DNA from: Segatella hominis
GTDB taxonomy: Bacteria > Bacteroidota > Bacteroidia > Bacteroidales > Bacteroidaceae
Direction of reading: 5' to 3'
DNA length: 64,000 nucleotides
Assembly: GCF_019249725.2 (NCBI RefSeq)
Contig: NZ_CP137559.1
Span: 2,563,501 to 2,627,500, forward strand
Shown: in pieces, positions 1 to 64,000 of the stretch
Layout of the letters: the number at the start of each line of letters is the position of its first letter
Numbering within the stretch: the first letter of the stretch is position 1
Notes under the pieces: model-generated
Seen by the model: only the letters and a program-made list of their open reading frames with translations
What the model was told of the DNA's origin: nothing
Database searches by the model: none
Translations under genes and position numbers: made by a program

Positions 1-365
1 TTCGCCCCCTTTCCTTACAGATGCTTTTCCGCCGTAGGAAAGAGGGAGTGGCCTATTATCACGACCTGGTTCTCGACCGCTACCGCTACAAGGGTGTGGA
101 AGTTTTCAGCACCGTGAAGCGGAATCTCAGGCGCAACCGTGATTATCAGACGTGGATGGAACAGCAGGATACTTCTCAGCCAGTCATCATCCCGTCTGCC
201 GGCTATGGAGAAAAAGCGCTCCTCTTTGCCCTGCTCCACCCAGAGACAAAAGTGATTGCCGTAGAAGCAGATCCTGACAAATGCAGACTGATGAAATTCA
301 GCATGGAAGGGATTGTTGATAATGTAGAAATCATCAACCAAGCTGAAACCAGCCGTCAAATGTGA
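1..365 (+). CDS. C-terminal part of a larger protein, methyltransferase-like end (5' truncated by window)
   Basis: The frame is open from the first bases of the window, so the gene begins upstream; it stops at 363-365. The visible ~120 residues include a basic segment and then IPSAGYGEKALLFALLHPE followed by VIAVEADPD, which resembles the glycine loop and acidic second-strand end of class I SAM-dependent methyltransferases. It lies just before an acyl carrier protein and an AMP ligase, an arrangement seen in Bacteroidota aryl-polyene/flexirubin clusters, where large acyltransferase or exporter proteins can carry such a tail. The methyltransferase reading rests on the loop alone; cluster membership is inferred from neighbours. 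Confidence 0.5.
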   Translation, partial: RPLSLQMLFRRRKEGVAYYHDLVLDRYRYKGVEVFSTVKRNLRRNRDYQTWMEQQDTSQPVIIPSAGYGEKALLFALLHPETKVIAVEADPDKCRLMKFSMEGIVDNVEIINQAETSRQM

Positions 366-452
366 TTATAAGAAAGGATTAAGATCTCATGAATAAGATA
401 CAAGATCAGCATGAATGAGATTTAAGATGAACTAAAATCAATATGTATAAAA

Positions 453-692
453 ATGAAAATCAATATGAAAGAGAATATTAGAAAAATCCTGGAAGAAGCC
501 CTACCACTGGTAGATTTAGATTCAGATTTCCTGTTCAATGAACTGGATTCCTTAGGCATTACCACCATCCTGATGCTCCTTTCAGACGAATACCAGATAA
601 AACTGGAATCATCAGACGTAACACCTCGGAATTTCCGCAACTTAGACAGCCTTGTGGCAATGGTAGAAAAGAAAAAACAGGCAGGCGTATGA
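453..692 (+). CDS. Acyl carrier protein
   Basis: A 79-residue protein of normal ACP size. The motif FNELDSLGITTILM holds the serine that would receive 4'-phosphopantetheine (DSLG, about residue 33), followed by an acidic helix typical of ACPs. It would carry acyl or polyene intermediates for the ligase encoded next; the two genes overlap by four bases (ATGA at 689-692), which suggests translational coupling. A second in-frame ATG at 465 is an alternative start. The specific pathway is inferred from context. Confidence 0.8.
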   Translation: MKINMKENIRKILEEALPLVDLDSDFLFNELDSLGITTILMLLSDEYQIKLESSDVTPRNFRNLDSLVAMVEKKKQAGV

Positions 693-2020
693 AGACATCA
701 GAGAACCATCTGTTGACTTTAGAGGACTATCTGGAAAGAGACGCAGCATTATTCCCCGACAAGGTGGCAATCATCTGTGGAGAAGAATCATGCACTTATC
801 GGCAACTGTGGAACCGTGTAACCGATGCAGCCGCTTCGTTTCATAGCAAGGGACAGGCGATTTCTTTTGTTGCTTCCCCTACGATAGAATGCCTCGTAAC
901 ATATTTTGCCATTCATCTCTCAGGAAACGTGGCAGTTCCGCTGGAACAGAAATCGCAATTTTCTGAAGAAATGAACAAGACAGAAGAAGCCGACATTCCT
1001 GCAGGAGTTGCCGACATTCTTTTCACGACAGGCACAACCGGCAAGTCGAAGGGAGTGATGATTTCCCATTCCACCATCATCGCCAATGCTGAAAATCTGA
1101 TAGAAGCACAAGGCTTTCATCACGACCTGACCTTCATCATCAATGGTCCTCTCAGCCACATCGGAAGTCTCTCCAAGGTCTATCCCATCATCCTCGTAGG
1201 CGGCACCCTGCACATCATCAACGGAATGAAAGACATCAACCGTTTCTTTCAGGCAATGGATTCCCCTACTGAAGGAAAGTTTGCCACATTCCTGGTTCCG
1301 GCAAGCATCCGGATGCTGTTGACATTTGCTTCCGACCGCCTCACCCAATATGCAGACAGAATAGAATTCATCGAAACAGGCGCAGCTCCTATCTCTCAAA
1401 ACGACATGGAGAAACTTTGCTTTGCCCTGCCCCAGAGCCGCCTTTACAATACGTATGCTTCCACCGAGACGGGCATCATCTCCACCTATGATTTCCAGCA
1501 CGGCGAATGCCTGGTTGGCTGTGTAGGCAAACCGATGAAGCATGCAGGTTTCATCATCGGCGAAGACGGAAAAATCGCCTGCACAGGGAAAACGCTCATG
1601 AGCGGTTATTATGGTGATGAAGCCCTGACCCGCTCTATCATGAAAGAAGGAGTCCTCTACACCTCCGACCGGGGAACAATTGACGAACAAGGACGTTTGC
1701 GGCTCAAGGGACGGGATGGCGACATCATCAATGTAGGCGGTTATAAAGTGGCGCCTGATGAAGTGGAAGACGCCGCCCTCAGCCTTCCGTTTATCAAGGA
1801 CTGCATCTGTATTCCTGCCAACCATCGGGTTTTGGGCACCATTCTGAAACTATTAGTTGTGCTCGACGAGGATCATCCGTTCAACAAACGAGAGATAGCC
1901 TTAGCACTTCGCGACAAGCTTGAACCCTATAAAATCCCTACCCAATACGAGCAAGTAGAAAGCATTCAGCGCACCTTCAACGGGAAAATAAACCGGAAGG
2001 CATATCTTTCAGAAAAGTAG
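689..2020 (+). CDS. AMP-dependent acyl ligase (ANL superfamily)
   Basis: A 443-residue adenylating enzyme, expected to activate a carboxylic acid with ATP and pass it to a thiol, probably on the adjacent ACP. Visible motifs are the phosphate loop FTTGTTGKSKGVMISH (about residues 112-127), the YNTYASTETG segment, the YTSDRGTIDEQGRLRLKGR region and a C-terminal FNGKINRK holding the expected catalytic lysine. It is shorter than typical acyl-CoA synthetases (500-600 residues), with a compact N-terminal part, as in ligases dedicated to an ACP. The start overlaps the ACP stop. Substrate unknown; an aryl or fatty acid for a pigment/polyene pathway is plausible. Confidence 0.8.
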   Translation: MKTSENHLLTLEDYLERDAALFPDKVAIICGEESCTYRQLWNRVTDAAASFHSKGQAISFVASPTIECLVTYFAIHLSGNVAVPLEQKSQFSEEMNKTEEADIPAGVADILFTTGTTGKSKGVMISHSTIIANAENLIEAQGFHHDLTFIINGPLSHIGSLSKVYPIILVGGTLHIINGMKDINRFFQAMDSPTEGKFATFLVPASIRMLLTFASDRLTQYADRIEFIETGAAPISQNDMEKLCFALPQSRLYNTYASTETGIISTYDFQHGECLVGCVGKPMKHAGFIIGEDGKIACTGKTLMSGYYGDEALTRSIMKEGVLYTSDRGTIDEQGRLRLKGRDGDIINVGGYKVAPDEVEDAALSLPFIKDCICIPANHRVLGTILKLLVVLDEDHPFNKREIALALRDKLEPYKIPTQYEQVESIQRTFNGKINRKAYLSEK

Positions 2021-2081
2021 GTATGACTGCTCGTCAAATCATAAAAAAGCAATTAAAGTCGTAAAAAAATAGACAATTCGC

Positions 2082-2112
2082 TTGGTGTTCTCAAAAAAAT
2101 ACATTAATTTTG
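2082..2112 (+). promoter_or_regulatory. Bacteroidota promoter for the small ORF at 2149
   Basis: TTGG at 2082-2085 and TAATTTTG at 2105-2112 match the Bacteroidota -33/-7 pattern with a 19-bp gap. They sit about 37 bp before the small ORF, in the gap after the AMP ligase. Confidence 0.5.
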
Positions 2113-2148
2113 CCACCATAAAATAATAACATAACCAATTATTAGACT

Positions 2149-2340
2149 ATGATGACAATCGAAGAATACAGAGCAGCCATCTTTCAAGCGCTGCTCGATG
2201 CAAAGAACGAGGACGGAACTCAGGTTCTCAGCGAAAAGGAAGCCAGAGAAGCTCTCAACGGCTTTAGTGACGATGAGTTGCAAGATGGCATCCTATGGAA
2301 TTCACCGGAGGATGTGGCTAACATCATATTGGAAGGATAA
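2149..2340 (+). CDS. Small conserved-looking protein of unknown function
   Basis: A 63-residue acidic, helical-looking protein without signal peptide or membrane segment. It has its own promoter-like sequence upstream and a strong terminator right after it, so it looks like a genuine monocistronic gene. Residues 20-60 are rich in Glu/Asp and suggest a small helical bundle. I do not recognise the family. Confidence 0.6.
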   Translation: MMTIEEYRAAIFQALLDAKNEDGTQVLSEKEAREALNGFSDDELQDGILWNSPEDVANIILEG

Positions 2341-2362
2341 GAATACTTCAAAATATTCAGTC

Positions 2363-2405
2363 AAGAAGCGTATCATGGAATTCATGATACGCTTCTTTCA
2401 TTTTA
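2363..2405 (+). terminator. Rho-independent terminator after the small ORF
   Basis: A perfect 15-bp stem (2363-2377 with 2383-2397) closes a 5-base loop and is followed by a T-rich tail. In the rest of the 2341-2654 gap I see only the argS promoter and leader. Confidence 0.75.
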
Positions 2406-2513
2406 TACGCTTTATTTTAATCGCTGCAAACGCAATAGAATTGTAGAAAGAAACGTCCTATTTTCCATTTCTTTTAAAAATGAAATAAAAAAATATATAA
2501 TGCGCAACATTTC

Positions 2514-2654
2514 TTTGCGTAATTCAATAATTATTTGTAAATTTGCAGCCGCTAAGTCAAACTTATGCTCCATTCGGAGTGATTTGCCCCTCGGATGAGG
2601 GCTTTTGACCAGGCATAGAAGAATATTACCGGTAAAAAAGATACATTTAAGATA
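2514..2654 (+). promoter_or_regulatory. argS promoter and leader
   Basis: TTTG at 2514-2517 and TAAATTTG at 2538-2545 (20-bp gap) form a Bacteroidota promoter. The transcript would carry a leader of about 100 bases with two small hairpin-forming segments around 2567-2610 (CTCCATTCGGAG and GCCCCTCGGATGAGGGC). No known riboswitch was recognised; the hairpins might have a regulatory role. Confidence 0.5.
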
Positions 2655-4475
2655 ATGAAGATAGAAAACGAAATCATCAGCTCAGTAATCGCTGCGGTGA
2701 AAGAGCTTTATGGTCAGGACGTACCAGAGAAAATGGTAGCCCTGCAGAAGACCAAGAGTAATTTCGAAGGTAACCTTACCCTCGTCGTATTCCCATTCCT
2801 CAAGATATCTAAGAAGAAACCTGAGGATACTGCACAGGAAATCGGTGAGTACTTGAAGAAAAACTGCGCTAATGTCATCGCAGACTTCAATGTGGTAAAG
2901 GGTTTCCTCAACCTTTCTATCGCTCCTGCCGCTTGGGTAGGACTCCTCAACACCATCAACGCTGACCCTAAGTTCGGTGAGAAGCCAGTTACAGAGAACA
3001 GCCCACTCGTCATGATCGAGTACTCTTCTCCTAACACCAACAAGCCTCTCCACCTCGGTCACGTGCGCAACAACCTCCTCGGCTGGTCTTTGGCTCAGAT
3101 TATGGAGGCAAACGGCAACAAGGTAATCAAGACAAACATCGTCAACGACCGCGGTATTCACATCTGTAAGTCAATGCTCGCTTGGCTCAAGTGGGGCAAT
3201 GGCGAAACTCCAGAAACTTCCGGCAAGAAGGGCGACCACCTCATCGGCGACTACTACGTAGCTTTCGACAAGCACTACCGTGAGGAAATCACAGAACTCA
3301 AGGCTCAGTACTTGAAGGAAGGCATGAACGAAGAAGCTGCCACAGAGAAAGCAAAGACAGAGGCTCCGCTGATCAAGGAGGCTCACGAAATGCTCGTCAA
3401 GTGGGAGAACAACGACCCTGAAGTTCGCGCTCTCTGGCAGAAGATGAACAGCTGGGTATATGCAGGCTTCGACGAGACTTACAAGATGATGGGTGTAAGT
3501 TTCGACAAGATATATTATGAGTCAAATACTTACCTCGAAGGTAAGAAGAAGGTAGAAGAAGGCTTGGAGAAGGGACTCTTCTTCCGCAAGGACGACAACT
3601 CTGTTTGGGCAGACCTCACCAATGAGGGCCTCGACCAGAAGCTCCTGCTCCGTTCAGACGGCACTTCTGTCTATATGACTCAGGACATCGGTACTGCCGA
3701 TCTCCGTTTCAAGGACTTCCCTATCGACAAGATGATCTACGTAGTAGGTAATGAGCAGAACTACCACTTCCAGGTACTCTCTATCCTGCTCGACCGTCTC
3801 GGTTTCAAGTGGGGTAAGGACTTGGTTCACTTCTCTTATGGTATGGTAGAATTGCCTAACGGAAAGATGAAGAGCCGCGAGGGAACTGTAGTAGATGCAG
3901 ATGACCTGATGGCAGAGATGATCAAGGATGCTCGCCAGACCAGCGATGAGTTGGGCAAGTTCAAGGACATGAGCGAAGAAGAGCGCCAGGAGATTTCACG
4001 CATCGTGGGTCTCGGAGCGTTGAAGTATTTCATCCTCAAGGTAGATGCCCGCAAGAATATGCTCTTCAATCCAGAAGAGAGTATCGACTTCAACGGCAAT
4101 ACAGGTCCTTTCATCCAGTACACCTACGCTCGTATCCGCAGCATCATGCGCAAGGCAGCAGCCGAGGGCATCGAGATTCCAGCAGAGTTGGGCGCAGATG
4201 CACCTATCAACGAGAAAGAGATTGACCTCATCCAGAAGATGAACGACTTCGCTTCTGCCGTAGCCGATGCAGGCAACAACTACAACCCTGGAGGTATTGC
4301 CAACTACTGCTACGAGTTGACCAAGGAGTTCAACCAGTTCTATCACGACTACAGCATCCTGAATGCTGAGAGCGAGGCAGAGAAGATTACCCGTCTGGTT
4401 CTTGCAGCCAATGTCGCTAAGATCTTGAAGAACGGTATGGCACTTCTCGGCATCGAGGTTCCAGAAAGAATGTAA
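2655..4475 (+). CDS. argS: Arginyl-tRNA synthetase
   Basis: A 606-residue class I aminoacyl-tRNA synthetase that charges tRNA-Arg in the cytoplasm. The N-terminal ~110 residues fit the Add-1 domain. The HIGH signature appears as HLGH within SSPNTNKPLHLGHVRNN (about residues 125-143), and the KMSKS-like loop as GKMKSREGTVVDADDL. The C-terminal helical anticodon-binding domain ends with the typical LLGIEVPERM. Full length for the family; monocistronic with its own promoter and terminator. A core chromosomal gene. Confidence 0.97.
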   Translation: MKIENEIISSVIAAVKELYGQDVPEKMVALQKTKSNFEGNLTLVVFPFLKISKKKPEDTAQEIGEYLKKNCANVIADFNVVKGFLNLSIAPAAWVGLLNTINADPKFGEKPVTENSPLVMIEYSSPNTNKPLHLGHVRNNLLGWSLAQIMEANGNKVIKTNIVNDRGIHICKSMLAWLKWGNGETPETSGKKGDHLIGDYYVAFDKHYREEITELKAQYLKEGMNEEAATEKAKTEAPLIKEAHEMLVKWENNDPEVRALWQKMNSWVYAGFDETYKMMGVSFDKIYYESNTYLEGKKKVEEGLEKGLFFRKDDNSVWADLTNEGLDQKLLLRSDGTSVYMTQDIGTADLRFKDFPIDKMIYVVGNEQNYHFQVLSILLDRLGFKWGKDLVHFSYGMVELPNGKMKSREGTVVDADDLMAEMIKDARQTSDELGKFKDMSEEERQEISRIVGLGALKYFILKVDARKNMLFNPEESIDFNGNTGPFIQYTYARIRSIMRKAAAEGIEIPAELGADAPINEKEIDLIQKMNDFASAVADAGNNYNPGGIANYCYELTKEFNQFYHDYSILNAESEAEKITRLVLAANVAKILKNGMALLGIEVPERM

Positions 4476-4580
4476 TGATCCTGATGTAGGGGGCTTATAT
4501 ATATAAGAATCCTCTATAAGAAAGGAAATTCAAGATATAATAACCTACAATTTAATAAAGAATATTGACTATTGACAAAT

Positions 4581-4632
4581 AATGAGCATCGTCCCAACAG
4601 AAAGATTGGGACATGCTCATTTGCTTTTTTTT
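4581..4632 (+). terminator. Terminator of argS
   Basis: Arms 4581-4597 and 4606-4621 pair (AATGAGCA and GTCCCAA with their complements) and are followed by a run of eight T. This hairpin includes an in-frame ATG at 4582 that would otherwise extend the next gene, which argues for the later start at 4657. Confidence 0.75.
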
Positions 4633-4656
4633 AACCCCAACAGAAATAATAGAAAT

Positions 4657-5127
4657 ATGAGTAATATGCCTGTGAATCCTCCATCATGGAGAAACGATAC
4701 CGTTTTACCATTGCCCAATGAAGTAATGGCAAATGCCTGGGCTGTAGATGCAGCCTGTTCCGGCAATCCCGGTCCGATGGAATACCAATGCATAGACCTG
4801 CAGACGGGAGCACAGGTTTTCCACTACGGTCCGCTACACGGCACCAATAATATCGGCGAGTTCCTCGCCATAGTCCACGCCCTTGCCCTGATGGAACAAA
4901 GGGGGATTACTGACAAGGTAATCTACAGCGACAGCGTGAATGCCCAGCTGTGGGTAAAAAAGAAACAATGCAAGACCAAGTTGGAGCATACTCCCCAGAC
5001 CGCGCAGCTCCATCAGATCATAGCCCGCGCAGAAAACTGGCTCCGCACCCACCAGGTTACCATCCCTATTTTGAAATGGGATACCAAGACTTGGGGCGAA
5101 ATCCCAGCCGACTTCGGAAGGAAATAA
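4657..5127 (+). CDS. Ribonuclease H-fold protein (RNase HI-like)
   Basis: About 156 residues with the RNase HI layout: VDAACSGNPGPMEY (first catalytic Asp), the GTNNIGEFLAI block (catalytic Glu), YSDSVNAQLWV (third acidic residue) and a C-terminal DTKTWGEIPADFGRK. It would cut RNA in RNA/DNA hybrids. ATG at 4657 is preferred over the upstream ATG at 4582, which lies inside the argS terminator. A hairpin at 5169-5211 separates it from the convergent transporter gene. Confidence 0.85.
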   Translation: MSNMPVNPPSWRNDTVLPLPNEVMANAWAVDAACSGNPGPMEYQCIDLQTGAQVFHYGPLHGTNNIGEFLAIVHALALMEQRGITDKVIYSDSVNAQLWVKKKQCKTKLEHTPQTAQLHQIIARAENWLRTHQVTIPILKWDTKTWGEIPADFGRK

Positions 5128-5168
5128 AAGAAAACTTCCCATTCATAAGTTTCCTCCTCTAAAAAAAT

Positions 5169-5211
5169 GGTCATGAAAATTATCCTATCACTATAGGTAA
5201 CTTTCATGACC
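5169..5211 (-). terminator. Hairpin terminator between rnh and the transporter gene
   Basis: GGTCATGAAA at 5169 pairs with TTTCATGACC ending at 5211, with further internal pairing. On the minus strand it is followed by a T run (complement of 5161-5167), so it fits termination of the minus-strand operon; it may act in both directions. Confidence 0.6.
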
Positions 5212-5221
5212 CTAAAAAACT

Positions 5222-6571
5222 TTAAACACTTGTCTTTTTGGGTTTGGCTTTCCAAACTATACTTGTCATGAGAACAGACATTAAAGCTGCACCTATCCAG
5301 AAATAATTGATATAGGTGAAGTCGTAACAATCCACTCCATTCACAATCTGCTTATTACCCTCTATGAGTAAACCGCTCATGATATCTTGAATACCAGCAC
5401 CAACATAACTTGCGACACCGACAACACCAAGAGCAGCGCCAGAAGCATTCTTAGGAGCAATATCCACAGCCATCAAACCGCCAAGGAAACAGAGCAACAC
5501 ACCGATACTCAAACCGAAGAGAATCATGGCAGTAACATCTACCCAAAGCTGATGACCAGAAACCAGAAGGAACAGGCAGAGAGCTAAGGCATTCAACAAT
5601 CCAAAGATAACTGCAGGCAAATAGCGGTTGCCCTTAAATACCTTATCAGACAACAAGCCTGATGTCACAGTACCTACAATACCGAGAACAGAATTGATGG
5701 AAATGATAAAACTTGCATCAATGGTAGAGTAACCCTTCTCATTCTCCAGGTAGAAAATACCCCAGCTATTTACCGCATAACGGCTAATATACATGAAGGC
5801 ACTACTCAAAGCCAAGACCCAGATCAAAGGATTCTTCAACACAGCTTTCTGCGCCTTATTATAAGAAGCCGTATCCTGCTGTTTTTTCTCTATCACCTGT
5901 GCACCAGGGAGCGAAACACCCTTGCTGGCAGGAGTATCGTGGAAGAATGTCAGCAACAGTACCACACCGGCAATACCCACCACGGCAGCACCGATAAAAC
6001 CATATTGCCATCCAAATGCACTTACAATAGAAGCCACAAAGATGAACGTCATAGCCTCACCAATATTATGGCTGGCACTCCAAAAGCCGTAGAACGTGCC
6101 TCGGTTCTTATCTGTAAACCATCTGGAAAGACCTACCACGCAAGAAGCAGCACCCATAGACTGGAACCAACCGCTCAATCCCCATAATACTGCGAAAAGT
6201 ATAAAGGAATGGGTAAAGCCCAAAATCAAGTTAACCAAAGCTGTAACCAACAGACCTGTTGACATCAATCGCTTGATGTTGCTTCTGTCTGCAAGGAAAC
6301 CATTGGTAAACTTACCGATAGCATAAGTGAAGAAGAGAACAGAACCGATAATACCCAACTCTGTCTCAGAGAAAACACCATTATCCACAATTGGCTTTTT
6401 GATTACATTCAAGCTCAATCGGCAAACATAGTAAGTACCATAACCGATAGTAGCAGAAAGGAAAGTTGCCCATTGCAATCTCTTGAGTTTCTTGGCACTT
6501 TCCTCTTCGCTCATGTTTTCACATGCTACAGGTTCGGAAACTTTATAAAAATCAATTATTTTCTTAAACAT
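5222..6571 (-). CDS. glpT: GlpT/UhpT-type organophosphate:phosphate antiporter
   Basis: A 449-residue MFS protein of the OPA family with about 12 hydrophobic segments after a cytoplasmic N-terminal stretch. The region around ATIGYGTYYVCRLSLNVIKK and the SGWFQSMGAASC and FWSASHNIGEA blocks are typical of glycerol-3-phosphate and hexose-phosphate transporters. It is the last gene of the SusC-SusD-lipoprotein-GDPD-GDPD run, so import of glycerol-3-phosphate released by the phosphodiesterases is the natural role. The exact substrate is inferred; UhpT-like specificity cannot be excluded. Confidence 0.8.
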   Translation of the reverse strand: MFKKIIDFYKVSEPVACENMSEEESAKKLKRLQWATFLSATIGYGTYYVCRLSLNVIKKPIVDNGVFSETELGIIGSVLFFTYAIGKFTNGFLADRSNIKRLMSTGLLVTALVNLILGFTHSFILFAVLWGLSGWFQSMGAASCVVGLSRWFTDKNRGTFYGFWSASHNIGEAMTFIFVASIVSAFGWQYGFIGAAVVGIAGVVLLLTFFHDTPASKGVSLPGAQVIEKKQQDTASYNKAQKAVLKNPLIWVLALSSAFMYISRYAVNSWGIFYLENEKGYSTIDASFIISINSVLGIVGTVTSGLLSDKVFKGNRYLPAVIFGLLNALALCLFLLVSGHQLWVDVTAMILFGLSIGVLLCFLGGLMAVDIAPKNASGAALGVVGVASYVGAGIQDIMSGLLIEGNKQIVNGVDCYDFTYINYFWIGAALMSVLMTSIVWKAKPKKTSV

Positions 6572-6729
6572 ATTTTTTACTTATTATAAATGAGAGATTG
6601 AATTCCAATACATATCCCAAAAAGCAACATGAGTCAGAGCTTTTTTAAGTTGTGCATGACTTACCACCGTAAGCATGCACAACTATCCTAACACAATCAA
6701 CTATTTGAAATATATAATGAAACCTAAAA

Positions 6730-7629
6730 CTACTTGTGAAGATTCTTCACTCTCAAATATTCGAGAAGCAATGCAGGGCGGTCTGTCTGGATAAGTTTGA
6801 AACCTTGTTGAACAAGCCATCCCCAGCTCTCATCCGGCTGGCGAAGCTCTACGGCTCTATCATCATCATGTCCCGCATTCTGCGCTGGCCACAAGGCGTT
6901 GACAAACACCTGAATGCCATTGTCTCTTAGCTTTTTCACAAGACGTAAAACCTGATCATCTACCTGAGAGAACCTGACCTCGAAAGCCAAAGGCTTCATA
7001 TTCTGCAGATAACTGTCTATAATACTTTCTGCATCAGCTCGACACAAGTCAGCCTTAGGCATGAATATTACTTTATCCAGAATATTGCCATGTTGCTCTT
7101 TTACGGTCTGGTAAGGCAACCTTTCCTTGACCACACATTGGTTAGCAGTACCCGTTTCCTCAAGAATTTTTTGCACATCTTCAAAATATTCGTACCCTTT
7201 ATCCACATTCACAAGAATCTTTCCCTTGCAAAGCAGCATAGTTTCCCTAAGTGTAGGAATCTGATGACAGGTACGGCAGCCTGCTCCATTTTTCAAACGA
7301 AGCTTTTTGAGTTCTGCCAGCGTATAATCTTCAGGTTTTCCTGTACCATTGGTTGTCCGATCTAAAGTTCCGTCATGCATCAAGATAAGTTCTCCGTCTT
7401 TCGTTTTTTTCAAATCCAGTTCAACCATATCAACTCCCATGTCAATACAATTTTGGAATGCCTGGAGTGAGTTTTCTGGAGCATTACGCCAGTCACCACG
7501 ATGAGATACAACCAAAACAGACTGCTGAGCAGGAGCCGCTAAATCTGAAAGGATTTCGTTGATCCGTTGTGCATAACTTACCGCTGTAAGTATGCACAAC
7601 CAACCTAAAACAATAAACCTTCTGAACAT
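6730..7629 (-). CDS. Exported glycerophosphodiester phosphodiesterase (copy 1)
   Basis: 299 residues with a signal peptide (about 1-20, ending SYAQ). The GDPD active-site elements are visible: VSHRGDWRNAPENS (His, Arg and Glu), MVELDLKKTKDG (metal-binding Glu/Asp) and LMHDGTLDRTTNG (second catalytic His). It would hydrolyse glycerophosphodiesters to glycerol-3-phosphate and an alcohol in the periplasm. It lies directly downstream of a close paralogue and upstream of the transporter gene, so the product can be taken up. Tandem duplication is evident from near-identical motif blocks. Confidence 0.9.
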   Translation of the reverse strand: MFRRFIVLGWLCILTAVSYAQRINEILSDLAAPAQQSVLVVSHRGDWRNAPENSLQAFQNCIDMGVDMVELDLKKTKDGELILMHDGTLDRTTNGTGKPEDYTLAELKKLRLKNGAGCRTCHQIPTLRETMLLCKGKILVNVDKGYEYFEDVQKILEETGTANQCVVKERLPYQTVKEQHGNILDKVIFMPKADLCRADAESIIDSYLQNMKPLAFEVRFSQVDDQVLRLVKKLRDNGIQVFVNALWPAQNAGHDDDRAVELRQPDESWGWLVQQGFKLIQTDRPALLLEYLRVKNLHK

Positions 7630-7651
7630 ATAAGCGTGAACTTTTTACGTT

Positions 7652-8551
7652 TTACTTGTGAAGTTTCTTAGCTCTCAAATATTCGAGAAGCAATGCAGGG
7701 CGGTCTGTCTGGATAAGTTTAGCACCTTGACCAACAATCCATCCCCAGCTTTCTTCCGGCTGCTTGAGTTCAACAGCACGATCATCATCATGACCACCGC
7801 AAAGCTCAGGCCAGAGCGTATTGATGAAAACTCTTGCGCCACTATCACGCACCTTCTTAATCAGACGACGAGTATTAGCATCATCTGTTTTGAAAACCAA
7901 TTCATAAGCCTTTGGCTTCATATTTTTGATGTAACCGTCAATCACCTCTTCCGCACCAGGCTTACCAAGGTTTACCACAGGCATGAAAATCATTTTATCA
8001 AGGACATCACCATGCTCAGCCTTTACTACCTCATAAGGAAGTTCAGCTTTGATTATGCACTGGTCAACAGTACCAGTCTCCTTCAAAACCTTCATTGCAT
8101 CATCGAAGTAATCGTACCCCTTATCCACATTCACCATGATTTTACCCTTGCAGAGTTCCATCACCTCACGGAATGTAGGAATATGATGACGAGTCTTGCA
8201 ACCTACGCCATTCTTCAAGCGAAGAGATTTCAAAGAATCAAGCGTAAAATCTTCAGCGATTCCTTTTCCGTTCATGGTACGGTCAATCTTCTTATCGTGC
8301 ATCAAGACCAGAACGCCATCCTTGGTTTTCTTCAAGTCCAACTCAACCATATCAACACCCATGTCGATGCAGTTTTGGAAAGCCTGAACAGAATTTTCAG
8401 GAGCATTACGCCAGTCTCCACGATGAGAAACAACCATAACATTTTCCTTAGCAGGCTTATTGAAATTCTTAAGAATCTCTTTTAAATTGCTTTGTGCAAA
8501 GCTCACAGAAGTGAGCATGCACAACATTGATAATATATATATTTTTTTCAT
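7652..8551 (-). CDS. Exported glycerophosphodiester phosphodiesterase (copy 2)
   Basis: A 299-residue paralogue of the next gene, of identical length, with a signal peptide ending SFAQ. It keeps VSHRGDWRNAPENS, MVELDLKKTKDG and LMHDKKIDRTMNG, so the catalytic His pair and metal ligands are present. The two copies diverge mainly in the middle and C-terminal third, which may reflect different head-group preference. The gap to the upstream lipoprotein gene is 16 bp and to the downstream copy 22 bp, consistent with one operon. Confidence 0.9.
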   Translation of the reverse strand: MKKIYILSMLCMLTSVSFAQSNLKEILKNFNKPAKENVMVVSHRGDWRNAPENSVQAFQNCIDMGVDMVELDLKKTKDGVLVLMHDKKIDRTMNGKGIAEDFTLDSLKSLRLKNGVGCKTRHHIPTFREVMELCKGKIMVNVDKGYDYFDDAMKVLKETGTVDQCIIKAELPYEVVKAEHGDVLDKMIFMPVVNLGKPGAEEVIDGYIKNMKPKAYELVFKTDDANTRRLIKKVRDSGARVFINTLWPELCGGHDDDRAVELKQPEESWGWIVGQGAKLIQTDRPALLLEYLRAKKLHK

Positions 8552-8567
8552 TGTATATTGCTTTTAA

Positions 8568-9611
8568 TTAGTTTAATTGATTATTTTTCCAAATTAATTG
8601 TTCGCCCCAGAAAGGAACTATTGCTTTTTTGCAATTAAGTTGAGAAGCTCTGTATAATCCAGAATTCAAACTCCATCTGCAATCCTCTTCGTCAATATGA
8701 GTCAACTCCAATATATGTGAAACCAAGACATAATCTGGTGTCGTTTGCCCTTCTCCTGTACCTAAGATATTGTTCTCTGCCAACGCATTTGGAGCATAAC
8801 GAGTTATCAAAACATTTACATGAGGCAATATGTTAGTATATTGAGTCGGTTTGAAATTTGAATCACCTGTATGAAGCATTGTAAGATTACCACTATCATC
8901 ACCACATTCAAAAGTAAATACAGATATAAAATTTGATAAACCTGCATTATTATGATCTGTAATAGAGACATGAATTTTCACATTCTTACATTGATAATCA
9001 GTTGAAACTTTGGAAGTACAACCGCCTTTAATGTAATTAGAATATACAGGCTTACCAGACTTTAGCATTGCATTGATAAGTTTTTTATTGTAATGATCTT
9101 GATGATTATGAGTTACGCAAATGAAATCCAAATAAGGTTCAAGTTGTTCTGCCCAACGATGATTGATATCAATACCAAAACATACAGATGGTGTTTTAAC
9201 TATATATCCCATATTATATAGATTCCAAATATAAGCAGTCTCATTCTCTACATTAGTAAACTTGACAGCTTGCAATACATGTTCAAAACTCAAGCGATAA
9301 AATGCCAACATGGGTTCAAATCTTTCACGCAAGTTTGCCTTTTCGTCAGAACAACCCAAATAACTTATATAGAAATCAGCAGAACAAGCATCTGCCATTT
9401 CTTGTATAGTATTCAAGATAGATTTTCTCGTATTTCCTATAGGAATTTCCAAAGGAGATGTTTCCCACAGATGTTCTGCAACAGTTCTTGCTGCTTGCAT
9501 TTGAGTTGTTTCTCCGCTCAACACTTGAGCATTGGAGCTACCAGTATCTTCATTTCCACAAGAAGGTAAAATCAGAATGAGAAAAACGAGAAACAACAAT
9601 ATCTTTTTCAT
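8568..9611 (-). CDS. Metallo-beta-lactamase-fold lipoprotein
   Basis: 347 residues. The N-terminus is a lipoprotein signal (LILPSC, Cys about 17). CVTHNHQDHYN is the HxHxDH metal motif of metallo-beta-lactamase-fold hydrolases, and MLHTGDSNF supplies the next metal-ligand region. The fold acts on phosphodiesters, lactams, lactones and related substrates; here, between SusD and two GDPD genes, a phosphodiesterase or phospholipase-like role in preparing the imported substrate is most plausible. Probably anchored in the outer membrane. The substrate is inferred from position only. Confidence 0.7.
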   Translation of the reverse strand: MKKILLFLVFLILILPSCGNEDTGSSNAQVLSGETTQMQAARTVAEHLWETSPLEIPIGNTRKSILNTIQEMADACSADFYISYLGCSDEKANLRERFEPMLAFYRLSFEHVLQAVKFTNVENETAYIWNLYNMGYIVKTPSVCFGIDINHRWAEQLEPYLDFICVTHNHQDHYNKKLINAMLKSGKPVYSNYIKGGCTSKVSTDYQCKNVKIHVSITDHNNAGLSNFISVFTFECGDDSGNLTMLHTGDSNFKPTQYTNILPHVNVLITRYAPNALAENNILGTGEGQTTPDYVLVSHILELTHIDEEDCRWSLNSGLYRASQLNCKKAIVPFWGEQLIWKNNQLN

Positions 9612-9667
9612 ACGACTATCTAAATATAGATTTCAAGAGGACCTGAGTCCTCTTGAAATTTAACATT

Positions 9668-11062
9668 TTACTTATCGTAGCCTGGATTTTGCCACAAGAT
9701 ATCTGGATTGCCTACCTTTTCTATTTCAGTTTGAGGAATTGGGAAAAGAAGCTGATAGTCTTGAATATTCAAGCCTTGTGCTGCCAATACGCTCTTTGCA
9801 TATCCCATTCTAACCAAATCAAACCAACGATGACCCTCATATGGGAACTCCTTTTGACGCTCATCCAAAATAGCCTTACGGAAACTTTCCTGAGTAGGAA
9901 CATCTGCTGCTGTCAACTTAGTAAGACCTGCTCTTGTTCTGGTTGCATTCAATTGTTTCAATGCAATAGAACTTTCAGAAGCGTCATAACCAAGTTCGTT
10001 CAATGCCTCTGCATACATCAAAACAACGTCTGCATAACGAAGCAAGATTTGGTCATTACCTACCTGATTGAATGATACATTCTTTGTATCCAAGAACTTA
10101 GTCATCAAATAGGTCTTACTTTCTGCCTTCACATAAGTAATCATTTCCTTGCGAGTATCACCTGGTGTGAAGCAGTTTACGAGAGCATCAGCCTGACCAC
10201 TTTCATCGGTCAAATTAGTAATATCATACCAATATGTATGACCCTCGTTTACGATGTCCTTATTAAAGTGAACAGCAAAGATAATCTCAGCATTATTCTT
10301 GTTATTCACATCAAACACCTGACCGATTGATGGCAACAGAGAATATTTGCCGATCAATTGAGAAAGAACGTTCTTTGCCTCATTCCACTTATGGAATGTA
10401 AGATAAACCTTACCTAACAAAGCCTTAGCAGCATTAGCAGTAACACGTCCTGTTTCTGTTGCAGAATAAGTTTCAGGAAGATAATTATTATCTACAATCT
10501 CCTTCAAATCACCAGCAATCAGATCAAACATCTGCTCATCAGAATATCTTGCAATCTTCAAAGCTTCTGCAGCACTTACTACATGCTTTGTTGCAGGTAC
10601 ACCACCCCAAACACGATACATATTGAAGTAGTTCAAGGCTCTGATAAACATAGCCTCACCTTTATATTGCTTTTTTAAGGTCTCGTCAAACTGGGCACCG
10701 TCTATCTGATCAAGTATCAGGTTACAACGGTAAATGTTATTATTGAAATTTGCCCAATAATCAGACAAGATTCCATTTGAAGGCTTATCTTCAAAATGAT
10801 TGATGTCATAACGGTCCTGAGTACCAGCAGTAGGAGCTTTTACCTCCATGTTATCGCTACGATACTCACAGCATTCTTTATAGAAATTCACCTGAGACTG
10901 CAACTTTGCGTAACAGCCGACTACAGCAACATCGTAATCACCTGCAGTCTTATACACCTTATCTATAGTTACTTTACTTGCTGGCTCCAAATCAAAGAAG
11001 CTATCTCCACATGAAGTCATCAGCAAAGTTGCTAAAGATGCTAAAAATAATATCTTTTTCAT
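9668..11062 (-). CDS. SusD/RagB-family outer-membrane lipoprotein
   Basis: 464 residues with lipobox LLMTSC (Cys about 18) and the SusD pattern: N-terminal DSFFDLEPASKVT, a TPR-rich middle (FIRALNYFNMYRVWGGVP) and a C-terminal LDERQKEFPYEGHRWFDLVRMG. It would cap the SusC channel from outside and bind substrate. It is encoded 13 bp after the SusC gene, as usual for the pair. The neighbours suggest a glycerophospho-compound rather than a glycan, since no glycoside hydrolase is present. Confidence 0.93.
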   Translation of the reverse strand: MKKILFLASLATLLMTSCGDSFFDLEPASKVTIDKVYKTAGDYDVAVVGCYAKLQSQVNFYKECCEYRSDNMEVKAPTAGTQDRYDINHFEDKPSNGILSDYWANFNNNIYRCNLILDQIDGAQFDETLKKQYKGEAMFIRALNYFNMYRVWGGVPATKHVVSAAEALKIARYSDEQMFDLIAGDLKEIVDNNYLPETYSATETGRVTANAAKALLGKVYLTFHKWNEAKNVLSQLIGKYSLLPSIGQVFDVNNKNNAEIIFAVHFNKDIVNEGHTYWYDITNLTDESGQADALVNCFTPGDTRKEMITYVKAESKTYLMTKFLDTKNVSFNQVGNDQILLRYADVVLMYAEALNELGYDASESSIALKQLNATRTRAGLTKLTAADVPTQESFRKAILDERQKEFPYEGHRWFDLVRMGYAKSVLAAQGLNIQDYQLLFPIPQTEIEKVGNPDILWQNPGYDK

Positions 11063-11075
11063 ATTGTGTAATTCT

Positions 11076-14000
11076 TTATAATGTGAGATTCAAACCAAAC
11101 ATATATGTTCTTGCTAAAGGATAAGTACCATAGTCCTCACCTGGAGTCAAGTTTTGAGATGGACGGGCATTTACCTCTGGGTTATAACCACTATAGTTGG
11201 TAATGGTGAAGAGGTTTTGTCCAGAAACATAAACTCTCAGCTTTTCAACCTTGAACTTCTGAGTGAAGTTGCTTGGCAATGTATAACCTAATGAAAGGTT
11301 CTGGAGACGAAGGTATGAGCCACCTTCCAAATGCCAGGTTGAAGTACGTCCGTTACTACCAGTTTGCTTACGGTTAGCACGGTTTACCCAACCGCTACCT
11401 GGATTTTCAGGACTCTTCCAACGGTCAAGAGCGACCTTAGTACCATTTACGTTACCTTCCATATTGTCAATGTAACGGCGATTCAAGTTCAAAATCTTGT
11501 TGCCATAAACGCCCTGGAAGTTGAAGTCCATATCGAAACCTCCGTACCAAAGCTTACCACCGAAGCCATAAGTGAACTTAGGCATGTAATTACCACATAC
11601 TGTACGATCCTTATCCAAGTCAATATCACCACTTCCATCAACATCTACGAAACGGAAGTCACCCACTTTTGCGTTAGCAAGGTGTGGATAACTATCAAGT
11701 TCCTGCTGGTTCTTGAATACACCATCATACTTCAAAAGATAGTAGCTACCAATTGGTTTGCCAACCTCTGTAATATAATAAGCATGACCAACACTACCAG
11801 AAGAAATAATAGGTGCATTACCTGGACCTAACTCTTTCACTTCATTGGTATTCTTTGCATAGTTTACATTGAATGAGTATCCCAAACCATTAGCAAATGT
11901 ATGCTGTGAAGTCAAGCCGATTTCCCAACCACGGTTGTTTACCTTACCCAGATTCTGAAGAGAGGTGCTATAACCAGTCAAGAGAGGTACTGGTACATAA
12001 AGCAACATATTAGATGTATTGGTATTATAGTAATCAATTGAAACACCTAAATAACCATCAAACATCTGAATATCGATACCAGCATTGATCATCTGGTTCT
12101 TCTCCCAGCTCAAATCATCACGCTTGATATTATCAGGCTTGTAGCCATAAGCTAAACCATTGCCAAGAATATAGTTATCTATAGACATGGTTGCCAAATG
12201 GTCGTAATCGCCAATTTGGAAGTTACCTGTCACACCATAGCTGGCACGAATCTTCATGTCATTGATGAAAGACAATTCCTTCACATTCTTGAAGAACTGC
12301 TCATCGCTGATACGCCAAGCAGCAGAAGCAGATGGGAAGTAACCCCAACGGTTGTTCTTGCCGAAACGTGATGAACCATCAGTACGGATTGCTGCAGAAA
12401 GCATATAGCGTCCCTCGTAGTTGTACTGAACACGAGCCAAATAAGAAGCGATAGACCACTGAGTCTTGTCTGAACCACCCTCAGTTACAGTACCACCATT
12501 TATTGTATGGATGTAGTCGTTAGGGTAATCTGTTGCCGTAACATTATCAGACTTCATTGTCTCTTTCTGAGCAGACTGTACCAAGACTGCAGAAATATTG
12601 TGCTTCTTATTAATTGTTGTAGTATAAGTAAGCTGGTTCTCTATCAACCAATTGAAGTAGAAAGAAGAAGAACTGTAACCCGTTGGATTAGAAGGAGTAT
12701 CATAGTAATTCTTTCCCTTCAAAGGCAAAGAAGACTGACGATACTTATCATTATGAGCACCATAATAATCACCACCCATAGAGAACTTATAAGAAAGTCC
12801 CTTCATGAGTTCCAATTCTGCAAATGCCTTACCTGTAATAGACATACGATCAGTAACATTTGACTGCAAACGAGCCATAGCAACAGGGTTCAACACCTCG
12901 TTAATCTGATAGTCAGTACCGATACGCAAGAAACCATTACCCTGATAATTATAAGAGCCGTCTGGATTATAAACAGGGAAAATAGGAGGCATCATCAATG
13001 CAGACTGAACGATTCCGTTTGCGCCAGAAGCATTTACAGAGTTAGAAACAGAGTAAGAAGGAGCAAAATTAACTCCAAACTTCAAACGCTTGTGCTGACC
13101 AGAGAGATTCAAACGACCACCATACTTTTCAAAATCTGAACCAATTATAATACCATTTTTCTTCATATAGTTACCTGATACGAAATAATTGATACTATTT
13201 GATTTACCAGAAAGAGAAATATTATGACCTGTTGTCATTGCACTACGGAAAATTGCATCCTGCCAATCTGTATCTGTGAGTCCAGTCTGTCCTTCCAAAT
13301 ATGGAACTAACATATCAGGAATCTTCATGTAACCTTCTTTACGAGAACTATTTGGATCACTTGCACTTCCATTAGGATTCTTATCCAAATATGCGTTATC
13401 GTGTGCATCTTTTACGAATTCTGCATATTCGTAAGCGTTCATCATATCCAATTTCTTAGATACGTTCTGTACACCTACATAACCATCGTAAGAAACAGAC
13501 AATTTATCAGAGGTACCCTTCTTAGTAGTAACGAGAACAACACCATTAGAACCACGGCTACCATAGATAGCTGCTGCAGAAGCATCTTTCAAAACTTCAA
13601 TAGACTCAATATCATTGGTGTTCAAGTTAGCAAAGCCACGCTCCATTGGCACACCATCTACAACATAGAGAGGGTCACTACCTGCATTTACGGTGCTTAC
13701 ACCACGTACACGAATACTTACGCTACCCTCAGGGTCACCACTTGGTACTGTTACCTGGACACCAGGCATCTTACCAGCCAGAGCCTGACGGAAGTCTGTA
13801 GATGGGTTATTGGCAAGAGCCTCAGCCTTTACAGAAGACACAGCAGTAGATACGTCACGCTTTTTCTGCACACCGTAACCTACAACCACAACTTCGTCGA
13901 GTACTTTGTTATCATCAGCCAGGTTTACATTGATTACTTCGCGACCATTCACTTTGATTTCCTGATCTTTGCAGCCAATGTATGATACAGCCAACAAACC

Positions 14001-14465
14001 ATCAGAGGCAATCTCAATCGTATAATTACCATCCAAATCGGTAATTACTCCATTATTGGCAGAGCCTTTTTCCATGACTGTTGCTCCGATAACTGGCTCG
14101 CCAGTTTCATCTTTTACAACACCCTTTACCTTGATTTTCTTACCATGGCTTTGAGCTTTTCCTTTGTGCTGAGACTTAATGACGATGTAGTTGCCTTCCA
14201 ATTCATAAGTACAATTTGTACCCTTGAGCAATTGGTTCAACATACCAAATACATCATCACTCTTTTTGGTTAACGTGACTGTGCGGTTAGCATCCAACTG
14301 AGAAGAATTGTACGCAACCTTGTACTTGGAAGACTGCTCAATCTTCTCAAAAGCAGACTTGAGCGTTACCTTGTTTGAACCGAAGCTGACGGTCTGAGCA
14401 AAAACTGCCATTTGTCCAGCCAACAGCAAACAAAAGCATGACGCTGAAATTCGTTTTAAGTTCAT
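11076..14465 (-). CDS. SusC/RagA TonB-dependent transporter with STN domain
   Basis: 1129 residues. Order: signal peptide (1-23), STN domain about 28-90 (secretin/TonB N-terminal domain, the FecR-contacting signalling module), carboxypeptidase-regulatory-like beta domain about 100-185, the SusC signature EVVVVGYGVQKKRD at about 193, plug domain, and a 22-strand barrel ending GLNLTL. It imports substrate across the outer membrane with SusD, powered by TonB. The STN domain predicts control by a FecR/ECF-sigma pair; one lies at 23.3-24.9 kb, separated by mobile DNA. First gene of the six-gene minus-strand run. Confidence 0.93.
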   Translation of the reverse strand: MNLKRISASCFCLLLAGQMAVFAQTVSFGSNKVTLKSAFEKIEQSSKYKVAYNSSQLDANRTVTLTKKSDDVFGMLNQLLKGTNCTYELEGNYIVIKSQHKGKAQSHGKKIKVKGVVKDETGEPVIGATVMEKGSANNGVITDLDGNYTIEIASDGLLAVSYIGCKDQEIKVNGREVINVNLADDNKVLDEVVVVGYGVQKKRDVSTAVSSVKAEALANNPSTDFRQALAGKMPGVQVTVPSGDPEGSVSIRVRGVSTVNAGSDPLYVVDGVPMERGFANLNTNDIESIEVLKDASAAAIYGSRGSNGVVLVTTKKGTSDKLSVSYDGYVGVQNVSKKLDMMNAYEYAEFVKDAHDNAYLDKNPNGSASDPNSSRKEGYMKIPDMLVPYLEGQTGLTDTDWQDAIFRSAMTTGHNISLSGKSNSINYFVSGNYMKKNGIIIGSDFEKYGGRLNLSGQHKRLKFGVNFAPSYSVSNSVNASGANGIVQSALMMPPIFPVYNPDGSYNYQGNGFLRIGTDYQINEVLNPVAMARLQSNVTDRMSITGKAFAELELMKGLSYKFSMGGDYYGAHNDKYRQSSLPLKGKNYYDTPSNPTGYSSSSFYFNWLIENQLTYTTTINKKHNISAVLVQSAQKETMKSDNVTATDYPNDYIHTINGGTVTEGGSDKTQWSIASYLARVQYNYEGRYMLSAAIRTDGSSRFGKNNRWGYFPSASAAWRISDEQFFKNVKELSFINDMKIRASYGVTGNFQIGDYDHLATMSIDNYILGNGLAYGYKPDNIKRDDLSWEKNQMINAGIDIQMFDGYLGVSIDYYNTNTSNMLLYVPVPLLTGYSTSLQNLGKVNNRGWEIGLTSQHTFANGLGYSFNVNYAKNTNEVKELGPGNAPIISSGSVGHAYYITEVGKPIGSYYLLKYDGVFKNQQELDSYPHLANAKVGDFRFVDVDGSGDIDLDKDRTVCGNYMPKFTYGFGGKLWYGGFDMDFNFQGVYGNKILNLNRRYIDNMEGNVNGTKVALDRWKSPENPGSGWVNRANRKQTGSNGRTSTWHLEGGSYLRLQNLSLGYTLPSNFTQKFKVEKLRVYVSGQNLFTITNYSGYNPEVNARPSQNLTPGEDYGTYPLARTYMFGLNLTL

Positions 14466-14733
14466 ATAATATTTATTTAGTTAATAATTTGTCCTAAGAC
14501 GATTACGCATTGAAGACAATTATATTTTTCGTTGCACCCAATTACAATCCTGTTAAAATGAAATTTTTATTTCACTTTTTTTGTGTGTTCGCAAACAACC
14601 GTGGTTTGGTAAAACAAATGCGGTAATATTCTACGGATAATTTCATAACAATACTGCGTTAAATTAATATTTAATCGTCTGTAAATCAATAACTTATATT
14701 AAGAAGTGCTTATGAAAACTTAACTGTAAAAAG
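14466..14733. other. SusC leader region and left flank of the IS4-type element
   Basis: No gene is seen between the SusC start and the transposase promoter. The stretch is AT-rich and should hold the SusC promoter, but I find no convincing TAnnTTTG box on the minus strand, as might be expected if an ECF sigma factor reads it. Confidence 0.4.
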
Positions 14734-14764
14734 TTGGTCAAGTCGCTGATTTTCAGTAACTTTG
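14734..14764 (+). promoter_or_regulatory. Promoter of the IS4-type transposase
   Basis: TTGG at 14734-14737 and TAACTTTG at 14757-14764, 19 bp apart, match the Bacteroidota promoter pattern 25 bp before the transposase start. Confidence 0.5.
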
Positions 14765-14789
14765 TAGATCACGACAAATACAATATTAC

Positions 14790-16013
14790 ATGAATACAGG
14801 ACTTGACCAATATATGGATATCTTTAAAGATGCAGTTGAAGATTCAGCTGCAAAGATAACAAAAAGTTTCGAGAAAATACTCATCGAGGTGATAATTTTG
14901 TTCATGGTAATACCAAGAAAGATAAATTTCACCCAAATGGGGAGGTATGGCTTGCATGTTGAGCAAACCTATCGCAACGCATTCGGCTTGAAAAAGTCGA
15001 AGTGCATTGATTGGCTCAAACTTAATGTCTCACTTGCCAAGCGCTTCTTGGGTAAACAGGGAAGATGGGCTATTGCCATTGATCCCAGCTACATCAGTAA
15101 AGCTGGCAAGAAAACACCACATATCGGTCGTTTTTGGTCAGGATGTGCTCAGTCTGTTAAACATGGTCTCGAAATCATGGGTATTGGCCTCATTGATATT
15201 GATGCCAAAGACTGCATGATGTTAAAAGCACACCAGTCGCTAAGTAATAAAGAACTGAGTCTTAGAAACAAGACTATGGTAGATTTCTATATCAGCGTCA
15301 TTAAGCGTTACCGCAAGGAACTTCTTAAACTCTCAACCCTCATAGTTGCAGATGCTTACTTCTCTACAAGTACATTTGTTAATGGGATAAAGAAAGAAGG
15401 GTTCTCTTTGATAAGCCGCTTTCGTGACAATGCTTGTCTCTTTTATGTCTATGCTGGTCCACGTACTGGAAAACGTGGTCGCCCCAAGACCAAGGATGGC
15501 AAGATTGATATGAAGAATCTTGACCTCACTCGAATGGAGAAGATGGAGATGAAAGATATAGAAGGAACAGCTTATACTTTGATAGCCTATTCCAAGGCAC
15601 TCAGGTGTAAAGTTAGACTTGTCATCTGGCAGATGCCGAATGGCAAGAAGAAACTATTCTTCTCTACAGACACCTCACTTTCGGGTGAAGAAGTACTTCT
15701 TTATTATAGAACCAGGTTCCAGATCGAATTTTGCTTTCGTGACGCCAAAGGCTATACTGGTCTTATGGACTGCCAGGCTCGCGATAAGTGGAAACTCGAT
15801 TTTGCTTTCAATGCTTCGTTCACATCACTAAATGTTGCCAAGGTAACTATGAAGGAGATGGGAATGGAATATTCTATGTCTTCATTCAAGTCACTGATGA
15901 CCAACATTTATCTGGTGAAACGAATTTTTAAAGCAAGCGGGTACACCCCGAACCGAACTTTAATTAGCAAGATTTTCAAAGATCTCTCGTGCTTACAGCG
16001 TATAGCTGCTTAG
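14790..16013 (+). CDS. IS4-family DDE transposase
   Basis: 407 residues, apparently intact. Acidic active-site candidates are AIDPSYISKAGKK (first Asp, about residue 98) and VADAYFSTSTF (second Asp, about 190). The YREK signature of IS4-type transposases reads YYRTRFQIEFCFRDAKG near residue 310, containing the catalytic Glu. It would cut and join the ends of its element. It has its own promoter and is opposite in strand to the SusC operon. Being full length, the element may still be mobile. Confidence 0.88.
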   Translation: MNTGLDQYMDIFKDAVEDSAAKITKSFEKILIEVIILFMVIPRKINFTQMGRYGLHVEQTYRNAFGLKKSKCIDWLKLNVSLAKRFLGKQGRWAIAIDPSYISKAGKKTPHIGRFWSGCAQSVKHGLEIMGIGLIDIDAKDCMMLKAHQSLSNKELSLRNKTMVDFYISVIKRYRKELLKLSTLIVADAYFSTSTFVNGIKKEGFSLISRFRDNACLFYVYAGPRTGKRGRPKTKDGKIDMKNLDLTRMEKMEMKDIEGTAYTLIAYSKALRCKVRLVIWQMPNGKKKLFFSTDTSLSGEEVLLYYRTRFQIEFCFRDAKGYTGLMDCQARDKWKLDFAFNASFTSLNVAKVTMKEMGMEYSMSSFKSLMTNIYLVKRIFKASGYTPNRTLISKIFKDLSCLQRIAA

Positions 16014-16121
16014 CACATTATTGAATTATTAACGAACTATTGTCATAAAAAGCCGTACATTTTTACATGTTTTCGTAGTTCTATTTATATATGAGAGGAT
16101 AAACTCTAAAAAGACTATAAT

Positions 16122-16250
16122 GCAGTATTATCTCTGAAAGATAGCACCACTATCTCCGAGAGTTAGCACTATAGTTCTCTGTGCCCTAAAAGTGCTCCAG
16201 TCAGGGCACTTTGGTGCTTCAGCCAGGGCACATTAGTGCCGTAAGCAAGC
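16122..16250. repeat. Intergenic array A, ~22-bp period
   Basis: Degenerate tandem units of 22 bp, such as GCACCACTATCTCCGAGAG followed by TTA and the pair starting GTGCTCCAGTCAGGGCAC and GTGCTTCAGCCAGGGCAC. One spacing is about 26 bp. Part of the gene-free stretch 16014-16954, which also holds arrays B and C and a ~90-bp hairpin-rich repeat. Confidence 0.55.
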
Positions 16251-16318
16251 ATTTTGGAAATATAGGGGTATTTATCGAATATCAGGATTTTTTTTAGAAA
16301 CGGCACTCATAAAATCTC

Positions 16319-16409
16319 GTCACCCTTCATCTTTCCGCCTGAATCCCCTGTGTTTATCGGGGTTTCAGAGGGTGAAGGGTGCATTTCAACCCTTCATCAC
16401 CCTTCATCA
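16319..16409 (+). repeat. ~90-bp dispersed repeat R2, copy 1
   Basis: The block contains CCCTTCATC, CCCCTGTGTTTATCGGGG (a small hairpin) and GAGGGTGAAGGGTGCA. An inverted, slightly diverged copy lies at 19520-19616 on the other side of the IS66 element. Confidence 0.7.
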
Positions 16410-16589
16410 TATTATTAATCAGAGGCATTCGTGAATTTCTCTTTACATTTTCCTTGCTGAGATTTCTGTGTTTTCAACTGAATCTTATTTGTGTGTGAAT
16501 ATTGAAAATATGAACAAGGAAAAGAAGACGCTGAAAATCAGACAGTTAGGATTTTTGTGATTGAAGAATAATGTTTATAAGGCTCTCAT

Positions 16590-16680
16590 GTCGTACGACA
16601 TGGGTCCCTATAAACGTACGATTGCATCACTATTGTCGTACGACATGGGATTATATAGTCGTACAACATGAGATCATAAT
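16590..16680. repeat. Intergenic array B, 22-23-bp period, palindromic units
   Basis: Units starting GTCGTAC at 16590, 16635 and 16658, with a degenerate unit at 16613, give steps of 23, 22 and 23 bp. The core CATGTCGTACGACATG is a perfect palindrome. Confidence 0.6.
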
Positions 16681-16874
16681 AAAGCATTACTATTATTCTT
16701 TGATGCGAAAAGTTGTAAAAAGAGAATCGTTTTTATGCTGAAATCCATTTCTTGAGAGCTACATCGACTAAAAACGAGTTGGCAAAATCTAGAAGGAAAT
16801 ATTTACAATGAAGAAAGACATTCGTTTCTCTCTTATTCCCATCCAGGGTTAACTGCTGGGGCTAATTCAAGCTT

Positions 16875-16943
16875 CTATTAAGACTAACCATTAGCTCCTA
16901 TTAAGGTTAATCATCGCCTCCTATTATGCTTATTTTAAGTTCA
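16875..16943. repeat. Intergenic array C, 23-bp period
   Basis: Three units beginning CTATTA at 16875, 16898 and 16921, exactly 23 bp apart. The sequence is unrelated to arrays A, B and D but has the same period. Confidence 0.6.
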
Positions 16944-16989
16944 AATCCCCTTAAGTAAGCGGCTCCGCGTTTATACCTTGCATAATTGA

Positions 16990-17033
16990 AAAAAGCAGTA
17001 ATAGCTGATTGAATAATGCTGTTACTGCTTTTT
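16990..17033 (-). terminator. Hairpin at the 3' end of IS66 tnpC
   Basis: AAAGCAGTAATAGC and GCTGTTACTGCTTT form a stem overlapping the tnpC stop; on the minus strand it is followed by a T run. Likely the IS transcript terminator. Confidence 0.55.
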
Positions 17034-18581
17034 CCATCTGTCAGGAAGCAAGTCTCTGTATTTTTCCAATGGAGTATTTGGTTGCCATTCTACGGTCTTT
17101 TCTATGACGTCGCTAATGTATTCGAACAGATTAATGCCATTCATTTTGCATGAGATGGCGATAGAATATAGGATAGCTCCTCGTCTTGCCCCTTCGTGCG
17201 AACCAAAGAATAATGAGTTTCTTCTCGACAGCGATATGTACCTCTGGATTCTCTCAATATAATTGTTGTCGAGAGCAGTATCACCTCTTTTAAAAATGTC
17301 ACAAATGGCATTATACTCGTTAAGGGCATAGCCGACGGCTTGCGCCAAGGGCGATTTGGGCAGCAAATCCTTCCTGGAAGATAATTCCTCCAGTTTCTCT
17401 AATAAATCCTGCAAAATGTCCGGTGCGTATGATTGCCGATAAGCCAGATGTTTCTCTATTGTCCATCCATTTACGCCAACCTTATGCTTTTTGTCTTCTT
17501 GATAAAATCTGTTGATGATGCCTGCAACTTCCTGTGCATCCTTGTCGTTCTTGCCACAGTCGATGAAGTTTCTCTTGACATGCTGCAGACAGGCAATTCT
17601 CATAATGTCTGGATAAGCATCCGACTCCAGCTTCCGGTAAGGAGCATATGCATCACTCTGTACTGTACCTTTATAATCCGAGAACACATCAAGTATGATC
17701 TGCTCAGAACATGATCCATCCTCATATACGAAGAACACAAGTCCCAGTTTAGGTGCGCTTACCGCCCACAGGTAACCTTTCTTCGAGCCATTGTCTGTAG
17801 GCTTTACCCTCGTCAGCAGTACTTTATGATAAGTTTCATCTGCCGTAACATAATCCTGCTGTAACACCTTTTGGCAGATGGCTCTATAGATATTTTCCAG
17901 TACGTCTGCGCTTCTGGCAATCAGCTTGTTTGCCGTGGCTTTCCTTAGTGTGAACCCACTGTCGGCAAAGTATTTGACGATTCGCTCCACCGGCATGGAA
18001 TAGATATACCGCAACTGCAGTAGACCTGCTGCAAAAGAAGATGTATAGGATGAGTTTAGCAGCAATGCTGGTGGGGTCTTTCCTGGATACAGGACATTTC
18101 CATCCGTATAAGTGTTGATGTGATATACGGTCTTGATGAACTTGATGGGCTCCATGCTGTAACGCACACAGGTGCGGGTGCCATAGATGCGCAGCGTCTT
18201 CAAAAGTTCCGCATCCATGTCTGGATTAACCGTAACATGTTTCTCCTCCATCTCATAATGCATGTCACGCTTGGCCCCATTGTTTTTGCGTTCCTTTCTC
18301 TTTTCCGCCTGCTCTTTTTTCTTCCTGTCAAATTCTTCCTGAGTCATTGAGTCTTGCAGACACTTCTCCTGACGTTCGGACTTTTTGCCGGAAACGAGCT
18401 TGCCGAGCGCCCTGTTCTGGCGATTCGCTTTGTCTATGGCGATTCCTTTCTGGACGAGTTGCTCTTCTAATGACTTTATACGTTCAATGAGTTCACCGAC
18501 CTGTATGGTCAGCGAACTCACAGTATCGTTAGCATGCTGAAGTTGCTCCTTCAAAAGTACTATGATTTCGTCCTTTGTCAT
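17022..18581 (-). CDS. tnpC: IS66 transposase TnpC
   Basis: 519 residues, full length for IS66. An N-terminal coiled coil/leucine-zipper stretch (about 1-60) and a basic segment precede the catalytic core; VTADETYHKVLL and VQSDAYAPYRKLES are typical IS66 core blocks with acidic residues, and DNNYIERIQRYISLSRRNSLFFGS is the C-terminal signature. A box CAAAGGTA (minus-strand TACCTTTG) lies only 5 bp before the ATG, so its own transcript would be nearly leaderless. Confidence 0.95.
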   Translation of the reverse strand: MTKDEIIVLLKEQLQHANDTVSSLTIQVGELIERIKSLEEQLVQKGIAIDKANRQNRALGKLVSGKKSERQEKCLQDSMTQEEFDRKKKEQAEKRKERKNNGAKRDMHYEMEEKHVTVNPDMDAELLKTLRIYGTRTCVRYSMEPIKFIKTVYHINTYTDGNVLYPGKTPPALLLNSSYTSSFAAGLLQLRYIYSMPVERIVKYFADSGFTLRKATANKLIARSADVLENIYRAICQKVLQQDYVTADETYHKVLLTRVKPTDNGSKKGYLWAVSAPKLGLVFFVYEDGSCSEQIILDVFSDYKGTVQSDAYAPYRKLESDAYPDIMRIACLQHVKRNFIDCGKNDKDAQEVAGIINRFYQEDKKHKVGVNGWTIEKHLAYRQSYAPDILQDLLEKLEELSSRKDLLPKSPLAQAVGYALNEYNAICDIFKRGDTALDNNYIERIQRYISLSRRNSLFFGSHEGARRGAILYSIAISCKMNGINLFEYISDVIEKTVEWQPNTPLEKYRDLLPDRWKKQ

Positions 18582-18682
18582 AGTGCAAAGGTACGAAAAA
18601 ATATTGAGACATGCAAGTATTATTGGATATTAATTTTATCTATTTTATTGATATACAGCACGTTATTGGCATTATAATACAG

Positions 18683-19030
18683 CTATAAGTTAAGCCTCTT
18701 TCTAAATCTCATACTTTTAAGGCAAATTCCGCTCATGATGGCAGACAGAGTCTTGTGCGGCATTTTGCATTGCTTGTTCTTAGGGTCAAAGAATGGCAAT
18801 TCAAAGGTTCCTCGTTCCAGTCGCTTGTGATATAGCAAGAAACCATCGCCGTCCCATTTTAGCAGTTTAACCTGCTGGCGATTCTTGGAGAAGAAGATGA
18901 AGACAGCACCGCCAAGTGGTGGCAGCTCCATCTCCGTCCTTACTATCTGATACAAGCCATTAATACCCGTGTTCATTCGAACGTATCGCTGGCAGACATA
19001 GTATTGGGTGTTCTCATTTAATCCAAACAT
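18683..19030 (-). CDS. tnpB: IS66 TnpB
   Basis: 115 residues of the IS66 Orf2/TnpB family, needed for IS66 transposition though its biochemical role is unclear. The signature PPLGGAVFIFFSKNRQQVKLLKWDGDGFLLYHKRLERG is recognisable (about residues 36-73). The start overlaps the end of tnpA by 13 bp, implying coupled translation. Confidence 0.92.
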   Translation of the reverse strand: MFGLNENTQYYVCQRYVRMNTGINGLYQIVRTEMELPPLGGAVFIFFSKNRQQVKLLKWDGDGFLLYHKRLERGTFELPFFDPKNKQCKMPHKTLSAIMSGICLKSMRFRKRLNL

Positions 19031-19428
19031 ACCGCATCCTCCTTCTCATAAAGTTTCATTAACGCCATAACAGACTTGGCGCATCCTTTTTTGATCGACA
19101 CAACGGTTCCATTGGGAAAGGTTATGTTTATGCCTTGAAGAAGATCCTCCATAGGTAGATCTATAGTTGGAGACTCCATAGGCACGAACATCACGCCGGT
19201 ATTTGCAGTAGAGGCTTCTGCTCTTTCCTTACGGGCTGCCTCCTGAACTTCGCGGATTTCATGCTTGGCACGCAGGACAGAATATCCCTTCTCGGACATC
19301 CAATTTTGCATGGTACGGTGATTTACATGCCTTTCCTTCAAGAAAGGAGTCAGGTGAGCCTTTGGATTTCGATTCAAATAGATTAAGAAGGAATTCCAAG
19401 CCTTCTCAAAACGTTCGTTTGTTGTCAT
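19018..19428 (-). CDS. tnpA: IS66 TnpA-like protein
   Basis: 136 residues; the first IS66 gene. Basic helical N-terminus with HTH-like NHRTMQNWMSEKGYSV (about 34-50), consistent with DNA binding. A TACCTTTG -7 box (complement of 19456-19463) sits 28 bp upstream, just inside the right inverted repeat. Confidence 0.85.
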   Translation of the reverse strand: MTTNERFEKAWNSFLIYLNRNPKAHLTPFLKERHVNHRTMQNWMSEKGYSVLRAKHEIREVQEAARKERAEASTANTGVMFVPMESPTIDLPMEDLLQGINITFPNGTVVSIKKGCAKSVMALMKLYEKEDAVCLD

Positions 19429-19519
19429 AATTCATGCAATTAAAAAATTATGGTGCAAAGGTACGAACAAACGAGAAAGCTACAATGGTATAAACGCGGA
19501 GCCGCTTACCCCCTTAAGA

Positions 19520-19616
19520 TGAAGGGTGATGAAGAGTGATGAAGGGTAAAATTGCACCCTTCACCCTCTGAAGCCCCGATAAACACAGGGGATTCCGAGG
19601 GATAGATGAAGGGTAA
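19520..19616 (-). repeat. ~90-bp dispersed repeat R2, copy 2 (inverted)
   Basis: Reverse-complement relative of 16319-16409, with GCACCCTTCACCCTCTGAAG and CCCCGATAAACACAGGGG. It lies in the gene-free stretch 19510-19776, which also holds array D. Confidence 0.7.
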
Positions 19617-19636
19617 AGGGCAAGTTCTCAATAGAA

Positions 19637-19751
19637 GCGCAAGTACAAAATATAAGAAAGCGCTTTATTAAGGTCTAATGATGCGCTTCGTTAGGTGCTA
19701 ATGATGCGCTTCGTTAGATGCTAATAAAGCGCTTCGTTAGGTCATGCTGAT
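19637..19751. repeat. Intergenic array D, five exact 23-bp steps
   Basis: Units beginning GCGC start at 19637, 19660, 19683, 19706 and 19729; the last four begin GCGCTT and most contain TTAGGTGCTAAT-like cores. The period is exactly 23 bp. Confidence 0.75.
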
Positions 19752-19776
19752 TTTCAACAAGTTATATCCCTGAAAA

Positions 19777-19975
19777 TCAACGAATTACATTCCATTTCAA
19801 GACAGCAATGAGGAAAATTTTCTGGTAAACCGTCATGGTTTCCATATCACGCTGATAGAACTGACGATTCTGATCCAAAAGTTCATCAATCGCTTGCTCT
19901 ATCATCTGATCCGAAACGTCAGGACTTGCTTTGTACCAGATGAGCCAAGCCAATAGTCTTTTTAGTAAGAACTTT
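19777..19975 (-). pseudogene. C-terminal fragment of an ATPase-like protein (left copy)
   Basis: Translating the minus strand gives about 60 residues ending ...FYQRDMETMTVYQKIFLIAVLKWNVIR, without a start codon. The pattern (acidic helix, then RDMETMTxYQ and a hydrophobic helix) resembles the C-terminal helical end of prokaryotic AAA-type ATPases. Only this tail remains. A second copy is at 22353-22550. Confidence 0.4.
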
Positions 19976-19999
19976 ATTACTAATTAACTATTTACTAAA

Positions 20000-20239
20000 T
20001 TATACAACTGAAGCTAAGATTTTTCTCAATTCCTGCTCATACTGTACTGCATCCTCAAAGCAGATGGCCTGCATTCCGAATTTTCGGGCTGCTTCTACAT
20101 TTTCTATTCTGTCGTCTGCAAAAAGGCATTCTTCTGGCAGTAGAGAATACTTCCGGCAAAGGCGCTCGTAAATTGCCTGGTCTGGCCTGACGATCTTTTC
20201 TTCAGACGAAATGACCTGTCCTTCCAATAGTTGGAAAAT
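20000..20239 (-). pseudogene. Truncated HAD phosphatase (C-terminal third)
   Basis: Matches residues ~125-201 of the intact HAD gene at 22572, including KPDQAIYERL (here RPDQ) and LFADDRIENVEAARKFG. The N-terminal catalytic Asp region is missing: homology ends at 20239 and the frame runs on into unrelated sequence. A remnant of segmental duplication. Confidence 0.8.
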
Positions 20240-20404
20240 CTGCGTCTTGCCAGGTATGATGTCTACTAAAACATCTTGGGTTAAAAGTTCACCTGCGAAC
20301 GACCATTCAAAAATGGCACTTTCTAAAATATAGACCGGGAAATTTGGAGGTTACAAATTTATTGCTTAATTTTGCAAATGGTAAAGCTAAAATACATTTA
20401 AGCC

Positions 20405-22171
20405 ATGGCTATAAGAGAAAGAAGAAAGCGAATCTATCGCAAGCGCATACCTTACGGCATGCAGAACTTTGAGGATATTAGGGAGAGGGATTGTTACTAT
20501 GTGGACAAGACCTCATTCATCGAAGATATAGAAGACTCCAATATGTACTTCTTCTATATCCGCCCTCGCCGTTTTGGCAAGAGCCTCACCCTCTCCATGC
20601 TTGAACATTACTACGACATCAACAAGAAGGACAAGTTTGAGTCCCTCTTCGGTGGATTGTACATTGGCGAGAATCCTACGCCAGAGCATAATACATATCT
20701 CATCATTCACCTCAATTTCGCTGAAGTGGACGCAGGTATAGACAATTATCAAAGTGGATTGGATGTGCACTGTAACATTATGTTCAATTCATTCTGTAAC
20801 CAATATGCCCATTTGCTTCCTCCTGATGCAAAGGAGGGGTTGAACAGAGAAATTGGTGCCATAGGACAACTTAGGTATTTATGCCAGGTTTGCAAGGAAG
20901 CTAACCAGAAAATCTATCTCTTTATCGACGAGTACGACAACTTTACAAACACAATCCTTGCCAACGAGGAGCATCTGGAGCGATACCGCAACCAGACTCA
21001 TGGAGAGGGTTATCTACGTCGCTTCTTCAACACCATCAAGGGTGCAGCCGGCTCGGCTTTAGGACGTGTCTTCGTCACGGGTGTAAGCCCTGTCACTATG
21101 GACGACCTCACCAGTGGCTTCAACATCGGCACAAATTACTCGCTCACTCCACAATTCAATGAGATGACGGGATTCACCGAGGAGGAAGTGCGGGAGATGT
21201 TGGGCTATTACTCAAGCGTCTTGCCGTTCAATCACACCGTAGATGAGCTCATCACCGTGATGAAGCCATGGTACGACAACTATTGTTTCGCTGTCAAGAA
21301 ATATGGAAAGACCACCATGTATAATTCCGTAATGGTACTCTACTTCTTGGATAATTACATCCGTAACGAATACGATATTCCAGACTCGATGGTGGAGAGT
21401 AATGTTCGCACGGATTACAGTAAGCTGCGCATGCTTATCCGTCACGACAAGGAGTTCGCCCATGACGCCAGTGTCATCCAGCAGTTGGTCACCAAGGGAT
21501 ACGTTACAGGCAAGCTCGTAGAAAATTTCCCAGCCGACCATATCAACGACCCTGACAACTTCGTGAGCCTGCTCTTCTATTTCGGCATGCTGACGATAGA
21601 TGGAGAATATAAAGGCGAAACAAAGTTTGTCATCCCTAACGAGGTGGTGCGTGACCAGATGTACACCTATCTTCTCGACACCTATAAAGAGAACGACTTG
21701 GTATACGATACTTATAACAAGACCCAGTTGGAGAGCAAACTGGCTTACGATGGCAACTACAAGGCTTATTTCGAGTTCATCGCTGATAGCCTGAAACGCT
21801 ATTCTTCGCAGCGTGACAAGCAGAAAGGCGAGGCTTTCGTGCATGGTTTCACCTTGGCGATGGCAAGCCAGTGCCGCTTCTATCGCCCTATCTCCGAGTT
21901 GGACAATGATGGCGGCTATGCCGACATCTTCCTCTCCCCTCTTTGCGACATCTACAAGGACATGGTGGACAGCTACATCATCGAACTGAAATATTGCAAG
22001 ACGAGCACCACGGACCAGCAAGTGAAAGAACTCCTCAAGGAAGCCTCTGCGCAAATCACCCGTTATGCCGATAGCGACATAGTGAGAGATGCCGTAAAGA
22101 CCACCCATCTACACAAGCTCGTAGTGATGTATCGAGGGGCAGAGATGGTGGTTTGCGAGGAAATCGAATGA
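20405..22171 (+). CDS. AAA-ATPase-like / PD-(D/E)XK nuclease protein (DUF1703 type)
   Basis: 588 residues, a family common and multi-copy in Bacteroidales. N-terminal AAA-ATPase-like domain: IPYGMQNFEDIRERDCYYVDKT, the Walker-A-like RPRRFGKSLTLSML (about residues 56-69) and Walker B IYLFIDEYDNF (about 175). The C-terminal PD-(D/E)XK-like domain shows GYADIFLSPL then SYIIELKYCK, giving the D...ExK nuclease pattern. Its role is not established; defence or mobile-DNA functions have been suggested. Flanked by two copies of a ~620-bp repeat, which suggests it arrived or moved by recombination. Confidence 0.85.
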   Translation: MAIRERRKRIYRKRIPYGMQNFEDIRERDCYYVDKTSFIEDIEDSNMYFFYIRPRRFGKSLTLSMLEHYYDINKKDKFESLFGGLYIGENPTPEHNTYLIIHLNFAEVDAGIDNYQSGLDVHCNIMFNSFCNQYAHLLPPDAKEGLNREIGAIGQLRYLCQVCKEANQKIYLFIDEYDNFTNTILANEEHLERYRNQTHGEGYLRRFFNTIKGAAGSALGRVFVTGVSPVTMDDLTSGFNIGTNYSLTPQFNEMTGFTEEEVREMLGYYSSVLPFNHTVDELITVMKPWYDNYCFAVKKYGKTTMYNSVMVLYFLDNYIRNEYDIPDSMVESNVRTDYSKLRMLIRHDKEFAHDASVIQQLVTKGYVTGKLVENFPADHINDPDNFVSLLFYFGMLTIDGEYKGETKFVIPNEVVRDQMYTYLLDTYKENDLVYDTYNKTQLESKLAYDGNYKAYFEFIADSLKRYSSQRDKQKGEAFVHGFTLAMASQCRFYRPISELDNDGGYADIFLSPLCDIYKDMVDSYIIELKYCKTSTTDQQVKELLKEASAQITRYADSDIVRDAVKTTHLHKLVVMYRGAEMVVCEEIE

Positions 22172-22209
22172 TGGCATTAATCATCACATGGGGCAAGTTT
22201 TCAATAGAA

Positions 22210-22324
22210 GCGCAAGTACAAAATATAAGAAAGCGCTTTATTAAGGTCTAATGATGCGCTTCGTTAGGTGCTAATAAAGCGCTTCGTTAGATGCTAATAA
22301 AGCGCTTCGTTAGGTCATGCTGAT
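22210..22324. repeat. Intergenic array D', five exact 23-bp steps
   Basis: Units beginning GCGC at 22210, 22233, 22256, 22279 and 22302. It differs from array D by a few bases per unit (for instance AATAAAGCGC for AATGATGCGC). Confidence 0.75.
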
Positions 22325-22352
22325 TTTCCACAAGCTATATCCCTGAAAATCA

Positions 22353-22550
22353 TCAAATTACATTCCATTTCAAGACAGCAATGAGGAAAATTTTCTGGTA
22401 AACCGTCATGGTTTCCATATCACGCTGATAGAACTGACGATTCTGATCCAAAAGTTCATCAATCGCTTGCTCTATCATCTGATCCGAAACGTCAGGACTT
22501 GCCTTGTACCAGATAAGCCAAGCCAATAGTCTTTTTAGTAAGAACTTTAT
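22353..22550 (-). pseudogene. C-terminal fragment of an ATPase-like protein (right copy)
   Basis: Same ~60-residue open stretch as 19777-19975, ending ...VLKWNVI and lacking any plausible start. Conservation of the frame in both copies suggests former coding sequence rather than chance. It lies just downstream of the HAD gene. Confidence 0.4.
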
Positions 22551-22571
22551 TACTAATTAACTATTTACTAA

Positions 22572-23177
22572 TTATACAACTGAGGCTAAGATTTTTCTCA
22601 ATTCCTGCTCATACTGTACTGCATCCTCAAAGCAGATGGCCTGCATTCCGAATTTTCGGGCTGCTTCTACATTTTCTATTCTGTCGTCTGCAAAAAGGCA
22701 TTCTTCTGGCAGTAGAGAATACTTCTGGCAAAGGCGCTCGTAAATCGCCTGGTCTGGCTTGATGATCTTTTCCTCAGACGAAATGACCTGCCCTTCCAAT
22801 AGTTGGAAAATCGGATATTGCGCCATTGTCTCGTGACACTTGGTACACCAGTTGGAAAGACCATAAAGGTGGTAACCTTCTGACTTCAATTGAGCCAGCA
22901 GGTCTCGCATCCCCTCCTTTTCGCCACGCACAAATTCATTGAAGCGCTGGGATACCACCGCAATCTCGTTCTTATATTGCGGCATGATCTGCTGCATTTT
23001 GCAGAAGGTGTCCTCAAAAGAGTCTCCCCGATCCATATTCTCATTCCACTTACCGTCTATCAGAAGATGATAGAATTCTTCTGCCTGTTCGTGGGTCTTG
23101 AATATTTGGTCAAGAGTTTCAAAGTATTCGTAATCTACGAGCACTTTGCCGAAATCAAAAATCAAATTCTTTATCAT
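22572..23177 (-). CDS. HAD-superfamily (subfamily IA) hydrolase
   Basis: About 201 residues from ATG 23177 (MIKNLIFDFGKVLVDYEY). HAD motifs: I FDFGKVLVD with the nucleophile Asp and, as in several subfamily-IA members, no DxD; II LYGLSNWC (Ser/Thr region); III the Lys in IIKPDQAIYERL; IV LFADDRIENVEAA. A cytosolic phosphatase-like hydrolase of unknown substrate. An upstream ATG at 23216 lies inside the fecR terminator and adds a non-HAD tail, so it was rejected. Confidence 0.85.
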   Translation of the reverse strand: MIKNLIFDFGKVLVDYEYFETLDQIFKTHEQAEEFYHLLIDGKWNENMDRGDSFEDTFCKMQQIMPQYKNEIAVVSQRFNEFVRGEKEGMRDLLAQLKSEGYHLYGLSNWCTKCHETMAQYPIFQLLEGQVISSEEKIIKPDQAIYERLCQKYSLLPEECLFADDRIENVEAARKFGMQAICFEDAVQYEQELRKILASVV

Positions 23178-23196
23178 AATCAATCTTGAATAAAAA

Positions 23197-23255
23197 AAGG
23201 GCGATTTCTTACCCAAATCCCTGTTTTCGAAAGAGATTTGGGTAAAGAACCGCCT
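23197..23255 (-). terminator. Terminator of the fecR operon
   Basis: Arms with GATTTGGGTAAAGAA and the matching TTTCTTACCCAAATC (GGCG/CGCC at the base) form a long stem; the minus-strand transcript then reads a T7 run (complement of 23192-23198). Confidence 0.75.
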
Positions 23256-23257
23256 TC

Positions 23258-24256
23258 TTATTTCAGTATAACTTCATCTTTTCTCACTTCATATTCCAAA
23301 CCAGGAACCAAGTTTTTCAAGACATTCATGGCACCCGAAAGGGTTTCACCACGGTTGAAATGAACTGTAACCTTCGTGTTCTTATAACGCTGCGAACGGA
23401 AGGAGAATTTTACTCCGTATGCATCGCCCATAATCTGAGCAGCTTCTGCGAGAGTTACGTCATTGAGATCTATCTGCTTGTTTCTCCAGCCCAGACCATT
23501 ATCCCCCTTGGAAACCTGGCGGAGATTTACCGACTTGGTCTTTACATTATAAACCAGCTGGTCGTCTGGATTCATACTATATACCTTGTCCTCACCTACA
23601 ATTCTGAGTTCTATCTTACCCGTTTTGAGCGTAGTAGTAACTTCCTCGTCGGTAGTATAAGAAGAAACCGAGAAAGAAGTACCCAAATCAGTAATCTCAA
23701 AGTGAGGAGTGCTGACATGGAACGGATGCTTGTCATCATGCTTGATATCGAAGAAAGCCTCACCTGCCAAGAACACCTTACGCTCCTTGCCCTCAAAAGA
23801 AGTAGGATAAAGGAGCACAGAACCCTGACTGAGTTTCACCTTCGTTCCATCAGCCAAAGCCAATGTTTTAGATTCACCTTTTATAGTATGTTCCTGCATC
23901 ATCGCTATAGCCTGTGATGCTTTCAGATCATTACGCATCTGAACATAGATCTTGCCGAAGACGACAAGCATAACCAGCGGAATGACAAGAGCAGCCACTC
24001 TCTGCCAAGTGAAGATTTGGAATGTTTTACCCTTACTACTATCAATGTCTTTCCTGAAAAGCCGTTTATAAGCAGTTGATATTTCCTCTTCGTCCATATA
24101 AGCAGAGTCTGCCTTATCCCACAAAGAACGCAAGGCCTCATCTTCCTCCTTCTCATCTTTCGAATCCGATAATCTCTGTAAGACCCTTTCCTTTATTTCG
24201 TCTGATACGACATGTTCTGAATAATAATCTATGATATCCTTAATCTTCGTTGCCAT
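23258..24256 (-). CDS. FecR-family anti-sigma factor
   Basis: 332 residues: cytoplasmic N-terminal part (about 1-80) that would bind the sigma factor, one membrane segment VAALVIPLVMLVVFGKIYV (about 88-106), a periplasmic FecR domain about 120-220, and a C-terminal DUF4974/STN-like domain (NDVTLAEAAQIMGDAYGV to the end). It would receive a signal from an STN-containing TonB-dependent transporter and release the ECF sigma encoded just upstream (43-bp gap). The likely partner in this window is the STN-SusC at 11.1-14.5 kb, which is inference. Confidence 0.9.
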   Translation of the reverse strand: MATKIKDIIDYYSEHVVSDEIKERVLQRLSDSKDEKEEDEALRSLWDKADSAYMDEEEISTAYKRLFRKDIDSSKGKTFQIFTWQRVAALVIPLVMLVVFGKIYVQMRNDLKASQAIAMMQEHTIKGESKTLALADGTKVKLSQGSVLLYPTSFEGKERKVFLAGEAFFDIKHDDKHPFHVSTPHFEITDLGTSFSVSSYTTDEEVTTTLKTGKIELRIVGEDKVYSMNPDDQLVYNVKTKSVNLRQVSKGDNGLGWRNKQIDLNDVTLAEAAQIMGDAYGVKFSFRSQRYKNTKVTVHFNRGETLSGAMNVLKNLVPGLEYEVRKDEVILK

Positions 24257-24298
24257 ATTTTTACCTGTAATTTCTTTTTAAGACATTTTTCAAAGATG

Positions 24299-24856
24299 TT
24301 ACACCCAATGCAATTGCAATAAAATCATCAAATATAAGGCTTTTTTGATTTCTTTAAGAGCCAGGTTAAGATGATTCTCTACGGTTTTCTTCTGCAACCC
24401 CAACTGTTGGGCTATCTCTTCGTTCTTGAGATGTTGCTCCCGACTCATGCGGTAGATGGTCTGTCGCTGCGGGGGCATATTCTCCACAATCATGTCGATA
24501 AGTAGTTGGGTGTCCTTGGCCACGATTTCCTCATGCGGCGAGGCGATGTTGGCACATTGGTCAGGCAAGGAATCGATGTCTATCGGAATCACTCGCTTGG
24601 TGGAAATATAATTGATAACGGTATATTTCGCCAATATAAAAAGGTAGGAATCGAAGTCTTTGATTTCCGCGAATTTCTGGCGCTTCCTCCAGATTTTCTC
24701 AAAGATAATCTGGCAAACGTCATCGGCATCATCCATGTTTTTCAGCAACATGGAGACGAAGCGATGCACTTTAGGATAAAACTTGCGGAACATGATGCCG
24801 TAAGCTTTTTCATCGCCCTGAGACATGAGTAATATTACTTCTTTTTCGATTTCCAT
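24299..24856 (-). CDS. ECF RNA polymerase sigma factor (sigma-70 family)
   Basis: 185 residues. Region 2 is visible as MFRKFYPKVHRFVSMLLKNMDDADDVCQIIFEKIWRKR (about 23-60) and region 4 as MPPQRQTIYRMSREQHLKNEEIAQQLGLQKKTVENHL (helix-turn-helix, about 128-165). It should be held by the FecR protein encoded immediately downstream and direct transcription of a SusC-type operon. No upstream gene shares its transcript. Confidence 0.92.
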   Translation of the reverse strand: MEIEKEVILLMSQGDEKAYGIMFRKFYPKVHRFVSMLLKNMDDADDVCQIIFEKIWRKRQKFAEIKDFDSYLFILAKYTVINYISTKRVIPIDIDSLPDQCANIASPHEEIVAKDTQLLIDMIVENMPPQRQTIYRMSREQHLKNEEIAQQLGLQKKTVENHLNLALKEIKKALYLMILLQLHWV

Positions 24857-25230
24857 TTAAACAGGTTTTCTTCGTTTTTTTGTAATGCACGGCATGATAT
24901 TGGAGGGCATTACATGAATTAAGCAATTGCAAAGATAATACAAATAAACGAATTCTCCATCGTTTTTGATAAGAAAATTGCGTTACAATTGAAAAATGGC
25001 ATGATAGCAAGAGATTTGACAGAGGATAATTTTAAATCCAAAAATGACTTTGACTGGATACAGCAACTGGAATTTTGTTATTATCTCATAAAAAACATAT
25101 AAATTGCCTTAAAATCAAGGAAAATGGAATCACGTATCGGGATTTTTACTATATTTGCAAATAGTTTTTTCGGAAACTAACCTAAATTAGAGTGAATTGA
25201 TAATTCAGTAATAACAACTTAAAATTAGAG
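24857..25230. promoter_or_regulatory. Divergent intergenic region with promoter for the barrel gene
   Basis: 374 bp without a gene. TATATTTG at 25150-25157 fits a plus-strand -7 box about 74 bp before the barrel gene; no good -33 box is present. I found no clear promoter for the sigma gene on the other strand. Confidence 0.4.
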
Positions 25231-25755
25231 ATGATGAAGAAATTATTTTTAATGGCAGTTATCATGCTGTCTTCAGTAAGTATTTTTGCTCAGAGCAGAG
25301 TGGGTACTACAACTATCCAGCCTAAGATCGGTTTGAACGTATCTTCCGTAGGTGATGGAGACTGGAAAGCAGGTTGCGTATTCGGTGCAGAATTGCAGCA
25401 CCAGTTTAATGCAAAGGCTGCCATCGCTGGTGGACTTCTCTATTCCTTCCAGGGAACGAAATATGATGATTGGGCTTGGAATCCAGGATATTTGAACATT
25501 CCTATCACACTCAACTATTATGTTGCCCGCGACTTCGCACTCAAGGCAGGTATTCAGCCTGCATTCATGGTTGCCAAGGACGAGGCTAAGCAGGTCAATA
25601 CCTTCGACTTTGCAATTCCTGTGGGAATGTCTTACGAATTCAACAATTTCGTACTGGATGCTCGCTACAACATCGGTGTTACGAAGGTTCCAAAGTATGG
25701 CGACGGCTACACCAACGTGCTCCAGCTGACCATCGGTTATAAATTCAAGCTGTAA
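25231..25755 (+). CDS. Small outer-membrane beta-barrel protein
   Basis: 174 residues with a signal peptide ending SIFAQ (about 1-21). Alternating hydrophobic/aromatic strands run to the C-terminus (LQLTIGYKFKL), the pattern of 8-stranded PorT/OmpW-type barrels. TTTIQPKIGLNVSSV is the typical first strand. Function unknown; a porin-like or structural outer-membrane role is expected. Monocistronic with its own terminator. Confidence 0.75.
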   Translation: MMKKLFLMAVIMLSSVSIFAQSRVGTTTIQPKIGLNVSSVGDGDWKAGCVFGAELQHQFNAKAAIAGGLLYSFQGTKYDDWAWNPGYLNIPITLNYYVARDFALKAGIQPAFMVAKDEAKQVNTFDFAIPVGMSYEFNNFVLDARYNIGVTKVPKYGDGYTNVLQLTIGYKFKL

Positions 25756-25793
25756 GATATAGAATACTCTTATACATAAACTTTTATACTCAT

Positions 25794-25838
25794 AAATCCC
25801 AAGCCGGCTTTTCTGCTGACTTGGGATTTGCTTTTCCG
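25794..25838 (+). terminator. Terminator of the barrel gene
   Basis: AAATCCCAAG (25794-25803) pairs with CTTGGGATTT (25820-25829), followed by GCTTTT. Confidence 0.7.
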
Positions 25839-25880
25839 GAAATCCGTGATTATCCGTGATGTAAGCTTAATCGATATCTT

Positions 25881-26520
25881 CTATACTTTTCTATATTTTT
25901 GCTTTTTATCTTTAGGAAAACTAGGTATAGTCATCTCCAAGATTCCCGCATCCACCAAATTAGCTATATATTTCTTACGATTCTTAGACTGATTTGATAT
26001 TCCTATAAAATCCATGATTTCTTGAGCAGTACGAGGGATAGAACAAAAATCCACGACTTTTTTCTGACGCTGAGATAATAGTACACTACTCTTGATGGTT
26101 ACTTCATCATCGTGATGGTTACTTTTGATGGTTACTTCATCATCATGATGGTTACTTTTGATAGTTACTTCATCATCGTAATGGTTACTTTTGATGGTTA
26201 CTTTTCCCTTCAGGTACTGTCACAATCAGAATCACTTGACCATCAACGTCAATAGTTTCTGTTTGAACTAAAATAGAAGGTTTCACATTTTCTGAAGCCG
26301 TATTGCTCACCAGCGTTGTCAATTTCTGCAACTCTTCAAAAGAAAGTCCATTGAGTTCACCTGTTTTATCATTAACCCCAATCAACAACTGTCCTCCCAG
26401 GCTATTGCTAAAGGCGGTTAGTTCACACCCCAACTTATAAGCATCATCTATACGTTCCTTAAACTGTACAGTAGATGTTTCACCCATTCGTATGATATGT
26501 AATAATTCGTCAGCCTTCAT
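25881..26520 (-). pseudogene. Deleted copy of the AlbA_2/ATPase-type regulator
   Basis: The N-terminal ~105 residues (MKADELLHIIRMGETSTVQF to VTVPEGK) and the C-terminal winged-helix segment match the intact gene at 42316-43812, but about 900 bp of the middle is gone. The junction lies at VPEGK, where the frame breaks into an expanded 33-bp repeat encoding SNHHDDEVTIK (about three copies versus two in the intact gene). It follows DGR target gene 1, just as the intact copy follows target gene 3, so the whole junction was duplicated. Confidence 0.85.
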
Positions 26521-26624
26521 ATTTTTCGATTTTGGGACAAAGATAGTGATATTATTCGTATTCTCAAAACTAATGACTGGAAAAATACAAAAAACGTGAA
26601 CCTCTTTCTTTTGTAAAGATGTCG

Positions 26625-28433
26625 TTACTCGGAGAGAGCCAGGCGAAGCCCGAGGTCATTGCCACGGTAAAACGGAGTGATGCTGCCACGGTACGACAAA
26701 CGGCAGCCCCACGCAAAGTCGTACCAGCTACCACCACGGACCACACGGCCCGACCCACTATCGGCACCCGTAGGATTCGTCTGAGAAGAACTCGAATAAG
26801 AACCATACCAATCCGAACACCATTCATATACATTTCCACTCATATCATAGATACCCAACTCATTAGCTTGCTTCGTACCTACAGGATGAGGCTTGCTACC
26901 ACTATTTCCATCATACCAAGCAACATCAGAGATGTTTGAGTTTCCACTGTACTGATACCCCCTACTCTTCTTGCCACCATGAGCAGCATACTCCCATTCT
27001 GCCTCAGTAGGCAAGCGGAACTTTCTGCCTGTCAAGCTATTCAACTTGGAAATGAACTCCTGGCAATCGTTCCAACTCACCATTTCTACAGGAAGATTAT
27101 CACCCTTGTATTCAGAAGGATTACTGCCCATCACCGCTTCCCATAAAGCCTGGGGAACCTCGTACATACCCATATAATAATCATTGGTCAAAGTCACTTG
27201 ATGCACAGGCTTCTCGTTATCATAAGGGTCTTTCATCTCAGAGGTTGCTCCCATCATGAACGTTCCAGCCTCAACCTTCACCATATCGATACTGATACCA
27301 TTCTTCACTGGGATGGAAATCGTATTGCTACCAGAAGACATAGATGATGAGGCTGACGAATATCCCAAGGTATTCGATGAGGATGAGGCTACGGCATTGG
27401 ATGCCAGTGTTCCTGTTATGCTCGCAGTCTGACCTTCAGAAATAGAGACGGACTTCCTGTCTGTGGCATAGCCATCCTTTCTTACCTCCACCTGATGGTT
27501 ACCCACGAGCAAGCCGTTGAACACACGAGGACTTTGCCCCAACTTTTTCCCATCCACATAGACATCGGCACCAAAGGGCTTGTAATTCACGGAGAGATTG
27601 CCTTGGATAGCCACCAACTCGCCAAAGGTCACATCCAACTTCTGTTGTTGCGCCAACTGGATGGTCTTCTGTTGGCTGCGATACCCACTCTTCCTTGCCT
27701 CCAACAGGTGCATGCCTTCCTTCAAGCTACCACTCCATGGCGAATTACCTACAGCCTTCTTATCGACATAAAGAGACACGGCAGGGGTAGGACAAGTTAT
27801 CGAGACACTTGCCATCGCTGAAAGCAAGCTGACGCTGATGGGAGTCATATCGCCACTGCTCACCGTAAAAGAACCGCTCTTGCTGATATAACCACCAGCC
27901 TCCACCTTATAAGTATGCGTGCCGTAAGGCAGCATGGCGGAATACTCACCGTCTGAAGAGCTCGGTTGGAGGACACCATCAATAGTCAACATTGCATTCT
28001 TCGGTTGCACGCTGAGCGCATAGAAGTTGCCACCAGCATCGACAGGCTCTGCACCACCAACAGGCTTGGTCAACACCAATACATATGTCTTGTTTTTCTC
28101 CACCTGACTGATGCCATAGTTGGAGAAATCCACCATAATAGGAAGGTAATCCTTGGTCAACACCTTCATCTGCAGTGAGCCATGGGTCATGTAAGCCCAA
28201 GTCTCGTTGCCTTTCTTCACCAAAGGCTTGATGACATTCCCTTCCACATCAAGGATGTCACCCACGAACTGCACCTTGACCAAGGCGCAAGGCTCGTTGT
28301 TCAAGTCCTTGCGTTGCTGCGTCTGGGCACTGATATCCGTTGCGGAAAGAGAGAAAGACTCAACCGATAACTTTTGTGCAAAGGTGCTTAGGCATAACAT
28401 CATGCCAAATATGAGAAATAATATATGTTTCAT
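26625..28433 (-). CDS. DGR target protein 1: secreted three-PEGA protein with diversified C-type-lectin (FGE-like) domain
   Basis: About 602 residues from ATG 28433 (upstream ATG 28448 adds five). Signal peptide ends STFAQ. Then an N-terminal module shared across this locus (about 21-130, with NEPCALVKVQFVGDILD), three PEGA beta-domains (about 145-340: TIDGVLQ, SLYVDKKAVG, DVYVDGKKLG), a Ser-rich linker, and a formylglycine-generating-enzyme-like domain (about 372-602; FMMGATSEMKDPYDNEKPVH, RLPTEAEWEYAA, GNVYEWCSDW). The last 45 codons are VR1. This fold is a known DGR scaffold; sulfatase-activating enzyme activity is unlikely. Expected role: exported ligand binder. Confidence 0.9.
   Translation of the reverse strand: MKHILFLIFGMMLCLSTFAQKLSVESFSLSATDISAQTQQRKDLNNEPCALVKVQFVGDILDVEGNVIKPLVKKGNETWAYMTHGSLQMKVLTKDYLPIMVDFSNYGISQVEKNKTYVLVLTKPVGGAEPVDAGGNFYALSVQPKNAMLTIDGVLQPSSSDGEYSAMLPYGTHTYKVEAGGYISKSGSFTVSSGDMTPISVSLLSAMASVSITCPTPAVSLYVDKKAVGNSPWSGSLKEGMHLLEARKSGYRSQQKTIQLAQQQKLDVTFGELVAIQGNLSVNYKPFGADVYVDGKKLGQSPRVFNGLLVGNHQVEVRKDGYATDRKSVSISEGQTASITGTLASNAVASSSSNTLGYSSASSSMSSGSNTISIPVKNGISIDMVKVEAGTFMMGATSEMKDPYDNEKPVHQVTLTNDYYMGMYEVPQALWEAVMGSNPSEYKGDNLPVEMVSWNDCQEFISKLNSLTGRKFRLPTEAEWEYAAHGGKKSRGYQYSGNSNISDVAWYDGNSGSKPHPVGTKQANELGIYDMSGNVYEWCSDWYGSYSSSSQTNPTGADSGSGRVVRGGSWYDFAWGCRLSYRGSITPFYRGNDLGLRLALSE
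26631..26765 (-). repeat. VR1, variable repeat of the DGR
   Basis: 135 bp aligning without gaps to the TR at 28632-28766. By hand alignment I count 22 differences, 21 at template adenines; the exception is the G of a GAT codon that reads TTT here. Examples: template AAC codons read GTC, TAC, GAC, GGC, AGC and ATC, and AGG reads TGG. Confidence 0.95.
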
Positions 28434-28448
28434 CTTTTCTATAAACAC

Positions 28449-28631
28449 TGGGTTATATCATTTAATTATCTTAAAGAGACGGTTCTTCGATAAACTTCTT
28501 ACACTACTAAACATCATATATCTGCCACCAGACAGCGGTTTCGAATGCCATGTACATTCTGAATGAGAGCCTGTTTACGACATCTTTACAACAGAGAGTC
28601 CACTCTATATTTTTACAGTTGCCCTAAGCTA
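28449..28631. other. Region between target gene 1 and TR, with inverted VR-flank block
   Basis: No gene. ACGACATCTTTACA at 28577-28590 and GCCCTAAGCT at 28621-28630 are the two conserved blocks found downstream of VR5, but in inverted order and orientation. A small hairpin AGAGTGGACTCT lies between them on the minus strand. Confidence 0.6.
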
Positions 28632-28766
28632 GGAGAGAGCCAGGCGAAGCCCGAGGTTATTGTTACGGTTATCTGGAGTGTTGTTGTTACGGTACGACAA
28701 ACGGCAGTTCCTCGCATTGTTGTTCCAGCTATCACCACGGTTCACACGGCTCGACCCACTATCGGC
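28632..28766 (-). repeat. DGR template repeat (TR)
   Basis: 135 bp, non-coding template. Read in the VR frame it gives RVNRGDSWNNNARNCRLSY, then RNNNTPDNRNNNLG, with 12 Asn AAY codons clustered exactly where the VR proteins vary. It ends CTCTCTCC then TAG, whereas VRs continue GAGTAACG. It starts 14 bp after the RT stop. In known DGRs the TR transcript is copied into cDNA with errors at A and replaces the VR. Confidence 0.96.
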
Positions 28767-28780
28767 TTTCACCCATTGTC

Positions 28781-29200
28781 TCAAATAAGACAAGCCTTCC
28801 TGAAAATCCAAGATTCAGCGTGTTTCACAAAAGCGACCAAAGGAAGCAAATGCTCATGAAACGTTTGCTCATCCCATAATTGCGCGTCAAACAATTTTCC
28901 ATATAGCTGCAACTTCTTACGATAGCACCGTTTGCTTCTTCCCGACAACTCACATCTATACGGTTTGACCTTGTAACCCAAAAAGTTCTGTCCATCTTTT
29001 GTTGCCCTAAATATCGGAGGCTTTAGCCTAAGTTCTAATTGTTTTTCAGCATATTCCTTCAATCTTTCATATATGAACTTCAGTTTGTCTTTGTCATCGG
29101 CAATGAGCAACATATCATCCATATACCTTATATATAGGTACTTTCAACACCTCCTTCACATATCAGCTATTCGTTCTATCAGATTACCCACTCGTTTCAT
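28781..29200 (-). pseudogene. DGR reverse transcriptase with internal deletion
   Basis: The start at 29200 overlaps the HRDC stop by 17 bp and encodes MKRVGNLIERIADM, a typical DGR-RT N-terminus, then TGA. A second in-frame stop follows, then KYLYIRYMDDMLLIADDKDK and a further ~105 residues to the stop at 28781. An alternative frame at the join reads YVKEVLKVPIY, the residues expected just before YIRYMDD, so a large deletion plus probable loss of one TA from a TA run removed the fingers and most of the palm (motif A Asp and the template-contact motifs). The enzyme should be inactive. Confidence 0.92.
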
Positions 29201-29648
29201 CGGTCTTTTTATTCATTTCGTCAATCATTCTGCTTCCATATTTCTCCACTTTCTTTTTTCCTATGCCAGGAACAGCTTGTATGACTGTCAAACTTAGTTC
29301 CTTCTGCTTGGCAAGTTCTGCCAATTCTGCGTCAGTGAAAATCGCATAAGCAGGCACCGCCTCCTCATCTGCTATTGCTTTCCTCACTTTGCGAAGCCGT
29401 GAGAATGTATTGAAGGCTACCTCATCCAAGACGTCCTTATAGTCAATCTTTACATTCTTATTTTGCAACGATTGACTTGGCTTTGAGTCCAAAAGGTAAG
29501 AGACACAAAAAGTCCATACACTATTGCCATTCTGTACAGCAATTTCTTTGCGAACATCTATTATCTTGTGAGACCGCAAGAAATGGTTTATCTCCTCCGT
29601 TTGCTGCTCATCAGGCGCTAAGGATATTGTAAATATTTTTAATTGCAT
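29184..29648 (-). CDS. HRDC-domain DGR accessory protein
   Basis: 154 residues. The N-terminal ~70 form a mixed domain (SLAPDEQQTEEINHFLRSHK...); the HRDC domain covers about 78-147 with LRKVRKAIADEEAVPAYAIF and a helix-hairpin-helix-like PGIGKKKVEKYG. HRDC proteins are a recognised accessory type in DGR cassettes, where they may take the nucleic-acid role of Avd. It overlaps the RT start, so the two were translationally coupled. The gene itself looks intact. Confidence 0.88.
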   Translation of the reverse strand: MQLKIFTISLAPDEQQTEEINHFLRSHKIIDVRKEIAVQNGNSVWTFCVSYLLDSKPSQSLQNKNVKIDYKDVLDEVAFNTFSRLRKVRKAIADEEAVPAYAIFTDAELAELAKQKELSLTVIQAVPGIGKKKVEKYGSRMIDEMNKKTDETSG

Positions 29649-29858
29649 ATTTTGTTCTTTTCTTTAAAAATTACGCTAAAATCTGCTGAATAGCTTAAAA
29701 TGAGCTATTTATGAGTGTGTTACCTCGATAGAGGTAATGATTTGGCAATAGTCCTAATTTCTGCAATATGCGTAATGTTTGCTGTCAAACAACTCTTTTC
29801 AGGTGCAAATTTAATATAAATTTTCGAGATATAAGCTAAAATACCAAATAAAATTGTG

Positions 29859-29866
29859 TACCTTTG
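29859..29866 (+). promoter_or_regulatory. -7 box of the XRE-hsd operon
   Basis: TACCTTTG 28 bp before the XRE start matches TAnnTTTG; no clear -33 box, as is common for activated promoters. The surrounding 29649-29893 interval holds no gene. Confidence 0.4.
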
Positions 29867-29893
29867 CAGTGGCAAATTCAAAATCAAGATAAA

Positions 29894-30097
29894 ATGAACA
29901 GAATTAAGGAGATTCTTGAACGCAAAGGTGTCAGTCAAACAGATTTGGCACATCGGCTTGGCAAAACATTTAATATGGTAAATCTATACGCTACAAATAA
30001 AGTTCAGCCACCGATACCTATACTGTACAAAATTGCTGAAATTTTGGACGTGGACATTAGAGAGCTTCTTGTTTCAAATAAAATAGATACGCAATGA
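29894..30097 (+). CDS. XRE-family HTH regulator (putative R-M controller)
   Basis: 67 residues from ATG 29894, almost entirely a helix-turn-helix domain (KGVSQTDLAHRLGKTFNMVN; then LYKIAEILDVDIRELL). Its stop overlaps the hsdM start (ATGA at 30094-30097). Small XRE proteins encoded just before R-M genes often act as controller proteins timing methylase and nuclease expression; that role is inferred. An earlier in-frame ATG at 29864 was rejected because it overlaps the promoter. Confidence 0.8.
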   Translation: MNRIKEILERKGVSQTDLAHRLGKTFNMVNLYATNKVQPPIPILYKIAEILDVDIRELLVSNKIDTQ

Positions 30098-32235
30098 AAT
30101 TAACAGACATAATTAAAGGAACAGAATATGACCTAAGTTTGTTCTCCGACAAGCATATTGCAGAGTTAGAGAACCGTATAGTTGAGCGAAAAACAAATGG
30201 GGGGGGTAAATATTATCTCACTTGTTTAGTTCGCAAGAAAGAAATAAAACTGACTCCTGAGGAAGTGGTGCGCCAACTATATTTATTGGTGCTTATAGAG
30301 GATTATGGGTATTCCACATCAAAAATGGAATTGGAATACGAAGTGACTTTTGGACGAGAAAAGAAGCGTGCTGATATTGTTATTTTTGATAAACAAGACA
30401 CAACAGCACCTTTTATTATAGTAGAAGTCAAGAAGCCAAAACTCAAAGACGGCAAGGAACAGCTCAAGAGCTATTGCAATGCTACAGGTGCACCTATTGG
30501 TGTATGGAGCAATGGAAAGAGCATTTCATACTATCATCGAAAAGACCCTAACTATTTTGAGGATTTAAGCAGCATACCTCGTGCCGACCAAAAACTATCA
30601 GACATCATTTCTGAACGTTGGACTATTGATGACCTTATCAAGAAAGACAAGCTTGTCAATGAGCGCAAGTCACTGAAAGACTTGATTCTCGAAATGGAAG
30701 ACGAGGTGCTTGCCAATGCTGGCGTTGATGTCTTTGAGGAGGTGTTCAAATTGATTTTCACCAAACTTTACGATGAAATGGAGAGCGGACGCAAGAAAGA
30801 CCGTAATCTTGTATTCCGTAACTATGGTGACACAGAGGAGGAACTAAGAGACAAACTACAGGATTTGTTCGACCAAGCCAAAGAAAAATGGGCAGGTGTA
30901 TTCTCTGAAGATGCCAAACTGCAATTGGCACCTTCCCATCTGTCTGTATGTGTTGCCTCATTACAAGATGTAAAACTGTTCAATTCTAACCTCGAAGTCG
31001 TTGATGAAGCCTTTGAATATCTTATCTCAAAGAATTCAAAAGGTGAGAAAGGACAATATTTCACGCCTCGCTATGTGATAGATATGTGCGTGAAGATGCT
31101 GAACCCAAAGGAGGATGAAAAGATGATAGATACCGCAGCGGGAAGTTGTGGTTTTCCAGTTCATACAATTTTCCATGTTTGGCAAAATATCTTGGATAGA
31201 AAAGGATTGAAACGTAGCCATCTTTTTACTCTTGAACAGAAACCTGCCGAATGTACAGACTATGTTCAAAACAATGTTTTTGCCATTGATTTTGATGAAA
31301 AGACCGTACGTGTGGCTCGTACCTTGAATCTCATAGCTGGCGATGGGCAAACTAATGTGTTGCATCTCAACACATTGGATTATGAGCGTTGGGAAAGCGA
31401 CTATGTGCAAAGACCGGGGTGGCTTGAAACGTATAGTACAGGTTGGTTTAAATTGCAAAAGTTGAGAGCGGACAAGAAGAGTTATCGTGATTTTACATTT
31501 GACATAGTAATGGCAAATCCTCCTTTTGCAGGCGACATCAAGGAAAGTCGTGTTATATCAAAGTATGATCTTGGAAGAAACATGGCTGTGGAAAAATTAA
31601 AGGCTTGTCCTAAAGGTATTTCTGTAGTACAAAAAGAGCCAACTTTCATAGATGCACTTACTAACGATGGGGAAACTGTATATCAAATGAGTGATGGCAC
31701 ATTCCGCAAAACAAAATTGAAGACACAGGTTAAGATAAGCCGTGATATTCTATTCGTGGAGCGAAACATTGACTTTCTGAAACCAGGTGGAAGAATGGCA
31801 ATTGTTCTGCCACAAGGTCGTTTCAATAATAGCAGCGATAAGGCATTGCGTGAATACATAGCTGACCGTTGTCGGATATTGGCTGTTGTCGGATTACATG
31901 GTAATGTGTTTAAACCCCATACAGGAACAAAGACAAGTGTCTTGTTCGTCCAAAAATGGGATGATGTGTTATGCCCAAGAGTAAAGGACTACAATATTTT
32001 CTTTGCCACAATGCAAGAGCCAAGTAAGGATAATAGTGGTGATAAGATTTACCGAAGCACAACAGACGAGAATGGAAATACTGTTCCACTTCTTGACACA
32101 CATGGGCATCTTGTTGTAAAGCATGATCTATTCAATCATGAAGGTCTTACACAAGATGGCATCGCTGAAGCTTTCGCAGAGTTTGCAAAGAAAGAAAAAC
32201 TCTCTTTTTTCGCAAGTGCCCCTTTGACGAAGTAA
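30094..32235 (+). CDS. hsdM: N6-adenine DNA methyltransferase fused to HsdR_N-type nuclease domain (HsdM)
   Basis: 713 residues. An N-terminal PD-(D/E)XK-like domain (about 45-150) shows KRADIVIFDK and FIIVEVKKPK, giving D...ExK. The methylase domain starts with EKGQYFTPRYVIDMCVKML (about 317), SAM loop DTAAGSCGFPVHTI, and catalytic NPPF in VMANPPFAGDI. A nuclease-methylase chain with a separate S subunit and no HsdR in view recalls type IIB (BcgI-like) systems. A G8 tract at codons 35-37 makes expression phase-variable: both 7G and 9G lead to early stops. Confidence 0.88.
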   Translation: MKLTDIIKGTEYDLSLFSDKHIAELENRIVERKTNGGGKYYLTCLVRKKEIKLTPEEVVRQLYLLVLIEDYGYSTSKMELEYEVTFGREKKRADIVIFDKQDTTAPFIIVEVKKPKLKDGKEQLKSYCNATGAPIGVWSNGKSISYYHRKDPNYFEDLSSIPRADQKLSDIISERWTIDDLIKKDKLVNERKSLKDLILEMEDEVLANAGVDVFEEVFKLIFTKLYDEMESGRKKDRNLVFRNYGDTEEELRDKLQDLFDQAKEKWAGVFSEDAKLQLAPSHLSVCVASLQDVKLFNSNLEVVDEAFEYLISKNSKGEKGQYFTPRYVIDMCVKMLNPKEDEKMIDTAAGSCGFPVHTIFHVWQNILDRKGLKRSHLFTLEQKPAECTDYVQNNVFAIDFDEKTVRVARTLNLIAGDGQTNVLHLNTLDYERWESDYVQRPGWLETYSTGWFKLQKLRADKKSYRDFTFDIVMANPPFAGDIKESRVISKYDLGRNMAVEKLKACPKGISVVQKEPTFIDALTNDGETVYQMSDGTFRKTKLKTQVKISRDILFVERNIDFLKPGGRMAIVLPQGRFNNSSDKALREYIADRCRILAVVGLHGNVFKPHTGTKTSVLFVQKWDDVLCPRVKDYNIFFATMQEPSKDNSGDKIYRSTTDENGNTVPLLDTHGHLVVKHDLFNHEGLTQDGIAEAFAEFAKKEKLSFFASAPLTK
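30199..30206 (+). repeat. G8 tract in hsdM (phase-variation switch)
   Basis: AATGGGGGGGGTAAA: with 8 G the frame reads Asn-Gly-Gly-Gly-Lys. With 9 G the next codon is TAA; with 7 G a TAG follows after seven codons. Slippage would turn the enzyme off. Confidence 0.8.
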
Positions 32236-32246
32236 GATACAAGACT

Positions 32247-34382
32247 TTGTTAGAGGGGCTGGAGATTTGCGAAGTGCCTTTTAGTCGAGTAATTGGAAAC
32301 GATATAGTGAGGATGGAATCTGAATTTTATAATTCAAACACTGTTAGTTACAAAAATACAGTAAAAGCCTCACAAATTATCGATTTCTCTCAATATGGCA
32401 CATCGAAAGAGTTGAATGAAATGGGTGAAGGATACCCTGTCTTGAGATTGAATGAATTTAATTATTCATTCATTTCTCATCCCGACAAATATTGTAGCCT
32501 GTTGGATATTGATGCTTATCATGGGTTACAACTTAAAAAGGATGATGTACTCATTTGTCGAACAAATGGTAATCCTAAATTTGTTGGAAGAAGTGCTATA
32601 GTCCCAAAGGATTATGATTATGCCTTTGCGTCCTATCTGTTTCGCATCCGACCTAATCGAAAGTATATCAATTCTGCCACATTAGTAGCATTTTTGAATT
32701 CAAAATATGGAAGATTGGAAATAGAGAAGTACTCTATGGTTGGTAATCAGGCCAATTTTAGTCCTGCAAAATTCAGGGAAATATCCATACCTGTATTTTC
32801 AAAGGATTTGAATGACAAAATAGAGGACATAACATATAGAGCCTTTCAAAAATTAGAAATGTCTGAAAGTTTATACTCAGAAGCTGCAAATAATATGTTG
32901 GAGTGCTTAGATTTGAATGATTTTACGACAAGTTCAAATTCTTGTAATGTTAAGACTTTGAAAGAGTCTTTTATAGAAACAGGACGTTTGGACGCAGAGT
33001 ACTATCAACCAAAGTATGATGACATACTCCACCATATCCAAGCATACAAATATGGAAGTAAGAATTTGGCAGAAATATGTGATATAAAAGAAGAAAACTT
33101 TACTCCAAAAGATGATACGACATACAAGTATGTAGAGTTAGCAAACATTGGAAAGTATGGAAACATAATAGGCTGTAGCCAACAAAAGGGTGAAGACTTG
33201 CCATCGAGGGCAAGAAGAATCGTAAGCAAGAATGATGTTGTCATTTCATCCTTGGAAGGTTCTTTGGATAGCTGTGCTTTGGTGGAAGAAGATTACGATG
33301 GAGCATTATGCTCCACTGGCTTCTATGTATTGAAATCCAGCGTGCTTAATTCCGAGACATTGCTTGTTTTGTTCAAATCTCCATTGGTAAAGGAACTGAT
33401 GAGGAAGGGATGTTCGGGTACAATCCTTACAGCCATTGGGCGACAAGAATTGGAACGTATCCCAATTCCATTAATCCGACAAGAAATCCAAGAAGAAATT
33501 GCCCAACATGTCCAAAGTAGTATATCTCTTCGCAAAGAATCCCAACAACTACTTGAACATGCTAAGCTCACTGTAGAGGGCGCAATCCAAAATGGGGGGG
33601 GTAAAATAGCATCAGAATATTATGTCCTGCAAGAAAAATCTGCAATGGAACTACATATTGCTATATATGTTTTGTTGCATGAGGTAGGCATTATTTCAAA
33701 TGATGCAAAAGTCAAGGTTAGTAACGTAGTTTGCTCTTGCAAGAAACTGTCAGATAGCTTTCTTGCAAGTGGCAGACTTGATGCAGAATACTATCAGCCG
33801 AAATACGACTTACTTTTTGAGAAGTTAAAAGGTTTCCCGACTGCCACAATCAAAGAGATTGCGACCATACAAAAATCCATAGAACCAGGTAGTGATGCGT
33901 ATCAAGAGGAAGGCATTCCTTTTATAAGAGTAGCGAACCTGTCCAAATTCGGTTTGTCTAATTCTGATGTCAAATTAGACACGACACAATTTGCAGACAC
34001 AATCCGCCCACAAAAGGATACTATATTGTTATCCAAGGATGGAAGTGTGGGTATCGCATACAAAATGGAAGAAACACAAGATGTCATAACTTCAAGTGCT
34101 ATTCTCCACTTGCAGTTAACAACACCGAATGTTTTGCCAGATTATCTGACTTTGGTGCTCAATTCTATAGTAGTGAAGTTGCAAGCAGAACGTGATGCAG
34201 GAGGCTCGATAATACAGCATTGGAAGCCATCGGAAATAGAGCATGTTATTATTCCTATTCTCCCAATGAATGAACAGCAAATGATAGCTAATAAGATTAA
34301 GCAAAGTTTCAAAATGCGAGAAGATGCACAAGACTTATTGCTACAAGCAAAATGCATTATAGAAACTGCCATTGAAAAATAA
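32247..34382 (+). CDS. hsdS: Type I-like specificity subunit with three target-recognition modules (HsdS)
   Basis: 711 residues, versus about 400-450 for ordinary HsdS. Three repeats of a module header are visible: DIVRMESEFYNSNTVSY (about 20), SFIETGRLDAEYYQPKYD (about 237) and SFLASGRLDAEYYQPKYD (about 505), each followed by a target-recognition domain and a coiled helix. It sets the DNA sequence recognised by HsdM. Starts are TTG 32247 (11 bp after hsdM) or ATG about 32313. A G8 tract near codon 450 lies between modules 2 and 3. Confidence 0.85.
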   Translation: MLEGLEICEVPFSRVIGNDIVRMESEFYNSNTVSYKNTVKASQIIDFSQYGTSKELNEMGEGYPVLRLNEFNYSFISHPDKYCSLLDIDAYHGLQLKKDDVLICRTNGNPKFVGRSAIVPKDYDYAFASYLFRIRPNRKYINSATLVAFLNSKYGRLEIEKYSMVGNQANFSPAKFREISIPVFSKDLNDKIEDITYRAFQKLEMSESLYSEAANNMLECLDLNDFTTSSNSCNVKTLKESFIETGRLDAEYYQPKYDDILHHIQAYKYGSKNLAEICDIKEENFTPKDDTTYKYVELANIGKYGNIIGCSQQKGEDLPSRARRIVSKNDVVISSLEGSLDSCALVEEDYDGALCSTGFYVLKSSVLNSETLLVLFKSPLVKELMRKGCSGTILTAIGRQELERIPIPLIRQEIQEEIAQHVQSSISLRKESQQLLEHAKLTVEGAIQNGGGKIASEYYVLQEKSAMELHIAIYVLLHEVGIISNDAKVKVSNVVCSCKKLSDSFLASGRLDAEYYQPKYDLLFEKLKGFPTATIKEIATIQKSIEPGSDAYQEEGIPFIRVANLSKFGLSNSDVKLDTTQFADTIRPQKDTILLSKDGSVGIAYKMEETQDVITSSAILHLQLTTPNVLPDYLTLVLNSIVVKLQAERDAGGSIIQHWKPSEIEHVIIPILPMNEQQMIANKIKQSFKMREDAQDLLLQAKCIIETAIEK
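33594..33601 (+). repeat. G8 tract in hsdS (specificity switch)
   Basis: Same AATGGGGGGGGTAAA context as in hsdM. With 9 G the next codon is TAA; with 7 G it reads GTA AAA TAG. Either change yields a ~450-residue protein with modules 1 and 2 only, which is normal HsdS length. Confidence 0.8.
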
Positions 34383-34386
34383 AGAA

Positions 34387-34436
34387 AGATGCCAAGATAA
34401 TCACTTTTTTAGGGTATTTATCTTGGCATCTTTTTA
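34387..34436 (+). terminator. Terminator between hsdS and the relaxase gene
   Basis: AGATGCCAAGATAA (34387-34400) pairs with TTATCTTGGCATCT (34418-34431), followed by T5. It separates convergent genes and could serve both strands. Confidence 0.75.
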
Positions 34437-35780
34437 CAATTTGAAACGCCTATTCACGGTCTTTTTAAAAATATTACATTGCTCCTTGAACCATTCTACA
34501 ATAGGCTGTCTATTGATATACAAAAACAGTTGGTTCGGCTTGGTAGAATCAGAGAATATCTTGATTTCTGCATTCACCACATTGAACTTCCTTCTGTACT
34601 CCTCGGAATAGAGTGAACCGCTAATGTTGACTGCCTTTCCTGTAAGAAGCACTCCGATTTGCTCAACGGTGAAGCCAATCTTCCTGCACAGGTCTTCCAT
34701 TTGCAAACGTGCCTCCAACATCGGGAACCAATGCTTGGCTTTGCGGACGATGTCATTGAGCAAAGAAACTTCTGTTGCGTGCTTGCTCTTCAAATCTACG
34801 ACCTCTGCTTGGTGTATCTGTTGCATCTCGCCGAGTTGTTGGCTGTGGCTGTCCTCCATTCGCTGTATTTTCTCATGGAGTTCGTCAATGTATTGCTCTC
34901 GGTCTGTCACAAGCTCACACAACTTTCGGTTGTGTTGCTCCACCTCTTTCAATTTTCCACTGCCCAAAAGAGAACCAATCTTCGACACAAGGGCGGTCTT
35001 GGCTTCCGTCTTGGCTGCCTGTAGTTTCTCCGTGTTGATTTCACTCTTGGTCTGTTTGAGCAGTCGCTCCGCTTCCTCCACATCAGATTGCAACAGTTTC
35101 ATGCAGTTTTGAAGTCTCTCCGTCTCTCGCTTGATGTTGCGGTAATACTGTGCCGTGGTGGTATGCCTCGCATCCGATCCACGGACACCTCGCTTCAAGC
35201 CATACTTGCCCATGGCTTCAGCATAGCTGTCGTGATAGCCAACCATCTTGTCACGGTTGAGCACATCATCGGCACACAACCTCACGACATTGGCTTTCTT
35301 GCGGTATGTCCGCTTGCCCTCTTCCGTTGTCTTGTTCTTCGCCTTTCTCCGTTCGCCAGTCACTATCGGAACGATGGAGGCGTGGAGATGTGGCGTGTGC
35401 TCGTCCATGTGGAGAACCACCGACACGACATTCTCCTTGCCGAACGTGTCCTGCAACCACTTCAAGCTGTCGTTGCACCAATCGTCAAGCTGATCATTGG
35501 CTGCGATGTTCATCATGTCCTCGTGCGTTCCAGACAGCACGGTTCTAATCACCCTCACCTGGTCATTGGTTATCTTGCGCTTGATGCCTGCCGTCTTGAT
35601 GCGGTGGGCGATGGCTTCGTCACGACCATACACACCGCTCGGCATCTTGACAAGCTCACGGTTGAGGTGAGTTCTCGTAGGGTCAGCGTTGTCGGGTATC
35701 ACCTTGCGCTCTATGTGGTCTGACTCCCTTGCGTCAGAGCTGCCCTTTGCCTTCTTGAAATCCAAACTGAAATGTCCCAT
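34434..35780 (-). CDS. MobV (Pre/Mob) family relaxase
   Basis: About 448 residues from ATG 35780 (MGHFSLDFKKAKGSSDARES), which matches the usual relaxase start; an upstream ATG at 35852 adds 24 unrelated residues. The metal-binding motif III reads VVLHMDEHTPHLHASIVPI (HxDEHTPHxH), typical of MobV nickases. The C-terminal half is a long coiled coil (about 230-400). It would nick oriT and lead strand transfer when a helper conjugation apparatus is present, since no mating-pair genes are in view. Confidence 0.88.
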   Translation of the reverse strand: MGHFSLDFKKAKGSSDARESDHIERKVIPDNADPTRTHLNRELVKMPSGVYGRDEAIAHRIKTAGIKRKITNDQVRVIRTVLSGTHEDMMNIAANDQLDDWCNDSLKWLQDTFGKENVVSVVLHMDEHTPHLHASIVPIVTGERRKAKNKTTEEGKRTYRKKANVVRLCADDVLNRDKMVGYHDSYAEAMGKYGLKRGVRGSDARHTTTAQYYRNIKRETERLQNCMKLLQSDVEEAERLLKQTKSEINTEKLQAAKTEAKTALVSKIGSLLGSGKLKEVEQHNRKLCELVTDREQYIDELHEKIQRMEDSHSQQLGEMQQIHQAEVVDLKSKHATEVSLLNDIVRKAKHWFPMLEARLQMEDLCRKIGFTVEQIGVLLTGKAVNISGSLYSEEYRRKFNVVNAEIKIFSDSTKPNQLFLYINRQPIVEWFKEQCNIFKKTVNRRFKL

Positions 35781-35970
35781 AATAAACTTGTTTTTGAGTT
35801 GTACAAATCCGCTTGCCGCATTGCGCCCTGCGCATGGCTCACGGGGTTTCAAAAGGGGATGCCCCTTTGCTCAAATGGGTGTTTTTAGCGGTGGCGTGCC
35901 ACTGCGTCAAGAAAACGCCCTATTGAGCTATGGCTTTTCCGTTCAGAATAGCCATTGGAGCAGGAACCGC
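35781..35970. other. Candidate oriT upstream of the relaxase gene
   Basis: A 190-bp gap with stacked inverted repeats: AAAGGGG/CCCCTTT (35852-35868), GCGGTGGC/GCCACTGC (888-905) and ATGGCT/AGCCAT (about 35931-35956). Location directly before a relaxase gene and hairpin density fit an origin of transfer; no nic sequence was recognised. Confidence 0.4.
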
Positions 35971-36921
35971 CTACATACCTAAGGCTGCGCCTTTCTTCCG
36001 AGGTGGAGCAGTCCGCTTAACAGGCTGTACTTGGTGTACCGACTGTTTGGATTTCACTCCGCACAGATAGTCGTTCAAGTCGTTGTACTCGCTGTACAAG
36101 TGGGATGCATCCCTCACACGGTAGCTGAGGGCGTTCTCGATGGCAAGCGTTGCCTTCCGCCCTGCCTCGTCGTTGTCGAGCAGACAACTGATGCGCTCGT
36201 AGCCGTGGAGTGCGTCAACAGCCTTGTCCACATTGCTTGTGGAGTTGAGTATCACGTAGTCCTGCGCTTCCAATGACGGACAAGACGGAAACTTCTCCAT
36301 GCGTAACGAGAGAAAGGAAAGATAGTCCATCATGCCCTCGAAAACATAGCAAGAGTATCTTGGCTCGCCTTGCTGTCGGATATGTGTGATGTCCTTGGGT
36401 GACATGCAGCCCTTGAAGAATAGGTTGCGCACCTCGTAACCGCCCGACTTGTTCTTGAAACCGATGGCGAAGTAGCTTTTGCCACCATGCGAGAAGTGGA
36501 GTTCCACACATTCCTTTCTGGCAATATGCAGGTTAATCTTACGCTCGCTCAGATAGCGCAGGAGTGCAGGATGGTTAAGTTCCCTAACCTCTAATCTCTC
36601 AAAACTCGGCTCAGAGGCTTGCTGAATGAAAGAAAAGTCGGTCGGGCGGACATGGAGTGCTTGCTTCTCCAGCTTGTCCAAGAGATATGGCAAGCTATCT
36701 GATGCGTAGAGGTATGACGCAAGGGTGATGATGTTGCCGCCCTTGCCCACTCCGAAATCGAACCAACTGTTCATCGTAGTGTTCACTTTGAAAGATGCCT
36801 CACTCTCGTTTCTCAATGGTGACTTGTACCAAAGGTTTGCGCCCTGCTGCTTGACAGGACGGTGTCCCAAACTTTGCAGATAGTCTGCAATCTTGATTTG
36901 CTTTGCTTCTTGAATGTTCAT
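35971..36921 (-). CDS. Primase-like TOPRIM protein of a mobilizable element
   Basis: 316 residues. The N-terminal ~95 (IADYLQSLGHRPVKQQGANLWYKSPLRNE, SFKVNTTMNSWFDFGVGKGG) resemble the CHC2-primase fold without the zinc cysteines. A TOPRIM domain covers about 190-290: CYVFEGMMDYLSFL (Glu), ISCLLDNDEAGRKA (DxD-type acid cluster). It should prime or assist replication of the transferred strand. Common next to MobV genes in Bacteroidota elements. Confidence 0.8.
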   Translation of the reverse strand: MNIQEAKQIKIADYLQSLGHRPVKQQGANLWYKSPLRNESEASFKVNTTMNSWFDFGVGKGGNIITLASYLYASDSLPYLLDKLEKQALHVRPTDFSFIQQASEPSFERLEVRELNHPALLRYLSERKINLHIARKECVELHFSHGGKSYFAIGFKNKSGGYEVRNLFFKGCMSPKDITHIRQQGEPRYSCYVFEGMMDYLSFLSLRMEKFPSCPSLEAQDYVILNSTSNVDKAVDALHGYERISCLLDNDEAGRKATLAIENALSYRVRDASHLYSEYNDLNDYLCGVKSKQSVHQVQPVKRTAPPRKKGAALGM

Positions 36922-37195
36922 GTCTTACTGTGGATTAAGTGGTGAATGTATTTTTGATGAGCTGTTGAAAATAATGAATAATATTATGAGAACCAACGAA
37001 TTAGCATTACAACAAACTCTCAACAAATTCCTCGTCACAACAATTTACGGAGCAAAAGAGAAAGATAGGTATGAACCATCATGTTTTCTCTTTTCATCAG
37101 TCCCATTCTTTTGTTGAGTATTATGTTGAGAATATGTAGAACCATAAATATCTGATATTCAATACTTATTTCATAATGTTCAACAATTCATCAAA

Positions 37196-38452
37196 TTATT
37201 TGCCGTTTAATTTGTCTCTCGTTATGGTGTAGAATCTGCCCACACGTTTGATGGGTGAATATTGGCAACCATTGTTGTAATTATACTCGTATGTAGTGTA
37301 TGTGAGACCATTTGGTGCAGGTTGCAGTTTCCAACAGTCTTGCACTGTCTTTCGCACAAGGTGCTTCTCCGCTTTCACGTGGTTGCACTGCAATAAGGAA
37401 AGGGCATCATTGAGGCAGAACTGTAAGCTATCTGTCTGGGTGTTTTCCATAATTTCAAGAAACAACTCCGATAGTTCCACCTCAAGTCTGTTGCGGTTGC
37501 AGCGGATGATTCTCCGCAAGGCATCAGTCGCAATCTGCTCGGGGGCGAACCACATTCGGCTCTTCTGCTGTGTTGACAGCGTTCTGCCTTGCAGATGGAA
37601 CAGGAAAGCAGGTATCTCAGCAATCAGTTTACGCAAGAAGTCGGTATCGTCCGATTGCAACGATGAAATCTTCCTCACCCAATATCGGGTCTCGCCCTCG
37701 TCAATGATGACAGGCAGGGATTCGTTGTTGGAGCACAGCACAAACTTGGCAAAGAAAGAAATCTCGTTTCTGTCCTTGCCCTTGGCTTCCACCTTGTAGG
37801 AGAGTGTGGTGCTGAGATTCTTTAAACGCTCAGAATCCTCCCTGCGACTGAGTAGCACCTCATCCACGACTATGAGCAGCTTGCCAGCCCAATCTGCATT
37901 GAACTGACTGCGGAAGTCCTCGTTGGTATTGAACGTAACGTTGTCTTGGAACAACGCTTTCAGAAAGTTCAAGAACGTGGTCTTGCCTGTGTTCCTCTCC
38001 TCAGACACAAGCAAAAGAATTGGAAGTTTCTGCACAGGTCTGAGATAGAGCAGTTGCAGATAGTCCATGCCAAGCTCGTATTGCTCACCGAAGATGTGAA
38101 AAAGCAATTTCTTGATGTTCGGAAAATCCCCTTTCATTGGCTTGTGGCTTATCGGCTCGTAGAGATTGAGAAAACCGTCTATTACAGTTCGGTGGTTCAC
38201 ATGTTCGGGAACGGTACAGAATCCGTCATACTTGTGGACATACTTGATGAACTCCTTGCCGTAGTCCTGACGCAAGGTTTCCATGTTCCAAGGGATGCGC
38301 TTTCTTACCTTCCCTCCATTGATAGTAGGTTGGTCAACCACCTTGTATAAGGTTGTGCCAACACGGATGAACACCTCGTTTGGTGGAGGTGGTGCCTGTG
38401 GCTGCATGGTAGCAACTTCGACTGGCAGTTTGTTGTCATTTGTCATGTTCAT
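37196..38452 (-). CDS. Primase-helicase-type ATPase (SF3/DUF5906-like)
   Basis: 418 residues. Middle ATPase domain: Walker A SEERNTGKTTFLNFL (about 160-174), Walker B KLLIVVDEVLL (about 202-212), and FAKFVLCSNNE, a motif C-like Asn segment of superfamily-3 helicases. Proline-rich N-terminus. It probably acts as the replicative helicase of the element. Promoter at 38488-38518. The 274-bp gap to the primase gene contains no supported gene. Confidence 0.8.
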   Translation of the reverse strand: MNMTNDNKLPVEVATMQPQAPPPPNEVFIRVGTTLYKVVDQPTINGGKVRKRIPWNMETLRQDYGKEFIKYVHKYDGFCTVPEHVNHRTVIDGFLNLYEPISHKPMKGDFPNIKKLLFHIFGEQYELGMDYLQLLYLRPVQKLPILLLVSEERNTGKTTFLNFLKALFQDNVTFNTNEDFRSQFNADWAGKLLIVVDEVLLSRREDSERLKNLSTTLSYKVEAKGKDRNEISFFAKFVLCSNNESLPVIIDEGETRYWVRKISSLQSDDTDFLRKLIAEIPAFLFHLQGRTLSTQQKSRMWFAPEQIATDALRRIIRCNRNRLEVELSELFLEIMENTQTDSLQFCLNDALSLLQCNHVKAEKHLVRKTVQDCWKLQPAPNGLTYTTYEYNYNNGCQYSPIKRVGRFYTITRDKLNGK

Positions 38453-38487
38453 AAATTCTCCTTTGTAACTTATAAAAATTAAAGTTG

Positions 38488-38518
38488 CAAAGGTAATGGC
38501 GGAAAATCAAAATACAAA
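38488..38518 (-). promoter_or_regulatory. Promoter of the helicase operon
   Basis: On the minus strand TTTG (complement of 38515-38518) and TACCTTTG (complement of 38488-38495) are 19 bp apart. Five bases upstream starts a 43-bp element shared with the integrase promoter. Confidence 0.65.
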
Positions 38519-38522
38519 ACTC

Positions 38523-38565
38523 AAACCTACGCAGAATGGAGAAGTTTGAACCGACAGTGTTAAAA
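38523..38565 (-). promoter_or_regulatory. Shared 43-bp upstream element, helicase copy
   Basis: AAACCTACGCAGAATGG, then GAA, TTGAACCG and GTTAAAA at the same spacing as 40473-40515. It adjoins the -33 box, the position of an activator or operator site. Confidence 0.6.
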
Positions 38566-38678
38566 GATAGAAAATCAAGGTGTTTGATGTAGCTTTGGGG
38601 GATAAGGCAAAACGAAAAATCCCGAAGAAAGGCTTACAAAGAAACCGTTCCTCGGGATGAACAAAAATGCATTCCTGT

Positions 38679-38728
38679 ATGTCATACGTTTTACATGTCA
38701 TACGATAAACATATAAAACGTATGACAT
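38679..38728. repeat. Perfect 15-bp inverted repeat with 20-base spacer
   Basis: ATGTCATACGTTTTA (38679-38693) and TAAAACGTATGACAT (38714-38728), with a third partial copy ATGTCATACGA in the spacer. It lies between the helicase promoter and the small gene at 38823; candidate regulator site or excision-related structure. The rest of 38566-38822 shows nothing else. Confidence 0.6.
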
Positions 38729-38822
38729 CAAAAGTTCTGCTTTTTCTCACGACAACACTTCTCGATACGACAATGAATCAGTACGACAGCACCTCACTAA
38801 ACTGCCAAGTATTCAATCATAT

Positions 38823-39194
38823 TTAGCTAAAGGTGTTTGTACCTCCATAGAGTTGTAGGATTATGGTACTTTTCTCTTTTGCTCCGTACAATCTCTTGAG
38901 GATTGCATCACGAAGTTGTGCTGCGCCAAAAGAGTGGAGACGAAAGCTAATGGTAACTATCATCGGAAAACTATACAGCGTTTGCCAAACGCCAACGGAA
39001 GTTTTGTCCTTGCGTTGAACTTCTGACATAGACAGCATACCTTCCTTATATATGGCTCGTATCACAGAGTTGAGTTTGGGAGCTGTGGCATGAAATATAT
39101 TCACCAACTCGCCTTCACCCATCCACAAGTTCTCTAAGTTGGACGGAATGGAAAGTGTCCCATTTCCGTCCATAGTGATAATTGTCCTTTTCAT
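38823..39194 (-). CDS. Small element-encoded protein of unknown function
   Basis: 123 residues, start overlapping the integrase stop by four bases (ATGA at 39191-39194), so co-translated with it. The N-terminus ITMDGNGTLSIPSNLENLWM followed by a predicted helical part suggests a DNA-associated regulator, such as an excision or directionality factor by position, but no motif confirms it. Not recognised. Confidence 0.6.
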   Translation of the reverse strand: MKRTIITMDGNGTLSIPSNLENLWMGEGELVNIFHATAPKLNSVIRAIYKEGMLSMSEVQRKDKTSVGVWQTLYSFPMIVTISFRLHSFGAAQLRDAILKRLYGAKEKSTIILQLYGGTNTFS

Positions 39195-40414
39195 ACCATT
39201 CCTCCTATTACAGGCAAATGCCCCTTGATTCGACTTTCAAAAACAGATATGTCATGGTCAAGTTTGTTACTTGTCACCTTGGCGTATATCTGTGTTGTGG
39301 TGATGTTCGTGTGACCGAGAATCTTGCTCACGCTCTCTATCGGCATACCATATTCTAAAGCCAAAACTGCCCAACTATGACGAGATACGTGGAACGAAAC
39401 TTGCTTTTTGATACCACACATTGCAGCAACTCGCTTGATATGCTTATTGATAGTTCCATGGTCACCAATATGGAATAAGTGACAGTCTTTTCTGAATGAT
39501 TTGTATCTCTCAATAATCTGTATAGGTATATCCATCAGCTTGATTTGGAATGGTACACCTGTCTTCTGACGCTTCGACACAATCCAAGGAGCACCATTAA
39601 CTATACAGATGTTGTCCTCCGTCAAGTTCTTGATGTCTATGAAAGAGATACCTGTCCAACAACCAAAAATGAAAAGGTCTCTCGCAAAAGCCATGTTTGG
39701 GCCTTCCAACTTTATCTCAGTCATGGCGGTTAGCTCGTCCAATGTCAAGAACTCACGTTCCTTGTGGTCTGGGTCAACATGGTACATGGCAAATGGATTT
39801 CTCGGTATCTTGCCATTGTAGTGTGCGGTCGTAACGATATGTTTCAGCGGAATGGAGTAAATCCAAATGGAGGACTGCGCAAGTCCTACCACATTCTTCA
39901 AGTACAGACAATAGTCACGGATGAACTCCTCGGTAAGCTCATTCATGGACATGTCGCTGCGCTTGTACTGATACTTGATGAACTCGGCAACATACTTTCT
40001 CACCGTTAGGTACTTGTTGTAAGTAGTCTTTGCCCTGTCCTTGCCGACACGCTTGGCAAAGGCGGCGTTCTCCTTGTCAAAAGCTCTGAGCAAAGTCTCG
40101 TACTCCGTGCCAATGCCTTGGTAGGCATTTCTCACCATTTCAGCGGTAACGAACGCCTCACGGTCGGAAAGACGTTGGTAATGCTTGGCGATTTGCGCCT
40201 TGATGTTGTCAAGCACGAAGTTCACCTCCTTGGCTTCCTTACTCTTACCTATGGCTCTGTTGCCCTTGGCATCCCAGATAGCCTTGGTAACGCTCTGCTT
40301 GCAACTGAACTGTGCGATAGTTCCGTTGATTGTCACACGTCCCATGATAGGGACAATTCCGTTTCTCTCCTTGCTTCCATTTACATAGAAGACTGTCTTG
40401 AAAGTGCATCTCAT
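39191..40414 (-). CDS. int: Tyrosine recombinase/integrase of the IntDOT type
   Basis: 407 residues: arm-binding/DUF-like N-terminus, SAM-like core-binding domain (about 115-215) and catalytic domain. Catalytic residues: Lys in VSKRQKTG, HVSRHSWA (His, Arg), LGHTNITTTQIYAK with the nucleophile Tyr (about 378). The first Arg position reads CWTGISFIDI, with Ser in place of Arg, as known for the CTnDOT integrase and relatives. It would integrate and excise the element. Confidence 0.9.
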   Translation of the reverse strand: MRCTFKTVFYVNGSKERNGIVPIMGRVTINGTIAQFSCKQSVTKAIWDAKGNRAIGKSKEAKEVNFVLDNIKAQIAKHYQRLSDREAFVTAEMVRNAYQGIGTEYETLLRAFDKENAAFAKRVGKDRAKTTYNKYLTVRKYVAEFIKYQYKRSDMSMNELTEEFIRDYCLYLKNVVGLAQSSIWIYSIPLKHIVTTAHYNGKIPRNPFAMYHVDPDHKEREFLTLDELTAMTEIKLEGPNMAFARDLFIFGCWTGISFIDIKNLTEDNICIVNGAPWIVSKRQKTGVPFQIKLMDIPIQIIERYKSFRKDCHLFHIGDHGTINKHIKRVAAMCGIKKQVSFHVSRHSWAVLALEYGMPIESVSKILGHTNITTTQIYAKVTSNKLDHDISVFESRIKGHLPVIGGMV

Positions 40415-40437
40415 AATTCTTACTTTTTTGTTCGGTG

Positions 40438-40468
40438 CAAAATTAAACTATGAGAGTTGCATGGCAAA
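40438..40468 (-). promoter_or_regulatory. Integrase promoter
   Basis: On the minus strand TTTG (complement of 40465-40468) and TAATTTTG (complement of 40438-40445), 19 bp apart, 24 bp before the integrase ATG. Confidence 0.65.
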
Positions 40469-40472
40469 GCCA

Positions 40473-40515
40473 AAACCTACGCAGAATGGGGAAATATGAA
40501 CCGCCACCGTTAAAA
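40473..40515 (-). promoter_or_regulatory. Shared 43-bp upstream element, integrase copy
   Basis: Same sequence and offset from the -33 box as 38523-38565. From 40516 to about 40681 I see no feature. Confidence 0.6.
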
Positions 40516-40692
40516 ATGCTTATTAGGGCGTTTCCATTGGGTAATGATTTGAAAGCGTTTCTACTTCTCTAATCTGCTTTTTCCTCATTTCCTTGTCACT
40601 GACAATTAAAGCCAAAGACTGCCACAACCACTTGAAACTCAAAACAAATGCTCTATTTTGCTATTTTTTGCCTTTTTAGGCGTTCTTTTCTT

Positions 40693-40838
40693 AAAAAAAT
40701 CGGCTTCGCCGATAATGATTGATTCGATGTCTGCCGAGATGGTTTGTCCCGAGGCTCATCCTTCGCCTCTCCTTTTGACCATCACGACTGCCATCTCAAT
40801 TTGCCTTTTTAGCTTAGAGCTTTTTGGGTAAAGATATC
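40693..40838 (-). repeat. Repeat R1, copy a (downstream of VR2)
   Basis: Contains ATCGGCTTCGCCGAT, GATTGATTCGATGTCT, CATCCTTCGCCTCTCC and ATCTCAATTTGCCTTTTT. Copies follow VR5 (48886-49010) and, shorter, VR6 (50469-50527). Confidence 0.75.
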
Positions 40839-40839
40839 G

Positions 40840-42273
40840 TTACTCGGAGAGAGCCAGGCGAAGCCCGAGGGCATTGCCACGGTAAAACTGAGTGTTGAAG
40901 TAACGGCACGACAAACGGCAGAGCCACGCACCGTTGCGCCAGCTACCACCACGGTACACACGGCTCGACCCACTATCGGCACCCGTAGGATTCGTCTGAG
41001 AAGAACTCGAATAAGAACCATACCAATCCGAACACCATTCATATACATTTCCACTCATATCATAGATACCCAACTCATTAGCTTGCTTCGTACCTACAGG
41101 ATGAGGCTTGCTGCCACTATTTCCATCATACCAAGCAACATCAGAAATGTTTGAGTTTCCACTGTACTGATACCCCCTACTCTTCTTGCCACCACGAGCA
41201 GCATACTCCCATTCTGCCTCAGTAGGCAAGCGGAACTTTCTGCCTGTCAAGCTATTCAACTTGGAAATGAACTCCTGGCAATCGTTCCAACTCACCATTT
41301 CTACAGGAAGATTATCACCCTTGTATTCAGAAGGATTACTGCCCATCACCGCTTCCCATAAAGCCTGGGGAACCTCGTACTTACCCATATAATAATCATT
41401 GGTCAAGGTCACTTGATGCACAGGCTTCTCGTCATCATAAGGGTCTTTCATCTCAGAGGTTGCTCCCATCATGAACGTTCCAGCCTCCACTTTCACCATC
41501 TCAATACTGATGCCATCCTTCACAGGGATGGAAATCGCATTGCTACCAGAAGCTACAGAAGGGGAACCAGACGAATTATTCGATGAAGAAGCTACATACG
41601 TATTTGACAATTGTTGATTTTCAGATTGCTGTTGATTCACAATTCCTGCACCAACAGATTCTCTAGTCAAGGTAATCTGCAGATTACTCGGAGCGGAAGC
41701 CTTCAACTTCACCGTTCCCTCTTCCGACTCATAACCATCACAAGCAACTATATAGGAATGCTGACCGACGGGCAAGGTCGTCTTTGCCACTCCATTGCTC
41801 CCTCTCACCATCTTGTTATCCACAAGGACCGTGGCGGTAGAAGGGGTATATCTGATGATGAGCGATTGTTTTTGTTGAATAACAGACTCTGAACCATTAG
41901 CAGGCTTAGTCAATACCAATACATACGTCTTGTTTTTCTCCACCTGACTGATGCCATAGTTGGAGAAATCCACCATGATAGGAAGGTAATCCTTGGTCAA
42001 CACCTTCATCTGCTGCGAACCATGGGTCATGTAAGCCCAAGTTTCGTTGCCATTCTTCACCAAAGGCTTGATGACATTTCCTTCCACATCAAGGATGTCA
42101 CCCACAAACTGCACCTTTACCAAGGCGCAAGGCTCGTCGTTCAAGTCCTTGCGTTGCTGCGTCTGAGCACTGATGTCTGTTGCGGCAAGAGAGAAAGACT
42201 CAACCGATAACTTTTGGGCAAAGGTACCCAAACTTATCAATAGACAAAATATAAAGCCCAATACTCGTTTCAT
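40840..42273 (-). CDS. DGR target protein 2: secreted one-PEGA protein with diversified lectin domain
   Basis: 477 residues. Signal peptide ends GTFAQ; shared N-terminal module about 20-125; one PEGA domain about 135-200 (TVLVDNKMVRGSNGVAKTTL); Ser/Gln-rich linker; FGE-like domain about 245-477 nearly identical to that of target 1 outside the VR. The variable tail reads RVYRGGSWRNGAWLCRLSCR, then YFNTQFYRGNALG. It lies between the AlbA_2 regulator gene and repeat R1. Presumably an exported binding protein. Confidence 0.9.
   Translation of the reverse strand: MKRVLGFIFCLLISLGTFAQKLSVESFSLAATDISAQTQQRKDLNDEPCALVKVQFVGDILDVEGNVIKPLVKNGNETWAYMTHGSQQMKVLTKDYLPIMVDFSNYGISQVEKNKTYVLVLTKPANGSESVIQQKQSLIIRYTPSTATVLVDNKMVRGSNGVAKTTLPVGQHSYIVACDGYESEEGTVKLKASAPSNLQITLTRESVGAGIVNQQQSENQQLSNTYVASSSNNSSGSPSVASGSNAISIPVKDGISIEMVKVEAGTFMMGATSEMKDPYDDEKPVHQVTLTNDYYMGKYEVPQALWEAVMGSNPSEYKGDNLPVEMVSWNDCQEFISKLNSLTGRKFRLPTEAEWEYAARGGKKSRGYQYSGNSNISDVAWYDGNSGSKPHPVGTKQANELGIYDMSGNVYEWCSDWYGSYSSSSQTNPTGADSGSSRVYRGGSWRNGAWLCRLSCRYFNTQFYRGNALGLRLALSE
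40846..40980 (-). repeat. VR2, variable repeat of the DGR
   Basis: 135 bp, gap-free against the TR. I count 22 differences, 20 at template adenines. Template AAC codons read TAC, CGC, CTC, TTC, GGC and GCC. Confidence 0.95.
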
Positions 42274-42315
42274 AATTGACTAAATATATACACGTAATAC
42301 AACTCACTATATCTT

Positions 42316-43812
42316 CTATACTTTTCTATATTTTTGCTTTTTATCTTTAGGAAAACTAGGTATAGTCATCTCCAAGATTCCCGCATCCACCAAATTAGCT
42401 ATATATTTCTTACGATTCTTAGACTGATTTGATATTCCTATTAAATCCATGATTTCTTGAGCAGTGCGAGGGATAGAACAAAAATCCACGACTTTTTTCT
42501 GACGCTGAGATAATAGTACACTACTCTTGATGGTTACTTCATCATCGTGATGGTTACTTTTGATGGTTACTTCATCATCGTGATGGTTACTTCTCCCAAA
42601 AATGACAACAAATTCATGGATCTTAGGCTCATTATAAAACTCAACATCACCATCATAACGAATAGCTCGTAGTATGCCACTTCCGATACCCGTATAAGGT
42701 AACAAATAAATAGCATTATCAAACAGTAAGCTATTTCTTGGAAACGAAATACCACGTTTAATATCATCCACGGTCAACCCATGAGTCAATTCCCCAGGAC
42801 TATGAATTTCAACCCTATTATCAAATATCAAAACACGAATAGGTGCTTGCCATGTCAGCGAGCGATGCACCAGGGAGTTAACAACAATTTCAGACAGAGA
42901 TTCTATGGGAATTTCCAGCTCCCCTAAACTATTAAATTCAGAAGACACTTGAATTCGTTTTAAATTACGATTCAAGAAAGTCATAACCATATCATACTGA
43001 TGCTTCATGTTGCCTTCCATATCAACATGATTAACTTTATCTCGAAATTCTGTACCAGAAATCTCATTTCCCCAAAAGTTTACACATTTGATGGTCAAGG
43101 CAGGGAAATAACGTTGCGGAGACTTCCCAAAAAGCAACAAAGCTGCCAATGTTAAGTTTCCGTTAGGCAAAACGAGACCTATATTTTTCAACAAGCACTC
43201 CACATCAAGCCCCGAGCCGACATAACCAACTAATTCGTTAATGGACATCAAGTTTGCTTTATCCGCACTTATTCCTTGGGTTTTACATGCCGTTTCAAAA
43301 CGACGGAGCAAAAAAGCCTTTAATGTAGCAGCATCTAAATCATCAACTGAAGTATTTTCAATCTCCTGTGCATCTGGGCGATATACGATGTGGCTCGTCA
43401 TCATATCTGCCAATTCAGAATTATCAAAAACCTTTCGTTTGTCAGAACCATTCTTCACCCAAATAATGCCCTTATTATCTCTATATGGCTTATTTTTTCC
43501 TTCAGGTACTGTCACAATCAGAATCACTTGACCATCAACGTCAATAGTTTCTGTTTGAACTAAAATAGAAGGTTTCACATTTTCTGAAGCCGTATTACTC
43601 ACCAACGTTGTCAATTTCTGCAACTCTTCAAAAGAAAGCCCATTAAGTTCACCTGTTTTATCATTAACCCCAATCAACAACTGTCCTCCCAGGCTATTGC
43701 TAAAGGCGGTTAGTTCACACCCCAACTTATAAGCATCATCTATACGTTCCTTAAACTGTACAGTAGATGTTTCACCCATTCGTATGATATGTAATAATTC
43801 GTCAGCCTTCAT
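42316..43812 (-). CDS. AlbA_2 / HATPase-type putative transcriptional regulator
   Basis: About 498 residues. Schlafen AlbA_2 domain about 1-125 (TVQFKERIDDAYKLGCELTA, GGQLLIGVNDKTGEL), a RecG-like HATPase_c_4 domain about 300-400 (IVVNSLVHRSLTW, FDNRVEIHSPGEL), two 11-residue repeats SNHHDDEVTIK, and a C-terminal winged helix. ATG 43812 is chosen because a Bacteroidota promoter (TTTG/TATCTTTG, complement of 43830-43861) overlaps the upstream alternative at 43860. Role unknown; sits between two DGR target genes. Confidence 0.82.
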   Translation of the reverse strand: MKADELLHIIRMGETSTVQFKERIDDAYKLGCELTAFSNSLGGQLLIGVNDKTGELNGLSFEELQKLTTLVSNTASENVKPSILVQTETIDVDGQVILIVTVPEGKNKPYRDNKGIIWVKNGSDKRKVFDNSELADMMTSHIVYRPDAQEIENTSVDDLDAATLKAFLLRRFETACKTQGISADKANLMSINELVGYVGSGLDVECLLKNIGLVLPNGNLTLAALLLFGKSPQRYFPALTIKCVNFWGNEISGTEFRDKVNHVDMEGNMKHQYDMVMTFLNRNLKRIQVSSEFNSLGELEIPIESLSEIVVNSLVHRSLTWQAPIRVLIFDNRVEIHSPGELTHGLTVDDIKRGISFPRNSLLFDNAIYLLPYTGIGSGILRAIRYDGDVEFYNEPKIHEFVVIFGRSNHHDDEVTIKSNHHDDEVTIKSSVLLSQRQKKVVDFCSIPRTAQEIMDLIGISNQSKNRKKYIANLVDAGILEMTIPSFPKDKKQKYRKV

Positions 43813-43829
43813 ATTTTTCGATTTTGGGA

Positions 43830-43861
43830 CAAAGATAGTGATATTATTCGTATTCTCCAAA
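43830..43861 (-). promoter_or_regulatory. Promoter of the AlbA_2 gene
   Basis: Minus-strand TTTG (complement of 43858-43861) and TATCTTTG (complement of 43830-43837), 20 bp apart. The same sequence is kept before the deleted copy near 26520. Confidence 0.6.
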
Positions 43862-43917
43862 CTAATGACTGGAAAAATACGAAAAATCGTGAACCTTTTT
43901 CTTTTGTAAAGATGTCG

Positions 43918-45456
43918 TTACTCGGAGAGCACTAAACGGAGCCCGAGGATGTCACTGCGGTAGCAGTTGTTTTGAGTACTGCCGAAACGGCACGACAAGC
44001 GACAATTTCTCGCAATGTCGTACCGGCTACCACCACGATAGACTCGCTGCTTCCCATTGCTAGCACCGGTTGGATTAGTCTGAGAAGAACTATCATAAGA
44101 ACCATACCAATCCTGACACCATTCTGAAACGTTACCACTCATGTCACAAATTCCTAATTCATTGGCTTGTTTCGTGCCTACAGGATGAATCTTGTAGGTA
44201 TTATACCAAGCGACATCATAGACTTTGGAACTGCCACTGTACTGATAGCCCCTACTCTTCTTGCCACCACGAGCGGCATATTCCCATTCTGCCTCTGTTG
44301 GCAAGCGAAATTTTCTTCCTGTCAAACTATTTAACTTAGAAATAAACTCTTGGCAATCGTTCCAACTTACCATTTCTACAGGAAGGCTCTCAACATAGCA
44401 TTTATCCATCAACGCTTGCCACAAACTACCAGTTTTCACAGAAAGACTATCACCCTTAAAATGTGATGGATTATTACCCATCACGGCTTGCCATAAAGCC
44501 TGGGTCACTTCATACTTACCTATATAATAGTCATTTGTCAAAGTCACTTGATGTACAGGTTTCTCATTATCATAAGGGTCTTTCATCTCCGAAGTCGCTC
44601 CCATCATGAAAGTGCCAGCCTCCACCTTCACCAGCTCAATATTGATACCATCTTTCACTGGGATTGAAATCGTGTTGCTACCCGAAGCCGTAGAAGATGA
44701 GCTTGAAGAATATCCCGAGTTATTCGACGAGGCAGCGTTAGATGTGGATACTGAAGATATCTGATTATGTATGGAGGATTGGTTAACCGAAGTCTGCTGA
44801 CTTTCTGCTGTAGAATTTACACCACCGACTCCTGACGTTTCTTTCGTCAATGTAATCTGTAAATTACTTGGGGCGGAAGCCTTCAACTTCACCGTTCCCT
44901 CTTCCGACTCATAACCATCGCAAGCTACAATATAGGAATGCTGACCGACTGGCAAAGTCGTCCTAGCCACTCCTTTGCTCCCTCTCACCATCTTGTTATC
45001 TACAAGAACAGTGGCGGTAGAAGGGGAATATTTGATAATGAGCGATTGGCATTGTTGCATAACAGCCTCTACACCACCGCCAGGCTTAGACAAAATCAAT
45101 ACATACGTCTTGTTCTTCTCCACTTGATTGATACCGAAGTTGGAGAAATTCACCATGATAGGAAGATAATCCTTAGTCAACACCTTCATCTGCTGTGAGC
45201 CATGGGTCATGTAAACCCAAGTCTCGTTCCCTTTCTTCACCAATGGCTTGATGACATTCCCTTCCACATCAAGGATGTCACCCACGAGCTGCACCTTTAT
45301 CAAGGCACAAGGCTCATCGTTCAAGTCCTTGCGTGGCTGCGTCTGGGCACTGATGTCCGTAGCTGAAAGAGAAAAAGACTTCACTTTCAGTTCTTGGGCT
45401 GAAGTTCCTAAGCACAATATTATGCCAAATATAAAATGCAGTATTCGTTTCTTCAT
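43918..45456 (-). CDS. DGR target protein 3: secreted one-PEGA protein with lectin domain
   Basis: 512 residues. Signal peptide ends GTSAQ; N-terminal module; one PEGA domain (TVLVDNKMVRGSKGVARTTL); Ser-rich linker; FGE-like domain about 280-512. This copy has an extra ~20-residue insertion duplicating the LWQALM region (about 375-395), and its variable tail (RFGSTQNNCYRSDILG) is two residues longer than the TR would encode, so it was not written recently by the present TR. Ends LRLVLSE instead of LRLALSE. Confidence 0.88.
   Translation of the reverse strand: MKKRILHFIFGIILCLGTSAQELKVKSFSLSATDISAQTQPRKDLNDEPCALIKVQLVGDILDVEGNVIKPLVKKGNETWVYMTHGSQQMKVLTKDYLPIMVNFSNFGINQVEKNKTYVLILSKPGGGVEAVMQQCQSLIIKYSPSTATVLVDNKMVRGSKGVARTTLPVGQHSYIVACDGYESEEGTVKLKASAPSNLQITLTKETSGVGGVNSTAESQQTSVNQSSIHNQISSVSTSNAASSNNSGYSSSSSSTASGSNTISIPVKDGINIELVKVEAGTFMMGATSEMKDPYDNEKPVHQVTLTNDYYIGKYEVTQALWQAVMGNNPSHFKGDSLSVKTGSLWQALMDKCYVESLPVEMVSWNDCQEFISKLNSLTGRKFRLPTEAEWEYAARGGKKSRGYQYSGSSKVYDVAWYNTYKIHPVGTKQANELGICDMSGNVSEWCQDWYGSYDSSSQTNPTGASNGKQRVYRGGSRYDIARNCRLSCRFGSTQNNCYRSDILGLRLVLSE
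43924..44064 (-). repeat. VR3, older variable repeat
   Basis: Homologous to the TR but six bases longer and with several non-adenine differences. Probably derived from an earlier template. Confidence 0.75.
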
Positions 45457-45477
45457 TCCTATTTAATAACTAATTTA

Positions 45478-46059
45478 TTATTCTACGTAACCCTTTCCAA
45501 AGCAGGTTTGACATGTATGATGAACGTGAGAGTGCGCAGGTCCTGTTGAACCACATTTCGCGCAATACGTAGAATTGTCCTCTCCAGTATAATTTGGCGC
45601 ATAAATAATTTCATTATTACCCTGTCCTGTACCATTGCAGTAAGGACAAGTACGACGAGTGGAAGTTGGCGTTGGGTCTTCGTAAGTACCAGATGGAGAA
45701 GAAGGCACAGAAATAGGATTGATTTGTCCACCTGTAGGATGAATATCGTCATCATCTTCTGTCTCATCACCATTTTCCTCTTCTGTATTTCCAAAGCTTG
45801 TGCCATTCATTAACTTCTTATATCGCTCCGCAGTTAGCCATCCTAATCCAAAGCATTTGTCACACTTCTTGCTAATCAAGCCAAACAAATGCCAGGAAGA
45901 ATATCCTGTATGGTCGCAATAAGGACATTTCTCACATTTATCCCACAAATCCCCGAATGGATGTAACTTAGAAGATGGTTCAGATACATATAACATATAA
46001 CAGAAGAAAGCAACTTCTGCATACAAAAGATACTTAAAAAATTTATTCATAATCAACAA
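45478..46059 (-). CDS. DnaJ-like zinc-finger (CxxCxGxG) membrane-anchored protein
   Basis: 193 residues; start at 46059 or ATG 46050. A hydrophobic N-terminal segment (about 5-23) acts as signal anchor. Cys clusters: CEKCPYCDHTGY, KCDKCFGLGW, CPYCNGTGQG, CAKCGSTG and CQTCFGKG, the DnaJ cysteine-rich pattern without a J domain. A Thr/Ser/Pro/Asp-rich linker lies between the first two and the last three. It might assist folding of disulfide or zinc proteins in the envelope. Lies between target genes 3 and 4. Confidence 0.75.
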   Translation of the reverse strand: MLIMNKFFKYLLYAEVAFFCYMLYVSEPSSKLHPFGDLWDKCEKCPYCDHTGYSSWHLFGLISKKCDKCFGLGWLTAERYKKLMNGTSFGNTEEENGDETEDDDDIHPTGGQINPISVPSSPSGTYEDPTPTSTRRTCPYCNGTGQGNNEIIYAPNYTGEDNSTYCAKCGSTGPAHSHVHHTCQTCFGKGYVE

Positions 46060-46100
46060 TTTTAAATTATAATTTATATTTTTTATGTGAAAAGATGCCG

Positions 46101-47243
46101 TTACTCGGAGAGAACCAAGCGGAGTCCGAGATCATAATGACCTGAGTCTTGGGTATCTGGGAGGCGACATGGTAAGCAACAACTTTCTTCATCATCAACC
46201 CAACAAGTACCACGATATACTCGAAACTCTCCACTAACAACACCTGTAGGATTGATCTGGGACGAACTTGAATAATCTCCATACCAATCTTGGCACCACT
46301 CGCAAACATTTCCGCTCATATCATAAAGTCCTAACTCGTTTGGTTGTTTGGTTCCAACAGGATGTGTTGTACTACCACTATTTCCACCATACCACGCCAC
46401 ATCCGAGATTTTACTGCTACCACTATAACGATAGCCTCTGCTCTTCATACCACCACGAGCAGCATATTCCCATTCTGCTTCAGACGGTAAACGAAACTTC
46501 TTGCCAGTCATACTATTTAATTTTGCGATAAACTCTTGACTATCATCCCAACTCACTTGTTCTACAGGAAGATTATTACCTTTGAAATATGAAGGATTAC
46601 TTCCCATTACAACTTGCCATTGTGCCTGAGTAACCTCATATTTGCCCATGTAATAGTCATGGGTCAAAGTCACCTGATGAATAGTTTTCTCATCTGCCGA
46701 CGCATTTTTATCTTCAGATGTCGCACCCATCATGAAGGTTCCAGCCTCCACCTTCACCATCTCGATATTGACACCATCCTTAATTGGTATTGTGATAACA
46801 TCGGCAGAAGAAGTTTTTGAAGGGGCATTCATTGTTGAAGCCGATGATGTAGCTTCCGCAGAATACCCTCCCATTTGACTCAGCACCAACACATAAGTTC
46901 TATTTTTCTCAACACTCTCCACGCCATAATCAGCAAACTTTATCATCAATGGAAGATTATTCTTGGCTGTCACTTGCATCTGACGAGAGCCATGAGTCAG
47001 ATACACCCATGTCTCATAATCTTCTTTCAGCAAAGGCAATATCACATTTCCCTTTACATTCAAGATGTCACCAACAAACTGCACCTTGACCAAGGCGCAA
47101 GGCTCGTCGTTCAAGTCCTTGCGCGGCTGAGTCTGGGCACTGATGTCAGTTGCGGAAAGAGTGAATGATTTCACTTTTAGCTCTTGTGCTATAACATTAA
47201 CGCTAAATAAAACAATAAGTATCAAAAAACATATACGCTTCAT
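46101..47243 (-). CDS. DGR target protein 4: secreted lectin-domain protein without PEGA
   Basis: 380 residues. Signal peptide ends NVIAQ; shared N-terminal module about 20-125 (PRKDLNDEPCALVKVQFVGD); short linker; FGE-like domain about 150-380 (FMMGATSEDKNASADEKTIH). Shortest target. Its tail RVYRGTCWVDDEESCCLPCR, then LPDTQDSGHYDLG, aligns with the TR by length but has several non-adenine changes. Sequence is the most diverged of the six targets. Confidence 0.88.
   Translation of the reverse strand: MKRICFLILIVLFSVNVIAQELKVKSFTLSATDISAQTQPRKDLNDEPCALVKVQFVGDILNVKGNVILPLLKEDYETWVYLTHGSRQMQVTAKNNLPLMIKFADYGVESVEKNRTYVLVLSQMGGYSAEATSSASTMNAPSKTSSADVITIPIKDGVNIEMVKVEAGTFMMGATSEDKNASADEKTIHQVTLTHDYYMGKYEVTQAQWQVVMGSNPSYFKGNNLPVEQVSWDDSQEFIAKLNSMTGKKFRLPSEAEWEYAARGGMKSRGYRYSGSSKISDVAWYGGNSGSTTHPVGTKQPNELGLYDMSGNVCEWCQDWYGDYSSSSQINPTGVVSGEFRVYRGTCWVDDEESCCLPCRLPDTQDSGHYDLGLRLVLSE
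46107..46240 (-). repeat. VR4, older variable repeat
   Basis: Aligns to the TR at protein level; many changes outside template adenines. Confidence 0.75.
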
Positions 47244-47305
47244 TGTTTTCTAATTTACTCTAATTACACAACAATTAAATTTCATACACTTTAGTGGCAA
47301 AATTA

Positions 47306-47992
47306 TTATCCCAAGCCAAAAGTTGGTGCTTGATTCATTTCTAATAAGAATAACAATCGAAAAGACTTTCCCTCTTCATCATGCCGCGGATAGTTAGGCC
47401 CCCACCAAAAAACACCATCACAAACAGATTCTTTCAACAAAGTATCAGCCATTTCAACATCTATAGGCACTCCTCGACCATAATAATAACATTTAGCCAA
47501 ATAATATTTTGTAAGGCGAGTATAAATACAATAATCGGGCACTTTTCTAAAGAAATCAATTGCCTCTGAATACTTTTCAGAATCATAAGCAATAACTCCT
47601 TGCAACCAATTACTCAATTGACATCCTTTAGAAGCAGCAACGCGTATATACCAAAGAGCATGAATGCCATCATCAGGAGTATTAACTCCCAATTTGAAAT
47701 AATCCATTTCAGCTAAATAACAATACGCTGTATCTGAGTTTTCTTTAATCGCTTTTTCCAAAAAATATCTCGCAGTTGAATACTTTCTCAACTTACAATA
47801 AGAAACAGCGCAAGACAATTGTTTAGACACATTATCTTGCTCTGCATCAATGCTATCTAATCTTAACTGTTTCTTTGCTTTCAAGTTGCCAAACGCTCCC
47901 AATAAAAACCCAGCATTAGCATACGTAGAAAAAGCAAATGACAAAAATAAAACAGCAACCATTTTCCTTACTATCATATTTACTTTATTCAT
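47306..47992 (-). CDS. Secreted Sel1-like repeat protein
   Basis: 228 residues; signal peptide about 1-27 ending TYANA (an internal ATG at 47974 is an alternative start). The rest is TPR/Sel1-like: ARYFLEKAIKENSDTAYCYL, ALWYIRVAASKGCQLSNWLQG, YYLAKCYYYGRGVPIDVEMA. Such repeats scaffold protein contacts. Overlaps the upstream pseudogene by 8 bp, so it belonged to the same transcript. Confidence 0.75.
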   Translation of the reverse strand: MNKVNMIVRKMVAVLFLSFAFSTYANAGFLLGAFGNLKAKKQLRLDSIDAEQDNVSKQLSCAVSYCKLRKYSTARYFLEKAIKENSDTAYCYLAEMDYFKLGVNTPDDGIHALWYIRVAASKGCQLSNWLQGVIAYDSEKYSEAIDFFRKVPDYCIYTRLTKYYLAKCYYYGRGVPIDVEMADTLLKESVCDGVFWWGPNYPRHDEEGKSFRLLFLLEMNQAPTFGLG

Positions 47993-48829
47993 TTACGTTT
48001 AATTTATTATTTTCAGATATTTTATAAGCAATCTCTCTCTTCTTTTGAGGTTCTGAATCATAATATCCTTTCAACAACAATATTTCCAACACATCGTAAC
48101 ATGATTTTTCGCCTTTACCTATCCCAGATATAGCTAATTTTTCTGCTTCCGAATCATGATATTCTTTTATTAGTTTCATCGCTTGAGCATACTGACCATC
48201 AAGCGATTCCTGTACTTTTTCATCTTTCTTAGAACTTAAGTCCAATGAAATTTCTGTAGGAGCTGAAGCCGATAAATGCAAAATGCCTTTATTTTTCACC
48301 AAACCAGTCTTTAGCAAATATTCGTAAGTTCCAACAGGTAACATTTGGCTCCACATCCCATTAACTCCTTTCATTAAAGTTCCGTTTAAATAAAGTTGTG
48401 CATTAGCAGGTTGATAACGGATGGTTAGAGACTGAAACTCCTGTATTTCATCTTTTACAGAAATACTTAGTTCATAGGTTTGTTTTGAAACAAGTGCGTG
48501 AATGCCATAAGATGAAAAATCTACAGTTAAAGAACCACTTCTTGGAGTTTTTATCTTTAAAAATCTTGTGCCTTCCGTTAGGTAAACCCAATACTCATTG
48601 TTGACATAGCCAACATTTCCCATGACATTTCCTTCAAATATTGCATTGTCTATTGGCTATACAATTTTCATTAAAGCGCATGCCTTGCCATTCAAGTCAT
48701 ATACAGGAGATATGCTTGCAGACAGGTCTTCCGGTGTTGCCTTCAATGTTATAACTTCCATCGCCTGTACATGAGAAGCGGAAACCCAAAACCATAACAA
48801 CAATAAAAAAACAAAATTTTATTCCTCAT
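47985..48829 (-). pseudogene. Broken N-module/PEGA protein without lectin domain
   Basis: Start at 48829 (MRNKILFF). A missing T in a T7 run shifts the frame in the signal peptide; the second frame then gives EVITLKATPEDLSASISPVY and NGKACALMKIV, matching the shared N-terminal module, and meets a TAG at 48657-48659. The open part from 48623 continues in the same frame with the module end, one PEGA domain (AQLYLNGTLMKGVNGMWSQM) and a helical tail. Either degraded or carrying sequencing errors. Confidence 0.8.
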
Positions 48830-48885
48830 AAATCACTCATTTTTCATCTATATATAAATCCAAAAGATACTTGTAACTCTATAAC

Positions 48886-49010
48886 TGCTTTGTCGATGAT
48901 GATTGATTCGATGTCTTTCGAGATGGTCTTTCCCGAGGCTCATCCTTCGCCTCTCCTTTTGACCATCACGACTGCCATCTCAATTTGCCTTTTTTGCTTA
49001 GGGCTTTTTT
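48886..49010 (-). repeat. Repeat R1, copy b (downstream of VR5)
   Basis: Close relative of 40693-40838. It includes GCTTAGGGC, followed by the VR flank TGTAAAGATGTCGT. Confidence 0.75.
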
Positions 49011-49023
49011 TGTAAAGATGTCG

Positions 49024-50457
49024 TTACTCGGAGAGAACCAGACGGAGCCCGAGGCCGTTGATGTGGAAGTCGGGAGAGATGATGAAACGGCACGACGAAC
49101 GGCAGAGCCTCGCACTGCAGTCCCAACTACCACCACGGTACACACGGAGCGACCCACTATAGGAACCAGTAGGATTCGTCAGATAGAAACTCGAATAAGA
49201 ACCATACCTATCCTGACACCATTCCCATACGTTACCTGACATATTATAAATCCCCAACTCATTAGCTTGCTTCGTACCTACAGGATGTGTCTTATTGGCA
49301 CTATTGTCTTTATACCAAACAACATCAGAGATGTTTGAACTGCCACTATACTGATAGCTGCGACTCTTCTTGCCACCACGAGCGGCATACTCCCATTCTG
49401 CCTCGGTTGGCAAGCGAAACTTTCTGCCTGTCAAGCTATTCAACTTGGAAATGAACTCCTGGCAATCGTTCCAACTCACTTGCTCTACTGGAAGGTTATC
49501 ACCCTTGAAGTGAGATGGATTACTGCCCATCACCGCTTCCCATAAAGCCTGGGTAACCTCGTACTTACCCATATAATAATCATTGGTCAAAGTCACTTGA
49601 TGCACAGGCTTTTCCCAATCATAAGGGTCTTTCATCTCCGAGGTCGCTCCCATCATGAACGTTCCAGCCTCCACTTTCACCATCTCGATACTGATACCAT
49701 CTTTCACAGGGATGGAAATCGTATTGCTACCCGAAGCAACAGAAGGGGAACCAGACGGATTATTTGACGAAGAAGCTACATACGTATTTGACGATTGTTG
49801 ATTTTCAGATTGCTGTTGATTCACAATTCCTGCACCAACAGATTCCCTTGTCAAGGTAATCTGCAGATTACTCGGAACGGAAGCCTTCAATTTCACCGTT
49901 CCCTCTTCCGACTCATAACCATCACAAGCAACTATATAGGAGTGCTGACCGACAGGCAAAGTCGTCTTAGCCACTCCATTGTTCCCTCTCACCATTTTGT
50001 TATCCACAAGAACCGTGGCGGTAGAAGGGGTATATCTGATGATGAGAGATTGGCTTTGCTGCATAACAGACTCAGCACCACCAACAGGCTTGGTCAACAC
50101 CAATACATATGTCTTGTTTTTCTCCACCTGACTGATTCCATAGTTGGAGAAATCCACCATAATAGGAAGGTAATCCTTGGTCAACACCTTCATCTGCTGT
50201 GAGCCATGGGTCATGTAAGCCCAAGTCTCGTTGCCTTTCTTTACCAAAGGCTTGATGACATTCCCTTCCACATCAAGGATGTCACCCACGAACTGCACCT
50301 TGACCAAGGCGCAAGGCTCATCGTTCAAGTCTTTGCGTGGCTGCGTCTGAGCACTGATGTCTGTTGCGGCAAGAGTGAAAGACTTCACTTTCAGTTCTTG
50401 AGAATATATGCCTAAACATAGCAATATGCCAAATATAAAGAATAAACTTCGTTTCAT
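49024..50457 (-). CDS. DGR target protein 5: secreted one-PEGA protein with lectin domain
   Basis: About 477 residues from ATG 50457 (MKRSLFFIFGILLCLGIYSQ); the ORF can extend ten codons upstream into repeat R1 but the signal peptide fixes the start. N-terminal module, one PEGA domain (TVLVDNKMVRGNNGVAKTTL), linker almost identical to target 2, FGE-like domain with PYDWEKPVH and GNVWEWCQDRYGS. Variable tail RVYRGGSWDCSARLCRSSCR, then FIISPDFHINGLG. Confidence 0.9.
   Translation of the reverse strand: MKRSLFFIFGILLCLGIYSQELKVKSFTLAATDISAQTQPRKDLNDEPCALVKVQFVGDILDVEGNVIKPLVKKGNETWAYMTHGSQQMKVLTKDYLPIMVDFSNYGISQVEKNKTYVLVLTKPVGGAESVMQQSQSLIIRYTPSTATVLVDNKMVRGNNGVAKTTLPVGQHSYIVACDGYESEEGTVKLKASVPSNLQITLTRESVGAGIVNQQQSENQQSSNTYVASSSNNPSGSPSVASGSNTISIPVKDGISIEMVKVEAGTFMMGATSEMKDPYDWEKPVHQVTLTNDYYMGKYEVTQALWEAVMGSNPSHFKGDNLPVEQVSWNDCQEFISKLNSLTGRKFRLPTEAEWEYAARGGKKSRSYQYSGSSNISDVVWYKDNSANKTHPVGTKQANELGIYNMSGNVWEWCQDRYGSYSSFYLTNPTGSYSGSLRVYRGGSWDCSARLCRSSCRFIISPDFHINGLGLRLVLSE
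49030..49164 (-). repeat. VR5, variable repeat (partly diverged)
   Basis: 135 bp in gap-free register with the TR. Asn codons are replaced by TAC, GAC, TGC, CTC, TTC and ATC, but silent and other changes (CTT CGC to CTC CGT, GCT to GTT) show time since last homing. Confidence 0.88.
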
Positions 50458-50468
50458 TTTTTCACAAG

Positions 50469-50527
50469 ATAAAATCGGCTTCGCCAATGATGATTGATTC
50501 GATGTCTTTCGAGATGGTCTTTTTTTG
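50469..50527 (-). repeat. Repeat R1, copy c (downstream of VR6, short)
   Basis: AAAATCGGCTTCGCC followed by GATTGATTCGATGTCTTT; lacks the second half seen in copies a and b. Confidence 0.7.
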
Positions 50528-50538
50528 TAAAGATATCG

Positions 50539-52359
50539 TTACTCGGAGAGAGCCAGGCGAAGCCCGAGGTTGATGAGAAGGCTACCTGGAGAGTTGCCGA
50601 GACGGAACGACAAACGGCAGCAACCCGCATAGTTGCACCAGCCACCACCACGACACACACGGCCCGACCCACTATCGGCACCCGTAGGATTCGTCTGAGA
50701 AGAACTCGAATAAGAACCATACCAATCCGAACACCATTCATATACATTTCCACTCATATCATAGATACCCAACTCATTAGCTTGCTTCGTACCTACAGGA
50801 TGAGGCTTGCTGCCACGATTTCCATCATACCAAGCAACATCAGAGATGTTTGAGTTTCCACTGTACTGATACCCCCTACTCCTCTTGCCACCACGAGCAG
50901 CATACTCCCATTCTGCCTCAGTAGGCAAGCGGAACTTTCTGCCTGTCAAGCTATTCAACTTGGAAATGAACTTCTGGCAATCGTTCCAACTCACTTTCTC
51001 TACTGGAAGGTTATCACCCTTGTATTTAGAAGGATTACTGCCCATCACCGCTTCCCATAAAGCCTGGGGAACCTCGTACTTACCCATATAATAATCATTG
51101 GTCAAGGTCACTTGATGCACAGGCTTCTCGTCATCATAAGGGTCTTTCATCTCAGAGGTTGCTCCCATCATGAACGTTCCAGCCTCCACTTTCACCATCT
51201 CAATACTGATACCATCTTTCACAGGGATGGAAATCGCATTGCTACCCGAAGCCATAGATGATGAGCCAGACGAATATCCCAAGGTATTCGATGAGGATGA
51301 GGCTACGGCATTGGATACCAGTGTTCCTGTTATGCTCGCTGTCTGACCTTCAGAAATAGAGACGGACTTCCTGTCTGTGGCATAGCCATCCTTTCTTACC
51401 TCCACCTGATGGTTACCCACGAGCAAGCCGTTGAACACACGAGGACTTTGCCCCAACTTTTTCCCATCCACATAGACATCGGCACCAAAGGGCTTGTAAT
51501 TCACGGAGAGATTGCCTTGGATAGCCACCAACTCGTCAAAGGTCACATCCAACTTCTGCTGTTGCGCCAACAGGATGGTCTTCTGTTGGCTGCGATACCC
51601 ACTCTTTCTTGCCTCCAACAGGTGCATGCCTTCCTTCAAGCTACCACTCCAAGGCGAATTACCCACAGCCTTCTTATCTACATAAAGAGACACGGCAGGG
51701 GTAGGACAAGTAATCGAGACGCTTGCCATTGCTGAAAGCAAGCTGACGCTGATGGGAGTCATATCGCCACTGCTCACCGTAAAAGAGCCGCTCTTACTGA
51801 TATAACCACCAGCCTCCACCTTATAAGTATGCGTGCCGTAAGGCAGCATGGCGGAATACTCGCCGTCAGTGGAGACATTTTGCTGTATTCCATCAATAGT
51901 AACAACTGCATTCTTCGGTTGCACGCTGAGCGCATAAAAGTTGCCACCGGCATCGACAGGCTCTGCACCCATATTCTGTATTACTAAATCCAACACATAA
52001 GTACGCTTGCTTTCCACGCCATCAATGCCAAAATCTGGAAAATAGACTCGGAGCGGCTTGTAATGCATCGGTATGACCCTTATCTCCTTCGTTCCCTTGG
52101 ACAGATACACCCACTTCTCGGAAGAGAAATTTCGGATGTCACCGATGACATTGCCTTGCACCTTGGATATGTCATCTAGCAGGAGTATCTTCACCAAGGC
52201 ACAAACATTACCGACTTCATCCGTGCGCAAATTTTCGACCAAGGAGGCAGACAAGTCATTGCTTGCTAGCTTAAAGGACTTCACCTTCAGCTCCTGCGAA
52301 AAGGTACACAGACAAATAATCAAACTTATTATAAGAAAATAAAAACGCCTCATAAACAA
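50539..52359 (-). CDS. DGR target protein 6: secreted three-PEGA protein with diversified lectin domain
   Basis: 606 residues (ATG 52353 is an alternative start). Signal peptide ends CTFSQ. The N-terminal module is diverged (LASNDLSASLVENLRTDEVG), while the three PEGA domains and FGE-like domain are almost identical to those of target 1, indicating exchange of the C-terminal three quarters. Variable tail RVCRGGGWCNYAGCCRLSFR, then LGNSPGSLLINLG. First target gene after the signalling module. Confidence 0.9.
   Translation of the reverse strand: MFMRRFYFLIISLIICLCTFSQELKVKSFKLASNDLSASLVENLRTDEVGNVCALVKILLLDDISKVQGNVIGDIRNFSSEKWVYLSKGTKEIRVIPMHYKPLRVYFPDFGIDGVESKRTYVLDLVIQNMGAEPVDAGGNFYALSVQPKNAVVTIDGIQQNVSTDGEYSAMLPYGTHTYKVEAGGYISKSGSFTVSSGDMTPISVSLLSAMASVSITCPTPAVSLYVDKKAVGNSPWSGSLKEGMHLLEARKSGYRSQQKTILLAQQQKLDVTFDELVAIQGNLSVNYKPFGADVYVDGKKLGQSPRVFNGLLVGNHQVEVRKDGYATDRKSVSISEGQTASITGTLVSNAVASSSSNTLGYSSGSSSMASGSNAISIPVKDGISIEMVKVEAGTFMMGATSEMKDPYDDEKPVHQVTLTNDYYMGKYEVPQALWEAVMGSNPSKYKGDNLPVEKVSWNDCQKFISKLNSLTGRKFRLPTEAEWEYAARGGKRSRGYQYSGNSNISDVAWYDGNRGSKPHPVGTKQANELGIYDMSGNVYEWCSDWYGSYSSSSQTNPTGADSGSGRVCRGGGWCNYAGCCRLSFRLGNSPGSLLINLGLRLALSE
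50545..50679 (-). repeat. VR6, variable repeat of the DGR
   Basis: 135 bp, gap-free against the TR; 26 differences by hand count, 22 at template adenines. AAC codons read TGC, CTC, GGC and AGC. Confidence 0.93.
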
Positions 52360-52380
52360 ACTTCTAAAAGAAAATATCCG

Positions 52381-53355
52381 TTAAGGAATAAAGAAATCAT
52401 TCTCGTTAAACACTTCTTTTGGGTTCAATTGAGTATTGCCTATCATGTCTGGCTGCCAGGTCCTCACATGAATCACAGGATTGCCGCCATCCTTCGGAAA
52501 TTGCCAAAGAAGGAACACATAACCATCGTCGCTGTAGTTGCTCGACTGCCAGTTCTGATGCAAGGTAACACCATAGTAACCTTCTTTGGCAGGATGCCTC
52601 GTAACTTTGATTGCATCGAAGGTAACCTTGATATATTTGTTATTATGAAACGTTTTAGCCAAGTTGTTGAGATACTGCTCCTTGTTCTGTCGGCTATACA
52701 CGATTTCTGGTCTGAGCGAAGCCTGGTCGTTGCCCATGTTCTTGCGCATGATGACCTTGCCCGTGATAATCAAGGCATCGTCGCTATACACGTTTCGCAA
52801 CGCATTCAAGTCCTTCTCGTCGTAATAACTTCTGAAATCCTCCACAAACTTCAAGATTTCCATGCGGCGGCGTGTATCGGTGACATCCTTGCCATTGTTC
52901 ACGATGTAGTTATATACATTGTTGCTCAATGCCATGTGGGCACCAGTCAACAGACCGTCTTTCGATACGCTAATGGTCAACTCCTTGTTCAACTCGCCCT
53001 TGTAGCTTGCATCGGTATTCGTCAAGGTCACCGAGATACCACGCACCTCATAGCCATTGACCGCCGTAAGGCAGTTCTCGGAATACGAGGTGTAGTCGCA
53101 CTTGAAGTGGAAACTTTCCCACAGATTATTGAGCGACGACTTGGCGTTGCTCGTCATGTTGACCGAAGACAAGTCCAGGGAGCCATTGCTATTGCTGGCA
53201 CGATTAATTGCCGTCAAGAGAGAAGATATGTTGCGCTCTATGCTCTGCTTGACAGAGGTTAGATAGATGCCGCTCTTAAACGAAAATTCCACGCTCTGGG
53301 CGGACAAGCCCAAAGCCATGGACAGAAATATAAACAAAATAGAAAGTTTTTTCAT
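52381..53355 (-). CDS. Secreted NTF2/SnoaL-like protein
   Basis: 324 residues; signal peptide ends GLSAQ. The C-terminal half (about 165-315: VEDFRSYYDEKDLNALRNVYSDDALIITG ... VTLHQNWQSSNYSDDGYVFLLW) has the cone-shaped NTF2-like fold pattern; the N-terminal half is a separate beta-rich domain with a repeated Ser/Asn-rich segment. Such folds bind small molecules or act as assembly modules. It lies between the protein/kinase genes and the VR genes, 22 bp from target 6. Confidence 0.65.
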   Translation of the reverse strand: MKKLSILFIFLSMALGLSAQSVEFSFKSGIYLTSVKQSIERNISSLLTAINRASNSNGSLDLSSVNMTSNAKSSLNNLWESFHFKCDYTSYSENCLTAVNGYEVRGISVTLTNTDASYKGELNKELTISVSKDGLLTGAHMALSNNVYNYIVNNGKDVTDTRRRMEILKFVEDFRSYYDEKDLNALRNVYSDDALIITGKVIMRKNMGNDQASLRPEIVYSRQNKEQYLNNLAKTFHNNKYIKVTFDAIKVTRHPAKEGYYGVTLHQNWQSSNYSDDGYVFLLWQFPKDGGNPVIHVRTWQPDMIGNTQLNPKEVFNENDFFIP

Positions 53356-53393
53356 ATCGCTGATAATTTCATGTTTCTATATCACTTCACTGA

Positions 53394-54563
53394 TTACTTC
53401 ACGCTAACTGCGATTTTTCGCCTGTTCGTCTTTTGCGACTTGCCATCAGCGAACAGGTCCTTGACATTGGTAGATGGTGTGTAGAGATAAACCTTTCCTT
53501 CCAAACTTGCCTTCTCCCCTTCCAAGATTTTCTTCGTGGCAGAGAAATAGATGACATGGTCGTAACCTGATGCCTTGTTGTGCATCACCAGCGTTCCCAG
53601 AAGGTCGCCCTTCTCCTCGCCCTCGTAACCAAAGAAGGTTTTGCAGCCTTGTCCCTGGCAATAAGACAAAAAATCAGTAAGTTGCACTTGGCATTTCTTC
53701 TCCTTCTGGCTGCTCATGGCAAAGACGAGACTCAGAGGCATATCCTTCACCTTACCCATAAGGAGGTTGGCAAAGCTCTCCTTCGGAAATTCCTTATCAA
53801 ACACAGGATTGCAAGCCAGACGATAGATGGTGTCTCCATCCTCCACCTGCGGAGTCTCACCCATCTGATAATAGGTATCCGAGCTAATGGAAGGAATCAC
53901 ATACGACTTGCCTTTCTTGACATACAAGTTCTTGCCCTTGAACTTGCCCAGGGTATTGATATCCACCTTTTCTGACTGCACCTCCTTGCCATTCTTGAAC
54001 CCCTGGAGGAGTTCGACAAACTGCTGTTCCAAGTTTCTGCGTGTGTCATTGGCGAAATACTCATAGTTGGCAGGGAAAGCGACGGCGAGGATGGTCTTGC
54101 CCTTCTCCTCCCATTTCACAGTATAAAACTTGTCCATACCGTTGCTCACGGAGCAAGGCGTGTTTTCATTTACCTTGGCAAAGGTGTTCCACGAGCCTAC
54201 GGTAAACTGGATGTTGTTCAAGTACAACCCATTCTCCGACACCTTGTAGAGATGGTCGAGATAAGCACGCTCCAAGAAACCATAGATAGGCGAGGGTTGC
54301 TGCTTCTTCATCTCCTTGGAGAAGAGGGCGATACCCAGATGGTCCACGATGCCGTTGCCATCATAATGTGCCACGATGCGATGCCCATCATGGTTGAAAT
54401 ACTTCGAGACCGCCTTGCCAGCCTTCGCCTCCAAGATAGAATCCACCGCCAACTTCAGTGCCGCCTTCTTCAAGAACACCGTCTGGTATTGCAAGGCAAA
54501 GGCTTGCCCCACTCCCACGAAGAGGAGCAACCCCACTATATAACATGATATAAATCTTTTCAT
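53394..54563 (-). CDS. Secreted protein of unknown function in the kinase operon
   Basis: About 389 residues from ATG 54563 (MKRFISCYIVGLLLFVGVGQ), a signal peptide ending AFALQ; ATG 54575 is also possible and would overlap the kinase gene. No known domain recognised. It is mixed alpha/beta, with GKSYVIPSISSDTYYQMG in the middle, a phage/envelope-free composition and no C-terminal sorting signal. The gap to the next gene is 38 bp. Co-transcription with the kinase suggests a periplasmic partner. Confidence 0.6.
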   Translation of the reverse strand: MKRFISCYIVGLLLFVGVGQAFALQYQTVFLKKAALKLAVDSILEAKAGKAVSKYFNHDGHRIVAHYDGNGIVDHLGIALFSKEMKKQQPSPIYGFLERAYLDHLYKVSENGLYLNNIQFTVGSWNTFAKVNENTPCSVSNGMDKFYTVKWEEKGKTILAVAFPANYEYFANDTRRNLEQQFVELLQGFKNGKEVQSEKVDINTLGKFKGKNLYVKKGKSYVIPSISSDTYYQMGETPQVEDGDTIYRLACNPVFDKEFPKESFANLLMGKVKDMPLSLVFAMSSQKEKKCQVQLTDFLSYCQGQGCKTFFGYEGEEKGDLLGTLVMHNKASGYDHVIYFSATKKILEGEKASLEGKVYLYTPSTNVKDLFADGKSQKTNRRKIAVSVK

Positions 54564-54564
54564 C

Positions 54565-56154
54565 TTATTGACCAATTAGAAGTTTCACTTTCTCGCCACT
54601 GCTTTTAATCCAAGTTCCATGTACCATGTGTCCATTGGAAAATGAGCCATTTACTACGTCACCAGCCTCAGCCACGTTGCCGTCCGGGTCAAACGCCTCA
54701 ATACGATGAGAACGCTTGAATCGCAAGGTTCCATATCCATCCGGCTTTCCATTCTTTATATTACCTGTCCACACGGCATATCCCAAGTCCAAGGTTCCCG
54801 AGTAAGAGGAGGAATGTTCTACGGCAGGCGTGACAGGAGTTGGCTTCACAGGTTTCGTGATGCTTGTGTTTTCAGAATTTTTGTCCGCTTTACCAGATTC
54901 ATCCGTCTTGTCATCCTTCGTATTTGCGCCATTGGATTTTTCCTTTTCCACATCCTCCACGTTCTTCTTGTCTTGCGCCTCTTGTTGCTTGATCGCCGTC
55001 GAGTCCTTTTGGGTTTGCGTGGAATCCGTGTCGGTTTGCTCTGTCTGATTCGTGTTTGGATGTACGATGATAAATCGAATCACTCGATAAGAGAGATACA
55101 AGACGACTACAAGAGCCAAGCCGATGCCAATCTTCTTCACCCAGTCCATGATGTCTGGAGAATCACCATACATTTTCTTCGTCACCTTCTTGGTCTTATT
55201 GGCTTGATAGGATTGTCCCTGATGGGAATTGCCTTGATAGGAATTGCCATACGATGAAGTATTGATGAATCCACCCATGCTTGCCATTCTCTCGTCCGCA
55301 TTCTTCTTCATCGCATCAATGATGAGACTACTGCAACGTTCCGATGTACTGTCTGGCAAGGCGTTGATGATGTATTTCTGACTCATCTCGCTCGCCTTTG
55401 CAGGAGTCCTTCCCGTCAACATATATAATAAGGTGGCACCGAGCGCATAGACATCTGCCGAAGGCGAGAACTTGCTGATGCCCGCATATTGCTCCAAGGG
55501 AGAATAGCCGTCCGATGTACCCAAACCTGCTTTCTTGTTGGTCACGGAACCGTTCTTCTTGAAGTGGAGCGACAAACCGAAGTCTATCAGCACAGGATGC
55601 AGGGTACCGTCTGCCTTCCTCACCATCATGATGTTCTCGGGCTTCACGTCGAGGTGGTTCATGTTCTGATCATGGAGATAGTCGAGAGCCTCAGCTACCT
55701 CCCGGGTGATGTCCATCGCCTCTGATTCGGAAAGCCCTCCTTGTTTCTTGACATATTTATCCAAGGTATCCTCTCCCAGGAATTGCATCACATAATAGAC
55801 GGTATTGTTGGCTTCAAACACCTCGTTGACAGGCACAATACCCTCATGATGGAGGTTATGCAAGCGATTCGCCTCGGTGAGGAAGTCAGCACGGCTTTCT
55901 TGGTAATTCGCCAAGTCGGCATCCTCCACCAGCACATATCCGTCCGCATTACGCTTGCAGATGTCTGCCATAAAAAACTCCTTGATGGTATAGCGGTGGA
56001 TCTGTGGGATGTCGCCCTCATAAACCGTGCGTTCCGCCAAGTAGGTGATGCCGAAGCCACCACCTCCCAAGACGGACTTCAAGAGATATTCCACCTTGCC
56101 TGTGTTCAGGCTGTAGGTGGAACTATTAGAAAGTAAAGTCTTACTCTTATCCAT
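54565..56154 (-). CDS. Transmembrane Ser/Thr protein kinase with MORN-like C-terminus
   Basis: 529 residues. Kinase domain about 20-290: glycine loop LGGGGFGITY (29-38), catalytic Lys58 in YTIKEFF, Glu94, HLDVKPENIMM (catalytic Asp169, with Leu in place of Arg of HRD), DFG at 191-193, GTSDGYSPLEQY activation segment. One membrane segment about 343-362. The periplasmic part is charged and low-complexity, then MORN-like repeats (YAVWTGNIKNGKPDGYGTL; GSFSNGHMVHGTW). It probably senses the envelope and phosphorylates the FHA partners encoded nearby. Confidence 0.92.
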   Translation of the reverse strand: MDKSKTLLSNSSTYSLNTGKVEYLLKSVLGGGGFGITYLAERTVYEGDIPQIHRYTIKEFFMADICKRNADGYVLVEDADLANYQESRADFLTEANRLHNLHHEGIVPVNEVFEANNTVYYVMQFLGEDTLDKYVKKQGGLSESEAMDITREVAEALDYLHDQNMNHLDVKPENIMMVRKADGTLHPVLIDFGLSLHFKKNGSVTNKKAGLGTSDGYSPLEQYAGISKFSPSADVYALGATLLYMLTGRTPAKASEMSQKYIINALPDSTSERCSSLIIDAMKKNADERMASMGGFINTSSYGNSYQGNSHQGQSYQANKTKKVTKKMYGDSPDIMDWVKKIGIGLALVVVLYLSYRVIRFIIVHPNTNQTEQTDTDSTQTQKDSTAIKQQEAQDKKNVEDVEKEKSNGANTKDDKTDESGKADKNSENTSITKPVKPTPVTPAVEHSSSYSGTLDLGYAVWTGNIKNGKPDGYGTLRFKRSHRIEAFDPDGNVAEAGDVVNGSFSNGHMVHGTWIKSSGEKVKLLIGQ

Positions 56155-56197
56155 AGAATCATATTTTAGGAACTTTTATCTCTGCTGATTTCTCCTT

Positions 56198-57760
56198 TTA
56201 CTCTTCCAATGATTTCAAGAGATCTATCAAACTGTTGCTTGGCTTGTATTTCTTGAGAACTTCGATTCTCTGCTTGGCATTAGCCAAGTCGGGAAGTACC
56301 TTGAAACCACGCTCGTAGCAGTAGATGAGGTTCTTGGCTGCAGAAGAAGTCAGACGATTCTGAGCCTCAGCCTGGAGATAGAGCTTGGCAGCCTCGGTGT
56401 AATCCCTTGCCACGTCCTCGCCAGCGAAATATTTGTCGCCCAGTTTATCCTGCGCATAAGCAATGCCTCCATTGGCTGCTTTCTTCAGGAGTTTGAGAGC
56501 CTGTTCCTTGTCGGCAGTCTTCATGCCCTCGCCCGTCTCATACATCGAAGACAGATAATAGGCAGCAGCAACGCTCCCTTTCTCCATCGCCTTCTGATAG
56601 AGGCTCACGGCCTTCTTGGTGTTACGCTTCTTGTTGTCCTTGTGCGCCATGGAAGTAGCTTGCATGGTGATGCCTTCTGCGCCACCCAACTTCTCCACGC
56701 TCTTGAAGAGTTTGATGGCAGCCTCGAAGTCCTTGTCCAGGTAGAACTTCTTCAGTCCTGCCAGATAATCGTAGAACATCTTTTGCTTGGAGTCAGCCAA
56801 CAAGGCGTTGATATCCTTCTCATGTCCCTTGGCAGCCTCCGAAATCCATTGGGTAGCAAGATAGAGATTAGGAGTCTGACCATTCAGATAACACAAGCCC
56901 AGCATCCAAGCGGCGTTCTTGTTCTTGCCAGCCGCCGCACCCAAGTACTTCTGAGCCTTGGCGATATCCTTTGCCACGCCGTCGCCCTCATAATAGGCAC
57001 GCCCCACCTGGTATTGTGCGGCAGGCAGGTTCTTCTCAGCCGCCTGTGTCATCAAGGCAAGACCTTTTTCCTTGTCCTGTTCCACCCCCATGCCATTGAA
57101 TAAGAGGAAGCCTTGATAATAGATTGCCTCCTTCTTGCCTTTCTTGGCTGCGAGCGCAAAGTACTTGGCAGCTTTTTCAGAACGCTTGCTGTTCAGGCAA
57201 CTCAATGCCAGAGCGAACTGCGCATCAACATCGCCAGACTTTGCCAGTACCTCCTGATAGGTCTCCACCTTCTTCAAGTCTCTCTTCACGCCGATGCCAT
57301 TCTGATAGCAGTCCATCAAGAGACGGGCACTAAACACGCTGCCCGAGTTCTTGACGATTTTCTCATGTTGAGGAATGATGCTGGCATTGCCCTTCTTGAT
57401 GGCAGACTTATAGAGCGTCATCGCCATCACGGAATCCTTCTTGATGCCGTTGCCAAGTTGGTAGCACATCGCCATATTGCCGATGCCATCGGGATTGTTT
57501 TGCTTGGCACTCTTCGCCCACCAGTCGAGAGCCACCTTGTAATCTTGTTTCACATTCTTGCCCGTGTAATACCATACACCCAACTGATTCTGGGCAACAG
57601 CGTCACCCTTGTTGGCCTTCTCCTTCACGACTTCCACACTATCCTTCTTCGCCTTTACCTTCGGAGCAAGGGAGAGGTTCGTGATACTCGCAGCCTCCAC
57701 AGAAGAAAGTGGAGACAATGCCAAGGACAAAAACAATATTGCGCTTAAATTCATTTTCAT
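56198..57760 (-). CDS. Secreted Sel1-repeat protein (about 12 repeats)
   Basis: 520 residues; signal peptide about 1-24. Tandem Sel1 repeats fill the protein (AQNQLGVWYYTGKNVKQDYK, AQYQVGRAYYEGDGVAKDIA, AAYYLSSMYETGEGMKTADK). A solenoid for protein-protein contacts in the periplasm. Encoded between the PP2C phosphatase and kinase genes, so it may scaffold the signalling complex. Confidence 0.88.
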   Translation of the reverse strand: MKMNLSAILFLSLALSPLSSVEAASITNLSLAPKVKAKKDSVEVVKEKANKGDAVAQNQLGVWYYTGKNVKQDYKVALDWWAKSAKQNNPDGIGNMAMCYQLGNGIKKDSVMAMTLYKSAIKKGNASIIPQHEKIVKNSGSVFSARLLMDCYQNGIGVKRDLKKVETYQEVLAKSGDVDAQFALALSCLNSKRSEKAAKYFALAAKKGKKEAIYYQGFLLFNGMGVEQDKEKGLALMTQAAEKNLPAAQYQVGRAYYEGDGVAKDIAKAQKYLGAAAGKNKNAAWMLGLCYLNGQTPNLYLATQWISEAAKGHEKDINALLADSKQKMFYDYLAGLKKFYLDKDFEAAIKLFKSVEKLGGAEGITMQATSMAHKDNKKRNTKKAVSLYQKAMEKGSVAAAYYLSSMYETGEGMKTADKEQALKLLKKAANGGIAYAQDKLGDKYFAGEDVARDYTEAAKLYLQAEAQNRLTSSAAKNLIYCYERGFKVLPDLANAKQRIEVLKKYKPSNSLIDLLKSLEE

Positions 57761-57778
57761 AATCTCTATTTATTTGAT

Positions 57779-58681
57779 CTAAAATAATTTTCTTTTGAGC
57801 CATCCCCAAAATCCTTCTGGAGAATGTTCTACCGGAGAGACCTCGGCGGTCGAGAAATTGTTGCGAGCAAGAATACGGGTTCTGCTGCTCTCACAAAAAC
57901 TGTCTTCCGACTGTTCATTACCAGCCACACTTGCCACATGAACCAATATCGCCGTGTTGTTGTCCGAGGAAGTCTCGCACAACGTAGCCAGCAGGTCGCA
58001 TTTCTCTTGGTCGCTCTTTCCGCTCAGCAAGATCGTTTCCAACTGGTCGTCTTTTACCTGATGCAACACGCCGTCGGTACACAAGAGGAAGTAGTCTCCC
58101 CGTCGGACATCCGTCGTGCTGACTACCGTCGCCATGCAACGGTCTCTATCAGGATCTTTAGGTTCCATACATCGGGTGATGACATTGCTCTGCGGATGGT
58201 CGATGCTCTGTTCTGGAGAAATGACACCGGCACGCACCATGGAGTTGACCAACGAATGGTCTTCCGAGCGGTAAACGATGCCCTGCCCCGGGCGAACTTG
58301 ATAGATGCGGCTATCCCCGATGTGCGCCATCATGCACCCACCCTGATGGAAACAGACGAAGGTCATCGTCGTACCCATGTCTTGCGAGCCTCTACTTGCC
58401 TGGGCATCGAGAGCCTCGTAAGCATCGCCAAGGACTTCCGTAAATTCCTGTTGACCAAAATCCATGGCCTCCAAGTCCAGATGTTCCAAGGAGTCTGCAA
58501 ACGACCGGCAAACCGTAGAGCTTGCCACCTCGCCCTTCTCGCTACCACCCACGCCATCACAGACGACAAAAAAGCGTTGTTGCCTGCTGATGACATCCTT
58601 GTCGGGATAGCGAGCATCCTCTTGATTTTTTCGCTCTCCTATCTGACAGAACGAATAGGTCTGCGACAACTTGATATTCAT
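57779..58681 (-). CDS. PP2C-type Ser/Thr protein phosphatase
   Basis: 300 residues, cytosolic. PP2C motifs: NQEDARYP (Asp22), VVCDGVGGSEKGEVAS (metal Asp42), DMGTTMTFV, MAHIGDSRIYQV, YFLLCTDGV and SSDNNTAILV. It should reverse phosphorylation by the adjacent kinase. The start overlaps the FHA gene stop by four bases. A short C-terminal extension (about 260-300) with basic GFWGWLKRKLF could touch the membrane. Confidence 0.93.
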   Translation of the reverse strand: MNIKLSQTYSFCQIGERKNQEDARYPDKDVISRQQRFFVVCDGVGGSEKGEVASSTVCRSFADSLEHLDLEAMDFGQQEFTEVLGDAYEALDAQASRGSQDMGTTMTFVCFHQGGCMMAHIGDSRIYQVRPGQGIVYRSEDHSLVNSMVRAGVISPEQSIDHPQSNVITRCMEPKDPDRDRCMATVVSTTDVRRGDYFLLCTDGVLHQVKDDQLETILLSGKSDQEKCDLLATLCETSSDNNTAILVHVASVAGNEQSEDSFCESSRTRILARNNFSTAEVSPVEHSPEGFWGWLKRKLF

Positions 58682-59421
58682 GACTTTTTTTGTTTCTTAA
58701 ATGTAAGTTTGGTCTTTCCCATGATGATGATATCATCAAAATTCAGATAGACGCTATTGTTGACGGCGATTTCCGAACTGTTGACATACACGGGATTGGT
58801 TGCGTGCTTGACCGTCAGCTTGAACAGACAGCCTTTATCGCTCGGTATCACATCAAGAAGCACGGAGCGGCTACTCGCATAACCGTCGTTGAGCTGGAGT
58901 TCGGAAGGTTCCTGTTGGTCCTTTCTTCCAATCCAGATAGAACCGGGACGAAGGGCAAAATGCTTGCGAGAGAAGAAACTTCCCCAAACGAGTTCACCCA
59001 ACCCCTGCTGCGCACTCTTGTCCAGTTTAGTAGTGGGCTTCCTCGGAGCCTCCTCTTTTTCCTGCTTTTCTCGGTTCTGCTTTGCCTTCTCCTGATTATC
59101 CTTCTCCACCTGAGCCTTTTCCGCCTGTGGTTTCCCAGCCTGAGGAATATCCTGTGAATTGGCTGCAGATTTGGGAGCGTTAGCGACAGCTGCAAAACCG
59201 ACAATCGCCTTGCACTGTGGACAATCCCAACGCTGGCGACCTTCCTTGACGACTTTCTTGACCATGCTGAAACCGCACTCAGGACATACCATCTTGTAAA
59301 GCTGACCGACCTTGGCCCGCTGCTTGAAGACATAAACTCGATTGTCGCCGGGAGCCTTCTCGGGTTGTCCCAAGAGGCTCACCGTCTTCTTTTGATTAGG
59401 ATTTTCTGCATTCATAGCCAT
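58678..59421 (-). CDS. Zinc-ribbon and FHA-domain protein
   Basis: 247 residues. Zinc ribbon with C46, C49, C67 and C70 (MVCPECG ... WDCPQCK), a Lys/Glu/Gln-rich helical linker about 95-140, then an FHA-like domain about 155-240 (GSIWIGRKDQQEPSELQLND; NPVYVNSSEIAVNNSVYLNF). FHA domains read phosphothreonine, so it is the probable effector of the kinase. Coupled to the phosphatase gene by an ATGA overlap. Confidence 0.85.
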   Translation of the reverse strand: MAMNAENPNQKKTVSLLGQPEKAPGDNRVYVFKQRAKVGQLYKMVCPECGFSMVKKVVKEGRQRWDCPQCKAIVGFAAVANAPKSAANSQDIPQAGKPQAEKAQVEKDNQEKAKQNREKQEKEEAPRKPTTKLDKSAQQGLGELVWGSFFSRKHFALRPGSIWIGRKDQQEPSELQLNDGYASSRSVLLDVIPSDKGCLFKLTVKHATNPVYVNSSEIAVNNSVYLNFDDIIIMGKTKLTFKKQKKS

Positions 59422-59437
59422 CTCCTTTTAGGCATTA

Positions 59438-60532
59438 CTACATATCATCGTCCGAATCAGAAACGTCATCATTGTCGTCATCATCAGAATCGTCCTCGGA
59501 GACATCATCAGCGTCATCATCTGATCCGTCAACACTATCACTATTATCAGATTCATCTACCAACACTTCCTCGCTCACACCCTTGCTTTCACCATCAGTG
59601 TCAGGCCCGAGGAGCTCAGCCAAGAGGTTGTCGATTTCATCGGCACTTGGCTCTTCTTGTTGGACGACATCAGGTTGTCCAGGCTGTTCACCAGTATAAC
59701 CCTCAGGACTTTGTTCTTCAGTAGGACGCTCGTTCATTGCCATTTCAGGATGCGTACCCGTCTCCGTGTCGATGATGTCATTGGTAGGGTCTTCCGTAGC
59801 CGATGTCTTGTCGTGTTCGTTGAGAGCCAAGAAGCCTCCCGTCTGGTCCATCATTGCCTCCATATCGCTATGAGTAAGATTTGCGTCAGCCTGAGCCACG
59901 AAATTGCCATTCGTATCAAAGACTCCCTCGAAGACACCATCGCCATCCACATCCACCAACATGAGTGGTACGCCATCAGGCGTATGCGCCATCACAGCCT
60001 GCATCTCGTTGCCGGCCTGGTCATAAGCCGTGGTAAAGCCGTCTATCTCCACGACGGAAGGAGCATCGATGTCATCCTTGTCGATTTCCTCGGCATGGGC
60101 AATCTGCTCTGCCACTTCCTGAGGAGTATCACCTCCCGTAGGATGATCAGGCTCTTGCGGATGACTTGGATTTTGTGATTGGGTTGGAGAGCCTGGCTGA
60201 GTAGAGGTTCCAGAGTTTGCGCCATTGCCAGTGGTAGGCTGAGGCTGAGAGATGTCGTCTTGCGCCGCAGAAGAAGTTGCAGTTGTCCCGGAATTTTCCT
60301 GTACAGTTTCATTCTCCTTGTTTTCCTCTGTAGGCTTCATCTTTTCATCAGTCACCTCCTCGGTAGGTTTCTCCGGATCCACCTCATTGCCATTCCCAGA
60401 GAAGATATGGGCTACTCCTGCTCCAGCAGCTGCAGCAGCTGCCAAACCAGCAGCAGTTAGTGTCACTCTCGTATTGTTACTACCAGCCTTGGCTTTGCCT
60501 TGACCATTGGCGTTAAATTTCTTTGTATTCAT
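59438..60532 (-). CDS. Acidic low-complexity protein with one hydrophobic segment
   Basis: 364 residues. Basic N-terminus (about 1-22), a hydrophobic stretch TAAGLAAAAAAGAGVAHIF (about 26-44), then a long Glu/Thr/Pro/Gln-rich region, a more ordered part about 150-235 (SVVEIDGFTTAYDQAGNEMQ, VDVDGDGVFEGVFDTNG, which recalls EF-hand-like calcium loops) and an Asp/Ser-rich tail. No family recognised. Thr/Ser richness makes it a possible kinase substrate or calcium-binding surface protein. A -7 box lies 31 bp upstream. Confidence 0.65.
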   Translation of the reverse strand: MNTKKFNANGQGKAKAGSNNTRVTLTAAGLAAAAAAGAGVAHIFSGNGNEVDPEKPTEEVTDEKMKPTEENKENETVQENSGTTATSSAAQDDISQPQPTTGNGANSGTSTQPGSPTQSQNPSHPQEPDHPTGGDTPQEVAEQIAHAEEIDKDDIDAPSVVEIDGFTTAYDQAGNEMQAVMAHTPDGVPLMLVDVDGDGVFEGVFDTNGNFVAQADANLTHSDMEAMMDQTGGFLALNEHDKTSATEDPTNDIIDTETGTHPEMAMNERPTEEQSPEGYTGEQPGQPDVVQQEEPSADEIDNLLAELLGPDTDGESKGVSEEVLVDESDNSDSVDGSDDDADDVSEDDSDDDDNDDVSDSDDDM

Positions 60533-60562
60533 AATCTTGTTGTTTTAAAGTTTTAACTGATG

Positions 60563-60570
60563 CAAAGATA
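60563..60570 (-). promoter_or_regulatory. -7 box before the acidic-protein gene
   Basis: Minus-strand TATCTTTG (complement of 60563-60570), 31 bp before the start; no well-spaced -33 box. It may start a transcript covering the FHA, phosphatase and kinase genes. The 165-bp gap holds nothing else seen. Confidence 0.4.
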
Positions 60571-60697
60571 GACATTTTTCGGCTACATGTGATGCCTCAA
60601 AGGTGTATCTTTCACGAACAGACAGGGATTTATTGACGAATAGTATCGTTTCGCTGACGACTTGCCTTTTTACCCGGTTCTTATACCTCCATCGAGT

Positions 60698-61432
60698 TTA
60701 CCATTTGGTGAGAACCACATTGAAATGACTCTTTGGGCCGATGAGCTGTGGGTGTTGCGGTGCCTCGCTGCTCTTGGTTCTTTCGGTCACATCGGCATAT
60801 ACATATTTATATAGTTCGGCGACGGTAATCTTTCGGTCACCATTGGCATCTGCCTTGCCACGAAGTCCCTTGAGTACGGCTTGCGAGAAAAAGCCATTGC
60901 CCAGCCATTGGTTCTCCCAGGAAAGTTCGTTGGAACGGCTTGCCATCATAAAGGTAATCTTATTGCCTGTCGCCTGTCCCCAAGTGTAGTTGGAGCCAGC
61001 ATCATCGGTCACGCTGCCCGACTTACAGGCATCAACAAAACAAAAGATGTTTGGGGTTCGTGCCGTGGAGAGTTTCTTCACGATTTCCTTGTAAGGCAGG
61101 AGCATCGGACCATATCCCACGATGCTGCCAGCCGTGCCGTGTCCTGAGAAAAAGAAGATAATCTTGTCCTCAGCCTTGGCAAGCTTAACGATGGCATCCA
61201 ACTTCTTCATGATGTTCTCTGGCGTGGCGTACTTACTGGTAATGGTTGCCACGACCGCTCCTTGCTGCTTCCATACAGACTGCATCTCTTTCACGTCCTT
61301 GGTCGTATTCGCCAAGTTCACTTCCGTGTCATTATAGTTACTCACACCAGCCAGCAAAGCATAGGTGCGTTGTGCGTTGACCTGAAGAACAATAAACAAC
61401 AGGGTCAGCAAAAGCATTGAAATCTTTTTCAT
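60698..61432 (-). CDS. Exported caspase-like (C14) protease
   Basis: 244 residues with a signal peptide ending QVNAQ. The caspase/metacaspase p20 core is clear: TYALLAGVSNYND, FFFSGHGT (catalytic His98) and FCFVDACKSG (catalytic Cys136), with Asp134 before the Cys. It would cleave proteins after a specific residue in the periplasm or outside the cell. Neighbours are FHA/LytTR genes on one side and the acidic protein on the other; no inhibitor or propeptide is obvious. Confidence 0.92.
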   Translation of the reverse strand: MKKISMLLLTLLFIVLQVNAQRTYALLAGVSNYNDTEVNLANTTKDVKEMQSVWKQQGAVVATITSKYATPENIMKKLDAIVKLAKAEDKIIFFFSGHGTAGSIVGYGPMLLPYKEIVKKLSTARTPNIFCFVDACKSGSVTDDAGSNYTWGQATGNKITFMMASRSNELSWENQWLGNGFFSQAVLKGLRGKADANGDRKITVAELYKYVYADVTERTKSSEAPQHPQLIGPKSHFNVVLTKW

Positions 61433-61472
61433 TGTATATCAATTTTCATTATTATGGTTTATACTTATTTTA

Positions 61473-62093
61473 CTATCCACACTTGCACTTGGAGCATTGC
61501 ATCATCCTGATGTCACGGCTCTTCAAGATGTTGGCACACTTCGGATTAGGACAAGCATGGAATTTCTCCCTTTCCCCTTGCAGTTTCTTCTTCTTCTCCC
61601 CAGGATTGAAGAAGATGGTACTCAGCAAGGACACGGCAGAGCCCAGGCGAAGGAGCATCAACTGCAAAGGTCCATGCTGCACAACAAACGAGCCCACAAG
61701 CGCTATCAACGAGGCAGAGGCTATCAGCAACCGCATACGCTTCGCCATCGCCTCGGAACTCTCCGCCTTGGCATCAAACTCATCCTCCAACTGGTTAAGA
61801 TACTCGAACTCCTCCACAAAGTTCTTGTTTTGCAGATGAATGGCATAGAAAGAGCAACCATTGGCGTTACTAGGTCCCAGACAAATGAAGGTCATGGGCG
61901 TAATCACCAAAGTACCCACTCGGCGCATATCACCATTTTCATCACGAACGAAGGTACCGTTGGTGGAATTCAAGTCCTCCAACGTCCATACACCATTGTC
62001 ATCTATCGTAACACGAGCATGCTGATGACTCACACCCGTCTGCTTGATTTCAAAGGGTTGATTCCCCTCTGTTCCCAATATGAACTGTTTCAT
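61473..62093 (-). CDS. FHA-domain membrane protein with C-terminal zinc ribbon
   Basis: 206 residues. FHA about 1-95 (VSHQHARVTIDDNGVWTLED, then LNSTNGTFVRDENG, containing the conserved SxxH and NG elements), two membrane segments about 127-165, and a zinc ribbon at the end (CPNPKCANI ... CSKCKCG). A membrane-tethered phosphothreonine reader. Its start lies inside the end of the LytTR gene (44-bp overlap). Confidence 0.85.
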   Translation of the reverse strand: MKQFILGTEGNQPFEIKQTGVSHQHARVTIDDNGVWTLEDLNSTNGTFVRDENGDMRRVGTLVITPMTFICLGPSNANGCSFYAIHLQNKNFVEEFEYLNQLEDEFDAKAESSEAMAKRMRLLIASASLIALVGSFVVQHGPLQLMLLRLGSAVSLLSTIFFNPGEKKKKLQGEREKFHACPNPKCANILKSRDIRMMQCSKCKCG

Positions 62094-62454
62094 TGTTTCT
62101 AATTTTTATACTTTTAGCAATTGCGTCCTTGTAGATTTTGAGGGTCTTCTTGGACACGTTGACCTTAATCTCATTCCCTTGTCCCGAGAGTACCATCACT
62201 TGCTTCATCAAGTCGATTTTCTGCAAGAAGGAATGGTTGACTATCAGGCTTCTGCCGACTCTGACGAATTTCGACTTCTTCTCCTTGAGATTCTTGAGCA
62301 CTTGTTCCACCTTGGAGATGCCAGAAGTCAGCATGATTTCCCGGCGATAGATGGTCAGTACCTTAGAATAATTGCCGTTGGCCTGTACCACCGCTATCTC
62401 CTCGGAATCAACGACGGTAAGCTCGTCACGTGTGTTGAAAAATAACTTTTCCAT
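62050..62454 (-). CDS. LytTR-type DNA-binding regulator
   Basis: 134 residues, essentially one LytTR domain (about 10-110): SEEIAVVQANGNYSKVLTIY, LKNLKEKKSKFVRVGRSLIVN and HSFLQKIDLM. There is no receiver domain, so control must come from another route, such as phosphorylation by the kinase or expression level. A candidate transcription regulator of this locus. Confidence 0.88.
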   Translation of the reverse strand: MEKLFFNTRDELTVVDSEEIAVVQANGNYSKVLTIYRREIMLTSGISKVEQVLKNLKEKKSKFVRVGRSLIVNHSFLQKIDLMKQVMVLSGQGNEIKVNVSKKTLKIYKDAIAKSIKIRNNETVHIGNRGESTL

Positions 62455-62463
62455 AGCGTTTGA

Positions 62464-63744
62464 TTATATTTTTTTCAGTAATTCCGCCGCATCCTCAATG
62501 CCATTGTCTGCGGCACGTTGGAGCCAAGCCTTAGCTTCTATGAGCGATTTTGTTACTCCAAGTCCATCCAAAAAACAGCATCCCACTAAATATTGAGAAT
62601 AGCCATCATTCTTCTCGGCAGCCATCCTCAGCCAATAGAAAGCCTTAGAAAAATCTCTAGTTGTTCCATGCCCATCATAATAGCACTGCCCCAACAAAGC
62701 CATCCCATCAACATCATTTTTCAATGCTGAAAGGGTAAAAAGCCGAAAAGCCTTACCATAATCTTTTGGCACGACAACGTTGTCACCATTGCCTCCCGTA
62801 AGATAGCACAATCCAAGCTGAGCTTGACAAATTGACGAACCGCATCTTGCCCCCTTGGTCAAATATTCCAAAGCCTTCTCGGCATTCGGTTCCGTTCCTT
62901 GTTCCGTATAATAAGTATATAAATCAAAACAAGCGTCAGACCATCCAAGTTGCAAAGCCTCCTGGTAAAGTTGCAAAGCCTTGGTTGGATTAACAGAAAC
63001 CCCAGTTCCCTTCTCGTATATATACCCCAAGTTACACATGGCAACAGGATATTTCAATTTCACAGCCTTTTGATACCATTCGGCACTTTTCGCCAAATTT
63101 TTCTTGGTGCCTAACCCTTCCTCGTAAGCAACACCCAACAAACTCAATGCCTCAGGATTATCTTTACTTGCCGCCTTCCGAGCATATTCCAACATTTTCT
63201 GCCCATTCTTTCCTATAACTACACCAAGATAATAACACGCTGCAACTTCTGCCTGCGCATCCACATCACCACGGTCTGCCATAGACTTCAACTTTTCAAA
63301 AGGAATGGAATCTCGCAATCCAATCAATTGATATGGCTTGAAAGTCTTGTCCAATTGGAAAATATCCTCATCTGCTTTCGGTTCAACTGAAAAAGTAACT
63401 TGATAGGTAGAACCAGCAACCAACCCATTGATACCAAATTTATCAAAATTCAACATGAATGGAGTTGTCTCCGAAGATTTTATCCTCAACTGCTTGGAAC
63501 CACCAGTCATATAAACAAACAAGGCATTAGCTTTGCGCAAGGGTGCCCCAATTACATTTCCATCGAAAGTCATACTATTATCATCAGTCACAACTTTGAT
63601 AACGGCACATGGTTCCCCATTCAAGTCTTGACGCTGTTCGAGTTTTGGGAAGTCAGATTCCAACTTTTGCATATCGGCCACTTGCGAAAACGCAGAGCCG
63701 TACGCACCCAATGTCAGCAACGCATCACAAATCCATCTTTTCAT
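62464..63744 (-). CDS. Secreted Sel1-repeat protein with the N-module of DGR targets
   Basis: 426 residues; signal peptide about 1-20. Residues about 30-140 (RQDLNGEPCAVIKVVTDD, FDGNVIGAPLRKANALFVYM, FDKFGINGLVAGSTYQVTFS) match the N-terminal module of the DGR targets. Sel1 repeats follow from about 165 to the end (EALSLLGVAYEEGLGTKKNL and so on). The shared module links the signalling genes with the diversified lectins. Confidence 0.88.
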   Translation of the reverse strand: MKRWICDALLTLGAYGSAFSQVADMQKLESDFPKLEQRQDLNGEPCAVIKVVTDDNSMTFDGNVIGAPLRKANALFVYMTGGSKQLRIKSSETTPFMLNFDKFGINGLVAGSTYQVTFSVEPKADEDIFQLDKTFKPYQLIGLRDSIPFEKLKSMADRGDVDAQAEVAACYYLGVVIGKNGQKMLEYARKAASKDNPEALSLLGVAYEEGLGTKKNLAKSAEWYQKAVKLKYPVAMCNLGYIYEKGTGVSVNPTKALQLYQEALQLGWSDACFDLYTYYTEQGTEPNAEKALEYLTKGARCGSSICQAQLGLCYLTGGNGDNVVVPKDYGKAFRLFTLSALKNDVDGMALLGQCYYDGHGTTRDFSKAFYWLRMAAEKNDGYSQYLVGCCFLDGLGVTKSLIEAKAWLQRAADNGIEDAAELLKKI

Positions 63745-63751
63745 AGTCCTT

Positions 63752-64000
63752 CTATTTTAATTCATCCAAAGCATTCTTAGCATTGTCCACGCCTTGCTCA
63801 GCAGCTCTCTGATAACATTCTCTCGCTTTTCTGAGATCTTTAATAGTACCTATTCCGTTCTGGTAACACACCCCAAGACAATATATGGCATAAGAAAAGC
63901 CCTGATCAGCAGACATCTTGGTCCAAAAGTAACACTGCTGCGGATTGTAATGTTCCAAATCATCTTCCGCACCATATATCATCCCCAACAAGCATTGCGA
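63752..64000 (-). CDS. Sel1-repeat protein (5' part beyond window)
   Basis: The last ~83 codons of a gene that starts beyond the window: the frame is open to base 64000. Two Sel1-type repeats are visible (ACYFWTKMSADQG-like YFWTKMSADQGFSYAIYCLG; ARECYQRAAEQGVDNA). It ends 7 bp before the next Sel1 gene starts and probably heads the same transcript. Confidence 0.75.
   Translation of the reverse strand, partial: SQCLLGMIYGAEDDLEHYNPQQCYFWTKMSADQGFSYAIYCLGVCYQNGIGTIKDLRKARECYQRAAEQGVDNAKNALDELK

Follow-up and report, generated by a model that had tools for sequence, protein, structure and literature searches.

The diversity-generating retroelement (DGR) of Bordetella phage BPP-1 combines a template repeat (TR), a variable repeat (VR), adenine mutagenesis and a reverse transcriptase (RT), and an inverted repeat immediately 3' of its VR matters for homing (PMC3240598). 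The route by which the mutagenised cDNA of a DGR gets into its target is said to be incompletely understood (PMC12875486). The locus analysed here, within a stretch of 64,000 nucleotides from Segatella hominis (the window), shares these general features with BPP-1 and has parallels with the DGR of Treponema denticola, in which an HRDC accessory gene overlaps the RT gene, the target protein TvpA adopts an FGE/C-type-lectin fold, and one TR serves several targets, from two to seven depending on the isolate (PMC4891356). The T. denticola system departs from the window in its scattered targets and in the place reported for its accessory gene, between TR and RT; 8 of the 17 listed strains retain targets with neither a TR nor an RT. 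The main text of that report uses none of the terms hairpin, cruciform and inverted repeat (PMC4891356). A sequence-only reading of the window had regarded six VRs for one TR as a large set, which is not exceptional given the T. denticola range and a survey in which 271 of 948 DGRs carry multiple VRs (PMC6642488). Inactivated DGRs in the DiGReF collection resemble the window in keeping a VR/TR pair beside a broken RT, but those named arose through nonsense, frameshift or insertion (PMC3521204), whereas in the window an HRDC-type locus with several targets has lost an internal part of its RT gene. Six targets and broken RTs are already known from other DGRs. What appears to be new is complementarity between the TR flank and the VR flanks in HRDC-type DGRs, of which we found no description in the literature searched.

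Table 1. Features of the DGR locus, in window positions.
Feature	Positions	Strand	Remarks
P address after g1	26611..26625	-	15/15 Watson-Crick with P'
VR1 (gene g1, 26625-28448)	26628..26765	-	
P' address (TTGTAAAGATGTCGT, TR+37 to +51), 3' of TR	28577..28591	-	
Q' (GCTTAGGGC) at TR end	28621..28629	-	
TR	28629..28766	-	138 nt, 12 AAY codons
DGR RT, C-terminal third (KYLYIRYMDD to stop), open	28781..29140	-	
RT N-terminus, 14 codons (MKRVGNLIERIADM) then stop	29159..29200	-	
HRDC accessory gene, open	29184..29648	-	154 aa, overlaps RT start
P address after g2	40826..40840	-	12 Watson-Crick + 1 wobble of 15
VR2 (gene g2, 40840-42273)	40843..40980	-	
P address after g3	43904..43918	-	15/15
VR3 (gene g3, 43918-45456)	43921..44064	-	6-nt insertion, diverged
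P address after g4	46087..46101	-	12 Watson-Crick + 1 wobble of 15
VR4 (gene g4, 46101-47243)	46104..46241	-	barely resembles TR
P address after g5	49010..49024	-	15/15
VR5 (gene g5, 49024-50487)	49027..49164	-	older copy
P address after g6	50525..50539	-	14 Watson-Crick + 1 wobble of 15
VR6 (gene g6, 50539-52359)	50542..50679	-	

The window holds one TR and six paralogous genes, the products of which are predicted to be secreted and each of which carries a VR at its 3' end (Table 1). An FGE-sulfatase domain ends all six proteins (E 2.6e-49 to 4.6e-51 for five, 4.4e-47 for g4), and T. denticola TvpA (2y3c) is the best match of both the target profile and the predicted fold, which upholds the FGE/C-type-lectin scaffold proposed earlier and places the locus among DGRs by the fold of its targets and the position of their VRs. 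The TR previously drawn at 28632-28766 was confirmed and extended to take in T136, which lay just outside those bounds; this base is G in all six VRs, such that the TR ends in TCCTAG and its VR counterpart in TCCGAG.

Substitutions were tabulated by template base over 138 columns, 35 of which are A. Differences from the TR were concentrated at template A, rather than spread evenly, in VR1 (21/23 substitutions, 2 non-A, p 1.3e-13), VR2 (20/23, 3 non-A, p 6e-12) and VR6 (22/27, 5 non-A, p 4e-12), for which hand counts of 21/22, 20/22 and 22/26 proved correct within one base. These three VRs (p < 1e-11) place the locus among DGRs by adenine-limited change, and VR5 does so more weakly (21/34, 13 non-A, p 1.2e-7). 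VR3 (17/47, 30 non-A, p 0.03, besides its insertion) and VR4 (22/63, 41 non-A, p 0.015) hardly show the pattern. The A-limited counts indicate that VR1, VR2 and VR6 are recent copies of the present TR and that VR5 is an older copy, as judged from their letters; those of VR3 and VR4 are not convincing as copies of this template. The template and six paralogous genes of the sequence-only reading stand, with VR letters supporting only three to four genes as targets. The strongest single datum for A-specific change is the comparison of g1 with g2, which differ at 17/35 template-A columns, 1/103 non-A columns and 3/360 flanking bases. Seven paralogues of G474 were taken as a control for plain FGE divergence; the close pair t14404/t17666 shows the A-column pattern too (16/35 A columns, 4/103 non-A columns, 6.3% of the flank). 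Because these paralogues look DGR-diversified themselves, they provide no clean negative control and were dropped from that role.

Relative to intact relatives, RT residues ~15-200 are missing between the N-terminal and C-terminal pieces. The remnant resembles DGR RTs and aligns with residues 214-283 of PDB 8ub7, which we take to be the BPP-1 RT; the motifs ahead of YMDD are deleted. Because the middle of the protein is lost, the RT is predicted to be inactive, and the locus, with no adjacent RT that has intact catalytic motifs, is a relic rather than a working DGR. That the deletion is an assembly artefact is extremely improbable, since repeats of at least 14 nt, whether direct or inverted, are absent from positions 29100-30100 and P0001 (126 aa, 97% identical to the remnant, 24 member sequences), which is known from protein alone, starts just 3' of the same junction. 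The HRDC gene product matches PF00570 (E 1.4e-16). An HRDC gene lies 5' of RT in 8/8 inspected loci with an RT, and these eight relatives have the order target-HRDC-RT-TR; with an HRDC gene adjoining its RT, the window locus is HRDC-type. The RT deletion, the HRDC gene and the complementary flanks described below were absent from the sequence-only reading.

RT relatives in viral contigs are 25-48% identical, and an HRDC match was absent from all that have a repeat pair; the TR-end 24-mer had 0 matches in IMG/VR. Two genomes of the same order (ArgS 83% and 82% identical) had no match to TR or RT. Within the genus of one of them, 3/150 genomes match TR/RT DNA and 3/398 have a g2-like protein at E <= 1e-110, none of them close.

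An RT encoded elsewhere might act in trans on the window TR and HRDC, which would leave the DGR active. The preservation of HRDC, TR and addresses and the few non-A changes in VR1, VR2 and VR6 are consistent with such an arrangement. Where the VR/TR pair is still clean, inactivated DGRs have been described as recent losses (PMC3521204). The closest full-length RT among the matches listed (238 proteins), P0122, is just 77% identical to the remnant, and we consider action in trans unlikely. With its own RT broken, the VR repertoire of the window is likely frozen unless another RT does act in trans.

The DNA 3' of the TR is the reverse complement of the DNA 3' of the VRs. In g1, g3 and g5, the 15 bases that follow the stop-codon TA are reverse-complementary to P' throughout, and a 15-base address follows 6/6 stop codons in one register, with 12-15 Watson-Crick pairs. 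Identity across the six genes is 0.86 within P versus 0.35-0.41 further on. Gapped pairing scores exceed 25 for g1, g3, g5 and g6, and reach 21 for g2 (1/99 background flanks equally high) and 18 for g4 (24/99 equally high). Pairing in the window begins at TR+9 to TR+39, away from the TR end, with the exception of the 9-nt Q' of g5, whose complement GCCCTAAGC lies 22 nt 3' of VR5; on the target side it begins inside the stop codon (VR+2). Two other readings of the inverted match, as a terminator or as the remains of a seventh gene, were set aside after inverted matches were compared across DGR loci. It is possible, if doubtful, that g3 and g4 have never served as DGR targets and resemble the others through FGE paralogy only, as their low share of template-A substitutions and the background-level address score of g4 would allow; both nevertheless carry the address in the common register after their stop codons. 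The complementary flanks are better evidence than the VR letters for a single target set that comprised all six genes.

The flanks in the window also differ from the BPP-1 arrangement, in which both hairpin arms lie inside the target; in HRDC-type loci, the second arm lies beside the TR. A BPP-1-type hairpin (7-10 bp) was not found in the six window flanks, where the longest stem is 4-5 bp, and the locus does not have a BPP-1-type target site. BPP-1 itself, as a positive control, gave an 8-bp stem with a GAAA loop, and the inverted match of its TR flank (9 nt) was no better than chance. Stems of 7 bp or more occur 3' of the VR in 43/99 other loci versus 4/31 HRDC loci.

Among 167 surveyed DGR loci, 31 HRDC loci and 99 others were scored, with the HRDC class defined by a tblastn match to the window HRDC protein, so that some others may be missed members. 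We left out 16/146 loci for identical VR flanks and took the best repeat pair for L186 and L224. Exact inverted matches of 13 nt or more were present in 10/31 HRDC loci, 0/99 others and 0/1056 mispaired flanks. Gapped scores above 21 were reached by 24/31 HRDC loci versus 3/99 others, and the own TR flank ranked strictly first in the same proportions (24/31 versus 3/99). Among representatives, it ranked first in 20/26 HRDC-type loci (p 9e-24) versus 2/55 others. A further set of 30 loci came down to 13 HRDC loci and 7 others after removal of 1 known beforehand, 7 that lacked a repeat pair and 2 HRDC loci with a short or identical flank. Scores exceeded 21 in 12/13 of these HRDC loci versus 0/7 others, although the 13 are closely related (mean of mispaired flanks 29.5; the own flank ranked first in 1/13) and amount to hardly more than one confirmation. 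Seven of the 31 HRDC loci stay at or below 21, L015, L016 and L018 have no flank pairing (16), and the scores of the two Treponema loci are 16 and 21. The three targets of L005 score 34, 34 and 44; weak loci with several repeat pairs are L014 (24 and 25), L191 (20 and 20), L070 (21 and 13) and L218 (24, 16, 13 and 15).

Address letters differ between species; across 44 loci, the Q' 12-mers take 35 different forms. The mismatches in the 16/26 representatives scoring 26 or more comprise 24 of wobble type, defined as template RNA against the target sense strand, 4 of the mirror type and 18 transversions (46 in all; p 1.8e-4); the mispaired control gave 283 versus 264. The flanks bracket HRDC-RT-TR as inverted repeats in single-target loci, as would be expected of the ends of a mobile cassette or a recombination site acting as DNA. 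We regard this explanation as very unlikely, given the variable letters, the lean of the mismatches towards RNA wobble, the copies after g2-g6 at 12-22 kb from the TR, and the three targets of L005. The TR transcript might instead pair at the stop codon with the mRNA of the target, either as antisense control or to tether an RNP to a transcribed target. The start of pairing inside the stop codon in the window fits that explanation, and the wobble bias suits RNA-RNA pairing equally, but regulation would not need the anchoring seen in 26/29 strong loci, where pairing starts at, or within 12 nt before, the TR end; we hold it to be quite improbable.

The restriction of complementarity to HRDC loci, the species-specific letters and the wobble bias suggest that HRDC-type DGRs likely address their targets by template RNA. 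For the window, an HRDC-type DGR that has lost the middle of its RT, the template RNA probably found its targets through base-pairing between its sequence 3' of the TR and the sense strand directly downstream of each VR. The partner would be single-stranded target DNA or nascent mRNA, and pairing would juxtapose the end of the TR and the 3' end of the VR so that cDNA can be transferred, and would stand in for the hairpin that BPP-1-type DGRs have in their targets. Because pairing reaches the TR end in many relatives, if not clearly in the window, a nicked target sense strand could, more speculatively, prime reverse transcription there.

HRDC-type DGRs could well be RNA-addressed hypermutators, in which one antisense address serves several targets and replaces the hairpin, and in which loss of the RT leaves an addressed family of diversified receptors. 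A compensable address, if true, would make cDNA entry, and the question of how one template serves several or distant targets, directly testable by paired mutants, and would furthermore provide a sequence rule to predict remote targets of HRDC-type DGRs.

The template repeat (TR) of the diversity-generating retroelement (DGR) was aligned against the 3' ends of six paralogous target genes (g1-g6, with variable repeats VR1-VR6), and differences were sorted by template base over 138 columns, 35 of them A in the TR, with hypergeometric p values. The sequence-only reading had held that the changes in VR1, VR2 and VR6 fall almost only at template adenines, which the alignment bears out at 21/23 (21 A and 2 non-A differences, p 1.3e-13), 20/23 (20 and 3, p 6e-12) and 22/27 (22 and 5, p 4e-12), respectively. 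In the other three repeats the adenine share was 21/34 in VR5 (13 non-A, p 1.2e-7) and low in VR3 (17/47, 30 non-A, p 0.03), which has 6 bases more than the TR, and VR4 (22/63, 41 non-A, p 0.015). The TR contains 12 AAY codons, and codon positions 1 and 2 take most A-changes. Between g1 and g2, 17/35 A columns differ, as do 1/103 of the non-A columns and 3/360 of the flanking bases, which indicates that hypermutation came later than the duplication that gave rise to the pair. The non-A divergence of VR5 (13/103) is about equal to that of its flanks (13-14% from g1, g2 and g6), from which we infer that VR5 has not recently been overwritten by the window TR.

Features of the retroelement in the window
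Feature	Position	Strand	Remark
g1	26625-28448	-	target gene, VR1
TR	28629-28766	-	aligned against six gene 3' ends
RT, C-terminal third	28781-29140	-	upstream of TR; starts at YIRYMDD
RT N-terminus, 14 codons	29200-29159	-	reads MKRVGNLIERIADM, as in intact relatives
HRDC gene	29184-29648	-	open, 154 aa
g2	40840-42273	-	target gene, VR2
g3	43918-45456	-	target gene, VR3
g4	46101-47243	-	target gene, VR4
g5	49024-50487	-	target gene, VR5
g6	50539-52359	-	target gene, VR6

TvpA of T. denticola was the best match to g2 both by a profile of g2 and its relatives (E 1.2e-65) and by predicted structure (8.8e-18; AlphaFold model with mean pLDDT 77 and pTM 0.51). The target N-termini are hydrophobic, as judged by eye. 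At 45478-57760, the run of target genes also takes in a weak DnaJ-like CXXCXGXG match and genes for TPR, Ser/Thr kinase and Sel1-repeat proteins.

In g1, g3 and g5, ACGACATCTTTACAA directly follows the TA of the stop codon, and its reverse complement is located 37 nt past the TR. All six genes pair with the TR flank in one common register over this 15-base address: 15/15 in g1, g3 and g5, 14 plus one wobble in g6, and 12 plus one wobble in g2 and g4, each of which has 2 further unpaired bases. The six addresses show a mean pairwise identity of 0.86; in 15-base stretches beyond them it is 0.41, 0.35 and 0.41. Gapped complementarity to the TR flank spans about 45 nt for g1 and g3. The gapped scores of g1 (42), g3 (37), g5 (30) and g6 (26) lie above 99/99 background TR flanks; that of g2 (21) is equalled by 1/99 and that of g4 (18) by 24/99.

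We compared loci in which TR/VR pairs were called automatically (146 with usable flanks, 130 once identical VR flanks were removed), and those with a tblastn match of the window HRDC protein adjoining the reverse transcriptase (RT) were classed as HRDC-type. Exact inverted matches of at least 13 nt between VR and TR 3' flanks occurred in 10/31 HRDC-type loci, 0/99 others and 0/1056 mispaired flanks. With gapped scoring of the best repeat pair per locus, HRDC-type loci averaged 31.4, with scores above 21 and the own TR flank strictly first each in 24/31; others averaged 14.3, with 3/99 for each measure. In a control with VR-upstream sequence, 0/31 HRDC-type loci exceeded the 99th percentile. 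With new loci included, 47 HRDC-type loci and 120 others were reduced to 26 and 55 representatives, among which the own flank ranked first in 20/26 (p 9e-24) and 2/55 (p 0.26). Under a prediction fixed beforehand, new genomes scored above 21 in 12/13 HRDC-type loci, which form a single clade, and 0/7 others. Targets are usually arranged VR-P-Q and templates TR-Q'-P', where P is the address, Q lies downstream of the VR and primes mark complements. In 26 of 29 strong loci (score at least 26), TR-side pairing begins exactly at the TR end or no more than 12 nt ahead of it; in the other three it begins at +11, +22 and +38. Pairing is kept though its letters vary between species (among 44 loci the Q' 12-mer takes 35 distinct forms), and the flank address appears to be general to the HRDC-type class. 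One multi-pair locus (L005) scored 34, 34 and 44, which supports one address for several targets; in four others (L014, L191, L070, L218) some pairs are weak or negative. In HRDC-type TR 3' flanks (e.g. L017, L192, L223, L226), GCCGGATAGC/GCCGGATGGC recurs between Q' and P', and an ACAGATTATT-like motif lies past P'; these are candidates for an RT-binding RNA element.

Mismatch direction was tallied in the 16/26 representatives with a duplex score of at least 26. If the flanks were DNA inverted repeats, no direction in the mismatches would be expected, yet the wobble kind prevails: of 46 mismatches, 24 are wobble-compatible (TR RNA/target sense strand), 4 mirror and 18 transversions (p 1.8e-4). 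The tally over 32 distinct loci was 38, 7 and 29, and a mispaired control gave 283 wobble-type versus 264 mirror-type mismatches. The sole transition in the address of g2, g4 and g6 is of the wobble kind.

According to PMC3240598, efficient homing in BPP-1 requires a target hairpin 3' of the VR, whose stem sequence is variable. In the BPP-1 flank a GAAA loop caps a stem of 8 bp, whereas the longest stems of the window target flanks reach 4-5 bp; stems of at least 7 bp occur in 43/99 non-HRDC versus 4/31 HRDC-type flanks. Set beside the flank complementarity, these counts suggest that HRDC-type DGRs divide the two arms, one at the target and one at the template.

The window RT lacks residues ~15-200, which would hold KLDVRKYFDSI and IGNLTSQ of its relatives, and its junction contains stops and a frame change. 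The remnant matches residues 214-283 of PDB 8ub7, which we take to be the BPP-1 RT. A database protein (P0001; 126 aa at 97% identity, with 24 member sequences and one contig of 1358 bp), compared from its own start onward, begins immediately 3' of the RT junction, which supports a truncation that is probably real and common to other sequences besides the window. The closest full-length RT, P0122, is 77% identical to the remnant (among 238 proteins, from the best 120 of 4610 and best 120 of 1952). RT matches occur in 33/393 genomes of the order, and 40 of the 42 listed matches have no internal stop, at a threshold that works against fragments. The order target-HRDC-RT-TR holds in all 8 RT-bearing loci (13 loci given), including L192, whose target is truncated by a contig end. 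We read the window element as the relic of an HRDC-type DGR in which six genes carry the address.

Between g2 and HRDC lies an 11-kb element with integrase, Mob, primase-like and type I restriction-modification genes, which apparently inserted there; imperfect 24-nt direct repeats lie near its ends (29654-29677, 40682-40705). The genes of this mobilisable element (29654-40705) include Toprim and DUF5906. AAATGGGGGGGGTAAA, with a G8 tract, is identical at 30195-30210 and 33590-33605 in a methylase/HsdR-N gene and a specificity gene, a possible slippage switch. A Schlafen/AlbA_2 gene has, downstream of g1, a shortened copy with 98-99% identity; the two occupy 25874-26520 and 42309-43860. In another genome, locus L189 (G474:C18:51000-70000) holds seven tandem FGE paralogues, a close pair of which differs in 16/35 template-A and 4/103 other columns; two flanks carry CTAAGC, as in HRDC-type targets, and searches of that genome for RT, HRDC and a separate TR found none. 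The locus may represent another relic array, or the assembly may be incomplete.

Earlier papers already describe DGRs with more than one target, HRDC-type DGRs, RTs that are broken and target genes lacking machinery (PMC4891356, PMC3521204, PMC6642488). No description of complementary TR and VR flanks came up in the literature listings searched or in the available parts of PMC3240598, PMC10907252, PMC12875486, PMC4891356, PMC10053308 and PMC7517822. The TR/VR flank address appears to be a new feature on a DGR of known kind.
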